Part shown: positions 1 through 59,250 of the stretch, piece after piece | How the letters are laid out: every line of letters begins with the position of its first letter | Numbering within the stretch: position 1 is the first letter of the stretch | The notes under the pieces: model-generated | The model's database searches: none | The model's input: only the letters and a program-made list of their open reading frames with translations | What the model was told of the DNA's origin: nothing | Made by a program: the position numbers and the translations under genes | Assembly (NCBI GenBank): GCA_013204605.1 | Contig: JABMNI010000052.1 | Location: 1 to 59,250, forward strand | Origin: Ignavibacteria bacterium | Lineage (GTDB): Bacteria; Bacteroidota; Ignavibacteria; Kapaibacteriales; Kapaibacteriaceae | DNA: 59,250 bases | Reading direction: 5' to 3'

Positions 1-20
1 AATTCGTAATTCGTAATTTA
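1..20. repeat. Short heptamer tandem repeat (AATTCGT)
   Basis: The window opens with two copies of AATTCGT followed by the related AATTTAG, just upstream of the tRNA gene. The array is cut by the window edge, so its true length is unknown. A second heptamer array (AATTGCT, four copies) lies at 32794-32821, and a hexamer array at 46571-46603, so short AT-rich tandem repeats between genes recur here. No function can be read from them. Confidence 0.5.
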
Positions 21-28
21 GTAGTCAT

Positions 29-102
29 GCGCCCGTAGCTCAGATGGATAGAGCAACAGCCTTCTAAGCTGTGGGCCGCAGGTTCGAGTCCTGCCGGGCG
101 TA
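29..102 (+). tRNA. tRNA-Arg (anticodon TCT)
   Basis: A full cloverleaf can be folded by eye. The acceptor stem is GCGCCCG (29-35) with CGGGCGT (95-101; the first pair is G-U), and the D stem is GCTC/GAGC. The anticodon stem ACAGC/GCTGT encloses the loop CTTCTAA with anticodon TCT at 63-65. The T arm GCAGG/CCTGC has the loop TTCGAGT. Position 102 is the discriminator A. CCA is not encoded, so it must be added after transcription. The anticodon reads AGA and AGG arginine codons. Confidence 0.95.
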
Positions 103-172
103 CTTTTGATAGCCACACAGGCAAGCGTTCTGTCATAAAACTGTTCTTGCATTTACTAGCGGTGATTGAGTT

Positions 173-1462
173 ATGAGTGCCAACTACATGTCGGGTTTTG
201 GAAATGAATTCGCTACTGAAGCGGTAAAAGGGGCTTTACCGGAGGGTAGGAATTCGCCGCAGCAACCGGCGTTCGGCTTGTACGCCGAACAAATTAATGG
301 CACCGCATTTACAGCCCCACGGCACTCTAACAAGCGTTCGTGGATGTACCGGATACGCCCTTCGGTGGTTCACAGTCCGTATAAACGCATCGATAATGGG
401 CTTATCAGGTCAAGCCCCTTTAACGAAGTAGAAACCACTCCAAACCAGCTGCGGTGGAGTCCGATTGCTATTCCCACAAAGCCCACTTCATTCCTTGACG
501 GGATAATTACGATTGCCGGAAATGGCGATCTGAGCACGCATTGCGGTGCTGTAATTCATGTGTATGTGGCTAACAGGTCGATGGTTGACGAATACTTTTA
601 CAATGCCGATGGCGAAATGCTGTTCGTACTGCAACAGGGCGACCTTGTATTCCATACCGAAATGGGTAAAATCGAGGCGATTCCGGGCGAGATTGTGGTG
701 ATTCCGCGGGGAATAAAGTTTAGAGTGGAATTAGGTGGGCCCAGCAGGGGCTACATTCTTGAAAATTATGGAGCCGCATTTAAGCTGCCGGATTTGGGTC
801 CGATTGGTGCAAATGGTCTGGCCTATCCACGAGATTTTCTGACACCGGTGGCCGCCTATGAAGAAAAAACGGGCGAGTTCTCAGTGACTGCGAAATTCAT
901 GGGAAATATGTGGCGTGGCACGTACGATCATTCACCGCTTAACGTGGTGGCGTGGCACGGTAATTACGCCCCGTACAAATACGATTTGCGCAAATTTCAG
1001 TGTATTAATTCGGTTACGTTTGATCATCCGGATCCTAGTATTTACACGGTGCTGACAGCGCCAACGGATACTCCCGGGACCGCGAATGTTGACTTTGCAT
1101 TATTTCCGCCGCGCTGGATGGTGGCCGAAAACACGTTTCGTCCGCCGTGGTTCCACCGCAATTTCATGAACGAATTCATGGGTCTCATCGAAGGCGTGTA
1201 CGACGCCAAGGAGGGCGGCGGCTTTGAACCGGGTGGTGCGAGTTTGCATAATTGCATGAGTGGCCACGGACCCGATGCCGAAACCTACGCTAAAATGACA
1301 AAGGCAGAACTAAAACCTGTAAAGCTCACAGATACATTGGCATTTATGTTTGAAACGGGCTTAGTGGCCCGCCCAACCGCATTTGCAATGAGCTGCGCGG
1401 AACTTCAAAACGATTATTGGGAATGCTGGCAGGGCTTGGTTCCTGAGTTCAAAAAACCGTGA
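173..1462 (+). CDS. hmgA: Homogentisate 1,2-dioxygenase
   Basis: This is a 429-residue cupin-fold iron dioxygenase of tyrosine/phenylalanine catabolism that opens the ring of homogentisate to maleylacetoacetate in the cytosol. The N-terminal [11 protein letters not shown] block is diagnostic. Aligned by eye with the human enzyme, the iron ligands are H328, E334 (in HRNFMNEF) and H365 (in HGPD), and the catalytic base is H285 (in DHPDPS). All are present and the length is normal. The ATG at 173 was kept; a second ATG at 188 sits right before SGFGNE and cannot be excluded. No other gene of the pathway lies next to it: tRNA-Arg is upstream and the SRP RNA downstream. Presumably a single-gene transcript. 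Confidence 0.96.
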
Positions 1463-1477
1463 TTGATTTTACTTTAC

Positions 1478-1485
1478 TATCTTTG
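1478..1485 (+). promoter_or_regulatory. Candidate -7 element (TATCTTTG) for the SRP RNA
   Basis: TATCTTTG matches the TAnnTTTG -7 consensus used by the primary sigma factor of Bacteroidota-like bacteria. It lies 24 bases before the predicted 5' end of the SRP RNA. No convincing -33 TTTG at the usual distance is visible, so the assignment rests on the -7 box and position alone. Confidence 0.4.
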
Positions 1486-1508
1486 CCTCCCTTAATTCGA
1501 GAATCACG

Positions 1509-1602
1509 GCCAAGTCCCGTGCGGTTGTACCTAACCCAACTCCGCCAGGTCCGGAAGGAAGCAACGGTCAGTTTGCGTACAAAGCGCCACGGTGCACTTG
1601 GC
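1509..1602 (+). ncRNA. ffs: Signal recognition particle RNA (small, 4.5S type)
   Basis: This is the RNA part of the signal recognition particle, which with Ffh targets nascent inner-membrane and secreted proteins. The terminal stem GCCAAGT (1509-1515) pairs exactly with ACTTGGC (1596-1602), and CCGTG pairs with CACGG just inside it. The apical domain carries the conserved GTCCGGAAGGAAGCA segment (about 1549-1563) that binds the Ffh M domain. The molecule is about 94 nt with no Alu domain. A T-rich stretch follows the 3' end. The following rng reading frame can be extended back into this RNA, but that is not the real start. Confidence 0.93.
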
Positions 1603-1624
1603 TTTTGTTTTTAATAGAATACCC

Positions 1625-3229
1625 ATGGTTCGACGAATATTAATAAGTGTAACTCCCGCCCATCTTCGGATAGCAATAACAGAAGATGGTAGGCTTGCCG
1701 AATTGTTTACCGAACGGCCGGAATCGGAACAAAAAGTTGGAAATATCTACCTTGGCAGAGTAAGTAAGATTATCCAAGGTATGAACGCGGCCTTTATAAA
1801 CATCGGACTCGAACAAGATGCGTTCTTGCACTTTAGCGATGTCGACTCTTCGATGGAAGATTATAGTTCCGACGCCTCAGATGACGAAGATGACGATAGG
1901 CCGACCACGCAGCTTTTAGAAACCGCCGATGTAGCTCTGCGTACGGTCCGCCCAGCCCCCTCCAAAAGACTTCCAACATTCTTCACAAAACGTAGCGGTC
2001 AGGTTACCATTAACCTGCAACCCAAACAACGAATTATTGTGCAGGTAACGCGCGATGCGTATCACCAAAAAGGTGTGCGGGTGACAACGAAGGTTGGCCT
2101 TCCGGGACGCAATGTGGTGCTAATGCCGTTCGAAAATTCCGTTGGTGTTTCACGAAGAATTTATTCGGTTAAAGAACGCAAACGTCTGCGCTCGATTTCG
2201 CGCACAATTTTGCCACCTGATACGGGCTGCATTATTCGCACAGCCGCATCGGGGTTGGCGGAAGAAGATGTGATTAGAGATTTTCAGACGCTGGTGGATG
2301 AGTGGGTGGAAATTGAAAAAGAAGTTCAAAAGGCGAAGGATCCGATGCTGCTTCGTGAAGAAGCGGGCATAGCGCATAGTGTGATTCGCGACCTTTTTAA
2401 AGATGATATTTCGCAAGTGATTGTAGACGACAGAAAACTGTACCGCGAGATAAAAGCGTATGTGCAACGCACAGCGCCGCACCTTGATGGTAAGGTTGAG
2501 TTATTTGCCGAAATGGGCGACCTGTTTGCGGTGTACGATATTGAACGCGATGTTCAGCTAACGCATGCAAGAAAGGTTCCGTTGCCAAGTGGTGGTTCGA
2601 TAGTTATGGATCACACCGAGGCCATGGTGGTTGTGGATGTGAATAGCGGTCGTGCCTCGCATGAAAAATCGCAAGAAGGTAATGCACTTAAAACCAATAT
2701 GGAAGCAGCACGAGAAGTTGCTAAGCAATTACGGTTGCGCGATATTGGTGGAATAATTCTTGTGGATTTTATTGACTTTCAACAAGAAGAAAACCGACGC
2801 AAGTTGCTTAACGTAATGCGTGATGAGTTGGCGCGCGATCGTGCAAAAACGGTAGTGTATCCGCTCACGCAGGTTGGTTTGTTGCAAATGACGCGTCAGC
2901 GCATTCGCCAAAGTATGGCCGAACGCAGCAGCGAAGACTGTCCGCTGTGCTTTGGTACCGGCACCGTGCAATCGCCCGATACCACCATTAGTTCAATTGA
3001 ACGTTGGCTGCGCAATTTCCGCGCGCAAACATGGAAGTTTCGCGTTACCGTTGCAGCGCACCCTTATGTGGTGCATTACATGGAACGTCATCCGTCGAAA
3101 TCTACCCGACTCTGGCTGCGAAAATTTACGCTCTTCGTTTCGCTTACCGAAGATGATAAATTGGAAGCAGGAGAGTTCAGATGCTATCTGCCGGGTGTAA
3201 AAAAAGATATTACCCGACAGTACCTTTGA
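1625..3229 (+). CDS. rng: Ribonuclease E/G family endoribonuclease
   Basis: Single-strand-specific endoribonuclease for rRNA and mRNA processing. It has 534 residues from the ATG at 1625; the longer frame beginning with GTG at 1592 runs inside the SRP RNA and is rejected. The N-terminal VRRILISV segment leads into an S1 RNA-binding domain (about residues 35-135) split by an acidic insert rich in Asp. The DNase I-like catalytic part has its metal ligands at D338 (VVVDVNSGR) and D381 (LVDFIDF), 43 apart as in E. coli RNase E (D303/D346). The zinc-link CPLC motif is at C439/C442. There is no long C-terminal degradosome scaffold, so it resembles RNase G or a minimal RNase E. dxr starts 3 bases after its stop, suggesting one transcript. 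Confidence 0.93.
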   Translation: MVRRILISVTPAHLRIAITEDGRLAELFTERPESEQKVGNIYLGRVSKIIQGMNAAFINIGLEQDAFLHFSDVDSSMEDYSSDASDDEDDDRPTTQLLETADVALRTVRPAPSKRLPTFFTKRSGQVTINLQPKQRIIVQVTRDAYHQKGVRVTTKVGLPGRNVVLMPFENSVGVSRRIYSVKERKRLRSISRTILPPDTGCIIRTAASGLAEEDVIRDFQTLVDEWVEIEKEVQKAKDPMLLREEAGIAHSVIRDLFKDDISQVIVDDRKLYREIKAYVQRTAPHLDGKVELFAEMGDLFAVYDIERDVQLTHARKVPLPSGGSIVMDHTEAMVVVDVNSGRASHEKSQEGNALKTNMEAAREVAKQLRLRDIGGIILVDFIDFQQEENRRKLLNVMRDELARDRAKTVVYPLTQVGLLQMTRQRIRQSMAERSSEDCPLCFGTGTVQSPDTTISSIERWLRNFRAQTWKFRVTVAAHPYVVHYMERHPSKSTRLWLRKFTLFVSLTEDDKLEAGEFRCYLPGVKKDITRQYL

Positions 3230-3232
3230 CTC

Positions 3233-4396
3233 ATGATTACTACTGTTCGGGGAATAACTGTACTTGGTTCGACCGGCTCGATTGGTACTCAAACGCTAAA
3301 CGTAATTCAGCAGCACGCCAATCTATTTTCGCTGCGTTTCCTCACGTGCAACACCCGCGTTGAAGATTTAGCAAAACAAGTTGAAGCCTACAAACCTTAC
3401 GGCGTAGCAATTCGCGAAGAAGAAGCTTGGAAAAAATTTAAGCTACTCTGTCCGAATTTTTCAGGCCCAATTCTTTGTGGCGAAAAGGGGCTTTGTGAAG
3501 CAGCTTCCGATTCAGAAACGAATATTGTTATGAGCGCAATGGTTGGCTTTAGTGGAGTTGTACCAACCATGGCCGCAATTTCTTCCGGCAAAACAATTTG
3601 CCTAGCTAACAAAGAAACGCTAGTGTCGGCCGGTGAAATTATTACCTCCGCCGCACACAAACACAAAGCCCCCTTACTCGCCGTCGACTCTGAGCATTCG
3701 GCCATTGCGCAGTGTCTGGTGGGTGAAGATGTGAGCAGTGTTGAGCGAATAATTTTAACGGCATCAGGCGGACCCTTCAAAGATTTCACTGTTGAGCAGT
3801 TGAAAACCGTTACGCCTCAACAAGCGCTTCAACATCCGAATTGGGACATGGGCGCCAAGATTACCATTGATTGCGCCACGCTAATGAACAAGGGTTTTGA
3901 GGTGATTGAAGCCCGCTGGTTGTTCGGGTTGCACGCCGATCAAATTGACGTTGTGGTGCATCCGCAGTCGATAATCCACTCCATGGTGCAGTTTGTTGAT
4001 GGCTCATTAAAAGCACAACTCGGAGTGCCATCTATGTTGGTACCCATTCAATATGCGCTGCTGTATCCGCACCGCCTACCGCTGCAAGTGGATCGCGTGA
4101 ACTTCACTGATTTCCAAAATTTTACGTTCGAACCGGTAGACACTTCGCGATTTCCATGCCTGCAAATTGCGTATGATGTGATGAGCACCGGCGGGAACGC
4201 CCCCTGCATAGCAAATGCGGCCAACGAGATAGCTGTTCAGAATTTTTTGAAGGGGGCTATTGGATTTACCGATATCCCTAAGGTGATAGAATATTCACTG
4301 CTTCAAATGGAAGTGGTGTCTAATCCGTCATTGGCCGCCATTATTGAAACCGACATTGAAGCACGGCGCATAGCCGCATCTTGGAAGAAGCATTGA
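3233..4396 (+). CDS. dxr: 1-deoxy-D-xylulose 5-phosphate reductoisomerase
   Basis: Second enzyme of the MEP isoprenoid pathway: it rearranges and reduces DXP to 2-C-methyl-D-erythritol 4-phosphate with NADPH and a divalent metal. It has 387 residues, near the family norm. The nucleotide-binding GSTGSIG is at 12-18 and NKETLVSAGE starts at N126. Metal ligands are D152 and E154 (DSEHSA) and E223 (MNKGFE). SGGPF and HPQSIIHSM are also present. It sits between rng and rseP with almost no spacing (3 bp and 1 bp), the common dxr-rseP pairing. The AAG GGG GCT codons for LKGAIGF (4250-4258) carry one copy of the dispersed AGGGGGCT motif. Confidence 0.97.
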   Translation: MITTVRGITVLGSTGSIGTQTLNVIQQHANLFSLRFLTCNTRVEDLAKQVEAYKPYGVAIREEEAWKKFKLLCPNFSGPILCGEKGLCEAASDSETNIVMSAMVGFSGVVPTMAAISSGKTICLANKETLVSAGEIITSAAHKHKAPLLAVDSEHSAIAQCLVGEDVSSVERIILTASGGPFKDFTVEQLKTVTPQQALQHPNWDMGAKITIDCATLMNKGFEVIEARWLFGLHADQIDVVVHPQSIIHSMVQFVDGSLKAQLGVPSMLVPIQYALLYPHRLPLQVDRVNFTDFQNFTFEPVDTSRFPCLQIAYDVMSTGGNAPCIANAANEIAVQNFLKGAIGFTDIPKVIEYSLLQMEVVSNPSLAAIIETDIEARRIAASWKKH

Positions 4397-4397
4397 T

Positions 4398-5768
4398 ATG
4401 GATTTTTCGTTGATAACAGTTTTCGCCTTTATACTGGTGATTGGAATTCTTGTTTTTGTACATGAATTGGGTCACTTTCTCACTGCAAAATGGACCGGAA
4501 TGCGCGCCGATGTTTTTGCAATTGGTATGGGTCCACGCATGGTGGGCTGGAATAAGTTCACGGGGTTTTCATTTGGCCCCCTTCCAAAAGATCTAGACCT
4601 AGGCGCCGAAACAGATTACCGTTTGTGTTGGTTCCCGATAGGTGGCTACGTGAAAATTATCGGAATGATTGACGAATCGTTCGATACTGAGCACATGAAT
4701 GAAGAACCAAAGCCGTATGAGTTCCGATCGAAAAAGAATTGGCAGAAAGCCATAGTGTTGTTGGCCGGCGTTACAATGAACATGTTGTTGGCGCTTGGCG
4801 TGTACTGGGTGATGGGTATGACCATTGGCGACGAAGTTCACAACGTGCGCACAGTTGGCTATGTTGAGTCGGGCTCGGTTGCATTTGAAGCCGGTTTTCA
4901 GCGCGGTGATTTAATTGAACGTATCGACGGTAAGGTCCCCGACTCATGGGAAGACGTTGCAGCGAGTTTTATGCGCATCGATGCAGATCAGCACACAATT
5001 CAGGTAAAACGCAGTGACGGGACCAAGGACCAACTTGTAGTTGAAACTGGCGATGTAGTGCGCGCACTTTCTGAGCGAAGGGGGCTTGGCATTATGCCAA
5101 GTGGAGTGGAAACACGTTTAGATGCTGTGATGACTCTCGATCCGGCGGGCAAGGCAGGACTGAAAGCAGGCGACATTGTGTTGGCTATTGATAGCACACC
5201 AATTTACAGTGCTAGCCAGTTGCCAAGAATAATTAGTGCGCGTCCGAACGAAAAAATTGTGATGCACATCAAACGTGCCGATGAAACAATGCCAATCGAA
5301 GTTACGATTGCCGGCAATGGAAAAATTGGGGTGCAGCCATCGGATCAGTTTACTATTGAACCAATTCAAATACTGTATAGCCCCCTACAAGCATTTGTAT
5401 GGTCGGCAGAAAAAATTGAGCGCACCATATCCACAATTTTCGCCTCGGTTACGCAGGTATTTCGGGGCAATGCGGAAGTGAAGGACAGTTTTGGTGGACC
5501 CATTATGATGATGAAGATGGCGGGTGCGGCAATTCAAATGGGTGGCAAAGAATTTTTTGGATTCATGGCGCTAATATCAATTTCGCTTGCGGTGATGAAT
5601 TTATTGCCGATGCCGGGGCTTGATGGCGGACACCTAGTGATAGTGGCAATTGAAAGTGTTATTCGTCGGGAACTGCCAACCAAGGTGAAATTGCGTATTC
5701 AACAAGTTGGTGTGGCGTTGTTGTTGATGCTGATGGCGTTTGTGATTTACGTAGATATAATGCGATAA
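4398..5768 (+). CDS. rseP: Site-2 intramembrane metalloprotease (RseP family)
   Basis: Inner-membrane zinc protease that cuts single-pass proteins within the membrane, classically anti-sigma factors and leftover signal peptides. It has 456 residues. The first membrane helix carries the zinc motif HELGH (H22-E23-L-G-H26). A long non-membrane segment holds two PDZ-like regions (about 150-240 and 235-310), and the C-terminal helix has MNLLPMPGLDGGH, supplying the third zinc ligand. This two-PDZ layout matches E. coli RseP. The gene begins 2 bases after the dxr stop and is followed by surE after 10 bases, so it is likely co-transcribed with both. No sigma-E/RseA pair is present in the window, so the substrate is unknown. 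Confidence 0.95.
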   Translation: MDFSLITVFAFILVIGILVFVHELGHFLTAKWTGMRADVFAIGMGPRMVGWNKFTGFSFGPLPKDLDLGAETDYRLCWFPIGGYVKIIGMIDESFDTEHMNEEPKPYEFRSKKNWQKAIVLLAGVTMNMLLALGVYWVMGMTIGDEVHNVRTVGYVESGSVAFEAGFQRGDLIERIDGKVPDSWEDVAASFMRIDADQHTIQVKRSDGTKDQLVVETGDVVRALSERRGLGIMPSGVETRLDAVMTLDPAGKAGLKAGDIVLAIDSTPIYSASQLPRIISARPNEKIVMHIKRADETMPIEVTIAGNGKIGVQPSDQFTIEPIQILYSPLQAFVWSAEKIERTISTIFASVTQVFRGNAEVKDSFGGPIMMMKMAGAAIQMGGKEFFGFMALISISLAVMNLLPMPGLDGGHLVIVAIESVIRRELPTKVKLRIQQVGVALLLMLMAFVIYVDIMR

Positions 5769-5778
5769 CTGAGTTGAA

Positions 5779-6546
5779 ATGCGAATACTAATTACCAACG
5801 ATGATGGAATAACGGCGAATGGAATTCAGGCGTTGATTGACGCTATGATGACCATTGGCGACGTGGTAGTTGTTGCGCCAGATAGGCAGCAAAGTGCTGT
5901 GGGACATGCGCTCACGGTGTCGAGTCCGTTGCGAGCCACACCCTACCACCGACGCGGTGTACACCTAGGGTACGCTATAAACGGGACACCTGCTGACTGC
6001 GTAAAGTTGGCCGTGAGCACGTTGTTAACGGAGCGACCAGACATTGTGGTGAGTGGAATTAATCACGGAAATAATTCTAGCGTCAATGCAATTTATTCGG
6101 GAACGGTGAGTGCGGCAACTGAAGGTACGTTAATGGGAATTCCATCGATGGCAATTTCTGTAGCCTCGTTCGATGAAGATTTCGACATGACACTCGCGCA
6201 AAAAATTGCCATTCACGTAGCCAAACAACTTTTAACCGTGGGCGTTCCTGCCGGAACATTGCTGAACGTAAACATCCCTGCTGTTGCCGAAAGTGAACAC
6301 AAAGGAATAAAAATTACGCGTCAAGGTAGTTCGGTGTGGGAAGACTATTACGAAATACGTCGCGATCCGCATGGGAAGGATTACTACTGGTTAACCGGAA
6401 ATTTTGTGACGCTAGAAGAACTCCCCGATGCCGATGATATAGCGGTTAAGGACGGATACACGGCAATTACCCCGCTGCATTACGAGCTTACAAATCAAGG
6501 CATTATGGAAACACTAAAAAGCAATGCCGGCCTTACAACATTTTGA
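5779..6546 (+). CDS. surE: 5'/3'-nucleotidase SurE
   Basis: Metal-dependent phosphatase acting on nucleoside monophosphates, linked to survival in stationary phase. It has 255 residues. The N-terminal MRILITNDDG carries the metal ligands D8/D9, followed by VVVAPDRQQSAVGH and by SGINHGNNSS, which supplies the conserved Asn. GTPADCVK is also present. Length and order of motifs are standard. It is the last gene of the apparent rng-dxr-rseP-surE run; 40 bases separate it from the next gene. Confidence 0.95.
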   Translation: MRILITNDDGITANGIQALIDAMMTIGDVVVVAPDRQQSAVGHALTVSSPLRATPYHRRGVHLGYAINGTPADCVKLAVSTLLTERPDIVVSGINHGNNSSVNAIYSGTVSAATEGTLMGIPSMAISVASFDEDFDMTLAQKIAIHVAKQLLTVGVPAGTLLNVNIPAVAESEHKGIKITRQGSSVWEDYYEIRRDPHGKDYYWLTGNFVTLEELPDADDIAVKDGYTAITPLHYELTNQGIMETLKSNAGLTTF

Positions 6547-6586
6547 TTTCAACTTTTGATTACAACTACCTTTCGATATTTGTAGA

Positions 6587-7426
6587 ATGATTGAACACAT
6601 CAACGAAGAACTTTTACGCAGCATAGATGCACACGCAAAAAAGCTGCGTTTTTTATATCGAGTAAAAGGTATAGGTTACGAGCGTGCTTTGGAGTTACCG
6701 TTGATAGCGGAAACGTTAAAGCCCCTTTTCAAAAAAAAATTATCGTATCTCGATATAGGTACTGGACAGTCTGTTTTTCCATCGTGGGTTGCAACGCAAT
6801 CGGAGTGGGATGTAACGTGTTTGGACAAATTTGAATGGGTGAACAAGCAGTACGAATATGCCTCAAAATTGGGTCTGCAAAACGATAAGTATAAAGTAGT
6901 CGTGCGCGACTTTCTGCAAACCGAACTCCCGCCTGAATCGTTCGATGTAATAACGAATATTAGTGTGATAGAGCACTTCGACGGCGAGCTAGATATGGAG
7001 GCAATGGCAAAGAGTGCGCGGCTGTTGAAGCCCGGTGGACACTACATTCTGACCACTCCGCTCAACGATGGTTACGCAAAGGATTGGTACTTGCAAAAGG
7101 ATGTGTACGGTGTGAAGTTCGCCACGAAGCCCGTGTTTTTTCAGCGCCATTACGACGTCGAAAATTTTCAACGCCGAATAATTAATGCATCGGGTCTGCA
7201 AGAAGTAATGCGCAAATACTTCGGCGACTACGACCAACCAATCTTCAACGACAAGATTGTGGTAGGGGGCTTAGCAAAACTCAGAAGAGCAGCAATTCAA
7301 TTGAGAACCGTAGAGTATGCGTTAAAGCACGGCAGTTACCGCGACGTACCAATCTCTATGAGCGGCATGAAAATTTACACGTCGGCCGGCGTGTTTGTGG
7401 TGTTAACAAAACCAATCTCGAGTTAG
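6587..7426 (+). CDS. SAM-dependent class I methyltransferase
   Basis: A 279-residue protein with a class I methyltransferase core. The AdoMet-binding DIGTGQS lies near residue 57, an acidic loop end CLDKF near 80, then FDVITNISVIEHF (about 118-130) and LLKPGGHYILTTPL, all typical of motifs I to VI in the Methyltransf_11/25 families. The substrate cannot be read from sequence. Next to it, facing it, are a GT4 glycosyltransferase and an FkbM methyltransferase, so modification of a surface glycan is plausible. Its 3' end overlaps that of the opposite-strand glycosyltransferase by 4 bp. There is no clear Shine-Dalgarno; GATATTTG lies just upstream of the ATG. Confidence 0.8.
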   Translation: MIEHINEELLRSIDAHAKKLRFLYRVKGIGYERALELPLIAETLKPLFKKKLSYLDIGTGQSVFPSWVATQSEWDVTCLDKFEWVNKQYEYASKLGLQNDKYKVVVRDFLQTELPPESFDVITNISVIEHFDGELDMEAMAKSARLLKPGGHYILTTPLNDGYAKDWYLQKDVYGVKFATKPVFFQRHYDVENFQRRIINASGLQEVMRKYFGDYDQPIFNDKIVVGGLAKLRRAAIQLRTVEYALKHGSYRDVPISMSGMKIYTSAGVFVVLTKPISS

Positions 7427-8559
7427 ATAAAGTCAATCTCGCGATAGAAATTTAGCAATTCAGTCTCAGCGTGATGTTGCAATTCACCACTAGCACTATA
7501 CTGGGAATTTGCTCTGTCCGTTTTATCCTCGGTTGACCCATTGCTTGAAACGTGATTGGTAGTTGCTCCTCTCACATTGTGATCGTGTTCTTGAGCACAC
7601 AGTTTGAGAATGAGTTCTGCCAAATCCGCTGGACTCTCCGTGGCATACGTGAGCGTTCCATTGGGGCGAACTACGGCATCGGACCCAACTGCAAACTTTC
7701 CTAACTCAAGTGCTTCAGTTAAAGTAAGGCTGGGTCCACCCTCGGTTCTAGTACACCGTAAAACCATAGTAGCATGCGCATGCACGGGCACGAGCGGACT
7801 CTCCTCGGCAGCCACAATGTGTACCAAATGGTTGTGCGACTTTAGCGAATAATAATCCGCTAGCAAGGATGGATCTACTACTGTTCCGGTTACAACCAAC
7901 AAATGAACGTCGGTGTTTTCATTCTTCAGGTTGGCAATTGAGTTGAAAGCGCGAATGGCTACATCAATCCCGTACAAATCCTTTTCGTTGTATCGCACAA
8001 TGCGTCCGGCGTTCACAACGGCCCTATGTTTTGCATTCAACCACTGCTCAGGAATCGATTGCCACAGCGGAGCTTTTTTCTCTGCATTTGAAATGGGCAA
8101 AGCTGAATCTATCACGCGAACGCCCTTTGAAGTTCCGTAATCAGGGGATAAACCCAAGATGGATTTGATTGAAGATTCTGTGGAAGTAGAAACAGTTATC
8201 ACGCCTTTTGCGGACCCAATAGCCCCCTTCAAAAAAAATCGTACCACGGAAAAGTTGAAGGCGGGTTTGTTCCGGAAAGAGTGAAACGTAAGAGCATACG
8301 GGGTGCGAGTAAGGCGCCACCAAAGTGACATTAGAATCAGCGACTTGTAATTTCCTTCATCGGTGTGGTAATGTGTGCGTGTGCGGCTGAACAATACGCT
8401 TATCGAGAAGCTTTTTACTGTTCTGTCATTGGTCGCTACTGTACTAACGCGTTCAACTACAACGCCGGCGTTCTCTAGCAATTCGCACAGCCGAACCAAA
8501 TGTATAGCAACGCCGCCGTACGGCGGGGGGTAGGGTCCGAGTTGACGTAGGGTTTTCAT
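7423..8559 (-). CDS. GT4-like (GT-B fold) glycosyltransferase
   Basis: A 378-residue family 4-like glycosyltransferase that should move a sugar from a nucleotide donor to a lipid-linked or glycan acceptor at the inner membrane. The N-terminal GPYPPPYGGVAIH is the acceptor-side loop of GT-B enzymes. VNAGRIVRYNEKDLYG opens the donor domain, and the E-x7-E signature is in RTEGGPSLTLTEALELG. After the catalytic core there is a polar, low-complexity stretch (around residues 325-365) of no known role. It is transcribed away from the FkbM gene region, 35 bp downstream of that gene's stop on the same strand, so the two probably form an operon. The AGGGGGCT motif falls in its LKGAIG codons. Confidence 0.82.
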   Translation of the reverse strand: MKTLRQLGPYPPPYGGVAIHLVRLCELLENAGVVVERVSTVATNDRTVKSFSISVLFSRTRTHYHTDEGNYKSLILMSLWWRLTRTPYALTFHSFRNKPAFNFSVVRFFLKGAIGSAKGVITVSTSTESSIKSILGLSPDYGTSKGVRVIDSALPISNAEKKAPLWQSIPEQWLNAKHRAVVNAGRIVRYNEKDLYGIDVAIRAFNSIANLKNENTDVHLLVVTGTVVDPSLLADYYSLKSHNHLVHIVAAEESPLVPVHAHATMVLRCTRTEGGPSLTLTEALELGKFAVGSDAVVRPNGTLTYATESPADLAELILKLCAQEHDHNVRGATTNHVSSNGSTEDKTDRANSQYSASGELQHHAETELLNFYREIDFI

Positions 8560-8594
8560 GTTGTGGAAATAAAGAATGCATCATATTGAAAAAA

Positions 8595-9467
8595 TCAAGA
8601 CAATATCTCAACGGTCTGTAGCTTGTTTTGATGAACGAAAACCACGTTCTCCATCGCATGCCCGATTTCCGTACTGGAGAGTATAAGCTTCCCAGAATCA
8701 GAAATGGTAAAACTCGAGTATCCATGGTCTTGCATTAGCCTCTTGAATTCCATAGTAGAAAATCCCCTGGCATTTTGCAGAGCGTCGGAAAGTTCCATAA
8801 TAATAACCGGTTTAGAATTGGATAACGTATTCAAAGCACCCTTAATCACCTCAAGTTCGCCTCCTTCTACATCGATTTTGATCAAATGGCAATCTTTAAT
8901 TCGACCATCGGACATCATTGAGTCCAGGGTGTAGCAATTGATATCGACAAAATTGTCCGACACATTCGCGACGTTTTGAACCGTAGAATGAGTTCCCGCA
9001 TTGTGATCGTTTGACAAATAGAGTCTGATTCCTCCATCCTTATCAGACAATCCTACTTCGTGCACTGTAACGTTACGCAGACAATTAAGTGCAATGTTCG
9101 ACTTCAACTTATTGATATTAACAGGCTCCGGCTCGACTGCATGTACGGCGATTGACTTGTCTATCGTTGCCATAACTAAAGTTAGATAGCCAATTTGGGC
9201 TCCAACATCCACAGCCGTCATGCCGTTCTTTAGGAAGGATCGGATGAATTTAACCGTGGGAAGCTCATATGACCCATACAGGAATAAATGGCTCTGAAGG
9301 AATTCACTGGCATCAATATTCATGCGTATCCCGTACTTGAGTGTCTGTCTAGCATTTGGTCTAGCAGCAGGGGGTACAAATCTGTAATAAACGTCGTTCA
9401 GAATCTTGAACTTTCCTCGTTCAATTGGGTAGTGACGAAGCAATAATTTCAATAAATTAGCAAGCAT
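8595..9467 (-). CDS. FkbM family methyltransferase
   Basis: A 290-residue class I O-methyltransferase of the FkbM family, often found in polysaccharide and natural product clusters. VDVGAQIGYLTL is the AdoMet-binding loop and AVEPEP the following acidic turn. The family signature DCHLIKIDVEGGELEVIKGA and IIMELSD are also present. The reading frame extends to 9584, but those extra residues look unlike the family and overlap the divergent gene at 9529. The ATG at 9467 (MLANLLKLLL) is therefore preferred; it leaves 61 bp between the two genes for promoters. It probably works with the GT4 enzyme downstream on sugar O-methylation. Confidence 0.82.
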   Translation of the reverse strand: MLANLLKLLLRHYPIERGKFKILNDVYYRFVPPAARPNARQTLKYGIRMNIDASEFLQSHLFLYGSYELPTVKFIRSFLKNGMTAVDVGAQIGYLTLVMATIDKSIAVHAVEPEPVNINKLKSNIALNCLRNVTVHEVGLSDKDGGIRLYLSNDHNAGTHSTVQNVANVSDNFVDINCYTLDSMMSDGRIKDCHLIKIDVEGGELEVIKGALNTLSNSKPVIIMELSDALQNARGFSTMEFKRLMQDHGYSSFTISDSGKLILSSTEIGHAMENVVFVHQNKLQTVEILS

Positions 9468-9528
9468 AGGTATTAGTGCAGTGGGTTTAGAATTATCCAA
9501 AAGTATCGCTTTAATTGGAGAGGTCATT

Positions 9529-11643
9529 ATGAGAATTGGATTTCTGTTCGCAGCTGCGATCATGGTTATTGCATGGACGCTCAATCCGACTAATGCTAAA
9601 GCTTCAGATCCTCAGTGGCGTGTATTGGGTGAGCTCAAGTATGGTAGACATCATCACTTGGCGCGACCTATTGGAAACGGGAAAATATTGGTGATGGGTG
9701 GCTACCTGAACTCAAGAGGCATACTTGATGGGACACCGACGAGTACTTGTGAGATAATTGACGCATTTACTGGACAAATTTCAATGGGTCCGGACATGGC
9801 AGGTACTAGAGCAGAATTTGTTTGTTTAACTGAGCCCGACGGAAATTTGATAATAATGGGCGGAGTTGGCAGCGGTAGTCAAGGAGTGGAACGATTCGAC
9901 TTGAAAACTCAAACGTGGTCGACACTTGGTAGGATGAAGGTAGGGCGTCGGCAACATTCAGCCGCATTTGTTTCACCCAATGAGATATTGGTAGTAGCCG
10001 GCTATGACTTGAAGAGCTGTGAAGTTTTTGATGTTGCGACAGGCCAATCCAAGTTAGTAGTAGATTATATTGATTATGCCAATAGTGTTAGGGCGTTGGA
10101 ATTCACAACTAGACATCCCGGGTTTTATGGCGGACGTTCCGGCGGCGAAGGTACACCGCGTTCTAATTATTCATTTCAATACAGTGTAACAGGAAACAAA
10201 TGGTCGACTGATACCGACTTGTTTGTTGGAGTTGCCGCCCCTGAAGTCATTTCATTGAATGACGGCACTTGCATAATTGTAGGAGGTGCGGTAAATGAAA
10301 CACCTTCGTTTGTAACTTCTAAGGCTATTGTTTTGGCTCAACCAAACGGAGTTGGGGTTTCCAAAGGTGCTCTGAAGATAGGTCGTCAATGGCATGATAT
10401 TGCGGAGTATAATTCTGGGCAGATTATTTGCGCAGGCGGAATCTCGGATGGAGTCAAATACGAAACTAGCTGCGAATGGATTGATATAGCATCTGGATCC
10501 ACTACCGTTGCCCCTACTTTAAATTACCCACACGCGTTTGCAGAAATGGTGGTTGTCACGGCGTCTGATGGCGGTAAAAAGGCCGTAATGATTTCCGGAC
10601 TTACTGCAACAGGATTTACTCCGTATGTCGAAATACTTGAATCTAATTGTGAAACAGGTACAACCGAAGTTTCGTTATCCAACCGCGGCGTGTATTTGGT
10701 AGGTAGCGCAACATTTTTAGACAAACGTATCCTGTTGACCGACACTGCAAAATATGTTGCCGGAGCAGCTTGGGTCAAAGGAAAAGTATACGTCGCGAGT
10801 GGTTTTGATGTAAAATTTTCGTACAGGATGACAAAGGGGAGCGACGGAGCGCAACCCGATAATGGCCCGGTGGGAGCCGATGGGGTGGCCTTAGTTTTCC
10901 AAAGTCAGTACCAAAATTCCGTTGGTTTAGCTGGTAGAGGTATGGGATATGAAAAAATAGTCAACGGACTAGCAATAGAGTTCGATGCGTACATTAATGC
11001 TGAATATGGAGACGTAGCACCTAGTCACATAGCAGTGCAGAAAGGTGATGGTAGGTTCCTATCTTCAATTCATCAACCCCCTTATTTATTGGGAATGATC
11101 GATAAAGGTGTGCCACCCTTTGTGTCGGACGGGAGAATTTATTACGCCCGCGTTCAATACTCAGGTAGGAGGTTAAAAGTATTCTGTGATACAACCGGAA
11201 AGTTTATTGAACCAGTGTTGACAATCGAAGACGTCGACTTAATGTCTATTCTAGGCAACCCCAAGGATGGCGCAAGTTACATGGGTATTACTTCTGCCAC
11301 GGGCGTTTCTGTGCAGCAACACGAACTGCTGACGTGGGAAATATCGGGCTGCGATGCCCTGATATCTAGCGTTGAAGAGGACCGCACCGAGGTTCTTTCG
11401 CCATACACAGTGTATCCGTCGCCAACCACCGAGTCGTCGGTGCTGATGTTACCGGAGGGTGTTGAACATACAACCTACATCGCTGTGTATTCGAGTAATG
11501 GTGAGCAGGTCCAGCAGTTTTCAGTACCGCAATCTTCGAACACCGTCACATTGCAAGCCGCCGAGCTTTCCAACGGCGTGTATTTGATGGTCTGCCGCGC
11601 CGGTAACGAAGTTCATACGGTTAAGTGGCTGATTTCCCGCTAA
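9529..11643 (+). CDS. Secreted Kelch-like beta-propeller protein with T9SS sorting domain
   Basis: A 704-residue exported protein. The ATG at 9529 follows GGAGAGG by a suitable distance and starts a signal peptide (hydrophobic to about residue 20, cut near NAKAS), so the longer GTG frame from 9481 is rejected. Residues about 30-380 contain Kelch-type repeats with the pattern ...ILVMGGYL..., ...LIIMGGVG..., ...QIICAGGIS..., which would fold as a beta-propeller. A region of about 200 residues with a lectin- or laminin-like look follows (around 430-600). The last 80 residues (YPSPTTES ... VYSSNGEQV ... LSNGVYLMVC) match the type A C-terminal domain that directs export and surface anchoring by the T9SS. 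Ligand unknown. Confidence 0.78.
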   Translation: MRIGFLFAAAIMVIAWTLNPTNAKASDPQWRVLGELKYGRHHHLARPIGNGKILVMGGYLNSRGILDGTPTSTCEIIDAFTGQISMGPDMAGTRAEFVCLTEPDGNLIIMGGVGSGSQGVERFDLKTQTWSTLGRMKVGRRQHSAAFVSPNEILVVAGYDLKSCEVFDVATGQSKLVVDYIDYANSVRALEFTTRHPGFYGGRSGGEGTPRSNYSFQYSVTGNKWSTDTDLFVGVAAPEVISLNDGTCIIVGGAVNETPSFVTSKAIVLAQPNGVGVSKGALKIGRQWHDIAEYNSGQIICAGGISDGVKYETSCEWIDIASGSTTVAPTLNYPHAFAEMVVVTASDGGKKAVMISGLTATGFTPYVEILESNCETGTTEVSLSNRGVYLVGSATFLDKRILLTDTAKYVAGAAWVKGKVYVASGFDVKFSYRMTKGSDGAQPDNGPVGADGVALVFQSQYQNSVGLAGRGMGYEKIVNGLAIEFDAYINAEYGDVAPSHIAVQKGDGRFLSSIHQPPYLLGMIDKGVPPFVSDGRIYYARVQYSGRRLKVFCDTTGKFIEPVLTIEDVDLMSILGNPKDGASYMGITSATGVSVQQHELLTWEISGCDALISSVEEDRTEVLSPYTVYPSPTTESSVLMLPEGVEHTTYIAVYSSNGEQVQQFSVPQSSNTVTLQAAELSNGVYLMVCRAGNEVHTVKWLISR

Positions 11644-11662
11644 TAGATTTCGCAAGGATTGT

Positions 11663-11697
11663 AGGGGGCTTTCTGGTTCCTGCAATTGTAGGGGGCT
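11663..11697 (+). repeat. Tandem pair of the AGGGGGCT motif between convergent genes
   Basis: Two copies of ATTGTAGGGGGCTTT lie 27 bp apart (core octamers at 11663-11670 and 11690-11697) in the short gap between the Kelch-like gene and the opposite-strand AEC transporter. The second copy runs into the transporter's stop codon. They are the only two copies of the octamer outside genes in this window and are in the same orientation. They cannot form a hairpin with each other, so they are not a simple terminator. Confidence 0.75.
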
Positions 11698-12615
11698 TTA
11701 CCAGATCCCCGCAATAAACGGTAGAGTGAACATGGAGATTACGGTGGTGAATAGGATGAGTTGGGCCAGGGACTCGTCGTCGAGACCGTAGTTCTCGGCA
11801 AGGACAATGGTTAACATCATGGTGGGCATTGCTGTTTCAAGCAGCAGTGCCCTTGATGTTTGTGGGTGGCTGGTTAGTAGGGGAATTAGAAGAAATCCGA
11901 CCACGGGCGCTACGAGTAGCTTAATGGCAATTGCTGGGGAGAGGAGAGGGATCGACTTGAAGTCTGGAATCCGAAGCGCCATACCAATGGTGAAAATCAT
12001 GAGCGGGATTACAGCAGAACCAAGCTGAACGCAACTTGATGTAATGAACTCAGGAATCGGTATTCCTGTCATGTTTACGGCCAATCCGAGTATGGCTGTA
12101 AGAATTGGTGGCAACGTGAAAATTTGCTTTACGCCCTCAGCAAATGTATGCCGATTTCCCGAGGTGCCGTACTCTACACAAATGATGGTGCCGATTGAAA
12201 ATAGTAGCGGCGTCATTCCCACCATGTCGAACATTAAGGGTATTGCACTGTACTCAGGACCGACCAACGCCGTAACAATTGGCAGTCCAATGTATGTGGC
12301 ATTTCCCCAGGTTGAACCAAGTATTAACGCCCCGGCAACATTTCGTGGAATTTTGCCACGTAACAAAACACCGTAAACTAAATACGATAGTAATCCACAC
12401 ACGACTACGACGCTTGTGGATATCAGCGAAGTTATCCACAAGTTATTCGTCAACGCTATGTCAACGAAAACGGAAAACGTGAGCGCGGGAAGGAAAACAT
12501 TTAGGACCAGTTTTCCTATCGTACGGCGGATAGAACCGCAATCCACAATGTGGATTCGTCCAAAAATCACTCCAATTGCCATTATCCACAGTAAAGAGAG
12601 AAAAGTTGTGTTCAT
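11698..12615 (-). CDS. AEC (auxin efflux carrier) family permease
   Basis: A 305-residue integral membrane protein with about ten hydrophobic segments in two inverted halves. AEC-family features are seen: N-terminal ...LLWIMAIGVIFGRIHIVD, LVLNVFLPALTFSVF in the first half, and the second-half LLLETAMPTMMLTIVLAENYGLD. Bacterial members export organic acids or other small anions; the substrate here is unknown. The frame is open to 12690, but the usual family start corresponds to the ATG at 12615 (MNTTFLSLLW). The stop codon overlaps the second AGGGGGCT copy. It is divergent from the LytTR regulator at 12720, which could control it, though I see no operator that proves this. Confidence 0.82.
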   Translation of the reverse strand: MNTTFLSLLWIMAIGVIFGRIHIVDCGSIRRTIGKLVLNVFLPALTFSVFVDIALTNNLWITSLISTSVVVVCGLLSYLVYGVLLRGKIPRNVAGALILGSTWGNATYIGLPIVTALVGPEYSAIPLMFDMVGMTPLLFSIGTIICVEYGTSGNRHTFAEGVKQIFTLPPILTAILGLAVNMTGIPIPEFITSSCVQLGSAVIPLMIFTIGMALRIPDFKSIPLLSPAIAIKLLVAPVVGFLLIPLLTSHPQTSRALLLETAMPTMMLTIVLAENYGLDDESLAQLILFTTVISMFTLPFIAGIW

Positions 12616-12719
12616 AGGGTTTTCGGCCAGTTGCAAGTGAAAACGAAACGTAACATTCTTTAATGAATATAGGGTGCAATTTCGCTCCATAACGCCTTAA
12701 CCACCAAATGGAGCCCGTC

Positions 12720-13481
12720 ATGTACATCAGAGTTGTAAGCGTATTGCAAGCCGCCGACTGGGTGCACGTTCAAAACAATTTTGCCGCCAATGAGCAACAT
12801 ACAGTTGGGTTTGTGGCTAATCTGACCTCGGTGGAGGGGCTGGTGCAGGCCTGCGTAGATTACCGACCCGATGCTGTGATCATTGATCCAGCAATCGACA
12901 ATGGTGAGATTCTTACGGATTGGCGCGAAAATTTTTCGGCCCCACCGCAGCTAATCTGCGTCTCTGCCGACGTGAGTTTTGCCGTCCAAGCGTTCGAGGC
13001 CGGCGCCGTACATTACCTGCTGCTGCCGTGTACTGCCGACATGGCAGGCACCGCGCTCAGGCGCCTCCACCGTCGGTTGATTTCGCCCGCCGTCCAAGAG
13101 CAAACAGCCGTACTACGCGAGGTTCGTCCAACCACAATGGCGAATATTATTACTCTGCCGGACTCGTATGGCTATGAGGTCCGTTCGGCCGACAAAATAG
13201 TCTGCGCCCGTGCAGAAGGTGCGTACACGAGGTTCATTTTTGAACAAGAACCGCAGGTGCTGGTCTCGAAAAGTTTAGGCGAATGCGAACAAACTCTCAC
13301 CGATGTAGGAATGCTCCGCGTTCATCGTTCGCACATGGTTAGCATTGCCCACATCCGTAAGGTAGCACGCGGAAAAACTTCACGCGTTATACTTTCAACC
13401 GGCGACCAGTTAAGTATTGGAAATTCATACCTCGAACAACTCATCACCGCACTCAACGTGGCGGGACGCAGGCGTAGTTGA
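12720..13481 (+). CDS. LytTR response regulator with degenerate receiver domain
   Basis: A 253-residue DNA-binding regulator. The ATG at 12720 follows GGAG at a good distance and is preferred over the ATG at 12708. Residues about 1-115 resemble a receiver domain: the phosphoacceptor-like D is in AVIIDPAI and the Ser of CVSAD is present. The N-terminal acidic pair is missing, however, and the conserved Lys of the LLKP motif is replaced (YLLLPC). This makes normal phosphorylation doubtful. Residues about 145-250 form a LytTR DNA-binding domain (ICARAEGAYTRF, LRVHRSHMVSI, LSTGDQLSIGNSYLEQL). No histidine kinase lies nearby. Possible targets are the divergent permease or the secreted protein downstream. 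Confidence 0.82.
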   Translation: MYIRVVSVLQAADWVHVQNNFAANEQHTVGFVANLTSVEGLVQACVDYRPDAVIIDPAIDNGEILTDWRENFSAPPQLICVSADVSFAVQAFEAGAVHYLLLPCTADMAGTALRRLHRRLISPAVQEQTAVLREVRPTTMANIITLPDSYGYEVRSADKIVCARAEGAYTRFIFEQEPQVLVSKSLGECEQTLTDVGMLRVHRSHMVSIAHIRKVARGKTSRVILSTGDQLSIGNSYLEQLITALNVAGRRRS

Positions 13482-13551
13482 TTGCATAGCACAGTACAGG
13501 TGATTGCATTGCTCAGTCGCAGCTAATCTCCCAGCGGTTGTAGTTTTGGCG

Positions 13552-15747
13552 ATGCGCCGCTTCCACGAATTTTTATTCTACTGCATTGCCCTGCTTGTTT
13601 TCTGTCCCGTGGGCAGCGTTGCTCAAGACTTGGAAGGCATTATCAATTTCTACTCGGGCGTCTCATTTGTAGACCATTGCAAGAACAACATTACCGTTCT
13701 CGACACCGCCGGATTCGCCGAAGGCGATGCAGTCATCCTCATTCAAATGAAGGGGGCTACGGTAGATTCCACGGGCAACATCGTAGACTTTGGAGCTGCC
13801 GGTCGGTTTGAAAAAAATATAATCGATTCAATCCGTGGCAACGTTTTCACCTTTCGGTTCACTATGCTGCATGACTACACTGAATTGGGCTCTGTGCAAA
13901 TTGTTTCGATGCCTTCGTACAAGTCTGCTCGTGTGGTGAAGCCCCTTACATGTAAACCTTGGGACGGAATATCGGGTGGCGTGCTGGCGTTTGCAGTAGC
14001 AGATTCGATGATCTTGAACGCAGACATTGATGTGTCGGGAAGGGGCTTTAGGGGCGATACTGTGTTGGCTTCGGGCGAAGGCATTGCGGGCATTACCAAC
14101 GTTCCGGCAACAAGATGGGCCAACGGCGGAGGCTATTCACCGCAGGTTGCTCAAGGCGGCAGTGGTGGCACGGGAATGGGGTCGGGCGGCGGCGGACACC
14201 ACGGCTGCGGCGGAGAGGGCGTGGAGAGCTGTACAAAAATTTCACGGCGGGTGCCCGGCGGACAAGAGATTCGGTACGATGCCGGAGCTAATTGGATTTT
14301 TATGGGTGGCGCCGGCGGGTCGGGAACACAACCATCGCTCACTTCCGGTAGCGCGCCCACGATTCTTGCCGGTGGCAACGGCGGCGGTATCTTAATCTTG
14401 AACGTGCCGGTAATAATTGGCGACGGAAATGCCACCATACATTCAAATGGAGGGCAGGGTACCAGGATTAACCCAAGTGGTAAACTACCCGGCGCGATTC
14501 CTGCAGGCGGTGGTGCCGGTGGTGCGTTAATGGTCACAGCTTACATTATTCGGTACGTGCCTTTTTTATCGGCGCATGGCGGAGATGCAACGCAAACGCC
14601 GTGGGACACACTGCAGCCGATTGCCGGCAGCGGCGGTGGCGGAACTATTCGATTGGGTACCACATCGCCCCTTAACCTAAATTTTGGGCATTACGATGCG
14701 GGCAAGCCAAGTGGGCAGAATTGTGTGGGCACCAAGGGGTGCTCGGGGAGGGTGTATTACAACAACGGACTCAACATTGCAACGCAGACGCACCGCCGAA
14801 GATACGTGCTAAACAAGGCCGACACCGCAATGTGCGTGGGCGATACCGTGGCGCTATGGGCGCGCACCGTGGGTAGGGTAACGTGGTATGTTGGCGCCAA
14901 TCCAATTTGTGATTCCTGCGACACCGCGCTAGTTAGTCCACAGCAAACCACGCAGTACTGGTACCGCACCGTCTACTCTGACTTCTGCGAAGATTCCGGA
15001 AGTGTTGAAGTAGTAGTGTATGACCTGCCGCAGCCGAATTTGCAGACGCCCGATCCAATTTGCATTCGCGACAGCACACTGCTCAGCGCCGCGCCGGGCA
15101 TGGCCAAGTACCGCTGGAGCACCGGCGATACCACGCAGTCATTCTACGCCCGCACCGTGGGCTGGTACCACGTTACCGTCACCAACACCAACGGCTGCAG
15201 CCAAACAGATTCGGTATTTGTTTCTGTGCTCCCCAAACGCATTTTGGATATTATTGAGTTAAGGGGCTTGACCGAACTCACACTTCCATCTGTGTATCCA
15301 AATGAATTGAGCAACGCAATGTTTACCATTCAAAACACATTTACCGTACCGGCAATTGTGCGCAATGTGGAACTCGCCAGCAACACACAATTCTCAGTGC
15401 CACTTCCGCAATTTCCGTTTACGGTAAACGGCGGGCAAACGCAACAGGTGTGGGTGTACGCATCGAATGAAATTCCGGGAACGTACCGCGACACTATAAC
15501 CATCATCGAACCATGCGGCGAAACCTTGGTGCCAGTTGCGTTTACCGTTTTCGAAACGCCGTGGATTTCTAAGTGCAACGTGCGAGTAACATCGCAAGGT
15601 GAAATGGAAGATTTTCTTGAGCAATTGCGCGCAAAGAAAATTGAATTTGTGGTGTTCAATTTGGTGGGTGAAAAGTGTTTACCGCCCTACATGCGAGGCA
15701 CCTACATTGTGCGCACCAGCAAATCGGTTACCCTACTGTCCTTTTAA
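13552..15747 (+). CDS. Secreted glycine-rich protein with Ig/PKD-like domains
   Basis: A 731-residue exported protein starting at the ATG at 13552, which opens a signal peptide (hydrophobic run ending near GSVAQ); the longer frame from 13504 adds an unlikely N-terminus. The mature part begins with a beta-rich domain, then a long glycine-rich stretch (about residues 190-390, many GGSGG and GGGG runs). Two Ig/PKD-like modules with paired Cys follow (about 425-590), then an Ig-like domain and a short T9SS-like tail (VVFNLVGEK ... RGTYIVRT). The final codons TLLSF and the stop lie inside a 42-bp copy of the 3' end of the asparagine synthase gene found 3.65 kb further on. That copy is a repeat bounding an inserted segment. 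Role: probably a surface or matrix protein. Confidence 0.72.
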   Translation: MRRFHEFLFYCIALLVFCPVGSVAQDLEGIINFYSGVSFVDHCKNNITVLDTAGFAEGDAVILIQMKGATVDSTGNIVDFGAAGRFEKNIIDSIRGNVFTFRFTMLHDYTELGSVQIVSMPSYKSARVVKPLTCKPWDGISGGVLAFAVADSMILNADIDVSGRGFRGDTVLASGEGIAGITNVPATRWANGGGYSPQVAQGGSGGTGMGSGGGGHHGCGGEGVESCTKISRRVPGGQEIRYDAGANWIFMGGAGGSGTQPSLTSGSAPTILAGGNGGGILILNVPVIIGDGNATIHSNGGQGTRINPSGKLPGAIPAGGGAGGALMVTAYIIRYVPFLSAHGGDATQTPWDTLQPIAGSGGGGTIRLGTTSPLNLNFGHYDAGKPSGQNCVGTKGCSGRVYYNNGLNIATQTHRRRYVLNKADTAMCVGDTVALWARTVGRVTWYVGANPICDSCDTALVSPQQTTQYWYRTVYSDFCEDSGSVEVVVYDLPQPNLQTPDPICIRDSTLLSAAPGMAKYRWSTGDTTQSFYARTVGWYHVTVTNTNGCSQTDSVFVSVLPKRILDIIELRGLTELTLPSVYPNELSNAMFTIQNTFTVPAIVRNVELASNTQFSVPLPQFPFTVNGGQTQQVWVYASNEIPGTYRDTITIIEPCGETLVPVAFTVFETPWISKCNVRVTSQGEMEDFLEQLRAKKIEFVVFNLVGEKCLPPYMRGTYIVRTSKSVTLLSF

Positions 15748-15768
15748 GAACTCTCGTAGCATGGCCAG
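15727..15768 (+). repeat. Left copy of a 42-bp direct repeat derived from the asnB 3' end
   Basis: This segment matches 19377-19418 at 39 of 42 positions, at an offset of exactly 3,650 bp. Read on the minus strand it encodes LAMLREFLKGQ and a stop, the C-terminus of the asparagine synthase whose intact gene ends at 19383. On the plus strand it supplies the last codons and stop of the glycine-rich secreted protein. Its position suggests a target-site-like duplication flanking an inserted 3.6 kb cassette. Confidence 0.85.
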
Positions 15769-15776
15769 AAATTTAA

Positions 15777-18428
15777 CTAATTACTCACCAGCACCTTCAT
15801 TGTGTTTGAGCCTTTTTCGGTTTCTAGGACAAGTAGGAACACTCCGCTTTGAAGACCAATTGTGCTGAAATCGAATTCGTGACGCTGTGCACTTGGTTGA
15901 GTAGAAATAGTTTGCCGTAGTAGAGTGCTCAGATCAACTTCAACACCACCGTAAAGATTGTAGAGCCTTAGCGACGACCAAACACCAGCAAGGTTGAGGT
16001 TGTTTACTCTTACTCTAAGTTGTCCGACGGTAGGTGTGGGATACGCATACACTGTGGTAACACGCGTAGGTTCGAACGGTTCATCTACTCCAGTAGCAGC
16101 AGGAACAAAATAGTACACACCATCGCTGGTAGAAGCGTACACCAACCCCATAGTATCAATGGCCAGATCGTTGATGAATGCGCCGAGCAAGTCCTGACCG
16201 CCCAAGGTGCGCCAGGTTGCCCCGGCATCGAAACTTTCAATCACACCGTCCTCCATGGTTGCGACCAGCACGCGTCCGTCGGGATGACTTATTATCTCGC
16301 GGCGTCCGGTGAACCCCGGCCGCGACCGCGTTTCAAGGTACACGTCTTGCCAAGTTTTACCTCCGTTGGTGGAGCGTATCAAACGACCGTCGGACATGGA
16401 GTAGGGGCGTCTTGGTTGTCCGGCCGAAGGAAATCTGATTATTTTCCCAACCGTAGCCAATACTGTATCAGAGCTTGGCAGACGATGCATGAACCACACA
16501 CACAGGTTTGCGTCCAGGCCATCCTTGCGTTTCGTCCAGGTCACGCCCGCATCTGTTGAGAGATAGAACCCTCCGTTGTAAAGAGCAATTTCGCCAGTAT
16601 CAGTTTGCACATAACTCCCTCGAAATCCTGCCAATAAATCACCGCTAGACAACTTCACAATACCGGAACACGAAACAAGATTACCCTCTTTGTTACGGGG
16701 AAGCCCCTTGCCGCCAATAATCCAAGTTGCCCCTGCGTTGCGCGAAATGTACAGCGAATCTCGTGTGGCAAAGTGCGTTGAGCTGTCCAACATGATATAA
16801 CTGCTAATCGACGCCCACACTATGTCAGTACCGGACGGACTGATTACTTCCGACGAATCGGATGAATTTGAGTATCGAAGGATATCCAGTCCATGATTGT
16901 AAAGCGTTGTACCGGGTGTTACCTCAACAACCCCTTGCTGATGTGAACAAATACTTGAATTGTCGTAATAGGCCTCAGATGACAGGAATGGATTAGGTGA
17001 TACGTACGCACCGTCGTTTATATTTATGGCCGTGGTTGTTTGCCACGTAGCGTATTGAGGATTCCATTTTACTATTGCTGACGTGTAGGTACACACCCCG
17101 TCTACATTTAAACTGTCGACCGGGTAAATTTGGTCAATCACTACCGGACGCTGACCATAATAAACCGACTTGCTAGAATTGATCAATTCTGGCACAACAC
17201 CTGTTTGTAGCCAAGTAGCACCATCGTCCGATGAACGCATCAATCCATACCCAGTCCCCGCAACATACACGCCATTATCATACGCGAGGGATCTGATACT
17301 GAGAGAATTACCACGAATTTCGAGTGGTGTAAACACTTCGGCAGATAGGAATCCCAATTTACCTATGTACGGTAACGAGTAAGAGCCGTCGGCGTGGTGT
17401 GTAATGTGCCCTTTATCGTACGGTTGGAGTCTACTAAACCGAGTAAGCGGTAAACCGACCGTCCTATCCCACCAGGTTTTCCCACCATCAGTAGTTGTTG
17501 CAATATGCGCGGATTCAAACCACAGCGTAACATGGTTCAAGACATTCTTTTGGGCATGGGTAACAGTAAAGTTGCCTCTATCATTTCCGCCGCCAAGCAC
17601 TAATGAAGAATTCACAAAGGTCAGCGAATCTAAAAATTTCCATGTGGTACCGTTGTTTAGTGAAATGCCAATTTTTGTGCTTGCATCCGAATACCCTTTT
17701 CTACTAATTCCACAGATAATATTGTTGGAATCCAAATAGCAGTATGTTTGAGTATACCTTGGTAGGCGCACTTCAATTAACTCTGATGAGCCGGACCGAA
17801 GTTCAAGCCAGGTGACTAAGGAGTCCGCGATTCCGGAACGGAACGCTACTATGCCGGCGCTAGGCTCGGTAAATCTGCGGTCGGTTGCGTCTGCCTGAAT
17901 TCTTTTATTATTGGAAAGCTTCCAAGTATCACCGTAATCTGCTGATATATAGGTGGTGTCACGGTCAAAAAAGCGCACTATCAGCATAGAATCCACAATG
18001 CCAACGGAAGATATATCCCTGAATTCTACAGGAGTGATAAATTTCCATTCTTTTTCTTCTGGCAGGTATCTAGCCAACCTATCCTCTCCCGTTCTGGATT
18101 TATCTGACCAAAATGCATACAGTTTCCCGATAGATACTCCTAATTTTAGGTGTCCTGAGACTGTCCACAAAGGATGGAAAGGCAACGCCGACCACTGCAT
18201 ACCCTGTTTGTCCCCACTGATAACAACACGGCCACACATGACTTTAAATTCCCCACTGGTATTGGCACTCAGATTTACTCTAACCGAAGCATTTGAATTG
18301 TCCCCTTCATAAGTGCTCGCGTGAAAGCCCGCAATAACCGGAGGTATCAACTTCCACTGTTGTGCTGTTGCAACCGTAGGTACGATAAGAATCATTACGG
18401 CTAGAACAGAGTACACCGCTATTTTCAT
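15777..18428 (-). CDS. Secreted BNR/Asp-box propeller protein with T9SS sorting domain
   Basis: An 883-residue exported protein. The ATG at 18428 starts a clean signal peptide (hydrophobic core ending ATAQQ) with GGGAG upstream; the frame open to 18581 is rejected. At least six Asp-box motifs of the S-x-D-x-G-x-T-W type are visible (TTDGGKTW, SSDDGATW, SRNAGATW, STDAGVTW, STNGGKTW, SFDAGATW), as in sialidase-like and photosystem assembly-like propellers. No sialidase catalytic Arg triad or FRIP motif is recognisable, so enzyme activity is not claimed. The last 90 residues (AYPTPTVGQL ... LYNLYGG ... SGVFLLVLET) form a T9SS C-terminal domain. It lies within the 3.65 kb cassette bounded by direct repeats, downstream of a terminator that follows the cysteine-rich gene. 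Confidence 0.78.
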   Translation of the reverse strand: MKIAVYSVLAVMILIVPTVATAQQWKLIPPVIAGFHASTYEGDNSNASVRVNLSANTSGEFKVMCGRVVISGDKQGMQWSALPFHPLWTVSGHLKLGVSIGKLYAFWSDKSRTGEDRLARYLPEEKEWKFITPVEFRDISSVGIVDSMLIVRFFDRDTTYISADYGDTWKLSNNKRIQADATDRRFTEPSAGIVAFRSGIADSLVTWLELRSGSSELIEVRLPRYTQTYCYLDSNNIICGISRKGYSDASTKIGISLNNGTTWKFLDSLTFVNSSLVLGGGNDRGNFTVTHAQKNVLNHVTLWFESAHIATTTDGGKTWWDRTVGLPLTRFSRLQPYDKGHITHHADGSYSLPYIGKLGFLSAEVFTPLEIRGNSLSIRSLAYDNGVYVAGTGYGLMRSSDDGATWLQTGVVPELINSSKSVYYGQRPVVIDQIYPVDSLNVDGVCTYTSAIVKWNPQYATWQTTTAININDGAYVSPNPFLSSEAYYDNSSICSHQQGVVEVTPGTTLYNHGLDILRYSNSSDSSEVISPSGTDIVWASISSYIMLDSSTHFATRDSLYISRNAGATWIIGGKGLPRNKEGNLVSCSGIVKLSSGDLLAGFRGSYVQTDTGEIALYNGGFYLSTDAGVTWTKRKDGLDANLCVWFMHRLPSSDTVLATVGKIIRFPSAGQPRRPYSMSDGRLIRSTNGGKTWQDVYLETRSRPGFTGRREIISHPDGRVLVATMEDGVIESFDAGATWRTLGGQDLLGAFINDLAIDTMGLVYASTSDGVYYFVPAATGVDEPFEPTRVTTVYAYPTPTVGQLRVRVNNLNLAGVWSSLRLYNLYGGVEVDLSTLLRQTISTQPSAQRHEFDFSTIGLQSGVFLLVLETEKGSNTMKVLVSN

Positions 18429-18455
18429 GGAGAGTCTCCCATAAATTTGGTCGTT

Positions 18456-18488
18456 GCAAAAAAGGGCGAGGAGGCGGTGCCTCCTCGC
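18456..18488 (-). terminator. Rho-independent terminator after the cysteine-rich protein gene
   Basis: GCGAGGAGGC (18466-18475) pairs perfectly with GCCTCCTCGC (18479-18488) around a three-base loop. On the minus strand the hairpin is followed by CCC and a run of six T. It stands 16 bases past the stop of the minus-strand gene at 18505-19128 and before the start of the next minus-strand gene. The two genes are therefore probably separate transcripts or only partly coupled. Confidence 0.85.
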
Positions 18489-18504
18489 AATGAAGTTTAA
18501 AATT

Positions 18505-19128
18505 TTAATGACAAGTAGGGCAGGTGCCAGGAACATAATATTGGCAGAGTTCCTCAAGGCAACTACCTTGGCAGTTTGCATTCGGTGAGGTGCAGTCCGC
18601 TCGCATCAGGATGTTCATGTCTCCATCCGGTCTGTTCTTGCAGAACCTCCACTGCCTGATGCAACACTCGGAATTTGGACACCGAACCAAACACGGCCCT
18701 AACCGTTGGACACAGCGGGGCATGGCTATAACCCAACAGTAATAGTTAGGTTCTTCGTCACAATAGGGTATACTACTACGCAAGCCCAATGCATCTCCTG
18801 ACAAAGGATCCAAAACACAAAATACCGCCTTGAGAATCTTTTGGTTGTTCGGCGGCAAGGGAATTCCCGTGGCACAGACTTTCTTGACCCCAGTGAAGGA
18901 ATTAACGCCGTACCCATCGTTGCATGGTGCGATTGTGCTTGGCGGTAAATAGTTGATGTGACACACCGTAATATCAACGTCATAGTTTACGCTGTCTATA
19001 CAGATTGTCCTGCTTATAACGGTGTCAGTGGCACCTTCCGGACAATCGCACAAAGATGACTGGGCGAACGCCTTCCCACCACAGATGAAAAGTAAAAGTA
19101 GAAGCGTAGCGTAATGTTTACGCCACAT
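18505..19128 (-). CDS. Secreted cysteine-rich protein of unknown function
   Basis: A 207-residue protein I do not recognise. It has a typical signal peptide (MWRKHY followed by a run of Leu, ending KAFAQ). The mature part holds more than twenty Cys, many in pairs such as CDC, CCIR and CPTC at the C-terminus, with no membrane span after the signal. Disulfide-stabilised exposure outside the cell is likely. It has no obvious T9SS tail. The start at 19128 has no Shine-Dalgarno within the normal window. Instead a run of ten G lies 18 bases upstream, and a 39-codon ORF with a good ribosome binding site overlaps the start by 11 bases. It lies in the repeat-bounded cassette with the Asp-box protein. 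Confidence 0.7.
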   Translation of the reverse strand: MWRKHYATLLLLLFICGGKAFAQSSLCDCPEGATDTVISRTICIDSVNYDVDITVCHINYLPPSTIAPCNDGYGVNSFTGVKKVCATGIPLPPNNQKILKAVFCVLDPLSGDALGLRSSIPYCDEEPNYYCWVIAMPRCVQRLGPCLVRCPNSECCIRQWRFCKNRPDGDMNILMRADCTSPNANCQGSCLEELCQYYVPGTCPTCH

Positions 19129-19237
19129 GGATGCTATGTGAGGAGACCCCCCCCCCTTGAAGGTTGAGCGACATAACCAGTGCAGGTTGTGACCTATCTA
19201 GGCCATTAGTATAACGCACAGCGTTTGCTGTTTTCAT
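19118..19237 (-). CDS. Possible 39-residue leader ORF spanning a G10 tract
   Basis: A small ORF begins with ATG at 19237, preceded by AGGGA about 8 bases upstream, and runs MKTANAVRYTNG... to a TAA at 19118-19120. The G10 tract lies in it, read as three Gly codons plus one base. With nine or twelve G the frame would join the downstream cysteine-rich protein without a stop. At ten G it ends just inside that gene, which could allow translational coupling. Whether it is translated is unknown; the case rests on the binding site, the position and the mononucleotide run. Confidence 0.35.
   Translation of the reverse strand: MKTANAVRYTNGLDRSQPALVMSLNLQGGGVSSHSIHVA
19147..19156. repeat. Homopolymer run of ten C (G10 on the minus strand)
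   Basis: Ten consecutive C on the plus strand stand 18 bases before the start codon of the minus-strand cysteine-rich secreted protein. Runs of this length are prone to slipped-strand mispairing in bacteria, and surface-protein genes are the usual place for such phase-variable tracts. Assembly error in the homopolymer length is also possible. Confidence 0.8.
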
Positions 19238-19321
19238 AACGATAATCCCTGAAAAATGGATGAAGGTAAGTTAGTACGTAATAGTACTTAATCCCTAACG
19301 TACGAAAATCAAATGAATCAG

Positions 19322-19329
19322 CAAAGATA
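19322..19329 (-). promoter_or_regulatory. Candidate -7 element (TATCTTTG) for the cysteine-rich protein transcript
   Basis: On the minus strand TATCTTTG fits the TAnnTTTG -7 consensus. It lies about 85 bases before the small leader ORF and 194 bases before the cysteine-rich protein start, which would give a long leader. A TTTG lies further upstream but at 26 bases instead of about 19-21. The same sequence occurs before ffs and murA. The gap from 19129 to 19382 also holds an imperfect GTAC-rich inverted repeat near 19280-19315 but no other gene. Confidence 0.35.
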
Positions 19330-19376
19330 AGAAATGCTTTAGCTGTTTTCCCCGACAAAGCAGCACCCCCAATTCA

Positions 19377-19418
19377 GTTACGCTACTGTCCTTTTAAGAA
19401 CTCTCGCAGCATTGCCAG
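19377..19418 (+). repeat. Right copy of the 42-bp direct repeat (genuine asnB 3' end)
   Basis: This is the intact 3' end of the asparagine synthase gene plus a few bases beyond its stop. It matches 15727-15768 with three mismatches, 3,650 bp away in the same orientation. If the intervening segment were removed, the glycine-rich protein gene and asnB would converge with a 15-bp overlap of their 3' ends. That resembles the 17- and 20-bp convergent overlaps seen elsewhere in this window. Confidence 0.85.
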
Positions 19419-21215
19419 TCGCCACACAAACAGCGCGTGTTGGTCGTTGCCGGCGCGATACTCCGCCACTAGTTTTTGCACCGCCTGCGTATCTACAAAA
19501 TCTGAAATCTGATTCCAGTTTCCGTCAAGTGTGTGTTTCAACGCGCCACGCAACCACACGCTATGACCGGGGGTGATGAAGCCCGTTTTGTCCTTGCGGT
19601 CGAGCACTTCATCCGGCACTATCCCTCGCATTGCTGCACGTAAAACGCGTTTCGTTTCGCCACGATGAACCTTGTGCGAATTGGGCATAGCAAAACATAG
19701 TTCAACCAATCTGTGGTCGAGAAACGGCACTCTACTTTCAATACTGTGCGCCATGGAATTCAGATCTTCGGTATGCAACAACGTTGGCAGCAACGTAACG
19801 TGTACTAGGTTGTGCAAGAACGCATTTAACTTGCTGCCAGAAGGCATCTCCACATGCAAAGGAACGTTGCTAGCAGAAGCATTCATTACCCACGGATACG
19901 TACGCGCTAACTCTAACCGATACAATTGCGGCTCATCTCGCACAGCCGTAAGCACACTTTTTGCAAGCACATCTATTTTTCGTTTAGTGCTGTACCCCTG
20001 ACGCTTACTATGGGCGTTCCACTCCGCAATAGCACCTACTGCATTGCCCCCTTTCAACAAATCAGCAATCACGCGGTACATGGAGTGCATGTAGCCACCC
20101 ATGATTTCATCGGAGCCTTGACCGTCCAACACCACCTTCACGCCGTGCTGCGCGGCGAGTTGCATAACAAAGTATTGCGAAACGTAGCTCGATGATGGCA
20201 GCGGCGCATCCATGATGCCCACAATGTTGTGCAGCACTTCGGCCACATCGTTATCAGTAGGGGAGATGTAGAAGTCGTTGATGGTGGGGTAGCGCTGCAA
20301 AACGTGATTGATGTACGGACGCTCATCCACGTTATTTTTGCCGGTGTAAAATGCCGTAAAAGTTTTTACATCGTGCTCGGCTGTTTGCGATGCAAGAACG
20401 CTGGCAATAGAAGTGGAATCTAAACCACCACTCAGACAAACACCCATGGCCACATCGCGCCGCGCCGTGAGCTGTACGGAATTGATAAACAGTTCGCGGA
20501 ACGCTTCTACGCTTTCTTGAAAGGGGGCTTCGTGTTGCGCCGTTGAAAGTGTTGCGTAATGCGTAATGGAAATTTTGTTGTTGCGCCACACAAGGTTGTG
20601 CGCAGCGGGAAGTGATTTTATGCACTCAAAGTAGGTTTCTTCCCAGTGGTGCATCCAGCCGAGGTAGAGGCCGCGGACAACTTGCTGCTCGTTTATCGTG
20701 TTTACGAACAGCGGAGATTGCTTGACAGATTTTATCTCGCTCGCAAAGTAGAACCGACCATTTTCTTCGAGATAGTGAAACGGTTTTATGCCAAACCTAT
20801 CACGCGAGCAGAAAAGTTCTTGAGAGGTGGGATTCCAAATTGCCAATGCCCACATTCCGATAAAATGATCCACACAGTGGTGTCCCCATCGGTCGTACGC
20901 CGCCAATACCACCTCTGTATCTCCGGCAGTGGTAAACGTATATCCATCACGCTGAAGTTCTTCTCGCAATTCAAGGTAGTTGTATATCTCACCATTAAAC
21001 GTCATGGTGTTTTTGCGGTACTCCATGGGTTGGTGGGAAGCTGCCGAGAGGTCAATAATGCTCAGTCTGTTGTGACCCAACCACGTAGCCCCCTGCCCCC
21101 AAACGCCGCGATTGTCGGGTCCACGGTGACGCGACACCTCCAACATTTTCTGTCCGATATTCCGAAGATCATCAGTTGAAAGTCTGGCATCAATTATTCC
21201 TGCTATTCCGCACAT
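19383..21215 (-). CDS. asnB: Asparagine synthase (glutamine-hydrolysing)
   Basis: A 610-residue class II amidotransferase that makes asparagine from aspartate, glutamine and ATP; homologues in glycan clusters may amidate sugar acids. The start was set at 21215 so that Cys2 (MCGIAG) is the N-terminal nucleophile after Met removal; the frame open to 21419 adds an implausible leader. The glutaminase domain (about 1-200) has RHRGPDN, LSIIDLS and FNGEIYN; the synthase domain has the ATP-binding SGGLDSTS. Length is typical. Divergent from it are a heparinase-like protein and a flippase, which suggests a role in polysaccharide making. Its last 36 bases are copied at 15732-15767. Confidence 0.9.
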   Translation of the reverse strand: MCGIAGIIDARLSTDDLRNIGQKMLEVSRHRGPDNRGVWGQGATWLGHNRLSIIDLSAASHQPMEYRKNTMTFNGEIYNYLELREELQRDGYTFTTAGDTEVVLAAYDRWGHHCVDHFIGMWALAIWNPTSQELFCSRDRFGIKPFHYLEENGRFYFASEIKSVKQSPLFVNTINEQQVVRGLYLGWMHHWEETYFECIKSLPAAHNLVWRNNKISITHYATLSTAQHEAPFQESVEAFRELFINSVQLTARRDVAMGVCLSGGLDSTSIASVLASQTAEHDVKTFTAFYTGKNNVDERPYINHVLQRYPTINDFYISPTDNDVAEVLHNIVGIMDAPLPSSSYVSQYFVMQLAAQHGVKVVLDGQGSDEIMGGYMHSMYRVIADLLKGGNAVGAIAEWNAHSKRQGYSTKRKIDVLAKSVLTAVRDEPQLYRLELARTYPWVMNASASNVPLHVEMPSGSKLNAFLHNLVHVTLLPTLLHTEDLNSMAHSIESRVPFLDHRLVELCFAMPNSHKVHRGETKRVLRAAMRGIVPDEVLDRKDKTGFITPGHSVWLRGALKHTLDGNWNQISDFVDTQAVQKLVAEYRAGNDQHALFVWRLAMLREFLKGQ

Positions 21216-21254
21216 AAATAGAAAATTACGGTGAATGTTTGGTTTGAAGTGTAA

Positions 21255-23054
21255 ATGCGGCGGATAGTAGCCGTAAATTTGGGGCTGATGGACGTTATCT
21301 CGAGAATACGATTGCTTACCGGAACGGTTCGACCTTTCATTTTTGGAAAGGTGCGCGACGCGTTGAGGGTACGATATGCCACAGCAGTTGCCAAACGGTC
21401 GGTGCCTACTGAGCCCCAAACATCGCGCGTGTTGCGCAGCAATATTGCGGTGTTACCGAGTAGCTCGTGGATGTCGATTCACGGAAAGAGGGTGTTGCAG
21501 TTTGCCCGGAGGGCACGTGATGGAGAGTGGAATGCGTATGCGTTGCCGAAGTGGAAGGTGGGCGACCCCGACCCCAGCGTACCGGATGTGCGATGTACGC
21601 ATGAGCTGAGCCGCATGCACCATTGGTGTGCGTATGCGTTGGCTGCACACATAGATGAAGAGCGTGCGGATGAGTGGTGCGAACTGCTGCAAGATGAAAT
21701 TGAATTGTTTATTAAAACCTATCCGCCGCATTTCGGAGTGCATTGGCAGTTTCCGATGGGAGTGGCGTTGCGGTGCTTTTCCATGCTTACGGCATGGGAT
21801 TGGGCGCGACAAGCGGGGTGGACAGATTCGGCGGTCGACGCACGAATTGCGGCCTCGGCGGTCGATCATGCGTTGCTCACGATGGCTCGTAGAGAGACCA
21901 GTGGTGGAATGACCACCTCACACTACCTTGCAAATATGCTGGGCGTAATGGCTGCGGGCGCATATGTAACGGGCGACTCGCATACCGAAGATTGGTACAC
22001 CGCAGCGGTGGAGGCCCTTGAGGAAGAAATGCAACGTCAGTTCACTGAAGATGGAATGAATTTCGAGGCCAGCACGGGGTACCATAGGCAGTCGACCGAC
22101 ATCATGGTGCAGGCCGCAGTGCTAAATCTACGATTTTCAAAGATCAGTCCACAGACCCCAAAATTCTCCCCGCAATTCAAAAATCTTTTGCGCTATGCAG
22201 TAAAAGCCTTACAGCAAATCGAGGCCGTTGGTATGCCGCTAATTGGCGACAACGATGACGGCATGGCCGTGAAGTTGACCGGGTTGATTCCCGACACTTC
22301 GTATTTGTTTGATCAGGCGGAAAATGTTTTAGACTCTGCCGAGCACCACATAGCCCCCTTCAAACATGTTGCGCTGGAGGATTTCGGTTTGGACATGTTG
22401 GTGAACAAGCATTTTCAACTTACCGCGCGGTGCGGTCCGCTGGGTCAGTACGGCAAGGGCGGCCACGCCCACAACGATCAAAATTCTATTACGCTGCGGG
22501 TTTACGGAAAATCGTTTATTGTAGATCCGGGCAGTACCACGTACACGGGTCGGCCAAAACAACGCAACACGGATAGGTCTACGTTGTCGCACGCTACAGT
22601 TTTGGTAAGGGGGCATGAACAGAACCCGTGGCCCAAGGATTTGGGTGAGGGATTGTTTTGGATGCTGAAGGATTCTGCAAGGGGCGAAGTGATTACGAGC
22701 AATGAAACCGAGTGGGTTGGGCAGACGCAATATTTTGGACATCGACGTGAAATAAAAATAATCGACTCGGAGATTGAATGTGTTGATAGTGTGAACGCGG
22801 ATCAGTTTGTGGTGATATTTCCGTTTGATGGTGACGTGGTTGTTTCCGTTGGACGCAATACTGCGCGGCTGAATAATGATGGTGTTGTACTGCAGTTGGA
22901 TTGGGATAACGGATCCACTGCGGTTTTGCAAACAAGTCAGGCAAGGAGATTTGCCAACCAAGTTGAAAATACTACGTTGCAATTGTTAGTACAGGGCAGC
23001 ATGGTTCGTTGGTCATTGAAGGTACTCAGCCGAAATTCCACCGTGGTAATTTAG
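21255..23054 (+). CDS. Heparinase II/III family protein
   Basis: A 599-residue protein of the heparinase II/III-like (alginate lyase-like) type. The first half (about 80-330) is an alpha/alpha toroid with motifs such as LSRMHHWCAYALAAH, TSGGMTTSHYLANMLG and FEASTGYHR. The second half begins with the family hallmark GGHAHNDQNSITLRVYGKSFIVDPG (given here only as GGHAHND, with His as a likely metal or catalytic residue), followed by beta strands. No signal peptide is seen, so it may be cytoplasmic or periplasmic by another route. Such proteins recur in exopolysaccharide clusters beside asparagine synthase-like enzymes, as here. An ATG at 21288 is an equally possible start and leaves more room for promoters. 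Confidence 0.82.
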   Translation: MRRIVAVNLGLMDVISRIRLLTGTVRPFIFGKVRDALRVRYATAVAKRSVPTEPQTSRVLRSNIAVLPSSSWMSIHGKRVLQFARRARDGEWNAYALPKWKVGDPDPSVPDVRCTHELSRMHHWCAYALAAHIDEERADEWCELLQDEIELFIKTYPPHFGVHWQFPMGVALRCFSMLTAWDWARQAGWTDSAVDARIAASAVDHALLTMARRETSGGMTTSHYLANMLGVMAAGAYVTGDSHTEDWYTAAVEALEEEMQRQFTEDGMNFEASTGYHRQSTDIMVQAAVLNLRFSKISPQTPKFSPQFKNLLRYAVKALQQIEAVGMPLIGDNDDGMAVKLTGLIPDTSYLFDQAENVLDSAEHHIAPFKHVALEDFGLDMLVNKHFQLTARCGPLGQYGKGGHAHNDQNSITLRVYGKSFIVDPGSTTYTGRPKQRNTDRSTLSHATVLVRGHEQNPWPKDLGEGLFWMLKDSARGEVITSNETEWVGQTQYFGHRREIKIIDSEIECVDSVNADQFVVIFPFDGDVVVSVGRNTARLNNDGVVLQLDWDNGSTAVLQTSQARRFANQVENTTLQLLVQGSMVRWSLKVLSRNSTVVI

Positions 23055-23060
23055 CCGCCT

Positions 23061-24356
23061 ATGCGTATTACCCAGCATCTCGGAAAAATCTCTTGGTCGT
23101 TGTCGGACAAGGCGCTGTATGTTGGGTATGGTCTTGTGCAGCTATTGCAAATCAAGGCGCTCCCCCCCGATGTGTATGGTGTGTTTGCTATTCTGGTGGC
23201 ACTTAATACGTGGATTATGATTGTCTCGGACGGTTCGGCTTTGCAGGGAATCATTCAGTTCGGCGTTGATCCATCTGAACGGAAGCGTGTAAATACGTTG
23301 GCGCTTCTCATTCACATTACCATAGTGGGATTTGCAACCCTACTTGTGTACGTGCTGCAACTTCCGCTGGCGTCGTTATTCAACGAACAACGATTTACCA
23401 TTGTGGCCACCATGCTGCCGCTATACTGTTTGCTTACGTTGCCGCGAATGTTTTGTCTGAAAATTATTTACCGCGACATGCGAATGCGCGACCTGTTTGC
23501 AATTGATGCAATATGGTTTGGGGTGCGCAGTGCCATGACGGTGTGGGCTTTGTCGAACAATGCGTTGAACACTGTAGAAGATATAATTCTGATTGACTTT
23601 GTTGGTATGGGAGCTACCTCAATTGCCGCAATGGTTTTCACGAGGCAGGAGCTCACGTTTGGTTTGAAGGGTGTGATTTCACTTGGGAAATATTTGCGCT
23701 ATGGTGTGCCGCTAGCAATTGCCACGGCCCTAAATAGTACGCCGCGTCAGTTAGATGTGTTGGTCATTGCAGCATACTTTGGTGTGGGAGTTGTAGGTGT
23801 GTACAATCCCGCAAAAAACCTCTACCGATTTTTCGAACAAGCCTTCGATGCTGTTGTTACGCTACTATATCCGGCTGCCGTGCGTATGTATGCACAAAAC
23901 CGTACGAGTGATTTGCAGGTGTTGGTTACCAAGGCAATTAGCGTGACGTTAATTCCAACCGTGATTGCAATGGTTGTATTGGAACTTGGTGGTAGTAGTC
24001 TAATTGTGCCGTTACTCGGTGAGAAGTACGCGGCGGCCGTTGGACACTTCAACATATTAACCATTGCTGCCATTGGAATGCCGTTTGGTTTAATGTCGTC
24101 CGTCATTGCCGCCATGGGCCACAGCACCACCGTGGTTCGTTTTTCCGCCGTAGGTCTTGTTGCCGGAATGGGAACACTGTTTTTGGTTTCGGAATTGGGT
24201 ATGAACAATCTTGTCGGCCTAGGTGTTGTTGTTAACACCATTGTTGTTGGATTGCTATGCACCGCCTACGTTAGAAAATCGATTCACTTTCCGTTACGGG
24301 CACTGACACGCGCCTTTACCGACCTTCGCAGTGTAGTTGCACGAAAGAAAGGATAA
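23061..24356 (+). CDS. Polysaccharide flippase (Wzx/MOP superfamily)
   Basis: A 431-residue multi-pass membrane protein with about twelve hydrophobic segments. It has the look of lipopolysaccharide and O-antigen flippases of the MOP superfamily: LYVGYGLVQLLQI near the N-terminus, the second-half RYGVPLAIATALNSTPRQLDVLVIAAYFG and GVYNPAKNLYRFFEQAFD. It should move lipid-linked glycan units across the inner membrane. It starts 6 bp after the heparinase-like gene and is followed after 5 bp by the FtsX-like gene, so all three are likely on one transcript. A run of seven C occurs in codons for LPPD near 23162. Confidence 0.85.
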   Translation: MRITQHLGKISWSLSDKALYVGYGLVQLLQIKALPPDVYGVFAILVALNTWIMIVSDGSALQGIIQFGVDPSERKRVNTLALLIHITIVGFATLLVYVLQLPLASLFNEQRFTIVATMLPLYCLLTLPRMFCLKIIYRDMRMRDLFAIDAIWFGVRSAMTVWALSNNALNTVEDIILIDFVGMGATSIAAMVFTRQELTFGLKGVISLGKYLRYGVPLAIATALNSTPRQLDVLVIAAYFGVGVVGVYNPAKNLYRFFEQAFDAVVTLLYPAAVRMYAQNRTSDLQVLVTKAISVTLIPTVIAMVVLELGGSSLIVPLLGEKYAAAVGHFNILTIAAIGMPFGLMSSVIAAMGHSTTVVRFSAVGLVAGMGTLFLVSELGMNNLVGLGVVVNTIVVGLLCTAYVRKSIHFPLRALTRAFTDLRSVVARKKG

Positions 24357-24361
24357 ACAAT

Positions 24362-25237
24362 ATGTGGTTTCATGTAGCAGTGGTCTGGAATCTTTTTCGA
24401 AGTAGAACTTCCTCGGCAGCCCGCATGATGATTGTTGCGTTTATTGCAGCGCTTTGGTGTGTAGGGGGCTTTGTGTGGACGCTAGCTACGTGGCGTGATC
24501 TTGATCGTCAGGCTGCCGATGTGCGAGTGGAAATAGTAATGAAGATTTCAGCATCGGAACTGGCAGCAAAAAGTATTGTGCGTGATTTGCGCCGAATGCC
24601 TTCGATGCGCGAAGTAACTATTATTTATCCGCAACAAATGTGGCAGGAGTTTTCTTCTGAACTAAGCGTCAGCGAAGAATTACAAGCCGTTGTGATGTTG
24701 CCAACTATCGTGCGGTTCCGTCCGGCAGTTGCTAACGTCAATGGTAAGTGGCTCTCGATGGTTGGTAACTCAATTTCATCCATGTACACACTCGACATTG
24801 AGAAAGTGATTTGGCCGGCAGATTATGTGAACATGATTGATGCACGCCGTATGGACATCACCATGTTTGGTGGCGCGGCCGGAATTCTCTCGTTGTTTGT
24901 TTTCCTAATTGCACTTCAGTATGCATTTCGTGCCGAGTTATTATTAGCTGCTCGAGATCTAAAAGTAATGTCGAGTTTGGGCGCGTCGCCCTTTTGGTCG
25001 GCTGCCCCGCACTTCATGTTTGGTTTGACCTGTGGCGCCGTTGGTTTTGCATTCGCTATTGGCGGATTCTTGATTGTGCGTCCGTACTTGTTAGGTGGTG
25101 CGGCTTGGTTAAGCACGGTAACGCTCGTAGAAATTCTTGCTCTCACGGCTGTGCTATCGGGCATAGGAGTGATATTCGCCTTCATCCAGTCATTAACATC
25201 GGCAAGAAAGTCTTATAGGTTGCGAGGAACCTATTGA
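24362..25237 (+). CDS. ftsX: FtsX-like cell division permease
   Basis: A 291-residue inner-membrane protein with the FtsX layout. There is a short cytoplasmic N-terminus, a first helix (about 22-42), an extracytoplasmic domain (about 43-170) with VEIVMKISASELAAKSIV, then three more helices in the C-terminal part with MSSLGASPFWSAAPHFMFGL. FtsX with the ATPase FtsE transmits signals to peptidoglycan hydrolases, often through EnvC; an EnvC-like gene lies at 36540-37751. No ftsE is adjacent or elsewhere in the window, so the partner must be encoded elsewhere. Its stop overlaps the TTG start of the next gene by three bases. Confidence 0.75.
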   Translation: MWFHVAVVWNLFRSRTSSAARMMIVAFIAALWCVGGFVWTLATWRDLDRQAADVRVEIVMKISASELAAKSIVRDLRRMPSMREVTIIYPQQMWQEFSSELSVSEELQAVVMLPTIVRFRPAVANVNGKWLSMVGNSISSMYTLDIEKVIWPADYVNMIDARRMDITMFGGAAGILSLFVFLIALQYAFRAELLLAARDLKVMSSLGASPFWSAAPHFMFGLTCGAVGFAFAIGGFLIVRPYLLGGAAWLSTVTLVEILALTAVLSGIGVIFAFIQSLTSARKSYRLRGTY

Positions 25238-26313
25238 TTTTAGACCGCTACCTTATTCGACAATTTCTTTCCACCTTGGCATTCTCGCTGATTGCCTTGA
25301 GCGTATTATTTGTGATTATCGATCTTTTCGATAACCTCGATAAGTTTCTCGATAACAACGTAAAAGTTGAAACTGCTGTTAAGTACTACGTTCTGTTCTT
25401 GCCTGGCGTATTACGTCTCATTGCACCGGTTGCTACTCTGTTAGCTGCGTTGTTTAGCATTGGACGTTTGAGCACCAACCTCGAGATAGTTTCGATTCGT
25501 GCCGGCGGCAGAAGTTTATACAGAATGCTAGTCCCGTTTGTTTTGGTAGTGACTGCAATTTCATTTGGCCAACTATATTTTAATGGCTGGGTTGCCCCGC
25601 GTGCTGCGTGGGATTTGGCTCAGATAAAGCGCGGCGTGCTGCGGCAGGCCGATGGTTCATCGTCCATGTACAACATGTATTTCCGCGACGTCCCTCTACA
25701 AAACGTCAGCATAGAATATTATGATGAGTTGTTAAAGTCGGCACGCAACGTAGTTATCGAACAGTTTTCAAGTGTCGAACATCCACGCATCACCAAAAAA
25801 ATCGAAGCAGCGGTAATGGATTGGAATGATTCTTTGAGAATCTGGAAAGCCCCTTTAGCAACAATATGGACATTCGACGGCGACAGTGTACGGATGGAAC
25901 ATGCGTTGAACATTCAAATGCCGTTTAGCATAGCGGAGAATCGCATTGTCAACCTGCAACGAAATCCGGAAGAACTCACCTTGGATGAGCTCAAAGAGTA
26001 CATTCAAACAATGAAGCTTGGCGGAAAGAATAGCCGGAAGATGGAGATTACATATTATGCCGAGTGGGCGTTTCCGTTTGCCCATGTAATTGTAATGCTC
26101 ATCGCTGTTCCGTTTGCCAGTGTCCGCCGGCGTGGAGGCATGGCGGTCAACATCGCCGCAGCCATGATTATTGCCTTTTCGTTTATTGCCTTCAACACTA
26201 TAAGCCAGGCACAGGGATTAAACTCGTCGGTGGATGCAGCCATTGTGGCCTGGACATCGAACGGTGTGTTTCTCATTGTTGCAATGGTTATCATTGCACG
26301 GACGAGAACCTGA
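25234..26313 (+). CDS. LptF/LptG family LPS transport permease
   Basis: A 359-residue permease of the YjgP/YjgQ family, an inner-membrane component of the Lpt machine that extracts lipopolysaccharide from the inner membrane and passes it to the periplasmic bridge. The family start LDRYLIRQFLSTLAFSLIALS, a first helical bundle to about residue 115, a periplasmic beta-jellyroll (about 130-275) and three C-terminal helices are seen. It begins with TTG overlapping the previous stop (TTGA), so translation is probably coupled with ftsX. Whether it is LptF or LptG is not decided here. Confidence 0.88.
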   Translation: MILDRYLIRQFLSTLAFSLIALSVLFVIIDLFDNLDKFLDNNVKVETAVKYYVLFLPGVLRLIAPVATLLAALFSIGRLSTNLEIVSIRAGGRSLYRMLVPFVLVVTAISFGQLYFNGWVAPRAAWDLAQIKRGVLRQADGSSSMYNMYFRDVPLQNVSIEYYDELLKSARNVVIEQFSSVEHPRITKKIEAAVMDWNDSLRIWKAPLATIWTFDGDSVRMEHALNIQMPFSIAENRIVNLQRNPEELTLDELKEYIQTMKLGGKNSRKMEITYYAEWAFPFAHVIVMLIAVPFASVRRRGGMAVNIAAAMIIAFSFIAFNTISQAQGLNSSVDAAIVAWTSNGVFLIVAMVIIARTRT

Positions 26314-26394
26314 TTATTCAAACGCAAGATTTAATCATTCAACCGCAACTGTTAATATTTCGACTGCTCATGTAATATCTTTTAAATTTATTCT

Positions 26395-29300
26395 ATGATT
26401 TCTCTATTGCTCATTGCATTAATAACCATTCTAGCGAGCTACGTTTCCGCTCAAGCGCAGCTTATGAAACGGGTTCTGCCATCTGTGAGTGGAGTGGTGT
26501 TTTCCAATACTATTGTGGAATCGGATTCCTTCAACGTACTACGCGATTTTTCCGCATATAACGGCGGTGGAGTTGGTGTGGGCGATTTGGACAAAGATGG
26601 TCTTTTAGATATCGTGTTTACCGGCACCCAAGTTGGAATAACGGTGTATCGAAATCTCGGCAGTTGGAAGTTCGAAGATGTTACCGAAAAATCTGGGATG
26701 AATTTTAATGATGGTGCGATTAATACCGGTGTGACAATTGCCGATGTAACCAGTGACGGATGGCCGGATGTGTACATCAGCCGCAGATACACTCGGAACT
26801 TATTTTTTGTGAATAACGGAGATGGAACATTCTCAGAAAGAGGATTGGAAACGGGCTTAGGGTTACTTAATATGTCTACAACTACAGTGGCTGTTGTAGA
26901 CTATAATCGCGATGGTAATCCGGATTTATTTATTGTAAATAATGGAGATCCGCGCCGGCACGGCTATTTAAATCCTGGACAAAACGATAATCTATTTCGG
27001 AATAATGGCGATGGCACGTGGACCGATGTAACACTTGAAGCTGGGATAGTTGACAAAGGGTATGGTCTGAATGCCAGCGTGGGCGACGTGAACGATGATG
27101 GCTGGCCGGATGTTTTTGTTGCGAATGATTTTGAAGAGAGAGATAAGCTGTGGCTGAATAACGGCGATGGAACCTTTACGGATGTAGCATCGACCTATTT
27201 CCAAAACATGTCGTGGGCTTCAATGGGAAGCGACATTGCTGATGTGAATGATGATGGACGGCTGGATATTTTAACGGTTGATATGTTCCCCAAATCGCAC
27301 TATCGGCGTATGACGCAATTGGGTGGGATGTCTATATATGGACCGTTTTTCGATTCTTTACAGCGTGTTCATAATACTGTTCAAATCAATCGTGGCAACA
27401 ATTACTTTACCAACGTTTGCTACCTTGCCGGTATGGCAGCTACAGATTGGAGTTGGAGCATATTAGCCGCCGACTTTAACAATGATGGGCGTACCGATGT
27501 ATTCGTTTCGAATGGAGTAAAGCGCGACATTGGAGATCAGGATTTTCTTAACAACTTAACCAAGCCCACCACCAAAAACACGCCAGATGCTTTTTTGAAT
27601 ATGCCTACTCCTCATTTGCCAAATTGTTTGTTTTTGGGAGAAGGAGATTGCAAATTTTTCGACGTTGCCTCAACAATGGGCATGTGTGACAGTCTGATTA
27701 CCAACGGTGCTTGTTATGCTGATTTAGACAATGATGGTGATTTAGATCTTGTACTGAACAATACAGATTCGGTAGCGTTCATTTATCAAAATATGACGCA
27801 AGAGAATAACGCCAATGGGCACAACTTTCTTCGGGTTCAACTGAATGTACGTAGCGGTTATAAATCAAGTCTCGGCACTAGGGTCACAGTATTTGCGGGC
27901 ACTAAGTCTTGGCTTCGAGAAAGTCAAGCAAGCCGGGGTTTTCATAGTTCGGTCGACCCAACATTACATTTCGGATTGGGTGATGTTGGTACAATTGATA
28001 GCGTTGTTGTACGATGGCCAGATGGCAGCGTGCAGGTGGAACGTGCTAAGGTTAACAGCACAGTTCGTATTGACAAAAAAACGCTCACGCAGGTTGTGCT
28101 GGGTTCTGCAACACGCGTTGGTCGTGAACAGTTTGGTAAGGGGCTAATGCAGTTATTGCCAAATGCATTTCCGTTTTACTACAAGGAAAATTTATTCGAC
28201 GATTTCAAACGTGAACGACTGGTCCCATACAGGTTCTCTGATTGGGGTCCGGGGTTCACGTGGCGCAAGAGTGCATCGGGTTTTGGTGCTGATGTAGTAT
28301 TGTCAGCGCCTAAGTATTCATCATCGGCCCTTTACACCTTCAGTGCAGCTGGGTCAGTTCCAGATGGCCCCCTATGGTCGAAAGCTGTCGATTTAAATTC
28401 AAACGAATCTGAGCAGGTTGCTGCTTTATTTGTGGATGTAAATTCCGACGGAGTGAAAGACCTCTATATGGTTGCAGGTGGAAATGAGTTTGATAAAGAT
28501 GACAAGGAGCTGCGTGACAAGCTATTTATTGCGGATAAAAAAGATCCGAATAACTTAATAGTGGCCGACGAGAACTTACCGGAAAGTATACAAAGTGGTT
28601 CGTGTGTTGTGGCATCTGATTTCGATGCGGATGGCGATCAAGATTTGTTTGTTGGTGCTCGGGTTGTTCCAGGTAGGTTTCCGGAAATTCCGAATTCGAG
28701 TTTGTTGCGAAACACAAAAGGCAAATTCACGGATGTCACCGATGTTGTTGCTCCCGGGCTGAGAAATGCCGGCATGGTAACCAGTGCCGTGTGGTTTGAT
28801 TACGATGGCGATGGCGATGAAGACCTGCTGGTTGCCGGCGAATGGATGACGCCCCGGCTGTGGCGAAATTCCAAGGGCAAGTTCAATGAAGTAACGCACG
28901 AAGCTGGTCTTGATAGCTTGGAAGGTTGGTGGTTAACCATGCGTGTCGCCGATATAAATTCCGATGGAAAACCCGACGTTGTTTTAGGCAACGTTGGAAT
29001 GAATTGCAGATATGTGCCAACACCGGGAAAGCCCCTTGAAATATTTTCTGCAGACTTTGACGATAATTCCAGCCTAGATCCAATTGTCACGTTTTACGAT
29101 GGTACCGTGCAGCGTCCAACGCGCGGTAAAAACATGGTAGGACAGCACATGCCCTACCTAAACCGGAAGTTCCCGCATTATAAAGAGTATGCCGAAGCAT
29201 CGATAGACAGCCTGATTACGCCGGAGCAAAAGGCGGCATCGCAACGTTTGCTGGTGCGAAGATTTGAGTCGGGAATACTCATTAATCATGGAGGCCGGTA

Positions 29301-29640
29301 TACATTCGAGCCACTACCGCAAATTGCGCAGGCAGCCCCCATTTATGCCGTTGTTGCCCATGATGTAGATCTGGATGGCAAGTTGGACCTGATTTTGGCC
29401 GGAAATAACCGTAGTGCAGACGGCGATGCAATTGCCCTGGATGCCGGTATCGGTTGCGTGCTAAAAGGTGATGGGAAAGGGGGCTTTGTGGAAATTTCCC
29501 CTGCCATAACAGGGTTCTCTGTGCCACAAAATGCAAGACGAATGGAAGTATTACCGTACAATAACGAGGCAGAACTTCTGTTTGTGGTCTGCAATAACGA
29601 TCAACCCTTGGTTTTTACCCTTCCCAAAACGGCCAAATAG
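26395..29640 (+). CDS. Secreted VCBS/FG-GAP propeller protein with ASPIC/UnbV domain
   Basis: A 1081-residue exported protein with a signal peptide (cut near YVSAQA). More than ten FG-GAP/VCBS repeats carry calcium-binding DxDxDG-type loops (VGDLDKDGLLD, ADLDNDGDLDL, VDVNSDGVKDL, FDYDGDGDEDL). These form one or two beta-propellers around a central ASPIC/UnbV domain (about residues 475-560, GTRVTVFAGTK ... FGLGDVGTIDSVVVRWPDG). This CRTAC1-like layout is common in Bacteroidota surface proteins of unknown ligand. There is no T9SS tail. It is followed 71 bp later by a vanadium haloperoxidase-like gene, a neighbour pair I have the impression recurs in this group. TATCTTTT lies about 20 bases before the start. 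Confidence 0.85.
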   Translation: MISLLLIALITILASYVSAQAQLMKRVLPSVSGVVFSNTIVESDSFNVLRDFSAYNGGGVGVGDLDKDGLLDIVFTGTQVGITVYRNLGSWKFEDVTEKSGMNFNDGAINTGVTIADVTSDGWPDVYISRRYTRNLFFVNNGDGTFSERGLETGLGLLNMSTTTVAVVDYNRDGNPDLFIVNNGDPRRHGYLNPGQNDNLFRNNGDGTWTDVTLEAGIVDKGYGLNASVGDVNDDGWPDVFVANDFEERDKLWLNNGDGTFTDVASTYFQNMSWASMGSDIADVNDDGRLDILTVDMFPKSHYRRMTQLGGMSIYGPFFDSLQRVHNTVQINRGNNYFTNVCYLAGMAATDWSWSILAADFNNDGRTDVFVSNGVKRDIGDQDFLNNLTKPTTKNTPDAFLNMPTPHLPNCLFLGEGDCKFFDVASTMGMCDSLITNGACYADLDNDGDLDLVLNNTDSVAFIYQNMTQENNANGHNFLRVQLNVRSGYKSSLGTRVTVFAGTKSWLRESQASRGFHSSVDPTLHFGLGDVGTIDSVVVRWPDGSVQVERAKVNSTVRIDKKTLTQVVLGSATRVGREQFGKGLMQLLPNAFPFYYKENLFDDFKRERLVPYRFSDWGPGFTWRKSASGFGADVVLSAPKYSSSALYTFSAAGSVPDGPLWSKAVDLNSNESEQVAALFVDVNSDGVKDLYMVAGGNEFDKDDKELRDKLFIADKKDPNNLIVADENLPESIQSGSCVVASDFDADGDQDLFVGARVVPGRFPEIPNSSLLRNTKGKFTDVTDVVAPGLRNAGMVTSAVWFDYDGDGDEDLLVAGEWMTPRLWRNSKGKFNEVTHEAGLDSLEGWWLTMRVADINSDGKPDVVLGNVGMNCRYVPTPGKPLEIFSADFDDNSSLDPIVTFYDGTVQRPTRGKNMVGQHMPYLNRKFPHYKEYAEASIDSLITPEQKAASQRLLVRRFESGILINHGGRYTFEPLPQIAQAAPIYAVVAHDVDLDGKLDLILAGNNRSADGDAIALDAGIGCVLKGDGKGGFVEISPAITGFSVPQNARRMEVLPYNNEAELLFVVCNNDQPLVFTLPKTAK

Positions 29641-29711
29641 TGGGTGGAAAGCACCGGGTGGTAGTTAATGTAATTAAGACTGTTTAGTCTGGAATTCTTA
29701 AATTTGGAGCT

Positions 29712-31010
29712 ATGAAAACGTTACTTGTATCCCTGATCTTCTTATCGATTCCATGTCCGAAGGCAATAGCCGGACTAGACGGTGCTACACTCGTGCATCA
29801 ATGGAACCGCACAGGCATTGAGGTAATAATGGAGGACGGTTTTGCTCCTCCCGTTGCGGCACGGATTCATGCATACATGAATTTGGCTGGATATCAGGCC
29901 GGATTCTATGCCGACCCGAGGTACACCTCGGCCGTGGGAATGCTCAATGAGTTTGATGAATGTCCAATTCCGGATTTGACAAAGGTGTACGACTGGCGCG
30001 TGGCCGCTGTGGCTGCATATCAAGTTGCTGCATCGAAATTGATGTATAGAATTTACATCACCGATAGTCTTGCCAAGGTACACTTTGCAGAATTGGAAAA
30101 GGAAGTTCCGACCGATGTTTTTGACAGGTCGAAGTTGTTTGGGATAGAAGTTGGCAAGTCCGTAAACGCCTACGCAAAGGCCGATAATTACGCTCGGTCA
30201 CAGGGTCTGCCAGATTGGGAATGGCCACGGTGCGATTCCTGCTGGGTGCCCACACCTCCAAATTTTGCCAAGCCCATTTCGCCATACTGTGGCAATGTGC
30301 GGACCATTGTAATGAGCGGACCCGACCAATTTCCAATCACAAAGAACATCAAGTTTTCGACAGAAAAAGGTTCGGAATTTTGGAATTCGGCATTTGCTGT
30401 TTTAGAAAAATCAAAAACGCTTACGGATGAAGAACGCGAGAGCGCGAATTTTTGGAACGATAATCCCGTAGTAACAAGTTACCACGGACACTTTGTTTTC
30501 AACTCGCGTCAAATTTCTCCCAGCGGTCACTGGATGAATATCACCATGCAGGTTTTACAAGACGAAAAGAGTACCATGGTTGAAAGCATGGAAGTGTACA
30601 CGTTAGTTGCATGCGCATTGTTCGACGGTAACACGGCTTGCTGGGCAGAAAAATATAGGAGCAGTTTGATACGCCCTGTAACGTACATAAATAATTACAT
30701 CGACCCATCCTGGGAACCCATGCTTCAAACTCCGCCATTTCCGGAACATGCAAGTGGACACAGTACCATCACTGCCGCAGCATCTGAAGTGTTAACGTAC
30801 TTCTTTGGCGACAAGCCGTTCGTTGATGACACCGAGGTCCCCTTTGGATGGAAGCCTCAGCATTTCAAAAGCTTTCGCGCCGCTGCGTGGGCAGCTTCGT
30901 TAAGCAGATTCTACGGTGGCATTCATTATCGTAGAGCGTGCGATGCAGGCAACGAACACGGTAAAAAAATTGGCAACAACGTTGTCGAAAAAGTCAAACT
31001 CAAAAAGTAA
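29712..31010 (+). CDS. Vanadium-dependent haloperoxidase-like PAP2 enzyme
   Basis: A 432-residue exported helical protein (signal peptide to about residue 20). It has the vanadate/phosphate-binding triad of the PAP2/vanadium peroxidase superfamily: K-x6-RP in EKYRSSLIRPVTY, ASGHS (usually PSGH, here with Ala) and SR-x5-H in SRFYGGIHYRRACD. These would hold vanadate and oxidise halides with peroxide, or act as a phosphatase, since the two activities share the site. The separate lobe (about 30-250) is typical of the longer haloperoxidase-like group and argues against a small lipid phosphatase. It is encoded after the VCBS/ASPIC protein and before a HmuY-like lipoprotein. Confidence 0.8.
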   Translation: MKTLLVSLIFLSIPCPKAIAGLDGATLVHQWNRTGIEVIMEDGFAPPVAARIHAYMNLAGYQAGFYADPRYTSAVGMLNEFDECPIPDLTKVYDWRVAAVAAYQVAASKLMYRIYITDSLAKVHFAELEKEVPTDVFDRSKLFGIEVGKSVNAYAKADNYARSQGLPDWEWPRCDSCWVPTPPNFAKPISPYCGNVRTIVMSGPDQFPITKNIKFSTEKGSEFWNSAFAVLEKSKTLTDEERESANFWNDNPVVTSYHGHFVFNSRQISPSGHWMNITMQVLQDEKSTMVESMEVYTLVACALFDGNTACWAEKYRSSLIRPVTYINNYIDPSWEPMLQTPPFPEHASGHSTITAAASEVLTYFFGDKPFVDDTEVPFGWKPQHFKSFRAAAWAASLSRFYGGIHYRRACDAGNEHGKKIGNNVVEKVKLKK

Positions 31011-31035
31011 CATTTCAGTAAAGAAAATCTAATCG

Positions 31036-31698
31036 GTGCAAAATAAATTGAAAAAAAAGTTCGTTCAATTCTCGCCAATTCAATTCTGGTCTATTAAATT
31101 TTCGGTTTTTGTTTGCGCGATGTTTGCCCTGATTGGTTGCGACAATTCCACCACAACCACGCCCGGAACCGGCATTGTTCACAGCAGGGTAAACATGCAC
31201 CCCGACAGCACCGTAGGGTGGCTGTACTACTCATTCGATGGGGATAGCATAGTGCCCCCTTCAAAAAATAATACGGATGAATGGGACATAAAAATGGCGT
31301 TCCTCCTCTGCTGCGGCCAAACGCGTCAGATAGACGTGCTATTGAACTCGGGATCGGCAGGGGTTGGCGTTACTAAGGGGGCTAGGTACGACGCGAGATT
31401 TGAGAATATTCCGAAGTTGCCGAATTCCATAGTTTTGTTGGATGAAGACACTACGGTAGGTAGCCGAATTTTCCCCGTGAGTGTGATTGGTGCGGATGTG
31501 ATGTTTGTGTACGACATTAGTACGCATACGATTGCACCGAGTCCTGACAGAGTGGTGGTGTTAAAAACGCGTAAAGGAAATTTTGTGAAATTTCAATTCA
31601 CAAGTATTTATGAAAACGCGTTGGCTACCCCCGATATTAGCACCCCTATGGGGTATTACCATTTCCGGTATACGAAGTCTGTTAGCGGAACGTGGTAG
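31036..31698 (+). CDS. HmuY-like lipoprotein
   Basis: A 220-residue lipoprotein: GTG start, hydrophobic segment and lipobox ALIGC at about residues 31-35, followed by a Thr-rich linker. The mature part has features I associate with the HmuY haem-binding family: WLYYSFDGDSIVPP, EWDIKMAF, a loop with SGSAGVG, SPDRVVVLKTRKGNFVKFQF and an aromatic C-terminal strand YYHFRY. The fold call is by resemblance and moderate; the two haem-ligand His of HmuY are not identified here. It stands between the haloperoxidase-like gene and paaA on the same strand. A role in haem or metal supply to the peroxidase neighbourhood is only a guess. Confidence 0.5.
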   Translation: MQNKLKKKFVQFSPIQFWSIKFSVFVCAMFALIGCDNSTTTTPGTGIVHSRVNMHPDSTVGWLYYSFDGDSIVPPSKNNTDEWDIKMAFLLCCGQTRQIDVLLNSGSAGVGVTKGARYDARFENIPKLPNSIVLLDEDTTVGSRIFPVSVIGADVMFVYDISTHTIAPSPDRVVVLKTRKGNFVKFQFTSIYENALATPDISTPMGYYHFRYTKSVSGTW

Positions 31699-31731
31699 AA
31701 AATATAAATTGAAAAGTAAACGGAGAATTTT

Positions 31732-32712
31732 ATGTACGGTAGTTTGACAATTGTTGAAGGCACCATTGATACATCGCAAGATGATCCCGTGTTGTTGGCA
31801 GAATTTGAAGATAAGATTGCGCGCGGCGAAAAGATCGAGCCGAAAGATTGGATGCCAGCCGAATATCGGAAACAACTAATTCGAATGATTGAGCAACACG
31901 CGCATTCGGAAATAATTGGGGCATTGCCTGAGGGAACGTGGATTACGCGGGCACCCGGTTTCCGTAGGAAAATAGCGCTAATGGCGAAGGTTCAAGATGA
32001 AGTGGGGCACGCGCAACTTTTGTACAGCGCTGCAGAAACATTAGGAAAACCTCGCGAGGATATGATTGCCGATTTGATTTCGGGAAAGTCAAAATATTCA
32101 AACGTGTTTAATTACCCGGCATTTACGTGGGCTGATACTGCAGTTATTGCGTGGCTGATAGATGCCTCGGCCATTATTAATCAGGTAACGAATTCTAAGG
32201 GTTCGTATGCGCCATATTGCCGTGCGTTGGAACGGATTTGCATGGAAGAATCGTTCCACTTAAAGTATGGTTACGACAACGTGGTTACGTTGGCAACGGG
32301 AACCGCACAACAGCGTGAAATGGTACAGGCCGCATTGAACCGCTGGTGGCGTCCCATCATGCACTTTTTTGGTCCGCCGGATAAGATGAGCCAGCACACC
32401 GAAAAGCTCGTCCGTTGGAAAATCAAAATGGCAACCAACGACGAGATGCGTCAGCAGTTCTTCAACCAATACGTTCCAAAAATCTGGGAGCTCGGTTTAA
32501 CCATTCCCGACACAGAATTGAAAAAAGACCCCTTGACGGGCGAGTGGGCATTTGGAGATCCAGATTGGGCCGAGTTCAAACGCGTAATCAACGGTGACGG
32601 TCCTTGCAACGCCGAACGTCTGGCTGTGCGCCGCACCGCCGAAGAGCGCGGTAAGTGGGTGCGGGAAGCGTTGCAGAAGCCTTCGCATAAGTATGTGACG
32701 CCGCTAAGCTAA
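31732..32712 (+). CDS. paaA: 1,2-phenylacetyl-CoA epoxidase subunit A
   Basis: A 326-residue carboxylate-bridged di-iron oxygenase subunit, the catalytic subunit of the PaaABCDE complex that epoxidises phenylacetyl-CoA. Typical segments: [26 protein letters not shown] with the first Glu/His ligands, [26 protein letters not shown] with the second E-x2-H set, WGPPDKxS-like FFGPPDKMS, and PDPDL-like FGDPDWAEF. The family match is strong. Unusually, no paaB, C, D or E gene follows: the next 225 bp are repeats and then an opposite-strand gene. The complex partners must be encoded elsewhere, or this is a lone homologue with another job. Confidence 0.88.
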
Positions 32713-32937
32713 TGCGGCCCAATGTGTAAATGTGCCCTTCGCTACGCTCAGGGTGACAAGATCAATTTGAGAATTTGATGATCTGAGAATGGCAATTGCT
32801 AATTGCTAATTGCTAATTGCCTACGTGGCCATCTTCAAGTAGGGTCGACGCATGCGTCGACCGGTAAAAAAATTACGGGACGCATGCGTCGACCGGTATA
32901 AAAAATTACGGGACGCATGCGTCGACGCATGAACATT
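32713..32937. repeat. Repeat-filled intergenic region with tandem GACGCATGCGTC palindromes
   Basis: This 225-bp gap between two 3' ends is almost all repeats. First comes an interrupted near-palindrome CCCTTCGCTACGCTCAGGG (about 32733-32751). Then there are four AATTGCT-type heptamers (32794-32821). Last, three copies of a 32-33 bp unit start with the palindrome GACGCATGCGTC (32847, 32879, 32912), each of the first two followed by GACCGGTA, an A-tract and ATTACGG. The first and third palindromes are extended: GTCGACGCATGCGTCGAC at 32844-32861, and an extra GACGCATG after the third. No gene is visible. The palindromes could act as bidirectional stem-loops for the convergent transcripts. Confidence 0.85.
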
Positions 32938-34269
32938 TCACGTTAACCTTGAGTAACGGCTGGTGGATTTCGGGAAGTCGAGCCCGGTTACAAACCAAAT
33001 GATAGGCAGGGAAAGAAGGGCCATCAGGAGGGATGGGAACGAGGGGAGGGAGAAGGCATAGCCTACCGGACCTGATGGGATGCAGGTAATAACAGCGCCG
33101 GCTATCACCATGATAATTGCGAGCCGTTGGTACAGAGGCAATCCAAATACGTGTGGCGTTTGGGGTTCACCGCGGTAGGCTTCTTCAATGAATCTTCCAC
33201 AGCCGGTTGCAATTAGGTAGGTGCCCACGATGTTTGCAGCAGTGCTACCAGTTAGCCAGGTGATAAGCAGCATTGTACCGACAAAGAAATTTATTACCAG
33301 CGAATACAGTTGTGTGGGGTGGATGGAAAGGCCAACAAGACCGGCTTTGACGGCGGCTGATTCGGGCGTGTGATAGTGGATTCCGATGTTGCTTGCGCAA
33401 ACGTGACCATGACAGCAGCCGTGGATTAGACACCTCAGACGTCCCAACGATTGCGTGAACGGCATGGCAACGGCCAGTGCGGCCAACGTGTAAAACTGAC
33501 TGATTCCGGGTATGGTTTCAACGGCAAGTAAAATGCCGAGAACGGCGCCAAAATATCCGAACGGACGCAACACACCCTTGCGGGCTTCGATGAACTGTCC
33601 CCACGTAATGGAACCAACTACGGCAAAAAGTATGAGCAGGAAAATCTCGCCAATAGTTGCCGTTGGATGCAGGAATGCAAAAAGCAAGAGGCCCACCATG
33701 GCCGCCATTCCGGCATAGATTCCGTGCGACAAAATTCTCACGCTTCCAACCTTCAACTCGCGCCAGTTGTTGATTTTCGAATCGATGTATCGAAGCGTCT
33801 TTGTGTAAAAGTCCGGCAACGGTATTCGTGATTTTTTTACGCGTTCGGGAAAAGTTTTTCGTAGAAAGGGGCGTTCGTAGCCGTACACCACAGCCACACA
33901 TCCCAATACTACCATTGGGGTAATTAGCCAGAGTCCACTGGCCGATTGCACCGCCATAGCCATGCCCCAAACAGCAATGCTGAAGCCGGAATAAATTGGA
34001 TGCGGCATTGCCGCATAGGCACCAGCATCGGCAAATTGAAACGTGGGAGCTAACTTCAGGGGAAGCCCCCTTCCCTTGAATAGTAATTCACCCAACCCCA
34101 AAACCGTGAGTATTACACCGAAACCGAAAACGATGTAGCCGATAAATGGCTTGCCGTAAACAGGTAGGCTTACCTGAGCGTTGGAAGCCCATACAACCAG
34201 CATTATTGGGGTGGCAACAACGAAAAATGCCCCGTACAAAATGTGCGTGGTTTTGACTTCTATCGACAT
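32938..34269 (-). CDS. Fusion of a PEMT/ICMT-like methyltransferase and an Lgt-like domain
   Basis: A 443-residue multi-pass membrane protein with two recognisable halves. Residues about 1-165 resemble the phospholipid/isoprenylcysteine methyltransferase group: four helices with AYAAMPHPIYSGFSIAVWG and a Glu-rich tail YERPFLRKTFPE, where AdoMet binds in relatives. Residues about 180-430 resemble prolipoprotein diacylglyceryl transferase: GRLRCLIHGCCHGH in place of the classical R-x-GNF-NGE core, IHPTQLYS, and FIEEAYRGEPQTPHVFGLP. The GCCHG version is seen in distant Lgt homologues. It may modify a membrane lipid or a lipoprotein. It stands alone between repeats and mazG. The start at 34269 keeps a normal first helix. 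Confidence 0.72.
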   Translation of the reverse strand: MSIEVKTTHILYGAFFVVATPIMLVVWASNAQVSLPVYGKPFIGYIVFGFGVILTVLGLGELLFKGRGLPLKLAPTFQFADAGAYAAMPHPIYSGFSIAVWGMAMAVQSASGLWLITPMVVLGCVAVVYGYERPFLRKTFPERVKKSRIPLPDFYTKTLRYIDSKINNWRELKVGSVRILSHGIYAGMAAMVGLLLFAFLHPTATIGEIFLLILFAVVGSITWGQFIEARKGVLRPFGYFGAVLGILLAVETIPGISQFYTLAALAVAMPFTQSLGRLRCLIHGCCHGHVCASNIGIHYHTPESAAVKAGLVGLSIHPTQLYSLVINFFVGTMLLITWLTGSTAANIVGTYLIATGCGRFIEEAYRGEPQTPHVFGLPLYQRLAIIMVIAGAVITCIPSGPVGYAFSLPSFPSLLMALLSLPIIWFVTGLDFPKSTSRYSRLT

Positions 34270-34505
34270 TCAACTTGCTCCGAAACTGACATCCTTGGTG
34301 TTTCCGATTGGAACAACGGTAATTATTGCGGAGCCCAACATACGGAAATGGACCCTGTTCTGCACACATCGCCGTATTTTAGCCATTTCATGGCTGATTG
34401 CAATTGCCGAAACGCGCGATGCATTTGTCAGCGAAAGAATACATGCTAAAGTGGTCAAGTTGTATTGGTCGAGCAATAGTAATCAAGCAAAAGTGAAAGT
34501 AGTTA

Positions 34506-35306
34506 ATGCCAACTGAAATACCGGTGCCGAAAAATCCGCTGGATACGATGGATAACATGGAAGCCTTTATCCGATTGGTGTGGATATTGCGCAAGGAGTG
34601 TCCGTGGGATCAGAAGCAAACCCACCTGAGCATTTCGCATCTCCTAATCGAGGAGGCCTACGAAACAGTGGAGGCGGTGCAGGATGGCAATGACAAGGAA
34701 CTGCAAAAGGAGTTGGGCGATTTGCTGTTGCACGTGGTAATGCACTGTGTGATGGCCGAACAGCGGGGGGCGTTTTCGATGCGCGATGTGATTGAACAAG
34801 AGGCTGGGAAATTGGTGAACAGGCATCCGCACATTTTTGCCGACGAAGTAGTTGACGGTGAAACGCAGGTGTTGCAAAATTGGGAGCGGTTGAAAATGAA
34901 CGAGGGTCGCACCTCGGTTCTTGATGGCGTGCCTAAGGCGCTGCCCGCAATTTTACGTGCGCATCGGGTGCAGGAAAAAGCGGCCAATGTTGGATTTGAT
35001 TGGCACGACAAGCGCGATGTGTGGGCTAAGGTGCACGAAGAAATTGGTGAACTGCAAGCAGAGATTGATGCTGAAAACCAGGGCGGAATAGAACGCGAGT
35101 TTGGCGATGTGTTTTTCTCGCTGGTAAATGCGGCACGGCACCACAAGCTTGTAGCTGAAGATTCGCTGCACAACACCACAAATGTTTTTATGAGAAGATT
35201 TCAATTTATTGAGTCTGCGGCGAAGGGGGCTGGGCAGGAATTGCACAACCTAACTCTGGCCGAAATGGATGAATATTGGAACGCGGCAAAGAGGAATGGC
35301 ATATGA
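34506..35306 (+). CDS. mazG: Nucleoside triphosphate pyrophosphohydrolase MazG
   Basis: A 266-residue enzyme that hydrolyses (d)NTPs to monophosphates and pyrophosphate, a house-cleaning and stringent-response modulating role. It has two MazG domains: the first has RKECPWDQKQTHLS, EEAYETVEAV and KELGDLLLHVV; the second has GFDWHDKRDVWAKVHEEIGELQAEI and EFGDVFFSLVN. The EExxE and ExxD metal-binding sets are present in both. The ATG at 34506 is used; another at 34548 (MDNMEAF) would match the shorter family N-terminus. The next gene's ATG overlaps the stop (ATGA). The 236 bp upstream, to 34269, hold only short ORFs without family resemblance. Confidence 0.94.
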   Translation: MPTEIPVPKNPLDTMDNMEAFIRLVWILRKECPWDQKQTHLSISHLLIEEAYETVEAVQDGNDKELQKELGDLLLHVVMHCVMAEQRGAFSMRDVIEQEAGKLVNRHPHIFADEVVDGETQVLQNWERLKMNEGRTSVLDGVPKALPAILRAHRVQEKAANVGFDWHDKRDVWAKVHEEIGELQAEIDAENQGGIEREFGDVFFSLVNAARHHKLVAEDSLHNTTNVFMRRFQFIESAAKGAGQELHNLTLAEMDEYWNAAKRNGI

Positions 35307-36556
35307 AAATTCGGATGTGGAGTATAACTGAATGTCGCGCGGTGTTTGAGCGAGTTGGGCTTGTAGCCTTGGTATTTGCAAGCGTGGTGCTTGTCGGTTG
35401 CAACTCCGAAAAGTCGGAGCCTACAACAGAACTTCAGAGTGATAGCTCAAGCGCAGTTGCTGCAAAAGATTCGGAGAAACGTTCTAAGGCATTTGATAGG
35501 GGTGAAGACACAACAAAGTTTGATATAACAGATTCAACGATTACGTTAAAGAATGACCGATTCCCAAATCCATCAGGTAGAGTAATCAACATTATGGTTA
35601 CCGGCGTCGACTCCCGCTTGGGCGACAATATGGCCCACGCCGACGCTAACCATCTACTGAGATTCTTCGTCGATTCTGGGTGCGTTGAAATCATTTCACT
35701 TCCGCGCGACACATACTTCGATGCTGGATTCGAAGATTCGACAGGATTGAATAAACTCACCAACGTGCGCGCTAATCGGGGGCGAACAAAGTATTTAGCG
35801 GCAATCGCGGAGATATGCGGAGTTCCAAAAATCGATTACTGGGTTGAGTTTGGATTTTCGCAAGCCATTGGTTTGTTGGAATTGTTGGGGTACCGAGACA
35901 ATGCTTCTTCTACACTTCGAGTGTTGAGATCCAGGCAGGCGTTTAGCGCCGGTGATTTCCAACGAGTGTACAATCAGGGTCAGTTCATGCGCCAAGCTAT
36001 CTTGAGAAATTTCCACAACATGCAGAACATTATTGGCGATCTTGCCGTGCGAGCGGCGCTCATGATGGTAGAAACAAATCTGACGTATGCCGTGTGCGAC
36101 GACATTACAACACAACTTGCGGAGCACGGATTTAAAAACGATCCTACTCGGATTTGGGTGCGCATAAAGCCCGCAATGGTTACACGAATGAAGGTGTATG
36201 AATTCGATTCGTCGAGCGTGAATGAAATCAACCGACAAATTGCGCACCGCGTAACAAGGTTGGGTTTGGATAGTGTTCAGATTACCGAAGAGACGTATGA
36301 GCGACGGCTGAGCAAATTAATCGAAAAGGCGGCCACAGATAGCGCTAAGTCACCAAAATCCGTGATACGCGCTCTAAAGCGTCCATTTGAGCAACGTGCA
36401 TGGCTGCAGGTTTCAAATTTGCCGCAGCGAAAAATTTACCGCGACCGGTTGTGCGGATTGTTAACCACATCATACAAACGATTGAAAGATTCAAAGTCAA
36501 TCGAAACAATTCAGAAGTATCTCGAAATGGAAAACAAGGTTATCGAAGGTAGGTAG
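35303..36556 (+). CDS. LytR-CpsA-Psr (LCP) family protein, probable lipoprotein
   Basis: A 417-residue envelope protein. The ATG at 35303 overlaps the mazG stop and starts a signal sequence ending in a lipobox-like VLVGC at about residue 33; the longer frame from 35276 is rejected. The LCP domain (about 95-270) shows NIMVTGVDSRLGD, HADANHLLRFFV, IISLPRDTYFD, LNKLTNVRANRG and VEFGFSQAIGLLELLG. These include the Arg and Asp residues that bind polyprenyl-pyrophosphate in relatives. LCP enzymes attach glycopolymers to peptidoglycan or other acceptors. Its 3' end overlaps the opposite-strand envC-like gene by 17 bp. It may attach products of the glycan genes in this window, but no direct link is visible. 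Confidence 0.85.
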   Translation: MKIRMWSITECRAVFERVGLVALVFASVVLVGCNSEKSEPTTELQSDSSSAVAAKDSEKRSKAFDRGEDTTKFDITDSTITLKNDRFPNPSGRVINIMVTGVDSRLGDNMAHADANHLLRFFVDSGCVEIISLPRDTYFDAGFEDSTGLNKLTNVRANRGRTKYLAAIAEICGVPKIDYWVEFGFSQAIGLLELLGYRDNASSTLRVLRSRQAFSAGDFQRVYNQGQFMRQAILRNFHNMQNIIGDLAVRAALMMVETNLTYAVCDDITTQLAEHGFKNDPTRIWVRIKPAMVTRMKVYEFDSSSVNEINRQIAHRVTRLGLDSVQITEETYERRLSKLIEKAATDSAKSPKSVIRALKRPFEQRAWLQVSNLPQRKIYRDRLCGLLTTSYKRLKDSKSIETIQKYLEMENKVIEGR

Positions 36557-37751
36557 TTGGATTTTGTTTCAACTTTCCAATCCAAACTTCGAAGTGTAAA
36601 AGATCACCATCGATATTCTCGCCACTCGTTCCCAGCAACGCACCTTGTTGCACCGAAGCGCCGTTCTGCACACCTACGCTTGCTAGGTTGGCGTACACCG
36701 TTCGCATCCCGTTTTTGTGGTCAAGTATTACCACAGAGCCGTACCCCGGTAGCCACGTCACACTGCTAACTGTTCCGCTCGCAACGCTCCGCACACTGCT
36801 CCCCACCGATTGCTTAATATCGATACCCGGGTTGTCCAACGTCATCCCCGATTCCTCACTTTTGTACTGTCCGTAGCTCTGCAATAATCGTCGTCCCTGT
36901 GTAGGCCATGGTAGTGAATGTGCTGGTATGGGGCTATGCGGAGCTGCCTCATCAGACTCAGACGAATTGCCCGCAACCCCGCCCCGAGGCGAGTTTGACT
37001 TGTTTCTTTTTTCCTGCTCTTTGCGTCGTTCAAGCTCCCGTTTGCGTTCCCTTGCTACAAGATCGGCAATTATAGAACGCATCTTTGACAGACTTTGCTT
37101 TTTCTCGGTGAGTTGCTTTTGCAACGAAGATTTATTTGTTTTAATCTTATCAAGCGCGGCTGATTGTTTGGCAATGTTGGCAGCGAGATTTTGATTTTCT
37201 TTTCGTTTGGCCTCGATTACTATTTCTTGCGTTAGCGCATAGTCTTGCAGCAAACTCTGTGTTGCCTGCAACGAGTCCGAAAGTGAATTCATCTCTCTTC
37301 GATACGTTGTTAACGCGGCGCTTAGTTTTTTGAATACTAAATCGCGCAGTATCTTCGATGATGGAACACCTCGGTGTTTCGACCTGTACTCAATGATTTG
37401 TGCTGCAACGGAATTGTACGATTGCTCGATCGACTTCAACGTGTTGCGTGTAGAAACTAGATTCTGCTCAACCCGCCGCGCAGAGTCCTGCAACTCCAAC
37501 AACTGCACCTGCAACTGCTCAACAAACACCGCAATTTGATGTCGATGTTTTTGTTGCGAGCGAAGTGAACTTTTTGTCGATCGTTCCGACCTTTCCAACT
37601 TCTTGAGTTGATTTTGTGTTGCAGTAATAGAATTACGCAATCGCTGTAATTCTCGTTTCTGTTCTTTTACATCCTGAGCATTTACCGTTGAAGGCAAACA
37701 CAGAAAAAACAAAACGCACAATGTCAAACCAGCAAACAGTTTCAAAATCAA
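36540..37751 (-). CDS. envC: EnvC-like murein hydrolase activator (coiled coil plus degenerate LytM)
   Basis: A 403-residue exported protein. After a signal peptide (ending VNAQD) come about 230 residues of heptad-rich coiled coil, then a basic linker and a C-terminal LytM/M23 domain (about 290-403). The catalytic set is incomplete: the metal-binding segment reads NPGIDI without the first His, and the usual YAH is YAN. The last motif LHFEV keeps its His. Such loss is typical of EnvC-type activators of N-acetylmuramyl-L-alanine amidases, which depend on FtsEX; an ftsX-like gene is at 24362. It begins with TTG overlapping the murA stop (TTGA), so it is translationally coupled to murA. Confidence 0.85.
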   Translation of the reverse strand: MILKLFAGLTLCVLFFLCLPSTVNAQDVKEQKRELQRLRNSITATQNQLKKLERSERSTKSSLRSQQKHRHQIAVFVEQLQVQLLELQDSARRVEQNLVSTRNTLKSIEQSYNSVAAQIIEYRSKHRGVPSSKILRDLVFKKLSAALTTYRREMNSLSDSLQATQSLLQDYALTQEIVIEAKRKENQNLAANIAKQSAALDKIKTNKSSLQKQLTEKKQSLSKMRSIIADLVARERKRELERRKEQEKRNKSNSPRGGVAGNSSESDEAAPHSPIPAHSLPWPTQGRRLLQSYGQYKSEESGMTLDNPGIDIKQSVGSSVRSVASGTVSSVTWLPGYGSVVILDHKNGMRTVYANLASVGVQNGASVQQGALLGTSGENIDGDLLHFEVWIGKLKQNPTTYLR

Positions 37752-39010
37752 AATTCCTCGGTCTGTTCGCGTCGGATGTTTGCGCCGAGCGACGTAAGCT
37801 TATGCTCCATCCCTTCGTATCCTCTATCTAAATGGTACACCCGCAAAATTTCCGTTTCGCCCTCAGCGATCATTCCGGCCATCACCAAACTTGCACTTGC
37901 GCGTAGGTCACTGCTCATCACCGTAGCCCCGGTTAAACTCGAGCCACCTCTTACGATAGCATATCCATCGCCCGTTTCTATGTCGGCCCCCAAGCGTTGC
38001 AACTCAGGCACGTAGCCAAACCGCGTAGGGTAGATAGTGTCTTTAATTGTCGCTGCCCCCTTACACTTCATCATAAACGCCGCCCATTGCGCCTGTGTAT
38101 CAGTAGGATACGCCGGGTACGGTGCCGCTGTAATATCCACCGGCTGTGGATCATCGTCCATAGAAATAGTGACCGAATTTTCTGTTGCGGTAACCACACA
38201 GCCCGCTTCCTCAAGCTTCTGAATTTCGGCAGCCAAATGCGACGGCTGAACATTTTCAAGCGTAACGTTGCCCTTCGTCATTGCCGCTGCAATAAGAAAA
38301 GTACCTGCTTCAATCCTATCCGGAATAGTAGTTTGATTGGCCGCATGCAGCGCATCAACGCCCTGAATCTCTAACGTGGGCGTACCGATGCCTGAAATCT
38401 GCGCACCCATATCCACCAGCATGTCGGCAATAGCAATCACCTCCGGCTCGAACGCTGCGTTGGTAAGCGTGGTCTGTCCGTGGGCCAGCACCGCCGCCAT
38501 GAGAATATTCACCGTGGCACCAACGCTCGACACATCAAAGTGGAAATGCGTGCCCTGAAGACGTTTGCATTTGGCGTGGATGTAGCCCGATTCGATAGTA
38601 ATCTCGGCGCCCAATTTTTCCAGACCCTTCAAATGCAGGTCCACAGGGCGGGGTCCAAAATTGCAGCCACCCGGCAGCGAAACCATGGCTTCGCCGTAGC
38701 GTGCCACCAGCGGACCCAACACGTATATCGACGCCCGCATTTGCTTCACGTATTCGTAAGGGGCTTCGTGGCTCGTGATATTTGTAGAGTCGAGCGTGAG
38801 CACATTTTTCTCCAGCTTCCACTGCACTCCCATCTGCTCCAACAGCAGGCTAAACGTGTGCACGTCGCGGTTGTTTGGGGTGTTGTGAAGCGTGAAAACA
38901 CCCGACGCTAAAAGGCACGTAGGCATCAACGCAAGCGAGGCATTTTTGGCCCCAGAAATAGAAACGGTGCCGCTTAAACGGCTACCACCTGTCACAATAA
39001 ACTTATCCAT
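37748..39010 (-). CDS. murA: UDP-N-acetylglucosamine 1-carboxyvinyltransferase
   Basis: First committed enzyme of peptidoglycan synthesis: it transfers enolpyruvate from PEP to UDP-GlcNAc in the cytosol. It has 420 residues from the ATG at 39010, giving the standard N-terminus DKFIVTGG; the frame to 39061 is not used. ISGAKNASLALMP holds the conserved Lys/Asn, and LPGGCNFGPRPVDLH holds the active-site Cys116 (C115 in E. coli), the residue hit by fosfomycin. Length and motifs are standard. It forms an operon with the envC-like gene. A TATCTTTG box lies only 7 bases before the start codon, so the transcript may have almost no leader. Confidence 0.96.
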   Translation of the reverse strand: MDKFIVTGGSRLSGTVSISGAKNASLALMPTCLLASGVFTLHNTPNNRDVHTFSLLLEQMGVQWKLEKNVLTLDSTNITSHEAPYEYVKQMRASIYVLGPLVARYGEAMVSLPGGCNFGPRPVDLHLKGLEKLGAEITIESGYIHAKCKRLQGTHFHFDVSSVGATVNILMAAVLAHGQTTLTNAAFEPEVIAIADMLVDMGAQISGIGTPTLEIQGVDALHAANQTTIPDRIEAGTFLIAAAMTKGNVTLENVQPSHLAAEIQKLEEAGCVVTATENSVTISMDDDPQPVDITAAPYPAYPTDTQAQWAAFMMKCKGAATIKDTIYPTRFGYVPELQRLGADIETGDGYAIVRGGSSLTGATVMSSDLRASASLVMAGMIAEGETEILRVYHLDRGYEGMEHKLTSLGANIRREQTEEF

Positions 39011-39016
39011 ATCACA

Positions 39017-39024
39017 CAAAGATA
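39017..39024 (-). promoter_or_regulatory. Candidate -7 element (TATCTTTG) for murA
   Basis: On the minus strand TATCTTTG matches TAnnTTTG and ends 7 bases before the murA ATG. If used, transcription would start at or within a few bases of the start codon. No -33 box at normal spacing is evident. It lies back to back with the TPP riboswitch region that serves the plus strand. Confidence 0.4.
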
Positions 39025-39039
39025 ATTGTCGTAGATTCG

Positions 39040-39155
39040 AACGCTCCGTTAGAGGTGCCAATTAGTAGGAATAATTGGCTGAGATTACACTCTTTGAACC
39101 TGATCCGGGTAATGCCGGCGAAGGGAATACGCTGAGAATCCTCCTAACGGACGTT
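39040..39155 (+). promoter_or_regulatory. TPP (thiamine pyrophosphate) riboswitch
   Basis: The conserved thi-box elements are all in order: GAGGTGCC near the 5' side, CTGAGAT (39079-39085), ACCTGATCCGGGTAATGCCGGCG split across the P4/P5 arm (39098-39120, quoted here only as ACCTGAT and AATGCCGGCG), then AAGGGAA and a closing CTGAGAATCC-CTAACGGA strand. P1 is long: AACGCTCCGTTAG pairs with CTAACGGACGTT, and a T-rich run follows. This suggests that ligand-bound RNA ends transcription. It lies 35 bases before the TonB-dependent receptor gene, which should therefore be made only when thiamine pyrophosphate is scarce. Confidence 0.93.
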
Positions 39156-39189
39156 TTCTTTTGTTTAACAATAACGAAGGGACACGTCC

Positions 39190-41682
39190 ATGATAAAAAC
39201 ATCGGACCGTTCTCAAAAACATAAAGGCTCGCACCAAGCTTTTAAACAATTTTGTGCGCTGCACCTCATTGCATTTTTATCAATTTGCCTTCCCGCAGTT
39301 GTGATTTGCCTTCCCGTAGTTGTGATTTGCCAAGCCTCCAACGGTGGCTCGGTGCAGGAAACCCGCGATGCATCGGTGCAAGACTCGCTGCGTGTGTATG
39401 AGGTGCCTGCCATTACCGTGCAAAGCACGGTGGCCAGGGAGCGTGAATCGCCGGTGGTGTTTACGGAGATCAGCAGGGTAAAACTGCAAGACATTCATGG
39501 TGCGCGAGATATCCCTCAAATGCTACAGCAGTTGCCGTCGATGATGTTCTATTCCGAAAACGGTAATGGTATTGGCTACACCAACCTGTCGATGCGCGGG
39601 TTCGATCAGCGCAGAATTGCTGTGCTGATAAACGGGATACCGCAAAACGATCCCGAAGATCACAATGTGTACTGGATAAATTTCCCCGACATTGCACAAA
39701 ATCTTCAGTCGATACAGGTGCAGCGTGGTGCGGGTCTGGTTAATTACGGAGCCGCCGCCATAGGCGGTAGCTTGAACCTGACGACTTCGAATTTTGCTGA
39801 TCAACAGTTTATCAAAATTTCCACGGGGGCGGGATGGCAGGAAGGTTTGCCGTCAAATCAAAATACCGTGAATCCATTTAACCGTCAGGTTTCGCCGGCA
39901 GTTTCGAAGTATTGTTTGGAGGTATCAAGTGGGTTGGTGGACAAATACGCCGTCTATGCAAGACTCTCCCAGATCTCATCGCAAGGTTACCGTAATGGTT
40001 CATGGGCGGGCTTAACTAGTTGGTTTGTAAGCGCAGCTCGATTTGATGATATGCTTACAACGCAGATCAATGTTTTTGGAGGACCGGTGAACGACGGACT
40101 CGCCTATGGAGGACTTCCAAAGTCGTACACGATGGACCGCGAATTGCGCCGACAAAATTTGAGTTATTTCGAGTACGATAGTGCGGGCAACGTTCAGTAT
40201 CCAACGGCAAGAAAAAGCACCGAGATCGAAAATTTTTCTCAGCCGCATTTTGAAGTACTGAATAACCTAACACTGTCTGACAACCTTGAAATCAAATCGA
40301 GTCTGTTTTACTATACCGGCAACGGATTCTTTGATTACGACGCCTCGTGGGCTTCCAGTGCGCAGTTAGGTTTTCGTTCCGACCAAAACGTGACCAATGC
40401 GCTGATACATGCAAACGTAGACAACCGGCAAACAGGATGGATTCCGCGCGTGGTGTGGCATAACTCCCTCGGACAACTCACTGCGGGAATAGAAATGCGC
40501 TTTCACAGGTCGGAGCATGTTGGCAACTTGGCCACGGCAGAAGGCTTAGAGCCAGGCTTCGACCCTCAAACAAAGATCTACCAGTACAATGGCGAACGAG
40601 AAATCATGAGTGTCTTTGCACGTCAAGTTTTCGACCTCACAGAAGATGTGCTCATCAACGCAGAGTTGCAAGTTGTGCGCCATAGGTACGGAATTACAAA
40701 CGAGAGGCAGTACGGTGCATACACGTCGTACAAGACTACCAACGGCACCACCGTTGGAAATGGAGGAGACATATTCAACGTGTACTATTTGTTTGCAAAT
40801 CCAAGACTCGGACTTAACTGGAACATCACGCGCCAACAAAACTTTTTAACCAGTTTAGCATACACTTCTCGTGAACCGCGCCGAAACAACCTGTATTCGG
40901 GCAGTGAAGCATTCTTTGGAGCAACTCCAAGATTTGCATCCGATACTACTGGTGGTCAAATCAGGTATGACTTTTCTTCGCCCCTTGTAAAACCCGAACG
41001 AATGCTAGATCTGGAAATGCAGTACTCGTATTCCACAAACAAATTGAGGCTCTCGGCAACGGCGTACTGGATGGAATTTTTTGATGAGTTAGTAAAGAAT
41101 GGTCGGCGAGACGTATTTGGAATTCCTACAGACGGCAATGCACCGCGAACTAGGCACCTGGGCATGGAGTTGCAGGCATCGTACACCTGGACCCCCATTC
41201 CAGAACTCAGCATTCAGCCGTGGGCTAACGCCACCATAAGCCGAAACCAAATTGTCGATTTCAGCTATGTATCTTCTACCACCACCATAAGCTTAAACGA
41301 TAACCCTATCTCCGGCTTCCCTGATTTGCTTAGCAATATTGGTATTCGAACTTCCTACTCAAACCTCTCCCTCGAATTCTCTGCAAGGATAATTGGCAGT
41401 TTCCGCACCGACAACTTTGGCGATCTTACAAGCAAGAGTGTCGAGTATGTGGCAGCTGTCAAAAAGGCCGCACCCTACCCCAACAATCAAGTTGATGCGG
41501 CCACAGTATTCAATGCCAGCATGGTGTATAGCATGAACCAGATTGGCCCCTTTCCACTATTCAGATTTAAGCTTCAGGTGAACAATATCGCAAACACCCT
41601 ATACAATGGGGGAGGCAACGGGGCTGAGTTTTTCCCGGCGGCCGAAAGAAATTGGTATTTGGGAGCAGAAATTGATTTATAG
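39190..41682 (+). CDS. TonB-dependent outer-membrane receptor, probable thiamine(-precursor) uptake
   Basis: An 830-residue outer-membrane protein. The signal peptide contains a 21-bp tandem duplication (ICLPAVV/ICLPVVV). The plug domain (about 85-200) has QMLQQLPSMMF, MRGFDQRRIAVLINGIPQNDPEDH and IQVQRGAGLVNYGAAAIGGSLN; a 22-strand barrel follows, ending with an aromatic strand (AERNWYLGAEIDL). There is no N-terminal carboxypeptidase-like domain, but a TonB-box-like stretch (YEVPAITVQ) precedes the plug. The upstream TPP riboswitch marks thiamine or a precursor as the likely cargo, as proposed for riboswitch-controlled receptors in Bacteroidota. No thi gene or inner-membrane thiamine transporter is nearby. 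AAGGGA gives a good binding site for ATG 39190. Confidence 0.88.
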   Translation: MIKTSDRSQKHKGSHQAFKQFCALHLIAFLSICLPAVVICLPVVVICQASNGGSVQETRDASVQDSLRVYEVPAITVQSTVARERESPVVFTEISRVKLQDIHGARDIPQMLQQLPSMMFYSENGNGIGYTNLSMRGFDQRRIAVLINGIPQNDPEDHNVYWINFPDIAQNLQSIQVQRGAGLVNYGAAAIGGSLNLTTSNFADQQFIKISTGAGWQEGLPSNQNTVNPFNRQVSPAVSKYCLEVSSGLVDKYAVYARLSQISSQGYRNGSWAGLTSWFVSAARFDDMLTTQINVFGGPVNDGLAYGGLPKSYTMDRELRRQNLSYFEYDSAGNVQYPTARKSTEIENFSQPHFEVLNNLTLSDNLEIKSSLFYYTGNGFFDYDASWASSAQLGFRSDQNVTNALIHANVDNRQTGWIPRVVWHNSLGQLTAGIEMRFHRSEHVGNLATAEGLEPGFDPQTKIYQYNGEREIMSVFARQVFDLTEDVLINAELQVVRHRYGITNERQYGAYTSYKTTNGTTVGNGGDIFNVYYLFANPRLGLNWNITRQQNFLTSLAYTSREPRRNNLYSGSEAFFGATPRFASDTTGGQIRYDFSSPLVKPERMLDLEMQYSYSTNKLRLSATAYWMEFFDELVKNGRRDVFGIPTDGNAPRTRHLGMELQASYTWTPIPELSIQPWANATISRNQIVDFSYVSSTTTISLNDNPISGFPDLLSNIGIRTSYSNLSLEFSARIIGSFRTDNFGDLTSKSVEYVAAVKKAAPYPNNQVDAATVFNASMVYSMNQIGPFPLFRFKLQVNNIANTLYNGGGNGAEFFPAAERNWYLGAEIDL
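39283..39331 (+). repeat. 21-bp tandem repeat inside the receptor signal peptide
   Basis: The unit ATTTGCCTTCCCGCAGTTGT plus G is repeated twice with one substitution (C to T), followed by seven bases of a third copy. It stays in frame and encodes ICLPAVV, ICLPVVV, IC, lengthening the hydrophobic core of the signal peptide. Gain or loss of a unit would alter export efficiency without a frameshift. Confidence 0.85.
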
Positions 41683-41712
41683 AATGAACGCTGTGTCGTA
41701 TTTTCGCACCCC

Positions 41713-42216
41713 ATGAAACAGCACACAATCAAAGAATCAGCCCGTTGCGCGCATAAAAGCGCCAAAGGACGTTGCAAAAGAATAACAGTGATTACGCACC
41801 CATATTGCTCACAGCACACCGTCGAGAATTTAGGTGTTAAAGTTGCGAAGAGTAATATTCAGGGGGCTGGGTACGGCCTGTTTGCAGCGCGAAATTTTGG
41901 AATGGGTGATAGGATTGTTGAGTACAAAGGCGAGATAATGACCCAAGAAGAGTACGATTCACGGTACGCTGAAAACAATATGGGAGCGTACGGTCTTGAA
42001 CTCAACGATACGCATGTAATCGATGCTGCACGGATTACCAGTGGTGTGGCCCGATATGCCTGTACCTATCACGGCTCCGGACGCCGCAAGCCAAATGCCG
42101 AATACGTTTCGGATGATGAACAAGTGTGGATTGTTTCCCTTAATCGCATCAAATCGGGCGACGAAATTTTTACCGATTATGGTGAGGAGATGTTGGTGGC
42201 CATGGGGTTGAGATAA
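41713..42216 (+). CDS. SET-domain protein with N-terminal Cys/His motif
   Basis: A 167-residue protein with a SET methyltransferase fold, normally a protein lysine methylase. The N-terminus has C-x7-C-x10-C-x2-H (RCAHKSAKGRC ... YCSQH), a likely small zinc site. The SET core follows: GAGYGLFAARNFGMGDRIVEYKGEIM (AdoMet-binding GxG and the EYxG strand), a middle YGLELNDTHVIDAA, and the C-terminal EIFTDYGEEM with the catalytic Tyr. The usual NHSCxPN stretch is altered to ACTYHGSGRRKPNAE, so the pseudoknot is unusual and activity uncertain. There is no post-SET Cys cluster. It stands alone after the TonB receptor; the target protein is unknown. Confidence 0.82.
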   Translation: MKQHTIKESARCAHKSAKGRCKRITVITHPYCSQHTVENLGVKVAKSNIQGAGYGLFAARNFGMGDRIVEYKGEIMTQEEYDSRYAENNMGAYGLELNDTHVIDAARITSGVARYACTYHGSGRRKPNAEYVSDDEQVWIVSLNRIKSGDEIFTDYGEEMLVAMGLR

Positions 42217-42569
42217 ATTCGAGTTGCGCGTAGGTCTAGTATGATGTTATGGGACATAGCGCATTATTTCCTCGGAAGGCGCAACTTCGCCTGTTCGTAC
42301 CTTCGCTTTGAGTTCACGTCGAGTGGCGTTGTGGTGATAGCGCTGTGTAAAGTCCCCTTCTACGAAAATCCGGATGAAGGGCTGTGTTGCACATATAAAA
42401 GTCCTAAGATGATGCTTGGAAGCCGAAAGTCCACCCGAATTCAACCGGGTCCAAGACACGGCGCGTCATTTCCGGCGTAAGGTCAAATTTCAAGGATGGC
42501 CAATCAATAGTGTGCTAAATTAATGTTGCATATTTTCGCAATCGAATCAAAACAATATAGGTGAAAATA
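42217..42569. other. Intergenic region with a possible broken minus-strand small ORF
   Basis: This 353-bp gap has no gene I can support well. On the minus strand, two short frames abut. One starts with ATG at 42469 (MTRRVLDPVEFGWTFG) and stops after about 21 codons. The other is open in a different frame to the stop at 42247 and ends ...TRRELKAKVRTGEVAPSEEIMRYVP. Together they could be one small gene broken by a frameshift near 42410, but I recognise neither half. The plus-strand frame 42241-42480 has no family resemblance. The last 60 bases are AT-rich and likely hold the promoter of the hydroxylase (TATTTTCG at about 42530). Confidence 0.3.
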
Positions 42570-43217
42570 ATGGGCGCGCATTTCGTTTCCAACAAAGACG
42601 AAGCCGTAAGAATTTTTAAGAACCCAGTGCTGGAGTACTTTTCACATATACATCCTATCACACCTGTTGTAGTGTTTGTCCCTGTAATTGTTTGGATGGT
42701 GTATTTATCACTTTATGTATCTACGGTGTGGTTGACAACTGGTGTGTTTGTTGTAGGTGTGTTGCTTTGGACGTTAACTGAGTACTGTATTCATCGGTTT
42801 GGTTTTCATTTGCATCCAACAACAGAATTAGGAAAAAAAATCCATTTCTTAGTGCACGGAATTCATCACGCGTATCCGCGGGATTCTAGCCGGCTGGTAA
42901 TGCCACCGGTTGTAAGCGGACCCCTTGCGATACTGTTTTATTTTGTATTCCTAATGTTGTTTGAGCCGTATCATTATGCAATGCTGGCAGGGTACGTGTT
43001 TGGATATGTGGCGTACGATTCAATTCACTTTGCCACGCATCACTTCCCAATGACAAATAGGATTGGCAGGTTTTTAAAAGAGTACCACATGAAACATCAC
43101 TTTGCTGACGATAATACAGCCTATGGTGTAAGCTCTCCGTTGTGGGACTATGTATTCAATACAGTTCCGCAGTGGATTCGAGACCGAAGAAGAACAAAAA
43201 CTCAAAATGCGAATTAA
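42570..43217 (+). CDS. Fatty acid hydroxylase / sterol desaturase family protein
   Basis: A 215-residue membrane di-iron hydroxylase. The ATG at 42570 is preceded by AGGTG at 8 bases and is preferred to the GTG at 42561. Histidine clusters coordinate the irons: HRFGFHLH, HGIHHAYP, HFATHH and MKHHFADDNTAYGVSSPLWD, spread over four membrane segments. The layout is close to fatty acid 2-hydroxylases, which hydroxylate the alpha carbon of acyl chains in sphingolipids or lipid A-type lipids. nuoC starts 15 bp after the stop, so the two may share a transcript, although they have no obvious functional link. Confidence 0.85.
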   Translation: MGAHFVSNKDEAVRIFKNPVLEYFSHIHPITPVVVFVPVIVWMVYLSLYVSTVWLTTGVFVVGVLLWTLTEYCIHRFGFHLHPTTELGKKIHFLVHGIHHAYPRDSSRLVMPPVVSGPLAILFYFVFLMLFEPYHYAMLAGYVFGYVAYDSIHFATHHFPMTNRIGRFLKEYHMKHHFADDNTAYGVSSPLWDYVFNTVPQWIRDRRRTKTQNAN

Positions 43218-43232
43218 AGGACCATCGATATT

Positions 43233-43739
43233 ATGGCGTTAACTAACGAATTCTTGATATCAGTTGCGAGAAACGCGGCTCCAGGATGCACTCACGTGGA
43301 GCATCACGGCGATCTTACCATAAAGGTTGAGGTTGATGCACTGCATAACCTTTTGAGTGAGTTCAAAGAAAACCCACAAACATTGTTCAATCAATTGATG
43401 GACGTAACGGCTATTGATTGGAACACACCTCCCGACCGGTTTGAAGTTGTGTATACGCTGTATTCGATTGAATTCGCAACTCACCTTAGAATAAAGGTTG
43501 GAGTGAGGGAAGACCGCCCACACGTTCCATCGGTGGTAGAAATATGGGAATCTGCAAACTGGTACGAACGCGAAACATACGACATGTACGGAATTATTTT
43601 CGACGGTCATCCGGACCTTCGCCGTTTTTTCATGCCGGAAGATTTTATGGATTCAGATGGCACACAACTTTATCCGCTACGTAAGGACTTCCCGCTCATG
43701 GGAATTCCTGGCTCGTTGCCGTTGCCCCCTAAGGACTAA
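43233..43739 (+). CDS. nuoC: NADH-quinone oxidoreductase subunit C
   Basis: A 168-residue hydrophilic subunit of respiratory complex I (the 30-kDa subunit), which connects the quinone-site module with the iron-sulfur arm. The family signature [22 protein letters not shown] is present (quoted here as [11 protein letters not shown]), followed by FMPEDF and [11 protein letters not shown]. It is complete. Normally nuoC lies in a nuoA-N cluster with nuoB and nuoD on either side; here the neighbours are a fatty acid hydroxylase and a convergent STAS gene. Either complex I genes are scattered in this organism or this is an isolated second copy. Confidence 0.93.
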
Positions 43740-43928
43740 TTTGCGTGGATAGATGAATTGTGAAGGAAGTCGCAGATAACCCGGCGTCAAACAGCGCGTC
43801 AACGGTTCAGAATTGTTGTTAAAATTATACGCTGAGCGTCAATTGACTTGTAGTACAATTTAATTGACTTGAAGTACTATTCAACCGACACGTCGTATTG
43901 TATCTTGCCTAGTCTCGTCTAGCTGAAT
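43740..43928. repeat. Convergent gap with a 21-bp-spaced direct repeat
   Basis: Between the 3' ends of nuoC and the STAS gene, the sequence AATTGACTTGnAGTAC occurs twice, at 43841 and 43862, exactly 21 bp (two helical turns) apart. Such spacing is typical of protein-binding half sites, but neither flanking gene starts here, so a promoter role would need an unannotated transcript. No hairpin with a T-run is seen. Confidence 0.5.
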
Positions 43929-44270
43929 TTAAGACTGAAGCCAGGTGATTGCATCAGTTACGGTTGGCTGAAATTCGAACAGATATTCAATCTGAGAAAT
44001 TCTGAATAGATTTCTCACTTGTTCTTGCACGCCCACCAACACCGTGAAACCCTCATTTTCCTTCATAAGTCTATGCGCCAACAACAAACTGCTCAAGCCC
44101 TGTGAATCACAAAAGTGAACCATGGACAGATCCACTACCAATGCTTTTACATCCGGCTGGCAAATAATTAAAAACTCGCTTTTGGCAAGTGGTGCATTGG
44201 TAGAATCAAGGATAGGTTCCTTGATCGAAAACACAATTAGCTCGTCGTCTTGGTCAACCGAAAATCTCAT
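43929..44270 (-). CDS. STAS-domain anti-anti-sigma factor-like protein
   Basis: A 113-residue single STAS domain, as in SpoIIAA/RsbV. The ATG at 44270 (MRFSVDQDDE) is chosen over the longer frame to 44315. VVDLSMVHFCDSQGLSSLLLAHRL contains the loop with the phosphorylatable Ser (DSQGL in place of the common DSSGL). Such proteins bind an anti-sigma kinase when unphosphorylated, freeing a sigma factor or a downstream partner. No RsbW-like kinase or PP2C phosphatase is next to it, so the pathway cannot be placed. It is divergent from the heptosyltransferase gene, 64 bp away. Confidence 0.85.
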   Translation of the reverse strand: MRFSVDQDDELIVFSIKEPILDSTNAPLAKSEFLIICQPDVKALVVDLSMVHFCDSQGLSSLLLAHRLMKENEGFTVLVGVQEQVRNLFRISQIEYLFEFQPTVTDAITWLQS

Positions 44271-44334
44271 AACATTCTCTTGATAAATTTGTTTCGTAGT
44301 GTGATAACACAACAAATATCTTAAAATTCACACA

Positions 44335-45411
44335 ATGAACTCAATTTTAGTAATTCGGCTGTCGTCATTGGGCGACGTAATTCTCAGCACCTGCCTGGTC
44401 CGCCAGCTCCGCCGAACCTATCCTGGAGTGGTGATCGACGTGGCCGTGAACGACAAATTCGCTGGCGTTTGGGATAACAATCCGCACATACGAAACGTGT
44501 GGCCAATTACGTTTACGAACTCCTCTGCCGACGTTGACAACGTGAAACTGAAGATGCTCGAATCGTTAAACGAACAGCGATACGATCTGGTAGTTGACTT
44601 GCAGAACAACATTCGCTCGAAAATGTTGAGAAGGGGGCTAGGTGTTGCTCTTGCATGCCTAGACAAGCACAGACTTGAAAAACTTGCACTAGTCCATTTG
44701 AAAATGAAACCAGATGTTGTGATGCCGATTGTTGAAAGGTATAGAAAGACAGTCGAACATTTACCATTGGCATTTGATACGGACGGACCGGAATTATGGC
44801 TTAAAGAAGAACACGATCAGGGGTATTACCCTGAGAGTGCAGCGTCTGGGAAAGCCCCTTACCAAAAACAGTTTAATGGTGACAATGGGAATTCGGGCGT
44901 GGATGGCGGAATATTAATTGGAATAGCTGCGGGGGCAAAGCATTTTACGAAGCGTTGGCCAGTTGTGAAGTGGGCGGAGTTGTGTGCGGAAATTATTGCG
45001 AATGGAAATACTCCGGTGCTGCTAGGCGGACTTGATGATGTTGCGCTGAACGACGAGATCGTGGCAGGCGTTGGAGGCGTTGATGGAACTGTTTCGCGGG
45101 CCGATGGTGCAACCACGATTCAAGAAACCATTCGAGCAATTGATAAATGTGCAGTGGTTGTGAGTAATGATTCGGCTGTGATGCACATGGCAACGGCTAG
45201 AAGAGTGCCGGTGGTAGCCATATTTGGGTCGAGCGTTGTGGAGTTGGGGTTTGCCCCATTTGGATCGGCAAGTACGATTATCCAGCACGATGTAGCGTGC
45301 CGTCCGTGCAGTCACATCGGCCGCGCGTCATGCCCAAAGAAGCACTTCCTATGCATGAACGGCATAGAAGTTGCTGAAGTTATTCACGGGGTACAAAAAC
45401 TACTTGGTTAG
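44335..45411 (+). CDS. Glycosyltransferase family 9 (heptosyltransferase-like)
   Basis: A 358-residue GT9 enzyme, the family that adds heptose or related sugars to the lipopolysaccharide core at the inner face of the membrane. MNSILVIRLSSLGDVILSTCLVRQLRRTYPG at the N-terminus is diagnostic (quoted as RLSSLGDV). The C-terminal donor domain has IGIAAGAKHFTKRWPVVKWAELC, VVSNDSAVMHMATA and VAIFGSS, ending with a Cys-rich CRPCSHIGRASCPKKHFLCMNGI, which is common in GT9 proteins. The middle segment near 44820-44900 is loosely conserved. TATCTTAA lies upstream. The Gfo/Idh/MocA gene follows after 35 bp and may supply the modified sugar. Confidence 0.9.
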   Translation: MNSILVIRLSSLGDVILSTCLVRQLRRTYPGVVIDVAVNDKFAGVWDNNPHIRNVWPITFTNSSADVDNVKLKMLESLNEQRYDLVVDLQNNIRSKMLRRGLGVALACLDKHRLEKLALVHLKMKPDVVMPIVERYRKTVEHLPLAFDTDGPELWLKEEHDQGYYPESAASGKAPYQKQFNGDNGNSGVDGGILIGIAAGAKHFTKRWPVVKWAELCAEIIANGNTPVLLGGLDDVALNDEIVAGVGGVDGTVSRADGATTIQETIRAIDKCAVVVSNDSAVMHMATARRVPVVAIFGSSVVELGFAPFGSASTIIQHDVACRPCSHIGRASCPKKHFLCMNGIEVAEVIHGVQKLLG

Positions 45412-45446
45412 ATTTGCATAACAACAATGGATAGAAACAAAGATTT

Positions 45447-46454
45447 ATGAGTACTAGTGTTGGACTAGCCTTAATTGGTGCCGGAAGCATTGCACAGAGC
45501 ATTCATCTGCCACTTTTGACAGCCATGCCCGGAGTGAAAATTATCTCGATTGCCGATAAGCAGGTAACGAAGGCTAGGATGTTGGCGGAGAGATACAAGA
45601 TTGATTATGTGACAAGAAATGCCGAGGATGCAATTACGCAGCCTGGTGTTGACGGGGTAATAATTACAACTAGTACAGACGTTCATGCCGAGATTGCCTT
45701 GATTGCTATGCGGCACGGTAAGCACGTGTTTATAGAGCGTCCGGCGGCACGCACGCTGCAGGAAACCATCGACATTAAAACTTGTGCCGTTGAAAATGGG
45801 GTGCAGGTAATGGTGGGAATGAACCATAGGTTCCGTCCAGACATTGTGCACATGAAGAACGCAATTAGTCGTGGTGAAATTGGAAAAGTTTTTTACGTTA
45901 AAGCGGGTTGGGTGAAACAACGAAGTACCGATGCAAGGTGGATTGCTAACGCGGATAAGTCTGGTGGGGGAGTGCTGATCGATTTAGGCGTGGCAGTGAT
46001 TGATATGATTTTGCACGTGCTTGATTTTGGCCGAGTGCGCAGTGTAGTTGCCAACACGTACCATCAGGAGACCACCAGTGTGGAAGATGTGGTTGTAGCA
46101 ATGTTGTTGTTTGAAAATGGGAGCGTGGCTACAATTGAGACGAGTTGGTCGTTAATGCGAGCCGAAGACCTCTACTATTGCAATGTGTTTGGAAAAAAGG
46201 GCAGCGCCTTTATAAATCCATTCAAACTTGTTAAGCGTGTTGGGAATGAGTTCGAGACAACGCAACCGCAGCAGTTGAAATCACATTTGGCCGTATACAA
46301 GAAATCGTACGAATCGGAATTCAAACATTTCGTGAGTGGCGTTAAGGGGCTAGTACCAATGATTTCAACCATTGATGACGCTGTTGAGCGCATGAAAATC
46401 GTAGAGGCATTGTATGTTAGCGCTGAGTTGAAAAAAGAAATTGTTATTGTATAA
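45447..46454 (+). CDS. Gfo/Idh/MocA family NAD(P)-dependent oxidoreductase
   Basis: A 335-residue sugar or polyol dehydrogenase. The Rossmann fold begins at once (ALIGAGSIAQSIHLPLL), with TSTDVHAEIALIAMRHGKHVFIERPAA where EKP usually stands (here ERP). The second domain shows VMVGMNHRFRPDI and GGGVLIDLGVAVIDMILHVLDF, where DxGxHxxD is normal; here the His position is Val. Replacement of both EKP Lys and this His weakens the catalytic case, so activity may differ from classical members. It follows the GT9 gene closely and could act on the same glycan. Confidence 0.82.
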   Translation: MSTSVGLALIGAGSIAQSIHLPLLTAMPGVKIISIADKQVTKARMLAERYKIDYVTRNAEDAITQPGVDGVIITTSTDVHAEIALIAMRHGKHVFIERPAARTLQETIDIKTCAVENGVQVMVGMNHRFRPDIVHMKNAISRGEIGKVFYVKAGWVKQRSTDARWIANADKSGGGVLIDLGVAVIDMILHVLDFGRVRSVVANTYHQETTSVEDVVVAMLLFENGSVATIETSWSLMRAEDLYYCNVFGKKGSAFINPFKLVKRVGNEFETTQPQQLKSHLAVYKKSYESEFKHFVSGVKGLVPMISTIDDAVERMKIVEALYVSAELKKEIVIV

Positions 46455-46570
46455 ATAACATTGCACTGCAGCGCAAGCGGTGTTAAAAACTATCCGCTGC
46501 ATGTGTATAAATATTTGAATAACTCGTGCTTAATCTTGCGTCACGTTTTCCGTAGGTTGCAAACCATTCC

Positions 46571-46603
46571 GATTACGATTACGATTACGATTACGATTAC
46601 GAT
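46571..46603. repeat. Hexanucleotide microsatellite (GATTAC)n
   Basis: Five perfect GATTAC units and part of a sixth lie 20 bases before the dnaB start codon, in the 167-bp gap after the oxidoreductase gene. Change in copy number would alter the spacing between any promoter and dnaB. The rest of the gap holds a weak inverted repeat (GCAGCG/CGCTGC around 46473-46502) and no gene. Confidence 0.9.
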
Positions 46604-46621
46604 ACTAACGTCAGCACACCA

Positions 46622-48076
46622 ATGAGCTCAGCCCTGCCAGAAGAAAAGCCTAAATCCAGCGTTCAAGTACTTCCATTAGATGCCCCGAAGGGCAAGGTCC
46701 CACCGCATTCCACCGAGGCCGAAATGGCCGTGTTGGGAGCCATGGTATTGGACAAGGATGCCGTTGCCAAGGTGATTGAAATCCTCGATGCCGAGTGCTT
46801 TTACCACGAACGTCATAAGTTGATTTATGAGTCGATGCTCGATATGTTCGAGCGGGCGATCACCATCGACCTTGTTACATTATCAAATGAACTCACGCGG
46901 AATGGGGTTTTGGAACGTGCCGGTGGCACGCTGGCGCTTGCTGACCTGTCCTTAAGAACTGTATCTGCAGCCAATGTTGAACATCACGCGCGAATTGTTT
47001 TGGAACGATTTCTAAAACGCAAACTCATTAGCGTGGCCACTGAAATTATTAACGATTGTTTCGATGAAACTACCGATGCTCTTGATGAGGTAGATAGGGC
47101 GGAGCAAAGAATATTTGACGTGGCGGAGCGGAGAACCCGTCGTTCGTACTCGAACATGCATAAGCTGACCAAGGTTGCCATCGAGAAAATTTTGACAATG
47201 GCAGATGGTTCGGGCGATGGAATAACGGGTGTGCCAACTGGCTTTGCTCAACTAGACACATTGCTTAGCGGGCTTCAACCTTCCGATTTAATTATTCTTG
47301 CTGCACGCCCTTCGATGGGAAAAACTGCATTTGCGTTATCGATTGCTCGCGAGGCAGCGCGAAACGGAAAAGCCGTTGGCTTCTTCTCGCTCGAGATGGC
47401 TGCCCATCAGCTTGTACTGCGTTTGATTAGTGCCGATGCCGGAATTGGTTTGCAATCATTGCGCTCTGGTAGACTTACTTCGAAGGAAATGCAAGAGTTA
47501 GTGAAGCGCGTGGATGGACTAATGAACGCGCCGATCTATATAGATGATTCGGCTTCAATGACGCCAGTTGAACTTCGAGCAAAATGCCGCCGAATGAAGG
47601 TGGAACACAAGGTTGACCTAGTGATCGTGGATTACTTGCAGCTTTTGCATGCTCCAAAAACTGAGAGCCGCGAACGTGAGATCTCGCTTATATCGCACAC
47701 ATTAAAGGCGATTGCGAAGGAATTGAACATTCCCATTCTTGCCCTTTCGCAGTTAAATCGTACACTAGAATCTCGGGCTGACAAACGCCCAATGCTGTCG
47801 GACTTACGTGAATCAGGCTCGATTGAGCAGGATGCCGATGTGGTAATGTTTGTGCACCGCCCTGAATACTACAAGCTGACTACATTTGAGGATGGAACAA
47901 GTACCGAGAACGCTGCCGAAATCATTATAGGTAAGCAACGTAACGGTCCAACGGGCGATGTACGCCTTGAATACATCAAAGAGCGCGCATCCTTCCATGA
48001 TTTCTCTTGGCGGAGCCACTACGTTGAAGATGAGGGCAAATCTGGACAGCCAGCGAACCCCGCAGCCCCTTTCTAA
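46622..48076 (+). CDS. dnaB: Replicative DNA helicase DnaB
   Basis: A 484-residue hexameric 5'-3' helicase that unwinds DNA at the replication fork and recruits primase. The N-terminal domain (about 25-130) has PPHSTEAEMAVLGAMVLD. The RecA-like domain has Walker A RPSMGKTAFAL (G233-K234-T235), SLEMAAHQLVLR, Walker B VDLVIVDYLQLL, SQLNRTLESRADKRPMLSDLRESGSIEQDADVV (quoted as SQLNR and SGSIEQDAD), and the C-terminal GKQRNGPTG with the arginine finger region. There is no intein. Length is standard. It seems to be a single gene. Confidence 0.96.
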   Translation: MSSALPEEKPKSSVQVLPLDAPKGKVPPHSTEAEMAVLGAMVLDKDAVAKVIEILDAECFYHERHKLIYESMLDMFERAITIDLVTLSNELTRNGVLERAGGTLALADLSLRTVSAANVEHHARIVLERFLKRKLISVATEIINDCFDETTDALDEVDRAEQRIFDVAERRTRRSYSNMHKLTKVAIEKILTMADGSGDGITGVPTGFAQLDTLLSGLQPSDLIILAARPSMGKTAFALSIAREAARNGKAVGFFSLEMAAHQLVLRLISADAGIGLQSLRSGRLTSKEMQELVKRVDGLMNAPIYIDDSASMTPVELRAKCRRMKVEHKVDLVIVDYLQLLHAPKTESREREISLISHTLKAIAKELNIPILALSQLNRTLESRADKRPMLSDLRESGSIEQDADVVMFVHRPEYYKLTTFEDGTSTENAAEIIIGKQRNGPTGDVRLEYIKERASFHDFSWRSHYVEDEGKSGQPANPAAPF

Positions 48077-48160
48077 ACAAAAACGTTTAACTCAGTTACT
48101 TCCGATTCCGACTATTGTTCGTACGTTTGACTAATTACAAGCACGAATATCGGATGTGAA

Positions 48161-50224
48161 ATGAAGTTTGGGACGTTTCTAAGATTGTGCGTGGCAACAT
48201 GCGTACTCATCATCTCCAGTGTGATTGCAACAGCACAGCTTTCCTTAGTGTACCCGGCCGGTGGGGAGATTTTTTACAATACGCGCGATACTACTGTGCG
48301 AATTGTGTGGACCGGGGTTGAGGATACTACCAAGGTGCGCGTTGAGTATTCTTCAAATTCAGGATTTCGTTGGAAGGTGATTTCGGATACAGCAACGGGA
48401 TTTGCGCTAGATTGGAATATCAAAGGTTACGAAGTGGGTGCGGCGTACCTTGTAAGAGTGTCGCAGGTACGTCCGCCGCTCGGTTCCGACAATATCCAGT
48501 ACGTGGGTCACGGCGGCCCGGTGTACGATGCCTACTGGAACCCCTCTAACACGCGCGTGGTGAGCGTAAGTGCCAATTGCCACCTGTGGGACCCAATGGT
48601 AGGGGGCTCGGTGCCACTGGCCATTCTACCCGCTCCAACAACCATTTACACTTCGGTGGTATGGAGCAAAGATTCAACGCGAATTGCAGCCAGCAACGTT
48701 GATGGCAAAGCCTTGGTGTTCGACGCGAAAACCAACACATTACAAACCACCGTTAATCATAACAATTCGGTCGTGAAATTGGAGCTCGACCCAACGGGCG
48801 AGTATCTAATGACGCAATGCGATGACTTCAGAGCGAGAGTTTACCGACTTCCAGCAACCGCGGCTATCGGTACGTATAATCCGGCAGCGGCTATCCTAAA
48901 TACTGCGTTAAGCCCTGACGGGTTTAGAACGTTGGTCTGTGCCAACGAAGCAAAAGTGTACAACCGAGCAGGCGGACTCCCCTTGTCGTTTTCTGCACAC
49001 CTAAATGGCGTACTAGCAGGGGCATGGAGCGCTGATGGAAAGTGGATATGCACCATTGGTGGCGACATTTCAATCCGGTTGTGGGACGCAGTAACCGGCG
49101 TTGAAAGCTGGTTTGGGCAGGATCCAATTCAGAATGAAGGAGTGCGATGCGTTGTCTTTTCACCCGACGGTAAATATGTTGCTGTAGGCATGACCGATTC
49201 CACGATTACGGTATGGAATGCAGCATCCGGGGCTTTAGCCTACAGATTAGGCGGCCACAAAGGCGCGGTGCGCATGGTGCAATTCTCGCCTAACTCAGAA
49301 TTTCTTGCGTCGGCCAGCGACGATGATTTTGCCAACATTTACAACATGGAAACCGGCGAACAAATCCGTGCATTTCAACATAGTAATGACGTGTATAAGG
49401 TTAGATGGGATGCTGCCGGCGGCTCGGTTTTAACAACCTCGCGCGATGGTACCGCTAGAATTTGGCGCATCCTCGACATACCACTGCAATCCGACACCTC
49501 AGGTTCTTTCTCCATTTCACCACCTCCGGCGGCGTCTGCCAAGTTCACTACTAGCGGCGGCGTACTTCAAATCGGCCAGGAAATCACTGTGTCGTTAAAA
49601 TTGGAGGGGGCTAGCCAGCTTGACCTAGCAAGAGTAGATTCGGTGCAATTCGTTTTAAAGTACGATGCATCAATGCTGCACAAAATTTCTTCATCAACCA
49701 AGGTGCGATCTGAACGAGATTCATCCACTCATAAGATTTTAACGATGGAGGCAATCAAATTGCCATTCGTAAATGGGGAGTTGCTCAATGTTAGATTTCA
49801 AGGCACTTTGGGTGCCGATACCATTACGAGTTTGCGAATAGTTGATGTTCAACAAATAGGAATAGGTAGGGGCGGAATACTTGTTCAAACGGAGAGCGCT
49901 CCAATAACAGTACAAGGTATTTGCAGGGCTGGCGGAAATGCTCGGCTATACAATCCGGTTGGTGTTGCTCTTCAGGCGTTTGTATCTACTGAAATGGGAG
50001 ATGGAAAAATAGATGTGTACCTAGCCGAAAGCGGTCCAACAACGTTAAAAGTTTTTGACCTACAAGGTAGAATGAGATATTCGTACACACCTAATTCCTC
50101 CGAAATTCAAGCTCGATTTTTTGAAGTTTCAGTACCAGTTTCAGTTATCGGCAACATAGGAATTATTTCAGTTGTAACGGCAACACAAGTTTATGCAACA
50201 CCATTTGTATTGGTGCAGCAATGA
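48161..50224 (+). CDS. Secreted WD40-like propeller protein with cohesin-like domain
   Basis: A 687-residue exported protein with a signal peptide ending near VIATAQ. After a first beta domain (about 25-110) come six or seven WD40-like repeats (about 110-440): GPVYDAYWNPSNTRVVSVSA, TRIAASNVDGKALVFDA, WICTIGGDISIRLWDAVTG, KYVAVGMTDSTITVWNAASG and EFLASASDDDFANIYNMETG are examples, each with the Asp-Trp ending. A cohesin-like beta domain follows (about 455-590, ITVSLKLEGAS ... VQFVLKYDASML). The last 80 residues resemble a T9SS-type tail (VFDLQGRM). Its stop overlaps the next gene's start (ATGA), so it is made with the double-OmpA protein and the two may bind one another at the outer membrane. 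Confidence 0.78.
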   Translation: MKFGTFLRLCVATCVLIISSVIATAQLSLVYPAGGEIFYNTRDTTVRIVWTGVEDTTKVRVEYSSNSGFRWKVISDTATGFALDWNIKGYEVGAAYLVRVSQVRPPLGSDNIQYVGHGGPVYDAYWNPSNTRVVSVSANCHLWDPMVGGSVPLAILPAPTTIYTSVVWSKDSTRIAASNVDGKALVFDAKTNTLQTTVNHNNSVVKLELDPTGEYLMTQCDDFRARVYRLPATAAIGTYNPAAAILNTALSPDGFRTLVCANEAKVYNRAGGLPLSFSAHLNGVLAGAWSADGKWICTIGGDISIRLWDAVTGVESWFGQDPIQNEGVRCVVFSPDGKYVAVGMTDSTITVWNAASGALAYRLGGHKGAVRMVQFSPNSEFLASASDDDFANIYNMETGEQIRAFQHSNDVYKVRWDAAGGSVLTTSRDGTARIWRILDIPLQSDTSGSFSISPPPAASAKFTTSGGVLQIGQEITVSLKLEGASQLDLARVDSVQFVLKYDASMLHKISSSTKVRSERDSSTHKILTMEAIKLPFVNGELLNVRFQGTLGADTITSLRIVDVQQIGIGRGGILVQTESAPITVQGICRAGGNARLYNPVGVALQAFVSTEMGDGKIDVYLAESGPTTLKVFDLQGRMRYSYTPNSSEIQARFFEVSVPVSVIGNIGIISVVTATQVYATPFVLVQQ

Positions 50225-52359
50225 TGGGTATAAAGAAGTGTCTCGCTATTTTATTGTTGACTTCTGCATTTGTTGTCCCACTAAAATCGCAGTGGTGGTT
50301 GGGTGGAAATTTGAACGACGTGATGTTAACCCAACTTGGAATTTCTGCAAGCGTTGGGTTGATTAATCATGGCGCCTCATTCACACTGCCGTATGCGCCT
50401 ACGTGCTGCAAAGAATACACTGCCGCAAGTTCAATCGGACCCTCAGCATCTGTATTTCTTCGTCAGGAGATTATTAAGCCCCTTCGCATTCAGTTAAGAG
50501 GCTCATACATTCCTCAAAATGGATTGTTCGAAACCGACGAGACGCTACTGCTTTCGAATTCGGTGAACGGAATTTCAACGCATGCGTTGGATGTGAAACT
50601 GGGGTGGCTTGGGGCTGAGTTGTTGCTTGATCTCAACGTAGCCGGCGGATTTAGGGTTATTGCGGGGATGAACGCTGGGACGTTTTTGAGTCCTACGTTT
50701 TCGCAAAAGGAAACGCTAAAAAGCCCTGCAACGGGTACGTTCGAGAATGGACAACGAGTTCGAAATGAATCGACCGACATTGCACTTCAAGATGCCAGCG
50801 GACTTAAATTGGGAATCGTTGGCGGCGTTGGGTACGACATTCCGCTCACGAAAAACCATTCGGTCGTTTTAACACCAGAATTTCTGTACACAGTTGGATT
50901 AAAAGATGTGGTAGAGGGGGCTAATTGGAAAACTACCTCGATTCGTGCCGGTGCTTCGATAGCATTTGCATTAAATGCACCCGAGCCTCCATTACCAATT
51001 GAAAAGAAGCAAATACTTATAGTTGATTCGGTGCACGTGGTGGCTTTGCCAAGCGAGCCGTATCGTCGTGTTGAGGGTTTTGTTACATCAGTTACAGATA
51101 CCAATGTAGTTAGTGACGTGGTGTGGATTGTAACAACTGACTCGCGCACAGATACCGTGCACTCGCCGGCACTTCCCAAAATTAATGCTCGCATAGCAGT
51201 TCGAAGTGTTTCTTCATCAGGTGCTGCATCGGATGTTTTTACAATGAATGTTAGTACGCAGTTTGTTGCCGAAGCACTACCAATATTGCCGGTTATATTT
51301 TTTGATCCACAGGCTGTGAGTTTATCCTTTAGATATAATCAGATTTCCACGCCTTCGCAATTTGATGCAGATGCTATTCCGGCACGTACAACGGCGGTGC
51401 ACCGAGAAGTGTTGAACGTAATTGGACAAAGGATGGCCGAGCAAACTAATTCTACCATTCGTTTGCGCGGAACGGCCGATCCAACTACTGAAAATTCCGA
51501 CTGTGGATTGGCAACGAAACGTGCCGAAGCCGTGAAAGGCTACCTTGTGCGCACGTGGGGGATAAGTGCAGATCGGATAATCGTACTTGAGGGATCGGGG
51601 CAGTGCGCCCCTGAACGTCCAACGCGTCAACCTAGTGAAGAAGGATTTTCAGAAAACCGGCGCGTGGACATCGAAACTGACGACCTACCTTTAATGGGTC
51701 CGGTGCGCAAACGACGTTTCAACGAAGCACGCACGATTGATCCACCACAACTTGTATTCGACCCAGCTGGTAGCAGCACGCAATACGTGACCGACTATAA
51801 GATTACGGCCACTACCGAAGGCACAGTGTTGATTTCCGATGGCGGCAAGGGAAGCCCCCTTAAAAAAACATACGATGTAACGATTGATATGGCGGAAAAA
51901 TTATCGTTAGGTGCACCGGTTCAGGTGAACCTCACCTTGAACGCGCTACAGGGAGTAACTGAAACAGCTACGGCTAAGATTCAGGTGAAAAAGGACACGC
52001 TGAAAACAGAAATTGAGCGCCTAACACTCACGCTGTTCAATGTGGCCAGCGATGCTATTACACCTGTTTCAGAACAGGCCATAAAGCATTTCGTAGAAGA
52101 CGTCCCGGCTGGCAGTACGGTTGTGGTAAGGGGCTTTGCAGACATGTTAGGGAATGCGGATTTTAACAAAAAATTGTCGGCATCGCGCGCGCAATCTGTG
52201 TGTACGGCAATTCGCAAATACCTAACAAAACGTGTTGACCTGCAATGCAACGAGGTTGCAACAGATCGATTCCCACCAGGGATTGATTCGTATAAAACGC
52301 CAGAAGAGCGGTTCTTATCACGCACGGTGCAAATCGAGATTAAGAAAGATCGGAAGTGA
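50221..52359 (+). CDS. Outer-membrane protein with two OmpA-like domains
   Basis: A 712-residue exported protein with a signal peptide ending near LKSQW. The N-terminal part (about 20-255) looks like an outer-membrane beta-barrel of eight or so strands with many Gly and aromatic residues, ending ...AGASIAFALNAPEPPLP. A linker and an Ig-like segment follow. Two OmpA/MotB peptidoglycan-binding-like domains are recognisable: about 375-490 (LRGTADPTTENSDCGLATKRAEAVKGYL ... SENRRVDIE) and about 610-710 (VRGFADMLGNADFNKKLSASRAQSVC ... SRTVQIEI). Having two is unusual. Translation is coupled with the WD40 protein. It may anchor that protein to the cell wall. Its 3' end overlaps the opposite-strand CDF gene by 20 bp. 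Confidence 0.82.
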   Translation: MMGIKKCLAILLLTSAFVVPLKSQWWLGGNLNDVMLTQLGISASVGLINHGASFTLPYAPTCCKEYTAASSIGPSASVFLRQEIIKPLRIQLRGSYIPQNGLFETDETLLLSNSVNGISTHALDVKLGWLGAELLLDLNVAGGFRVIAGMNAGTFLSPTFSQKETLKSPATGTFENGQRVRNESTDIALQDASGLKLGIVGGVGYDIPLTKNHSVVLTPEFLYTVGLKDVVEGANWKTTSIRAGASIAFALNAPEPPLPIEKKQILIVDSVHVVALPSEPYRRVEGFVTSVTDTNVVSDVVWIVTTDSRTDTVHSPALPKINARIAVRSVSSSGAASDVFTMNVSTQFVAEALPILPVIFFDPQAVSLSFRYNQISTPSQFDADAIPARTTAVHREVLNVIGQRMAEQTNSTIRLRGTADPTTENSDCGLATKRAEAVKGYLVRTWGISADRIIVLEGSGQCAPERPTRQPSEEGFSENRRVDIETDDLPLMGPVRKRRFNEARTIDPPQLVFDPAGSSTQYVTDYKITATTEGTVLISDGGKGSPLKKTYDVTIDMAEKLSLGAPVQVNLTLNALQGVTETATAKIQVKKDTLKTEIERLTLTLFNVASDAITPVSEQAIKHFVEDVPAGSTVVVRGFADMLGNADFNKKLSASRAQSVCTAIRKYLTKRVDLQCNEVATDRFPPGIDSYKTPEERFLSRTVQIEIKKDRK

Positions 52360-53338
52360 GATCTGTGTTACGAAGCAGCGTTTTTACGGGACAGTGAGTA
52401 ACACCATTTATTTCGCATGACCTATCGCATGGTGTAACATACACGCGCGGGATAGCTGTAGGAAATTTTATTTTCAAGCGCTCTACGATATCAGCCTCGA
52501 GTATATAAAGTTCTTCCAGCGCGTAATCGAATGGCATTACCAAATCGATTTCGATAAAAATATCCTTGCCTGACCGGCGCGTGTGAACACGTTGGAATTC
52601 GCACATCCGATTGTTGTTTTCCACAATGATCTTCAGAATATCGAATTGCATTTTATCGGGCAGGGTTCGATCTAGTAACTGCCGATACGCTTCTGCACCA
52701 TGCCTGAGAGGAACATACAGAGTTACGGCAAGTAATAGAATACTTGAAATTCCATCGAACAATGTTGCATAGCCAAGGTAGCCATTGTAACGAAGCAACC
52801 CGCTAATCAAAACACCTGCAATGATTCCAATTTCAACAATTGAATCAACACGCCACAGCTCGGCATCGTACTCCAACATTGGCAAGTGAAAACGAGTAGC
52901 GTACTTCTGCAGTCGTCTCATTGTATTGCGCATAACAAGCAAGCTTACTATCGACCACGATACAAGTAGCCACGTGCTAGATTGGGTAGGGGGCTCTTCC
53001 CACCGTGAAAAAGCTTCAACGAGTGTAAAAATTGTTAGGACAGCTAGAAGGTTGGAACTAACGAGGATGGCTAAACTCTCGTATTTCCCGTAACCGTAGT
53101 TAAACGTTACATCTGCCCTACGCATAGATCGTTCAACGGCCGCTAAAAAAAGTAGCGCAGTACCTACGTCGATCAGAGATATCAAACCATTCGTTTGAAT
53201 GATCAGAGAGTTTTCAGTTAATCCGGCAACAATGCCGCCAATAGCAAGCACCACGCAGGCCACCAAGCCCATACTAGAAGCATATAGCGCAGAGTCTCTA
53301 CGAAAGAAGAATCGAAATTTTTGTCTAATGGGAAGCAT
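52340..53338 (-). CDS. Cation diffusion facilitator (CDF) family transporter
   Basis: A 332-residue membrane transporter with about six helices and a cytoplasmic C-terminal domain. CDF features are present: NGLISLIDVGTALL in helix 2, FNYGYGKYESLAIL after helix 2, and DAELWRVDSIVEIGIIAG in helix 5. The usual helix-2 and helix-5 HxxxD metal set is altered: Asn or Asp stand where His is common, so the metal cannot be guessed, though iron or manganese is more likely than zinc. The C-terminus ends with a Cys/His group (TPCDRSCEINGVTHC), which could bind metal. uxs lies 9 bp upstream on the same strand, so they are likely in one operon. Confidence 0.82.
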   Translation of the reverse strand: MLPIRQKFRFFFRRDSALYASSMGLVACVVLAIGGIVAGLTENSLIIQTNGLISLIDVGTALLFLAAVERSMRRADVTFNYGYGKYESLAILVSSNLLAVLTIFTLVEAFSRWEEPPTQSSTWLLVSWSIVSLLVMRNTMRRLQKYATRFHLPMLEYDAELWRVDSIVEIGIIAGVLISGLLRYNGYLGYATLFDGISSILLLAVTLYVPLRHGAEAYRQLLDRTLPDKMQFDILKIIVENNNRMCEFQRVHTRRSGKDIFIEIDLVMPFDYALEELYILEADIVERLKIKFPTAIPRVYVTPCDRSCEINGVTHCPVKTLLRNTDLTSDLS

Positions 53339-53347
53339 GGAGTCGGA

Positions 53348-54295
53348 CTATTTTTTAATAGCGAGTGCTTGACGGAAATACTCGATCGTCTGCAACAGTC
53401 CTTCTTTACGATCAACCTGGGGCAACCAATCAAGTTCACGTTTAGCCACCGTAATATCCGGCTGTCTAATCTTTGGATCGTCGTCAGGTAGATCCTGAAA
53501 AACAATCTCGCTCTTAGAACCCGTTAACTCAATTACCTCTTGTGCCAACTGAAGCATAGTTAGCTCATCTGGATTTCCGATGTTCATTGGTGTTGTGAAA
53601 TCACTATTGAGCAGACCGTATAAGCCCCTTACCAAATCGGAAACGTAACAAACACTTCTTGTTTGACTGCCGTCACCAAAAACTGTGACCGGCTCGTTGC
53701 GTAGGGACTGGGAAATGAAAGCCGGAATAGCGCGACCATCTTCTACGCGCATACGTGGACCGTAGGTGTTGAAAATTCTGACAATTCTCGTGTCGACGTT
53801 ATGATACCGATTGTAGGCCATCGTTAGGGCTTCGGCGAAACGCTTTGCTTCATCGTACACACCGCGAATTCCAACCGGGTTAACATTCCCCCAATACGAT
53901 TCTTCCTGCGGGTGTACCAAAGGATCGCCATAAACTTCACTAGTTGAAGCCAGCAAAAACCGTGCACCCTTTGCCTTGGCTAAACCAAGGGCTTTGTGGG
54001 TGCCAATCGAACCAACCTTTAACGTTTGGATTGGATACTTGAGGTAATCTAGTGGCGAAGCTGGGCTAGCGAAGTGTAACACCGCATCCAACCGGCCCTG
54101 CACGTGGATGAAATTGGTAACATCATACTGTACCAATTCAAACATCGGATTACCAATCAAATGACCCACGTTATCGGGCGATCCGGTTATAAAGTTGTCG
54201 ATGCAAACAACCCTGTAACCCTCGTTAATAAACTTGTCGCACAAATGCGAACCAAGAAATCCGGCACCCCCGGTAATCAATACTCTTTTTGTCAT
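53348..54295 (-). CDS. uxs: UDP-glucuronate decarboxylase (UDP-xylose synthase)
   Basis: A 315-residue extended short-chain dehydrogenase that turns UDP-glucuronate into UDP-xylose for glycan synthesis. The NAD-binding TGGAGFLG is at 8-15. The catalytic triad is STSE (about 117-120) with Y147-x3-K151 (YDEAK). [23 protein letters not shown] and [22 protein letters not shown] are close to UXS proteins (quoted as ASPASP and [13 protein letters not shown]), as are [11 protein letters not shown] and [15 protein letters not shown]. It would feed the surface polysaccharide genes in this window. A strong hairpin (54330-54354) lies between it and the upstream carbonic anhydrase gene. Confidence 0.9.
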
Positions 54296-54329
54296 TCTGC
54301 AAAAATATGCGAAAGGCAGGACAAGGAGC

Positions 54330-54366
54330 GTGCCGGGGAGAAACTCCCCGGCACTTTCTCCCCGGC
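54330..54366. terminator. Strong hairpin with a duplicated arm between can and uxs
   Basis: GTGCCGGGGAG (54330-54340) pairs with CTCCCCGGCAC (54344-54354) around a three-base loop, and a second copy of the right arm (TCTCCCCGGCAC, to 54368) follows. The left arm can therefore pair with either of two right arms, but not both. No T-run follows on the minus strand, so it may be a processing or attenuating element and not an efficient terminator. Confidence 0.6.
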
Positions 54367-54374
54367 ACTATTTT

Positions 54375-54998
54375 CTACTCGTAGAAGTCCACGGCGCCTG
54401 TATCAACGTTGTACATGCCGCCTATCAAAGCAATTTCAGAATTCACAAGCATCTCATGTAGAATTGGACTCTTTTCGTGAATTTGTTCTAGTGCAATCCG
54501 AACGTTAAGAGCGGCTACTCTTTCAACAAATTCTTCATTACTGGAGTTCCTATCCTCGATGGTCAGGTTCTCAGCACCAACCGCCGGCTTCAGCTTTTCA
54601 ATTAGGGCCGTCAGGTTCCCCAGTTTCACGTCATCACAAGCCCCCTTCACAGCGCCACACTTTGAATGACCAAGTACAACAACGGCTTTGGCACCGACAA
54701 CTTTACACGCGAACTCCATGCTGCCTAGAATATCCTCGTTAAGAATGTTGCCGGCAATTCGTACGCTGAAAATGTCACCTAGCCCTTGATCAAAAATCAA
54801 CTCCGCTGACGTTCGAGAGTCGATGCAACTCAGCACAACTGCAAATGGGTGTTGTCCATCGGATGTTTCATTGACTTGCTGCAACAAATTTCGATTTGCC
54901 TTCAAATTATTTACAAAACGATCATTGCCTTTTCTGAGGATATCGATGGCCATTTCAGGCGTCAGTGAATTTTGAATTTCTTTTGTTAGTGTTCTCAT
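54375..54998 (-). CDS. can: Beta-class carbonic anhydrase
   Basis: A 207-residue zinc enzyme that interconverts CO2 and bicarbonate. The zinc ligands and the Asp-Arg dyad are all visible: C58-x-D60-x-R62 (SCIDSR), then H111 and C114 (HSKCG). The length suits the bacterial beta class. No signal peptide: cytosolic. The SulP transporter gene lies 29 bp upstream on the same strand, so both are likely on one transcript. That pairing suggests the transporter brings in bicarbonate and the anhydrase balances it for carboxylation reactions. The AGGGGGCT motif falls in KGACDD codons. Confidence 0.93.
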   Translation of the reverse strand: MRTLTKEIQNSLTPEMAIDILRKGNDRFVNNLKANRNLLQQVNETSDGQHPFAVVLSCIDSRTSAELIFDQGLGDIFSVRIAGNILNEDILGSMEFACKVVGAKAVVVLGHSKCGAVKGACDDVKLGNLTALIEKLKPAVGAENLTIEDRNSSNEEFVERVAALNVRIALEQIHEKSPILHEMLVNSEIALIGGMYNVDTGAVDFYE

Positions 54999-55027
54999 AG
55001 TGGTTTACCCTTAAGTCTTTCTTTAGT

Positions 55028-56575
55028 TTATGCGTTTGAAAATTGTTCGAGATTTATTGTTTTAACCGAAATGTTTTTGGATTTTGCTTGCGTTTGAAAA
55101 TCCTGAATGATTTCCAACACGTCGAAGTGAATGCTTCGCGAATTTGTTGCGTCGATGGTGACATTCGAGTTAGCGGGAATGTGATTCAACATTTGAAGAA
55201 TACTTCCTTTATTCAAGAACGACACTTCTTCTGATAGTTTAACAACGTGTTCGGCACCTTCTTTTGCATCACCCTTAAACATGTAGAAAGGATTTTTGAA
55301 GTTGTTGCGTAGCATAAACACAATTGCAAACACCATTCCAATGCCAATACCTTTTAGAAGATCAGTTAACAGAATACCTACCACTGTGACAATAAACGGC
55401 ACAAACTGTTCCCAACCTTGTTTGTACACAAGCTTAAACAAGGCAGGCTTTGCAAGCTTGTAGCCTACAACAAAAAGAATCGAGGCTAACGTGGCTAGCG
55501 GAATCATGTTTAGAACGTTTGGGATAGCGATGGCGCTGCCAAGAAGAAACACCCCATGAATGATGGCGGAAAGCTTTGTTCTGCCACCGAATGTTATGTT
55601 AGCTGAGCTTCGCACAATTACTTGCGTTAACGGTAAGCCCCCTATAAGACCCGAAACTATGTTGCCTACGCCCTGTGCCTTCAACTCGCGATTAGTTGGC
55701 GTAACGCGCCTGAGCGGATCGAGTTTGTCTGTAGCCTCTACACACAATAGCGTTTCTAGACTGGCAACTATGGCAAGCACAAAGGCAATTACATAGATGT
55801 CCGTATTTCCTAACTGCGAAAAGTCTGGCAGTGTAAACTGACTCAAGAAACCTGACACACTTGATGCTACGGGAATTTGTACAATATGCTTGGCATCTAG
55901 GGTGAAGGGAAGGAGGGAAGATTGGAACAAGTAGTTTATGGTTATTCCAACAGCCACGGCGACTAGCGGACCGTTTATCATTCCAAAAATCTTATGCTTT
56001 TTTGCTAGCACGAGTTCCCATAAAAGGAGCACCGTCATTGAAGCACCTGTGATAATTACAGCGGCTGGAGAGATAAATCCAAAAATGTTACCCAATTCCG
56101 AAAACGTGTTTTGTCCGTCGGCTTGCATGAACGACGTCGAACCCTCAAAATCCGCATCATAGCCAACAGCATGTGGTATTTGTTTTAGAATAATCAGCAA
56201 TCCAATTCCCGTTAACATACCTTTAATCACAGAAGACGGGAAGTAGTAGGCTATGGTTCCCAGTTTCATATAGCCTGCGGCAAGCTGAATTACACCGGAC
56301 AGTACAACCGCGAGTAAAAAAGCCTCCCACGACCCTCCAAGCGTTGCAATGGCACTCATTACTATCACGGCAAGTCCCGCCGCCGGTCCACTGACCCCGA
56401 GTGGCGACCCACTCAAAATTCCGACAACACCACCACCCACTATGCCAGCAATTATACCGGCAAACAGAGGAGCTCCCGACGCCAAGGCTATGCCAAGGCA
56501 TAGAGGTACTGCTACAAAGAAGACAACAATACTTGCCGGAAGGTCCTGCTTTATGTTGCTAAAAACGTGTTTCAT
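55028..56575 (-). CDS. SulP family anion transporter with STAS domain
   Basis: A 515-residue inner-membrane transporter of the SLC26/SulP family: about fourteen membrane segments, with PASIVVFFVAVPLCLGIALASG at the N-terminus (quoted as VPLCLGIALASGAP), ...GVSGPAAGLAVIV..., TLLCVEATDKLDP and RELKAQGVGNIVSGLIGGLP. The C-terminal STAS domain (about 430-515) has VTIDATNSRSIHFDVLEII. SulP members carry sulfate, bicarbonate or dicarboxylates. The adjacent beta-carbonic anhydrase strongly favours bicarbonate. It is divergent from a TetR-family gene 105 bp away with inverted repeats between them, so regulation by that protein is likely. Confidence 0.9.
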   Translation of the reverse strand: MKHVFSNIKQDLPASIVVFFVAVPLCLGIALASGAPLFAGIIAGIVGGGVVGILSGSPLGVSGPAAGLAVIVMSAIATLGGSWEAFLLAVVLSGVIQLAAGYMKLGTIAYYFPSSVIKGMLTGIGLLIILKQIPHAVGYDADFEGSTSFMQADGQNTFSELGNIFGFISPAAVIITGASMTVLLLWELVLAKKHKIFGMINGPLVAVAVGITINYLFQSSLLPFTLDAKHIVQIPVASSVSGFLSQFTLPDFSQLGNTDIYVIAFVLAIVASLETLLCVEATDKLDPLRRVTPTNRELKAQGVGNIVSGLIGGLPLTQVIVRSSANITFGGRTKLSAIIHGVFLLGSAIAIPNVLNMIPLATLASILFVVGYKLAKPALFKLVYKQGWEQFVPFIVTVVGILLTDLLKGIGIGMVFAIVFMLRNNFKNPFYMFKGDAKEGAEHVVKLSEEVSFLNKGSILQMLNHIPANSNVTIDATNSRSIHFDVLEIIQDFQTQAKSKNISVKTINLEQFSNA

Positions 56576-56589
56576 TTCATACTCTCAAT

Positions 56590-56668
56590 AAGTTCGTTAC
56601 AAAAATGCAAAATTATTTACAAATGATAGCAATACTATCGTAAATAATATCAATACTTTTACGAACTT
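56590..56668. promoter_or_regulatory. Candidate TetR operator region between sulP and tetR genes
   Basis: Two nested inverted repeats fill the divergent gap. AAGTTCGTTAC at 56590-56600 is mirrored by TTTTACGAACTT at 56657-56668. Inside them, GATAG-5 bp-CTATC (about 56625-56639) is flanked by ATTTAC and GTAAAT. A palindrome of this kind in the gap beside a TetR gene is the usual operator arrangement. Which of the two the regulator binds, and where the promoters are, cannot be told from sequence. Confidence 0.5.
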
Positions 56669-56680
56669 TGTAGCATACTT

Positions 56681-57358
56681 ATGGAAATGACAGTAAACAT
56701 CAAACTGAACAACAAGCTATTCCTGCGAAATCCGGATGAATCTGAGCTTGGGAAAAAAATACTGCAATACAGTATCATCCTGATCCATAGGATTGGATTT
56801 GAGGCGTTCACCTTCAAGAAATTAGCTGCTGAAATTGGCACAACAGAGGCGGGAGTGTACCGGTACTTCGAAAACAAACACAGGTTACTGTTGTACCTAG
56901 TTGACTGGTATTGGAGTTGGCAGGAGTATCGGTTGATCTACGCAACGAACAATATTTCAGACCCAACTGAAAAACTGTCAATCGCGATAAAACTGCTGTC
57001 TACATCCGTCGAAGATGACACTTCTACCTCGTACATCGACGAAAAACTACTCTTTGAAATCGTGATTATGGAGGGGGCTAAATCATATCTGACTAGACAT
57101 GTAACGGAAGATAATAAGCACCGATTATTCAAACCTTACAAAGATCTATGCGCAAGAATTGCAGATATTATACTTGAGTGCAACCCTACGTACAAGTATC
57201 CAAGATCTCTTGCTAGTTCTGCTATCGAAATGGCTCACTCGCACAACTTTTATGTCAAGCATCTGCCATCGCTAACAGATTTTAACTCACTCAATACAAC
57301 TCACAACGTCCCAGATTTCATAGAAGACATGGTGTTCTCGGTGATTAGAATACCATGA
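56681..57358 (+). CDS. TetR family transcriptional regulator
   Basis: A 225-residue regulator. The N-terminal helix-turn-helix is standard: IGFEAFTFKKLAAEIGTTEAGVYRYFENKHRLLLYLVDWYW, quoted as LAAEIGTTEAGVYRYF (about residues 47-62), with the Tyr-Phe-Lys-type DNA contacts. The rest is all-alpha and has no family resemblance that names a ligand. It is divergently oriented to the SulP-carbonic anhydrase pair and probably represses it and itself. The ATG at 56681 has no strong Shine-Dalgarno. Confidence 0.85.
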   Translation: MEMTVNIKLNNKLFLRNPDESELGKKILQYSIILIHRIGFEAFTFKKLAAEIGTTEAGVYRYFENKHRLLLYLVDWYWSWQEYRLIYATNNISDPTEKLSIAIKLLSTSVEDDTSTSYIDEKLLFEIVIMEGAKSYLTRHVTEDNKHRLFKPYKDLCARIADIILECNPTYKYPRSLASSAIEMAHSHNFYVKHLPSLTDFNSLNTTHNVPDFIEDMVFSVIRIP

Positions 57359-57548
57359 TATAGTGTCAATGGATCGGCGAAGATTTCGTTAACAAACATT
57401 TGGCTGAACTTCGCGCCTATATTGCGATTCTTCCTTAAGTAAACGCGGTTGAACCTACGAGTCAAAATCAAAAAAAAGAAAACAAAAAAAAGGCTGACGT
57501 GATAGCGTCAGCCTTGAGATTATCAGAAATAATTTCAACTATACTGCT
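57359..57548 (-). terminator. Intergenic gap with a rho-independent terminator (minus strand)
   Basis: Within this gap AAGGCTGACG (57490-57499) pairs perfectly with CGTCAGCCTT (57506-57515) around TGATAG. On the minus strand it is followed by a long T-rich run (57465-57489). It ends transcription of the lipoprotein gene upstream at 57549. The remaining 100 bp (57360-57460) show no gene or repeat I can name. Confidence 0.88.
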
Positions 57549-58004
57549 TTAGAACTTCAACGAGAATTTGCCTTCAGTTACCGTCTTAGCACCACCAGAG
57601 GAGTTTTGTCCGATAAAGGAGAAGGTTCCTTCAACTTCAGTAGTGTTGATCTTTGAAATCACCACGGTCCCAGATCCTGAAGCTGGGTTTGCCGAGTACG
57701 CGTCAGCCGCTGTTGTACCACCTGAATATGATGCAGAAGCACCACTAGCAAAATTCGATAAATCATACGTTCCGGCAGCGGTTCCACCAATCAGAAATAT
57801 CACGATTGATTTAATTCCCACAGAGCCTGATATGACTAGTGTGCCGCTGTTAATAACGGCTGAAGAAAGTGTTGTTCCGTCCCACGCAGCGCCATCCACC
57901 TTGGCCGTCATGTACTTTGTTGCTGCGGGCGGATTTGTTGTTGAGCTGCTACATGCTCCAATAATGAGTGAAACAGCGATGAATGCTGCTACAATTGTTT
58001 TTAT
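57549..58004 (-). CDS. Small lipoprotein (DUF6252-like), possible ATA start
   Basis: A lipoprotein with a lipobox IIGAC and a beta-rich mature part: MTAKVDGAAWDG, repeated GT..T..., GTVVISKINTTEVEGTFSF and a C-terminal GKFSLKF. This matches small beta-barrel-like lipoproteins of the DUF6252 type, of unknown role. Its paralogue lies just upstream. The long frame starts at an ATG at 58085 within the last codons of that paralogue and adds a charged N-terminus with no sense. A normal signal (IKTIVAAFIAVSL) would begin at an ATA codon at 58002-58004, preceded by AGGGA at 6 bases. The coordinates follow that choice; a non-ATG start is unusual, and the long form cannot be excluded. Confidence 0.6.
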   Translation of the reverse strand: MKTIVAAFIAVSLIIGACSSSTTNPPAATKYMTAKVDGAAWDGTTLSSAVINSGTLVISGSVGIKSIVIFLIGGTAAGTYDLSNFASGASASYSGGTTAADAYSANPASGSGTVVISKINTTEVEGTFSFIGQNSSGGAKTVTEGKFSLKF

Positions 58005-58059
58005 GTTTTCCCTAGGTAAACGTTTAGAATTATGGTTGAAAAATTTGAGGCAATTTTTA

Positions 58060-58512
58060 CTAAAATTTGAGATTAAACTGTCCATTCGTTACAATCTTTT
58101 TTATGTTAATGGTGTTGGCGAGTTCCAGAGTAAAAGTGCCAATCACCTCGGCACTATTTAACGTTGTAATCTGCATGGTTCCAGTACCAGCCCCTTTATG
58201 AGCAAGAAACGGCGACCCAGAAGTAGGCCCCACACTAATCAATGCAACGCTATTATTTGGTAGGCCAACCCCGAATTGGTATGTGCCAACACCCGCAATC
58301 CCTTGCATGGTTAACTGCATTGTAATGTTGTCACCAACGCCGTACATGGCCAATACATCTTCGCTCATACCAACCTTTATTGTTCCAGATGCCGCCCAAT
58401 CAACTCCGTCAATTGTAGCTCTAAGCCCATTAGGCACGGGGTCTGTGCTTCCACTACAAGCTGAAATCAGCAATGTAATAATTAACGACAATCCAAATTT
58501 TAATACGTACAT
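58060..58512 (-). CDS. Small lipoprotein, paralogue of the downstream gene
   Basis: A 150-residue lipoprotein: signal sequence with lipobox LISAC, then a beta-rich mature part with ATIDGVDWAASG, GTGTMQITTLNSAEVIGTFTLEL and a C-terminal GQFNLKF. The end and the GTF-x-(8-12)-G-x-F-x-LKF pattern are shared with the downstream gene, so the pair arose by tandem duplication with much divergence. Function unknown; surface or periplasmic side of the outer membrane. The ATG at 58512 starts the signal directly. Confidence 0.65.
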   Translation of the reverse strand: MYVLKFGLSLIITLLISACSGSTDPVPNGLRATIDGVDWAASGTIKVGMSEDVLAMYGVGDNITMQLTMQGIAGVGTYQFGVGLPNNSVALISVGPTSGSPFLAHKGAGTGTMQITTLNSAEVIGTFTLELANTINIKKIVTNGQFNLKF

Positions 58513-58606
58513 AATAAGGTATCTGCTAGGTTACTTACACGCGTAAATCGAACATCTTAACTCAACTCAAATGTATTAAAGCAAGAATTCAAAAGTGTTG
58601 AGAATT

Positions 58607-59062
58607 CTACCGATGCACCAACAACAAAACTGCTCTGCTATATTGCAACGCAATAAATACCGTACAGAGAGCCAATCCGAGAATGTTTATCGTTGGAAAA
58701 ATCATTGTGCGCAGATTGGAAAGAGTACCTTTCAACACTGAGAACTTCAGCACATAATCGGGCAAGTCAGCCGAGGTTACAAGTTCAGGTTGTTTTGCCA
58801 TTGAGTTTGAAGTTTCTATTACAAGCGTCAAACGTTTTACTTCGCGCAAGTACTCAACACCCCAAAGTGTGAGTAGCACAAAGTATATGATGGATTGTCC
58901 ACTTCGTAAAATACGGACGTCTTCCACGGAGGCTATGCCAGCCCATCCGAGGCCGTAAATCACTAACCAATAAATCCCGGCCAGACCGAACAATGAACTA
59001 ATGAGTTTTTTGAACGACCTCTTTTGGCGTTCGTATGGAAGGTATATGGAGTTGTGTAGCAT
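58607..59062 (-). CDS. Predicted inner-membrane protein, unknown function
   Basis: A 151-residue protein that I do not recognise. Two membrane segments (about 22-42 and 55-72) come first, then a soluble stretch with EYLREVKRLTLVIETSNSMAK and a hydrophobic C-terminal segment (about 122-142). There is no signal peptide. It lies between the lipoprotein pair and a terminator that ends the next upstream gene, so it has its own promoter. No conserved motif suggests an activity. Confidence 0.5.
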   Translation of the reverse strand: MLHNSIYLPYERQKRSFKKLISSLFGLAGIYWLVIYGLGWAGIASVEDVRILRSGQSIIYFVLLTLWGVEYLREVKRLTLVIETSNSMAKQPELVTSADLPDYVLKFSVLKGTLSNLRTMIFPTINILGLALCTVFIALQYSRAVLLLVHR

Positions 59063-59071
59063 GTTTACAAA

Positions 59072-59109
59072 AATAAAAAAGCGCAGTCACCAATAACGAT
59101 AACTGCGCT
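59072..59109 (-). terminator. Rho-independent terminator of the gene cut by the window end
   Basis: AGCGCAGT (59080-59087) pairs with ACTGCGCT (59102-59109). On the minus strand the hairpin is followed by a T-run (59070-59080). It ends the transcript of the truncated minus-strand gene whose stop is at 59134. Confidence 0.85.
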
Positions 59110-59133
59110 GTTACTCAATATTTCATTGTCTAT

Positions 59134-59250
59134 TTATTCTGCTGCCGGTGCATCAGCTGCCGGAGCTTCAACTTCTGGAGCTTCAACTTCTGGAGCTTCA
59201 ACTTCTGGAGCTTCAACTACAGGAGCTTCAACTACAGGAGCTTCAACTAC
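59134..59250 (-). CDS. C-terminal tail of a truncated gene: (V/E)VEAP repeats
   Basis: Partial gene: 38 codons and a TAA stop lie in the window; the rest is beyond the edge. The 15-bp units GGAGCTTCAACTTCT and GGAGCTTCAACTACA alternate, encoding repeats VEAPE and VEAPV, then PAADAPAAE at the end. Such acidic Pro-Ala-Glu-Val tails are found on some ribosomal proteins, chaperones and envelope proteins in this group of bacteria. The tail alone does not tell which gene it is. The 5' part was not seen. Confidence 0.7.
   Translation of the reverse strand, partial: VVEAPVVEAPVVEAPEVEAPEVEAPEVEAPAADAPAAE

Follow-up and report, generated by a model that had tools for sequence, protein, structure and literature searches.

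Both established uptake-word systems, the DUS of the Neisseriaceae and the USS of the Pasteurellaceae, use type IV pili. The DUS is a short, asymmetric word that occurs about once per 1–1.5 kb in both orientations, within and between genes, with dialects among relatives, and these features recur in the word described here, ARGGGGCT (R = A/G). It differs from the DUS in sequence, in its Bacteroidota-like host lineage and in an orientation-specific spacing over ~1 kb; the genomes that carry it also have no pilus ATPase above the cut-off, unlike either system, so that a pilus receptor like ComP would be unexpected. The T-rich stretch of the USS stands after the core, whereas that of ARGGGGCT precedes it. 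Both words have a rigid core and soft flanks, and the density, likened to that of Pasteurellaceae uptake words in the original prediction, is indeed comparable, at one ARGGGGCT per 1.4 kb versus a USS spacing of ~1 kb (excerpts of PMC7811141). Neither has an orientation bias around the chromosome and both are in excess outside genes, as described for the USS in passages of PMC1939737, which also cite the even spacing of known uptake words. Very short-spaced pairs are few for ARGGGGCT, whereas the USS forms 109 pairs within 14 bp (excerpts of PMC7811141). Avoidance between ARGGGGCT copies depends on orientation, which may set them apart from the USS.

Riemerella reportedly transforms by a machinery that is described as unique and includes ComEC, DprA and proteins without known function (excerpts of PMC8459023); ComEC, DprA and an HHH protein are common to Riemerella and the family studied here. 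R. columbina is reported to prefer its own DNA in uptake, and the candidate uptake words tabulated in the same excerpts (PMC7965970) are A-rich, unlike ARGGGGCT. For the present lineage, we found neither an uptake experiment nor an uptake word in the literature, where whole-word octamer searches, which miss words inside longer sequences, were negative. Our best explanation is that ARGGGGCT with its flanks may mark DNA as self in natural transformation, in the manner of the Neisseriaceae and Pasteurellaceae uptake sequences but through another machine; belief and doubt are almost in balance for this reading.

Copies of the word in the window

Within the window (the whole stretch of DNA that was analysed, 59,250 nt), 28 exact copies of AGGGGGCT (18 plus, 10 minus) and 19 of AAGGGGCT (8 plus, 11 minus) were recovered, the same totals as originally claimed, whereas shuffles of the window gave a mean of 0.76 and a maximum of 3 copies of AGGGGGCT. 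The sites are as follows.

1954–1961, minus, AGGGGGCT site, exact match
3667–3674, minus, AGGGGGCT site, exact match
4251–4258, plus, AGGGGGCT site, T-tract before; inside 21-mer identical to 8216–8236
5079–5086, plus, AGGGGGCT site, exact match
5379–5386, minus, AGGGGGCT site, exact match
7264–7271, plus, AGGGGGCT site, exact match
8221–8228, minus, AGGGGGCT site, T-tract before; in the identical 21-mer
11663–11670, plus, AGGGGGCT site, intergenic
11690–11697, plus, AGGGGGCT site, intergenic; forms a rare close same-orientation pair with the 11663 copy, 27 bp away
13751–13758, plus, AGGGGGCT site, exact match
20522–20529, plus, AGGGGGCT site, exact match
21087–21094, minus, AGGGGGCT site, exact match
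22352–22359, minus, AGGGGGCT site, exact match
24463–24470, plus, AGGGGGCT site, exact match
29478–29485, plus, AGGGGGCT site, exact match
31376–31383, plus, AGGGGGCT site, exact match
34064–34071, minus, AGGGGGCT site, exact match
35224–35231, plus, AGGGGGCT site, exact match
41861–41868, plus, AGGGGGCT site, exact match
44632–44639, plus, AGGGGGCT site, exact match
48601–48608, plus, AGGGGGCT site, exact match
49605–49612, plus, AGGGGGCT site, exact match
50915–50922, plus, AGGGGGCT site, exact match
51853–51860, minus, AGGGGGCT site, T-tract before, exact match
52988–52995, plus, AGGGGGCT site, exact match
54639–54646, minus, AGGGGGCT site, exact match
55636–55643, minus, AGGGGGCT site, exact match
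57072–57079, plus, AGGGGGCT site, exact match
228–235, plus, AAGGGGCT site, exact match
3485–3492, plus, AAGGGGCT site, exact match
14040–14047, plus, AAGGGGCT site, exact match
15261–15268, plus, AAGGGGCT site, exact match
28138–28145, plus, AAGGGGCT site, exact match
38758–38765, plus, AAGGGGCT site, exact match
46344–46351, plus, AAGGGGCT site, exact match
52128–52135, plus, AAGGGGCT site, exact match
413–420, minus, AAGGGGCT site, exact match
6720–6727, minus, AAGGGGCT site, T-tract before, exact match
13940–13947, minus, AAGGGGCT site, exact match
16702–16709, minus, AAGGGGCT site, exact match
25848–25855, minus, AAGGGGCT site, exact match
29030–29037, minus, AAGGGGCT site, exact match
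44853–44860, minus, AAGGGGCT site, exact match
48064–48071, minus, AAGGGGCT site, exact match
50477–50484, minus, AAGGGGCT site, exact match
53623–53630, minus, AAGGGGCT site, exact match
58189–58196, minus, AAGGGGCT site, exact match

As had been claimed, A precedes 28 of the 29 GGGGGCT in the window, two AGGGGGCT copies lie in the gap (11663 and 11690), and the copies with a T-tract are real, an identical 21-mer being present at 4243–4263 (plus) and 8216–8236 (minus). The proposed octamer is real and genome-wide, but the unit is better written as ARGGGGCT with degenerate flanks. A 319-kb sample of G000 contains 104 copies each of AGGGGGCT and AAGGGGCT and 1–12 of every other single substitution of AGGGGGCT; the order-3 Markov expectation for AGGGGGCT is 3.9, and the excess stands. 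A short T-rich stretch, then K and G, precede ARGGGGCT, and a few genus-specific bases follow it.

A bias in codon or amino-acid use, or the copying of a repeat element, is a scarcely credible source of these sites. Lys-Gly-Ala and Lys-Gly-Leu are frequent among their readings, and 19 of the 26 genic AGGGGGCT copies in the window are in sense, as predicted. That preference is, however, no greater than for same-composition octamers (59.7% versus 61.1%, G000 sample), and in the window it is near nil for AAGGGGCT (10/19). The sites use both strands and, as claimed and confirmed by a frame check of the genic copies, all reading frames; they are also in excess between genes, with 22 of 208 and 32 of 173 lying outside genes in two genome samples (G000/G004), where genes in the frame, strand and intergenic counts are the longest open frames. 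The earlier exclusion of a protein-level cause is thus upheld. Same-composition octamers, compared for strand and for retention at aligned positions, took the place of the codon-frame shuffle named in the original prediction and did not explain the excess either. ARGGGGCT is unchanged across samples spanning 46 to 61% GC, and relatives without the motif have lost the homologous sites. REP and mobile elements were rejected, since site flanks are unrelated beyond ~20 bp, with no homologous or palindromic sequence past the word.

Enrichment, dialects and retention in the family

Enrichment was expressed as the count of a word against that of the reversed word, with five-fold as the threshold, in 23 genomes of the family. 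The window's own genome holds 1871 ARGGGGCT (960 + 911 by strand), one per 1.4 kb, versus 82 of the reversed control (34 + 48), so that the excess withstands the whole-genome count that the original prediction had named as its refuting check. ARGGGGCT is at least five-fold enriched in 18 of 18 searched genomes of g1, g4 and g5 and seven-fold in a fourth genus, while the fifth, g7, has the dialect ARGGGGCRNNG, with A or G at position 8 and G at position 11 (504 + 486 = 990 versus 19 + 33 = 52 control). At position 8, T predominates in G000 and, within g4, in the sampled genomes G004, G007 and G008; g5 and a further two members of g4 (G005, G006) have either T or G. In g2 and g3 (3 genomes) the word is absent or nearly so, and none of 100 genomes from nine other families reaches five-fold; no comparable octamer of another sequence emerged from 12–40 kb samples of ten genomes in nine families, which could miss sparse words. 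Among the genomes searched, only a part of one family, from a deep branch within the Bacteroidota lineage, shows the enrichment, at hundreds to thousands of copies per genome.

That ARGGGGCT is a HIP1-like or modification-linked word, favoured by an orphan methyltransferase or by some process that depends on modification, is quite improbable. Restriction sites tend to be either neutral or avoided, which speaks against it, as do the non-palindromic form and soft flanking preferences of ARGGGGCT. The precedent in its favour is cyanobacterial HIP1, likewise a single octamer strongly over-represented genome-wide and possibly linked to a methyltransferase; HIP1 is, however, a palindrome (excerpts of PMC4390886) and ARGGGGCT, which has dialects, is not.

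At aligned homologous positions, sites were kept in 99 of 222 cases within g5 versus 1723 of 18650 for control octamers, and in 38 of 137 between g5 and g1/g4 versus 1147 of 14334; into the motif-free g2/g3, the figures were 4 of 61 versus 624 of 6231. Retention over same-composition octamers is 3.5–5x between distant motif-bearing genomes and 1.7x in close pairs, large effects whose significance is overstated because pairs were counted in both directions among related species. Retention depends on the relative being motif-bearing. This dependence would also suit a site bound chromosome-wide by a protein of nucleoid, segregation or repair function that is unlinked to import, as would the precise recognition with flanking preferences and the even coverage per 20 kb (mean 8.65, variance 6.56 in G004; mean 12.73, variance 14.64 in G000). 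We nonetheless regard such a site as unlikely; its strands behave independently, which is odd for a double-strand binder, and protein-binding sites are not known to reach hundreds per Mb while differing in dialect from one sister genus to the next.

Orientation-specific spacing and the test for replication polarity

Same-orientation copies of ARGGGGCT avoid each other within ~1 kb and opposite-orientation copies do not, indirectly suggesting strand-specific reading of the word. Literature passages on known uptake words report even spacing and short inverted pairs, with no report among them of orientation-dependent spacing, and Haemophilus uptake is reportedly independent of motif orientation (excerpts of PMC1939737); we take the orientation dependence as a mechanistic clue. 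Opposite pairs at 50–1200 bp comprise 103 convergent and 111 divergent ones, and directional import of double-stranded flanks, which predicts fewer convergent than divergent pairs, was rejected as these counts do not show it, although the numbers at 10–50 bp are 0 and 8.

The original prediction had proposed mapping copies against replication origin and terminus for strand bias. Samples of G004 and G000 revealed none beyond control octamers: the replication-strand split in G004 was 96 versus 77, with controls at 54.6%, replichores being guessed from the GC skew of 20 samples in G004 and from the local skew of 13 stretches in G000. A KOPS/SRS translocase guide was rejected on this ground.

A Chi-like site, read on one strand by an AddAB-type nuclease that switches to recombination during resection, with repair selection keeping both orientations, is doubtful. 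ARGGGGCT resembles E. coli Chi (GCTGGTGG), which is reportedly read in single-strand form, in being a G-rich, asymmetric octamer with apparent one-strand reading. Candidate PDDEXK_1 proteins, AddB/AddA-like in looks and mostly open frames of ~1000 residues, are encoded by all 23 family genomes; however, motif-free g2 and g3 have them too, and the ~five-fold variation in ARGGGGCT density among g5 species also argues against a Chi-like role. In our yardstick, 650 kb of E. coli K-12 with ori and ter at assumed positions, 108 of 128 Chi sites are on the leading strand, a bias that ARGGGGCT does not show beyond controls. Chi is only 4-fold enriched (128 versus 31 of the reversed word), far less than ARGGGGCT, and lacks the clear same-orientation avoidance of the latter, with 22 pairs observed and 22 expected below 1.2 kb, few pairs of low power. 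These include an excess below 100 bp (6 versus 1.7 expected) and 8 versus 13 expected at 100–800 bp, which would be compatible with weak avoidance. Of the functions originally proposed, a DNA uptake signal has the best support; KOPS can be discarded, and a Chi of the E. coli kind is unlikely. The DNA-binding or DNA-modifying protein site stays as a rival, unlikely for the former and more so for the latter.

A possible import process and its machinery

If ARGGGGCT is a self-recognition sequence for transformation, fragments bearing it would be imported or integrated preferentially, and this biased import (molecular drive) would spread the word and keep its copies genome-wide, with the dialect tracking the receptor. 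The underlying process would be DNA import, and one-strand reading might occur, for example, at a step handling single-stranded DNA fragments of ~1 kb. It is possible, although we lean against it, that this is a third, independently evolved uptake word, the first outside Neisseriaceae, Pasteurellaceae and type IV pilus competence, read on ~1 kb single strands and with several birth and dialect stages within one family. A third case would mean that no pilus is needed for uptake words to arise, and absence, weak and full enrichment and several dialects side by side in one family would make the origin of uptake sequences testable. Depletion from foreign DNA was unsupported, in that the longest stretch without the motif in the G000 sample (L047 2635–15337, 8 proteins scanned) carries ordinary chromosomal genes, recR and dnaX included. 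A thin stretch of G004 (L029, 7 proteins) has matches to a phage-collection ATPase and unknown families, and another motif-poor gap of that genome (L039) is a repeat array.

ComEC, a competence gene suggested for a search, is present in 21 of 23 family genomes (missed in G012 and G014), as are HHH_3 (ComEA-like) in 22 (missed in G006) and DprA in 22 (missed in G018). A tree of DprA, two of whose rows are very long, was left aside. All misses fall in motif-bearing drafts. The presence of these genes does not discriminate, since the motif-free g2 and g3 have them equally. A PilB/PilT-type ATPase (PF00437) exceeded the cut-off in 0 of 23 genomes, with three weak partial matches, and an ordinary type IV pilus pilin is therefore unlikely as the receptor. 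On sequence evidence, the uptake reading is no more than partly supported, because this ATPase does not reach the cut-off and orientation-specific spacing is unexpected for a word that works in either orientation.

A candidate surface unit for uptake, suggested by predicted domains, may be an operon encoding a TonB-plug outer-membrane barrel, a DUF4397 protein and a DUF5689/endonuclease protein with a T9SS-like tail. It is common in the family and its presence does not track the motif; no DUF5689 was detected in G011, whose genome is 100% complete and carries 1734 sites, so the operon may not be needed. Neighbouring genes in Riemerella encode outer-membrane CarboxypepD-type and DUF5689 proteins (excerpts of PMC8459023), a likeness to the family operon by domain names, not sequences, and the DUF5689 protein of the family differs in also having an endonuclease-fold domain.

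In a tree of one protein, DXR (29 named rows), the window lies on a long branch, sister to the sampled Bacteroidota. T9SS tails agree with this placement.

Abundance, unit and taxonomic spread of the octamer

The over-representation of AGGGGGCT in the window was borne out, with 28 copies against a mean of 0.76 and a maximum of 3 in shuffled sequences. The other counts of the original prediction also held: 19 copies of AAGGGGCT, an A before GGGGGCT at 28 of 29 sites, coding-strand placement of 19 of the 26 genic copies of AGGGGGCT, and two intergenic copies. The excess is a property of the genome, beyond the window, as it persists in a whole-genome count of the kind proposed there as a check. 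In the 2.69 Mb of the organism's own genome (86 contigs), AGGGGGCT occurs 474+424 times versus 7+5 for the reversed word (the same letters read backwards), and the two octamers together, written ARGGGGCT (R = A or G), occur 960+911 times versus 34+48 for the reversed control. The resulting density, ~1 per 1.4 kb, is close to the ~1 kb spacing of the Haemophilus USS given in a passage of PMC7811141.

The word is best written A-R-GGGG-C-T, with less strict flanks. Across 319 kb of genome G000, AGGGGGCT and AAGGGGCT were each found 104 times, and every other one-base variant of AGGGGGCT 1 to 12 times. The core is preceded by a T-rich stretch followed by K and G, while 3′ preferences are genus-specific (Y, G, G at positions 12–14 in G000; G, G at positions 11–12 in G004); the core itself is identical in samples spanning 46 to 61% GC.

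Counts against the reversed control, covering 23 genomes of the family and 100 from nine further families of the same order, restrict the motif to some genera of one family and reveal dialects. Enrichment of ARGGGGCT was at least five-fold in 18 of 18 genomes from three genera (g1, one; g4, six; g5, eleven) and seven-fold in the single g6 genome (457 vs 63). It was weak in g7 (158 vs 87) and absent from g2 (104 vs 104) and g3 (68 vs 131 and 121 vs 182). None of the 100 other-family genomes reached five-fold; the top one among those with more than 100 copies, G053, had 106 vs 34. A variant, ARGGGGCG, is frequent in g5 (G011, for instance, has 1182 vs 82) as well as in G005 (474 vs 65) and G006 (341 vs 39), two of the g4 genomes, and is modest in g1 (193 vs 65). 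The g7 dialect has A or G at position 8, with G at position 11 in 84% of 97 ARGGGGC sites; ARGGGGCRNNG was counted 990 vs 52 in G022 (g7), 287 vs 32 in g6, 107 vs 47 in g2, and 121 vs 95 and 72 vs 139 in g3.

In a midpoint-rooted ComEC tree including 17 other-family proteins, with low support on several branches, g2, g3 and g7 lie near the family base; g6 branches next, ahead of g1+g4 and g5. The motif appears to have originated or grown stronger inside the family; alternatively, it may have been lost in g2 and g3. TCGGGGRA, the reversed control, is frequent in its own right in other families of the order, namely in G023–G028 (family f2) and G120–G122 (f10), with up to 438 copies in 1.8 Mb (G023), which may be a codon effect or another word.

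Retention, strand use and spacing

Retention was scored at BLAST-aligned positions between genomes, in pairs that are not independent, against permuted octamers of equal base composition. Sites were kept at 18/22 positions in close pairs (88.5% identity; permuted octamers, 972/2049), at 99/222 within g5 (1723/18650) and at 38/137 between g5 and g1 or g4 (1147/14334), but at only 4/61 from motif-bearing genomes into g2 or g3 (624/6231). Above-background retention thus depends on the trait in the recipient genome, and upkeep of the motif is due to something other than protein coding.

KOPS-like and Chi-like sites were among the readings originally offered. Twenty samples spread over the single-contig genome G004 held 96 sites running with and 77 running against local GC skew (55.5%; same-composition octamers, 54.6%), and a two-arc split gave 57.2% versus 54.7%; in 13 stretches of G000 the numbers were 85 and 76 (52.8%; controls, 57.8%). 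Such near-control shares argue against KOPS and against a Chi of the E. coli type, which in 13 stretches of 50 kb of E. coli K-12 had 108 of 128 copies on the leading strand (reversed word, 31). AddB/AddA-like PDDEXK_1 proteins are present in 23/23 family genomes, so the word may be a Chi-like site, a reading we consider unlikely overall. Sense shares were 59.7% for sites versus 61.1% for controls in G000, and 61.0% versus 56.5% in G004; sites were in excess outside genes (22/208 vs 480/7876 and 32/173 vs 826/11299 for controls).

In sampled motif-bearing sequence from eight genomes of g1, g4 and g5, same-orientation pairs were depleted, with observed/expected ratios of 0.14 at 10–50 bp, 0.34, 0.40, 0.37, 0.52 and 0.46 in the next bins up to 800 bp, 0.71 at 800–1200 bp, 0.89 and 0.86 up to 2.4 kb, and ~1 beyond. 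Opposite-orientation pairs were not depleted overall (ratios per bin of 0.66 to 1.48 out to 2.4 kb), convergent and divergent pairs being about equally frequent above 50 bp. The depletion is clear in g1 and g4 each alone, weaker in g5 alone (none at 400–600 bp), and overall absent from sixty control octamers (bins below 1.2 kb ranged from 0.72 to 1.49). When strands were shuffled with positions fixed, 0 of 1000 shuffles fell as low as the 107 same-orientation pairs observed within 1.2 kb (mean 160). Genus g7, with its own dialect, repeats the effect (6 same, 15 opposite within 1.2 kb; 15.1 expected each). The 46 loosely defined sites of the g6 sample showed no avoidance within 1.2 kb (10 same, 8 opposite; 11.1 expected) and avoidance at 1.2–2.4 kb (3 same, 18 opposite; 10.5 expected). 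E. coli Chi, in small numbers, showed no avoidance on balance: 22 same-orientation pairs lay within 1.2 kb where 22 were expected, with an excess below 100 bp (6 vs 1.7) and a shortfall at 100–800 bp (8 vs 13).

In the motif-bearing family, the two strands act like independent substrates, and the spacing pattern suggests strand-specific reading of the word. Same-orientation avoidance is not expected of a double-strand receptor blind to orientation; it would follow if the word were recognised in single-stranded fragments, or by an enzyme scanning one strand.

Competence genes and the uptake-sequence reading

Judged from sequence, there is close to an even chance that the word is a self-recognition sequence for natural transformation, of the uptake-sequence type, which it resembles in its density, its symmetry, its dialects and an upkeep that depends on the trait. 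Its orientation-specific spacing may depart from that pattern. Another DNA-binding role is, like a Chi-like site, unlikely, and a modification-linked word rather more doubtful. Among competence genes, ComEC, which had been proposed for look-up, was found in 21 of the 23 family genomes, ComEA-like HHH_3 in 22 and DprA in 22. Whereas both known uptake systems have a pilus ATPase, the PilB/PilT family passed the cut-off in 0/23 genomes, with three weak partial matches. Sections of a 2025 paper (PMC12616744) describe only two families as known to discriminate DNA by such words, and our literature search found no report of an uptake word in this lineage.

As described in part of PMC8459023, Riemerella transformation requires ComEC, DprA, ComF and RecA, together with DUF5689, CarboxypepD, HHH and DUF1343 domain proteins, an apparatus its authors term a unique machinery. 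Domain matches in the present family point to a candidate operon:

Locus L056:2580-8604 (-), TonB-plug/CarboxypepD outer-membrane barrel, DUF4397 protein, and DUF5689/endonuclease-fold protein with T9SS-like tail (plug, DUF4397 and tail matches just below cut-offs)

All three genes occur together at 19 of the family's 21 DUF5689 loci; the remaining two are L192, a second piece in G016, and L188 of G005, whose neighbours had no match. DUF5689 is present in 20/23 genomes and was not found in G011, which is complete and motif-rich. Since motif-free genera have the operon too, it may at best be part of the machine and would not account for the specificity.

Other features of the window and samples

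Three RNA features were located in the window:

29-103, tRNA-Arg
1508-1606, small SRP RNA
39041-39144, TPP riboswitch

The window also holds three intergenic tandem units of ~33 bp, each containing the palindrome GACGCATGCGTC (32847-32937), a GGAGCTTCAACTTCT-like 15-bp tandem repeat at its edge (59122-59248), and two 56-nt stretches with 88% identity, separated by 3.65 kb and lying towards the ends of large ORFs (15713-15768 and 19363-19418). Locus L039 of G004 contains, at about 700-11700, a long repeat array of ~66-bp period in which no ORF reaches 150 residues; k-mers of its unit occur ~160 times in the G004 samples, and the array resembles a CRISPR array of great length.

Follow-up and report, generated by a model that had tools for sequence, protein, structure and literature searches.

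How does a pair of ordinary genes, with no recombinase between its borders, come to lie between two copies of its neighbours' ends? The question arises at the asparagine synthase locus of a Kapaibacteria-type MAG (genome G000), a draft assembly in 86 contigs. The stretch of DNA analyzed here, referred to as the window, is contig 47, covered over 59,250 nucleotides.

The repeat pair at the asnB locus

Positions 15713-15768 and 19363-19418 of the window form a direct repeat in the same orientation, with 49 of 56 bases identical. A sequence-only reading of this DNA had noticed the core of the repeat (15727-15768 and 19377-19418, 39 of 42 identical, same orientation), which is confirmed and extends to the longer match. 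Identity drops off sharply outside these limits, to 3/20 and 6/20 past the two ends. The 24-nt centre occurs twice in the 2.69-Mb genome, both times at the asnB locus. The repeat is far above chance level: it scores 35, and of 600 random, similarly sized intervals in the sequence analyzed, 3 had flanking direct repeats scoring at least 20.

Each copy combines the ends of two genes. The stop of the glycine-rich protein gene lies at 15747 and that of asnB at 19383; the overlap that they would share is 15733-15747, 15 bp that have the same sequence in both copies. The gene ends at the two repeats, and the 15-bp overlap left on removal of the cassette, had been read correctly beforehand, and two other convergent overlaps cited with them (36540-36556 and 52340-52359) are both real. 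In the left copy the glycine-rich gene has its native end, and 36 bp duplicate the asnB 3' end as dead sequence; in the right copy the asnB 3' end is native, and 20 bp of glycine-rich gene end are dead. Neither copy is assigned to a strand. In the right copy, the 20 non-coding bases beyond the asnB stop match the end of the glycine-rich gene at 15 positions (p ~4e-6). Because the glycine-rich end is thus present past the asnB stop, the duplicated unit is the entire overlapping junction and not the asnB end alone. The left copy carries the glycine-rich stop together with GCATGGCCAG, as in the relative G011, and the asnB copy carries GCATTGCCAG instead; the left repeat is the native junction.

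The cassette and its flanking genes

The inserted cassette (15769-19362, minus strand) comprises a 234-bp upstream region, two genes, and 8 bp after the stop of the second. Its left neighbour is the gene for a glycine-rich, AgmC-N-like protein (ORF 13504-15747, plus strand, first ATG at about 13552), the last codons of which lie inside the left repeat; the protein matches NCBIfam NF047640 with E 1.6e-25, under that model's cut-off. The right neighbour is the asparagine synthase gene asnB (19383-21215, minus strand; 610 aa, Pfam PF00733 and PF13537), whose orthologues within the family are 63-68% identical.

The first cassette gene (18505-19128, minus strand) encodes a cysteine-rich protein of 207 aa that is predicted to be secreted. 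No Pfam or NCBIfam family matched it, and 11 Cys are invariant across 20 relatives. The structural model is confident (pLDDT 88.7) and displays a compact, β-rich fold. Foldseek returned no match at E <0.1 and the best VIA-align Z was 4.6; for the modeled protein, the fold searches establish neither a known nor a new fold. Ten consecutive C (read as G from the coding strand) lie at 19147-19156, about 20 bp upstream of the gene start, and variation in the length of this tract could switch expression.

The second gene (15777-18428, minus strand) encodes an Asp-box (BNR) tandem β-propeller protein of about 884 aa, with a signal peptide and a C-terminus resembling the T9SS type A sorting domain. 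It matches Pfam PF02012 (E 4.9e-12). Against the TIGR04183 sorting domain it scores 20.3 bits with a cut-off of 23, and three relatives score above that cut-off (26-27.5 bits). The AF2 model has a pLDDT of 78, and its Foldseek matches are GH74 enzymes and sensor propellers; the protein is predicted to consist of tandem β-propellers like those of GH74 enzymes and sensor domains. A terminator-like hairpin (18466-18488, minus strand; 10 pairs, then a T run) separates the two genes. It is strong, and would leave the cysteine-rich gene the more strongly expressed of the two.

The searches of ORFs, Pfam, and NCBIfam found no recombinase, transposase, or integrase between the repeats, where the cysteine-rich and Asp-box genes are the only genes. 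The cassette has no terminal inverted repeat: the best 12-nt match is 8/12, and shuffled sequences do as well. Its G+C content is 0.471, compared with 0.474 for the window, and since it equals that of the genome, base composition gives no hint of a foreign donor. Viral contigs searched with both window proteins, and plasmids searched with the cysteine-rich protein, contained no relatives. The cassette likely supplies a new variant of a multigene surface-protein family.

The joined genes in relatives

Those relatives of the asnB locus that carry a name are MAGs designated Ignavibacteria or Candidatus Kapaibacterium. In four genomes of the family the orthologue of the glycine-rich gene is convergent with asnB and the cassette is absent. 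The two gene ends overlap or nearly do so in G011 and G004, and a gap of about 0.2 kb or less separates them in G002 and G008. These genomes are family-level relatives, with asnB 63-68% identical, and the junction was compared gene by gene, not base by base. The cassette-free convergent genes indicate that the joined convergent pair is the ancestral state. The window cassette is therefore an insertion, and the sequence that it duplicated is the overlap in which the glycine-rich gene and asnB converge. An insertion that duplicated the overlap and kept both gene ends was what the sequence-only reading had envisaged, and the four cassette-free genomes support it; the empty sites that it had suggested looking for were found at family level, with the two genes side by side.

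Related cassettes in other genomes

A profile of the cysteine-rich protein yields 58 matches in 15 of 23 family genomes. Outside G008, a T9SS-type gene of about 850 codons comes next after nearly all of these genes. Together, the cysteine-rich gene and its T9SS partner appear to constitute an unnamed two-gene secreted-protein unit that is multicopy across this bacterial family. Such pairs commonly form tandem arrays (G004, G000:C81). In G008, unlike the rest of the family, about ten tandem cysteine-rich genes lie without a T9SS partner (L117, C24, 5572-14148). The window's own genome contains the nearest relatives of the cassette, but their large protein is only ~43% identical, so no donor copy was identified.

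Several of these pairs are likewise bracketed by copies of a neighbouring sequence. In G013, the fusA terminator (26 nt) occurs as a perfect repeat before and after the pair, and these are its only two copies genome-wide. In G001, the terminator directly after tRNA-Asn is repeated around a pair (40/43) and has no further copy in that genome; the duplication does not include the tRNA. In G010, the 3' end of the adjacent methyltransferase-like gene is found again as a repeat of 128 nt (125/128). On contig 36 of G000, the 3' end of a helicase gene, the following promoter, and a start codon are repeated around the second of two pairs (104/114 in the main part), and the bracketed pair is unrelated in sequence to the neighbouring one. 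The neighbour names helicase, methyltransferase, and katG are a reading of the protein sequences, not a database result. Further candidates are single T9SS genes in G000:C1 (24 nt, perfect) and G010:C85 (~500 bp).

Repeats around the pairs measure 26, 43, 56, and 128 nt, and that around a single T9SS gene 24 nt; their sequences are all unrelated, and the window repeat (56 nt) recurs around none of the other pairs. Inspection by eye of the inner borders of nine cassettes flagged for flanking repeats revealed no common sequence. The search for sister cassettes proposed in the sequence-only reading was therefore answered in part: many cassettes carry the same two genes, and none of them carries the window's terminal repeat.

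Two of these loci bear on the timing and placement of the insertions. At the locus in G007 that corresponds to that of G010, about 165 bp of the cassette are left. The G010 duplication is 98% identical, compared with ~77-80% across the G010/G007 split, which makes the repeat younger than the split and the cassette older. The duplication may thus have arisen, or have been homogenised, after insertion, and it need not be one event with the first insertion. Sequence downstream of fusA is strongly divergent among family genomes (loci L198-L218), and this variability leaves no clean empty site for the G013 case. T9SS genes or pairs sit downstream of fusA in G013, G004, and possibly G009, and this region may be an insertion hotspot.

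Mechanism of insertion

We consider it probable that the cysteine-rich/Asp-box cassette was inserted with a target duplication of about 56 bp, by capture during repair or replication, and we infer that no recombinase chose the site. Break capture or template switching would be the most likely route, with one-sided recombination with incoming DNA second. The event would begin with a break or gap that has two overlapping ends, and cassette DNA would be captured during repair or replication. Either long staggered ends would be filled in, or template switching would return to a point upstream of its departure point; the target would be copied twice, with foreign or ectopic DNA between the copies. 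Purifying selection would retain those events whose duplication spared both neighbour genes.

This last step bears directly on the gene ends. With a 15-bp gene overlap, an insertion without duplication damages a gene and would be selected against, so that both ends are restored without any att logic. As only an overlap-duplicating insertion spares both genes, the outcome would resemble integration at an att site. As far as the tests reach, classical transposition and site-specific integration are excluded by the variable lengths of the duplications (24 to at least 128 nt), by their unrelated sequences, and by the lack of enzymes or characteristic ends.

The alternative that fares best, though we regard it as unlikely, is a one-sided, Campbell-type event in which linear or repeat-excised circular DNA from a cassette-bearing strain recombined homologously in the asnB end and doubled it. 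Such an event would account for the neighbour duplication with no need of a recombinase; both homology-assisted illegitimate recombination and the re-insertion of circles have been documented as models, and a repeat younger than the presence of the cassette, as in G010, accords with it. However, it presupposes a strain with the cassette already at the site and leaves the first insertion unexplained. A repeat of 24-26 nt, such as the fusA terminator, is also short for homologous recombination, and the repeat sequence is different at each locus.

Quite improbable in our view is a machinery acting in trans, a transposase or target-primed reverse transcription, that made long staggered cuts into which the cassette was inserted. 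Target duplications do flank non-autonomous units, and the two-gene units recur in several family genomes. Nevertheless, no terminal inverted repeat and no terminal sequence common to the cassettes was seen, and the duplication varies from 24 to ~128 nt or more where such machinery would be expected to leave a constant length. Relatives of the window proteins are also absent from the viral contigs, and those of the cysteine-rich protein from the plasmids.

The sequence-only reading had favoured att-type integration, which would require site-specific insertion at a gene 3' end by an integrase supplied in trans. The position of the cassettes at gene 3' ends, the restoration of both ends, and the one case directly downstream of a tRNA gene fit this picture. 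Yet the cassette has no integrase, the repeats at different loci have no core in common and vary in length between 26 nt and 128 nt or more, the window repeat is found only twice in the genome, and the tRNA is left single in the tRNA case. With no recombinase, a unique terminal repeat, and sister cassettes whose unrelated repeats copy their own neighbours, the proposal is not supported, and we judge it highly improbable.

It is no more credible that a unit of gene end plus cassette was duplicated in tandem and one cassette copy then lost. Arrays of pairs are common (G004, G000:C81), and the katG 3' end repeat of G007:C5 was set aside as an insertion since a tandem duplication ending in katG fits it better. 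At the window locus, however, the second copy abuts the glycine-rich gene at its native end, and a piece of that gene is contained in the right copy, which a tandem duplication starting from asnB and the cassette would not supply unless the target were already duplicated; moreover, the G000:C36 pairs that share a repeat are unrelated in sequence. Finally, the chance of a fortuitous match or an assembly artefact is negligible, for although the assembly is a draft in many contigs, the copies differ at 7 of 56 positions and so are not one assembly path entered twice, the match lies well beyond chance expectation, and the joined genes are present in relatives.

Comparison with known insertions

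The uptake of single genes by bacteria, where neither transposons nor integrases nor flanking homology take part, is still poorly explained. For restriction-modification genes, the event called insertion with long target duplication has been on record for about 25 years, and Nobusato et al. 2000 (Gene 259:99, PMID 11163967) is reportedly its source. As described in PMC1643837 and PMC3031569 for Helicobacter pylori, restriction-modification genes are inserted with direct copies of the native target on both sides, which are long and variable. Cutting by the restriction enzyme has been proposed as the cause of those insertions, according to the account given in PMC11708052.

The insertion at the asnB locus has the anatomy of these cases. 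The window cassette is bracketed by direct repeats of its native target (49/56, asnB and glycine-rich gene ends), the target genes are joined without the insert in G011, G004, G002, and G008 (at family level, not base-exact), and length and sequence vary between sites; the anatomy agrees in every feature tested. In contrast to the Helicobacter pylori cases, the cargo is a T9SS surface-protein pair, the cassette contains no restriction gene, and the phylum is another. Cargo and lineage appear new for a known but rarely reported kind of event.

Three other systems share part of this anatomy. Transposed genes of Arabidopsis are single genes between genic direct repeats of ~30-550 bp (Woodhouse et al. 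2010, PMC2869330). The repeats often occur in the orthologous region of a relative lacking the gene and are enriched over untransposed control genes; parental sites are sometimes known, and the authors favour circle excision and re-insertion by recombination (PMC2869330). Genic direct repeats around moved genes are likewise seen here, but Arabidopsis is a eukaryote for which some parental sites are known. In Dup-IS481-Dup of Pseudomonas fluorescens SBW25, an element was captured exactly at a new duplication junction with no normal target-site duplication, and this was explained as insertion into an existing break (PMC11708052). That duplication spans ~60 kb and the insert is an IS, whereas the cassettes here are an ordinary gene pair with duplications of tens to hundreds of bp. 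In homology-facilitated illegitimate recombination (cited in PMC2884548), foreign DNA integrates via one homologous and one illegitimate junction. This process needs donor homology to the site, and no donor allele was identified for the window cassette.

Surface-protein cassettes that bear the same signature and contain no restriction enzyme would suggest that the enzyme is unnecessary and that host repair or replication is enough. The cassette family also offers numerous independent, countable events on which to measure how long the duplications are, which targets are preferred, and how old each event is.

Frequency of flanking repeats

Flanking repeats were counted gene by gene with fixed flanks and a fixed score, the comparison group being other genes of 900 bp or longer. 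They bracketed 9 of 28 pairs, leaving 19 without one, and 3 of 35 other T9SS genes, but none of the 366 genes in the comparison group. After removal of the window, tandem paralogues, and simple repeats, 3/27 pairs remained compared with 0/594 other genes (p = 7e-5), and the other T9SS genes combined gave 2/56 (p = 0.007). The pairs show a clear effect and the other T9SS genes a weak one. In a second sample, which took in 761 kb of the complete genome G004, there were no pairs, and repeats flanked 0/21 T9SS genes and 0/228 other genes; an extension to T9SS genes generally did not hold there. Other genes at these loci are mostly conserved, and the contrast may therefore reflect recent acquisition and not a special T9SS cargo. 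It is a rather doubtful further step that the cysteine-rich and T9SS pair is a dedicated, recombinase-free mobile cassette of Kapaibacteria that spreads to gene 3' ends, duplicates tens to hundreds of bp of target, and renews the surface repertoire as integron cassettes do, with host repair taking over the role of the integrase.

Among the flagged cases, L113, L137, L127, L106, and L140 represent tandem paralogues or else simple or array repeats, and about half of the nine flagged pairs may be of this kind. The repeats of L106, L140, and L189 were set aside as insertion signatures, being simple or array repeats. L119 was set aside as possibly a dispersed repeat, and L041 as a contig-edge case. 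At L041 (G010:C16), a perfect 127-nt repeat (1-127 and 3838-3964) lies at the contig edge, with a T9SS gene between it and a methyltransferase fragment that has no N-terminal part; this is perhaps a very young insertion, or else an assembly overlap. We note that L139 (G017) and L140 (G009), counted as different species, nonetheless share an identical 829-aa T9SS protein and flanking repeats of a 29-bp type. L133 (G008:C8, 2659-6773) is a CRISPR-like array with a repeat of ~29 nt (ATGTCACCCGCACACGCGGGGATGAACCG).

In an unbiased 1.4-Mb scan, most non-coding direct repeats 3-4 kb apart bracket genes of the cassette type. The exceptions include a DinD-like gene in G000:C16 (L172, 16290-17623), which lies at 16613-17467 between direct repeats of 83 nt (89%) and may represent an insertion of this kind whose cargo is not T9SS. 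Finally, CT runs occupy the signal-peptide region of two secreted cysteine-rich genes at L110 (G000:C36, 9397-9430 and 12680-12710); the number of CT units sets the reading frame, which makes phase variation likely.
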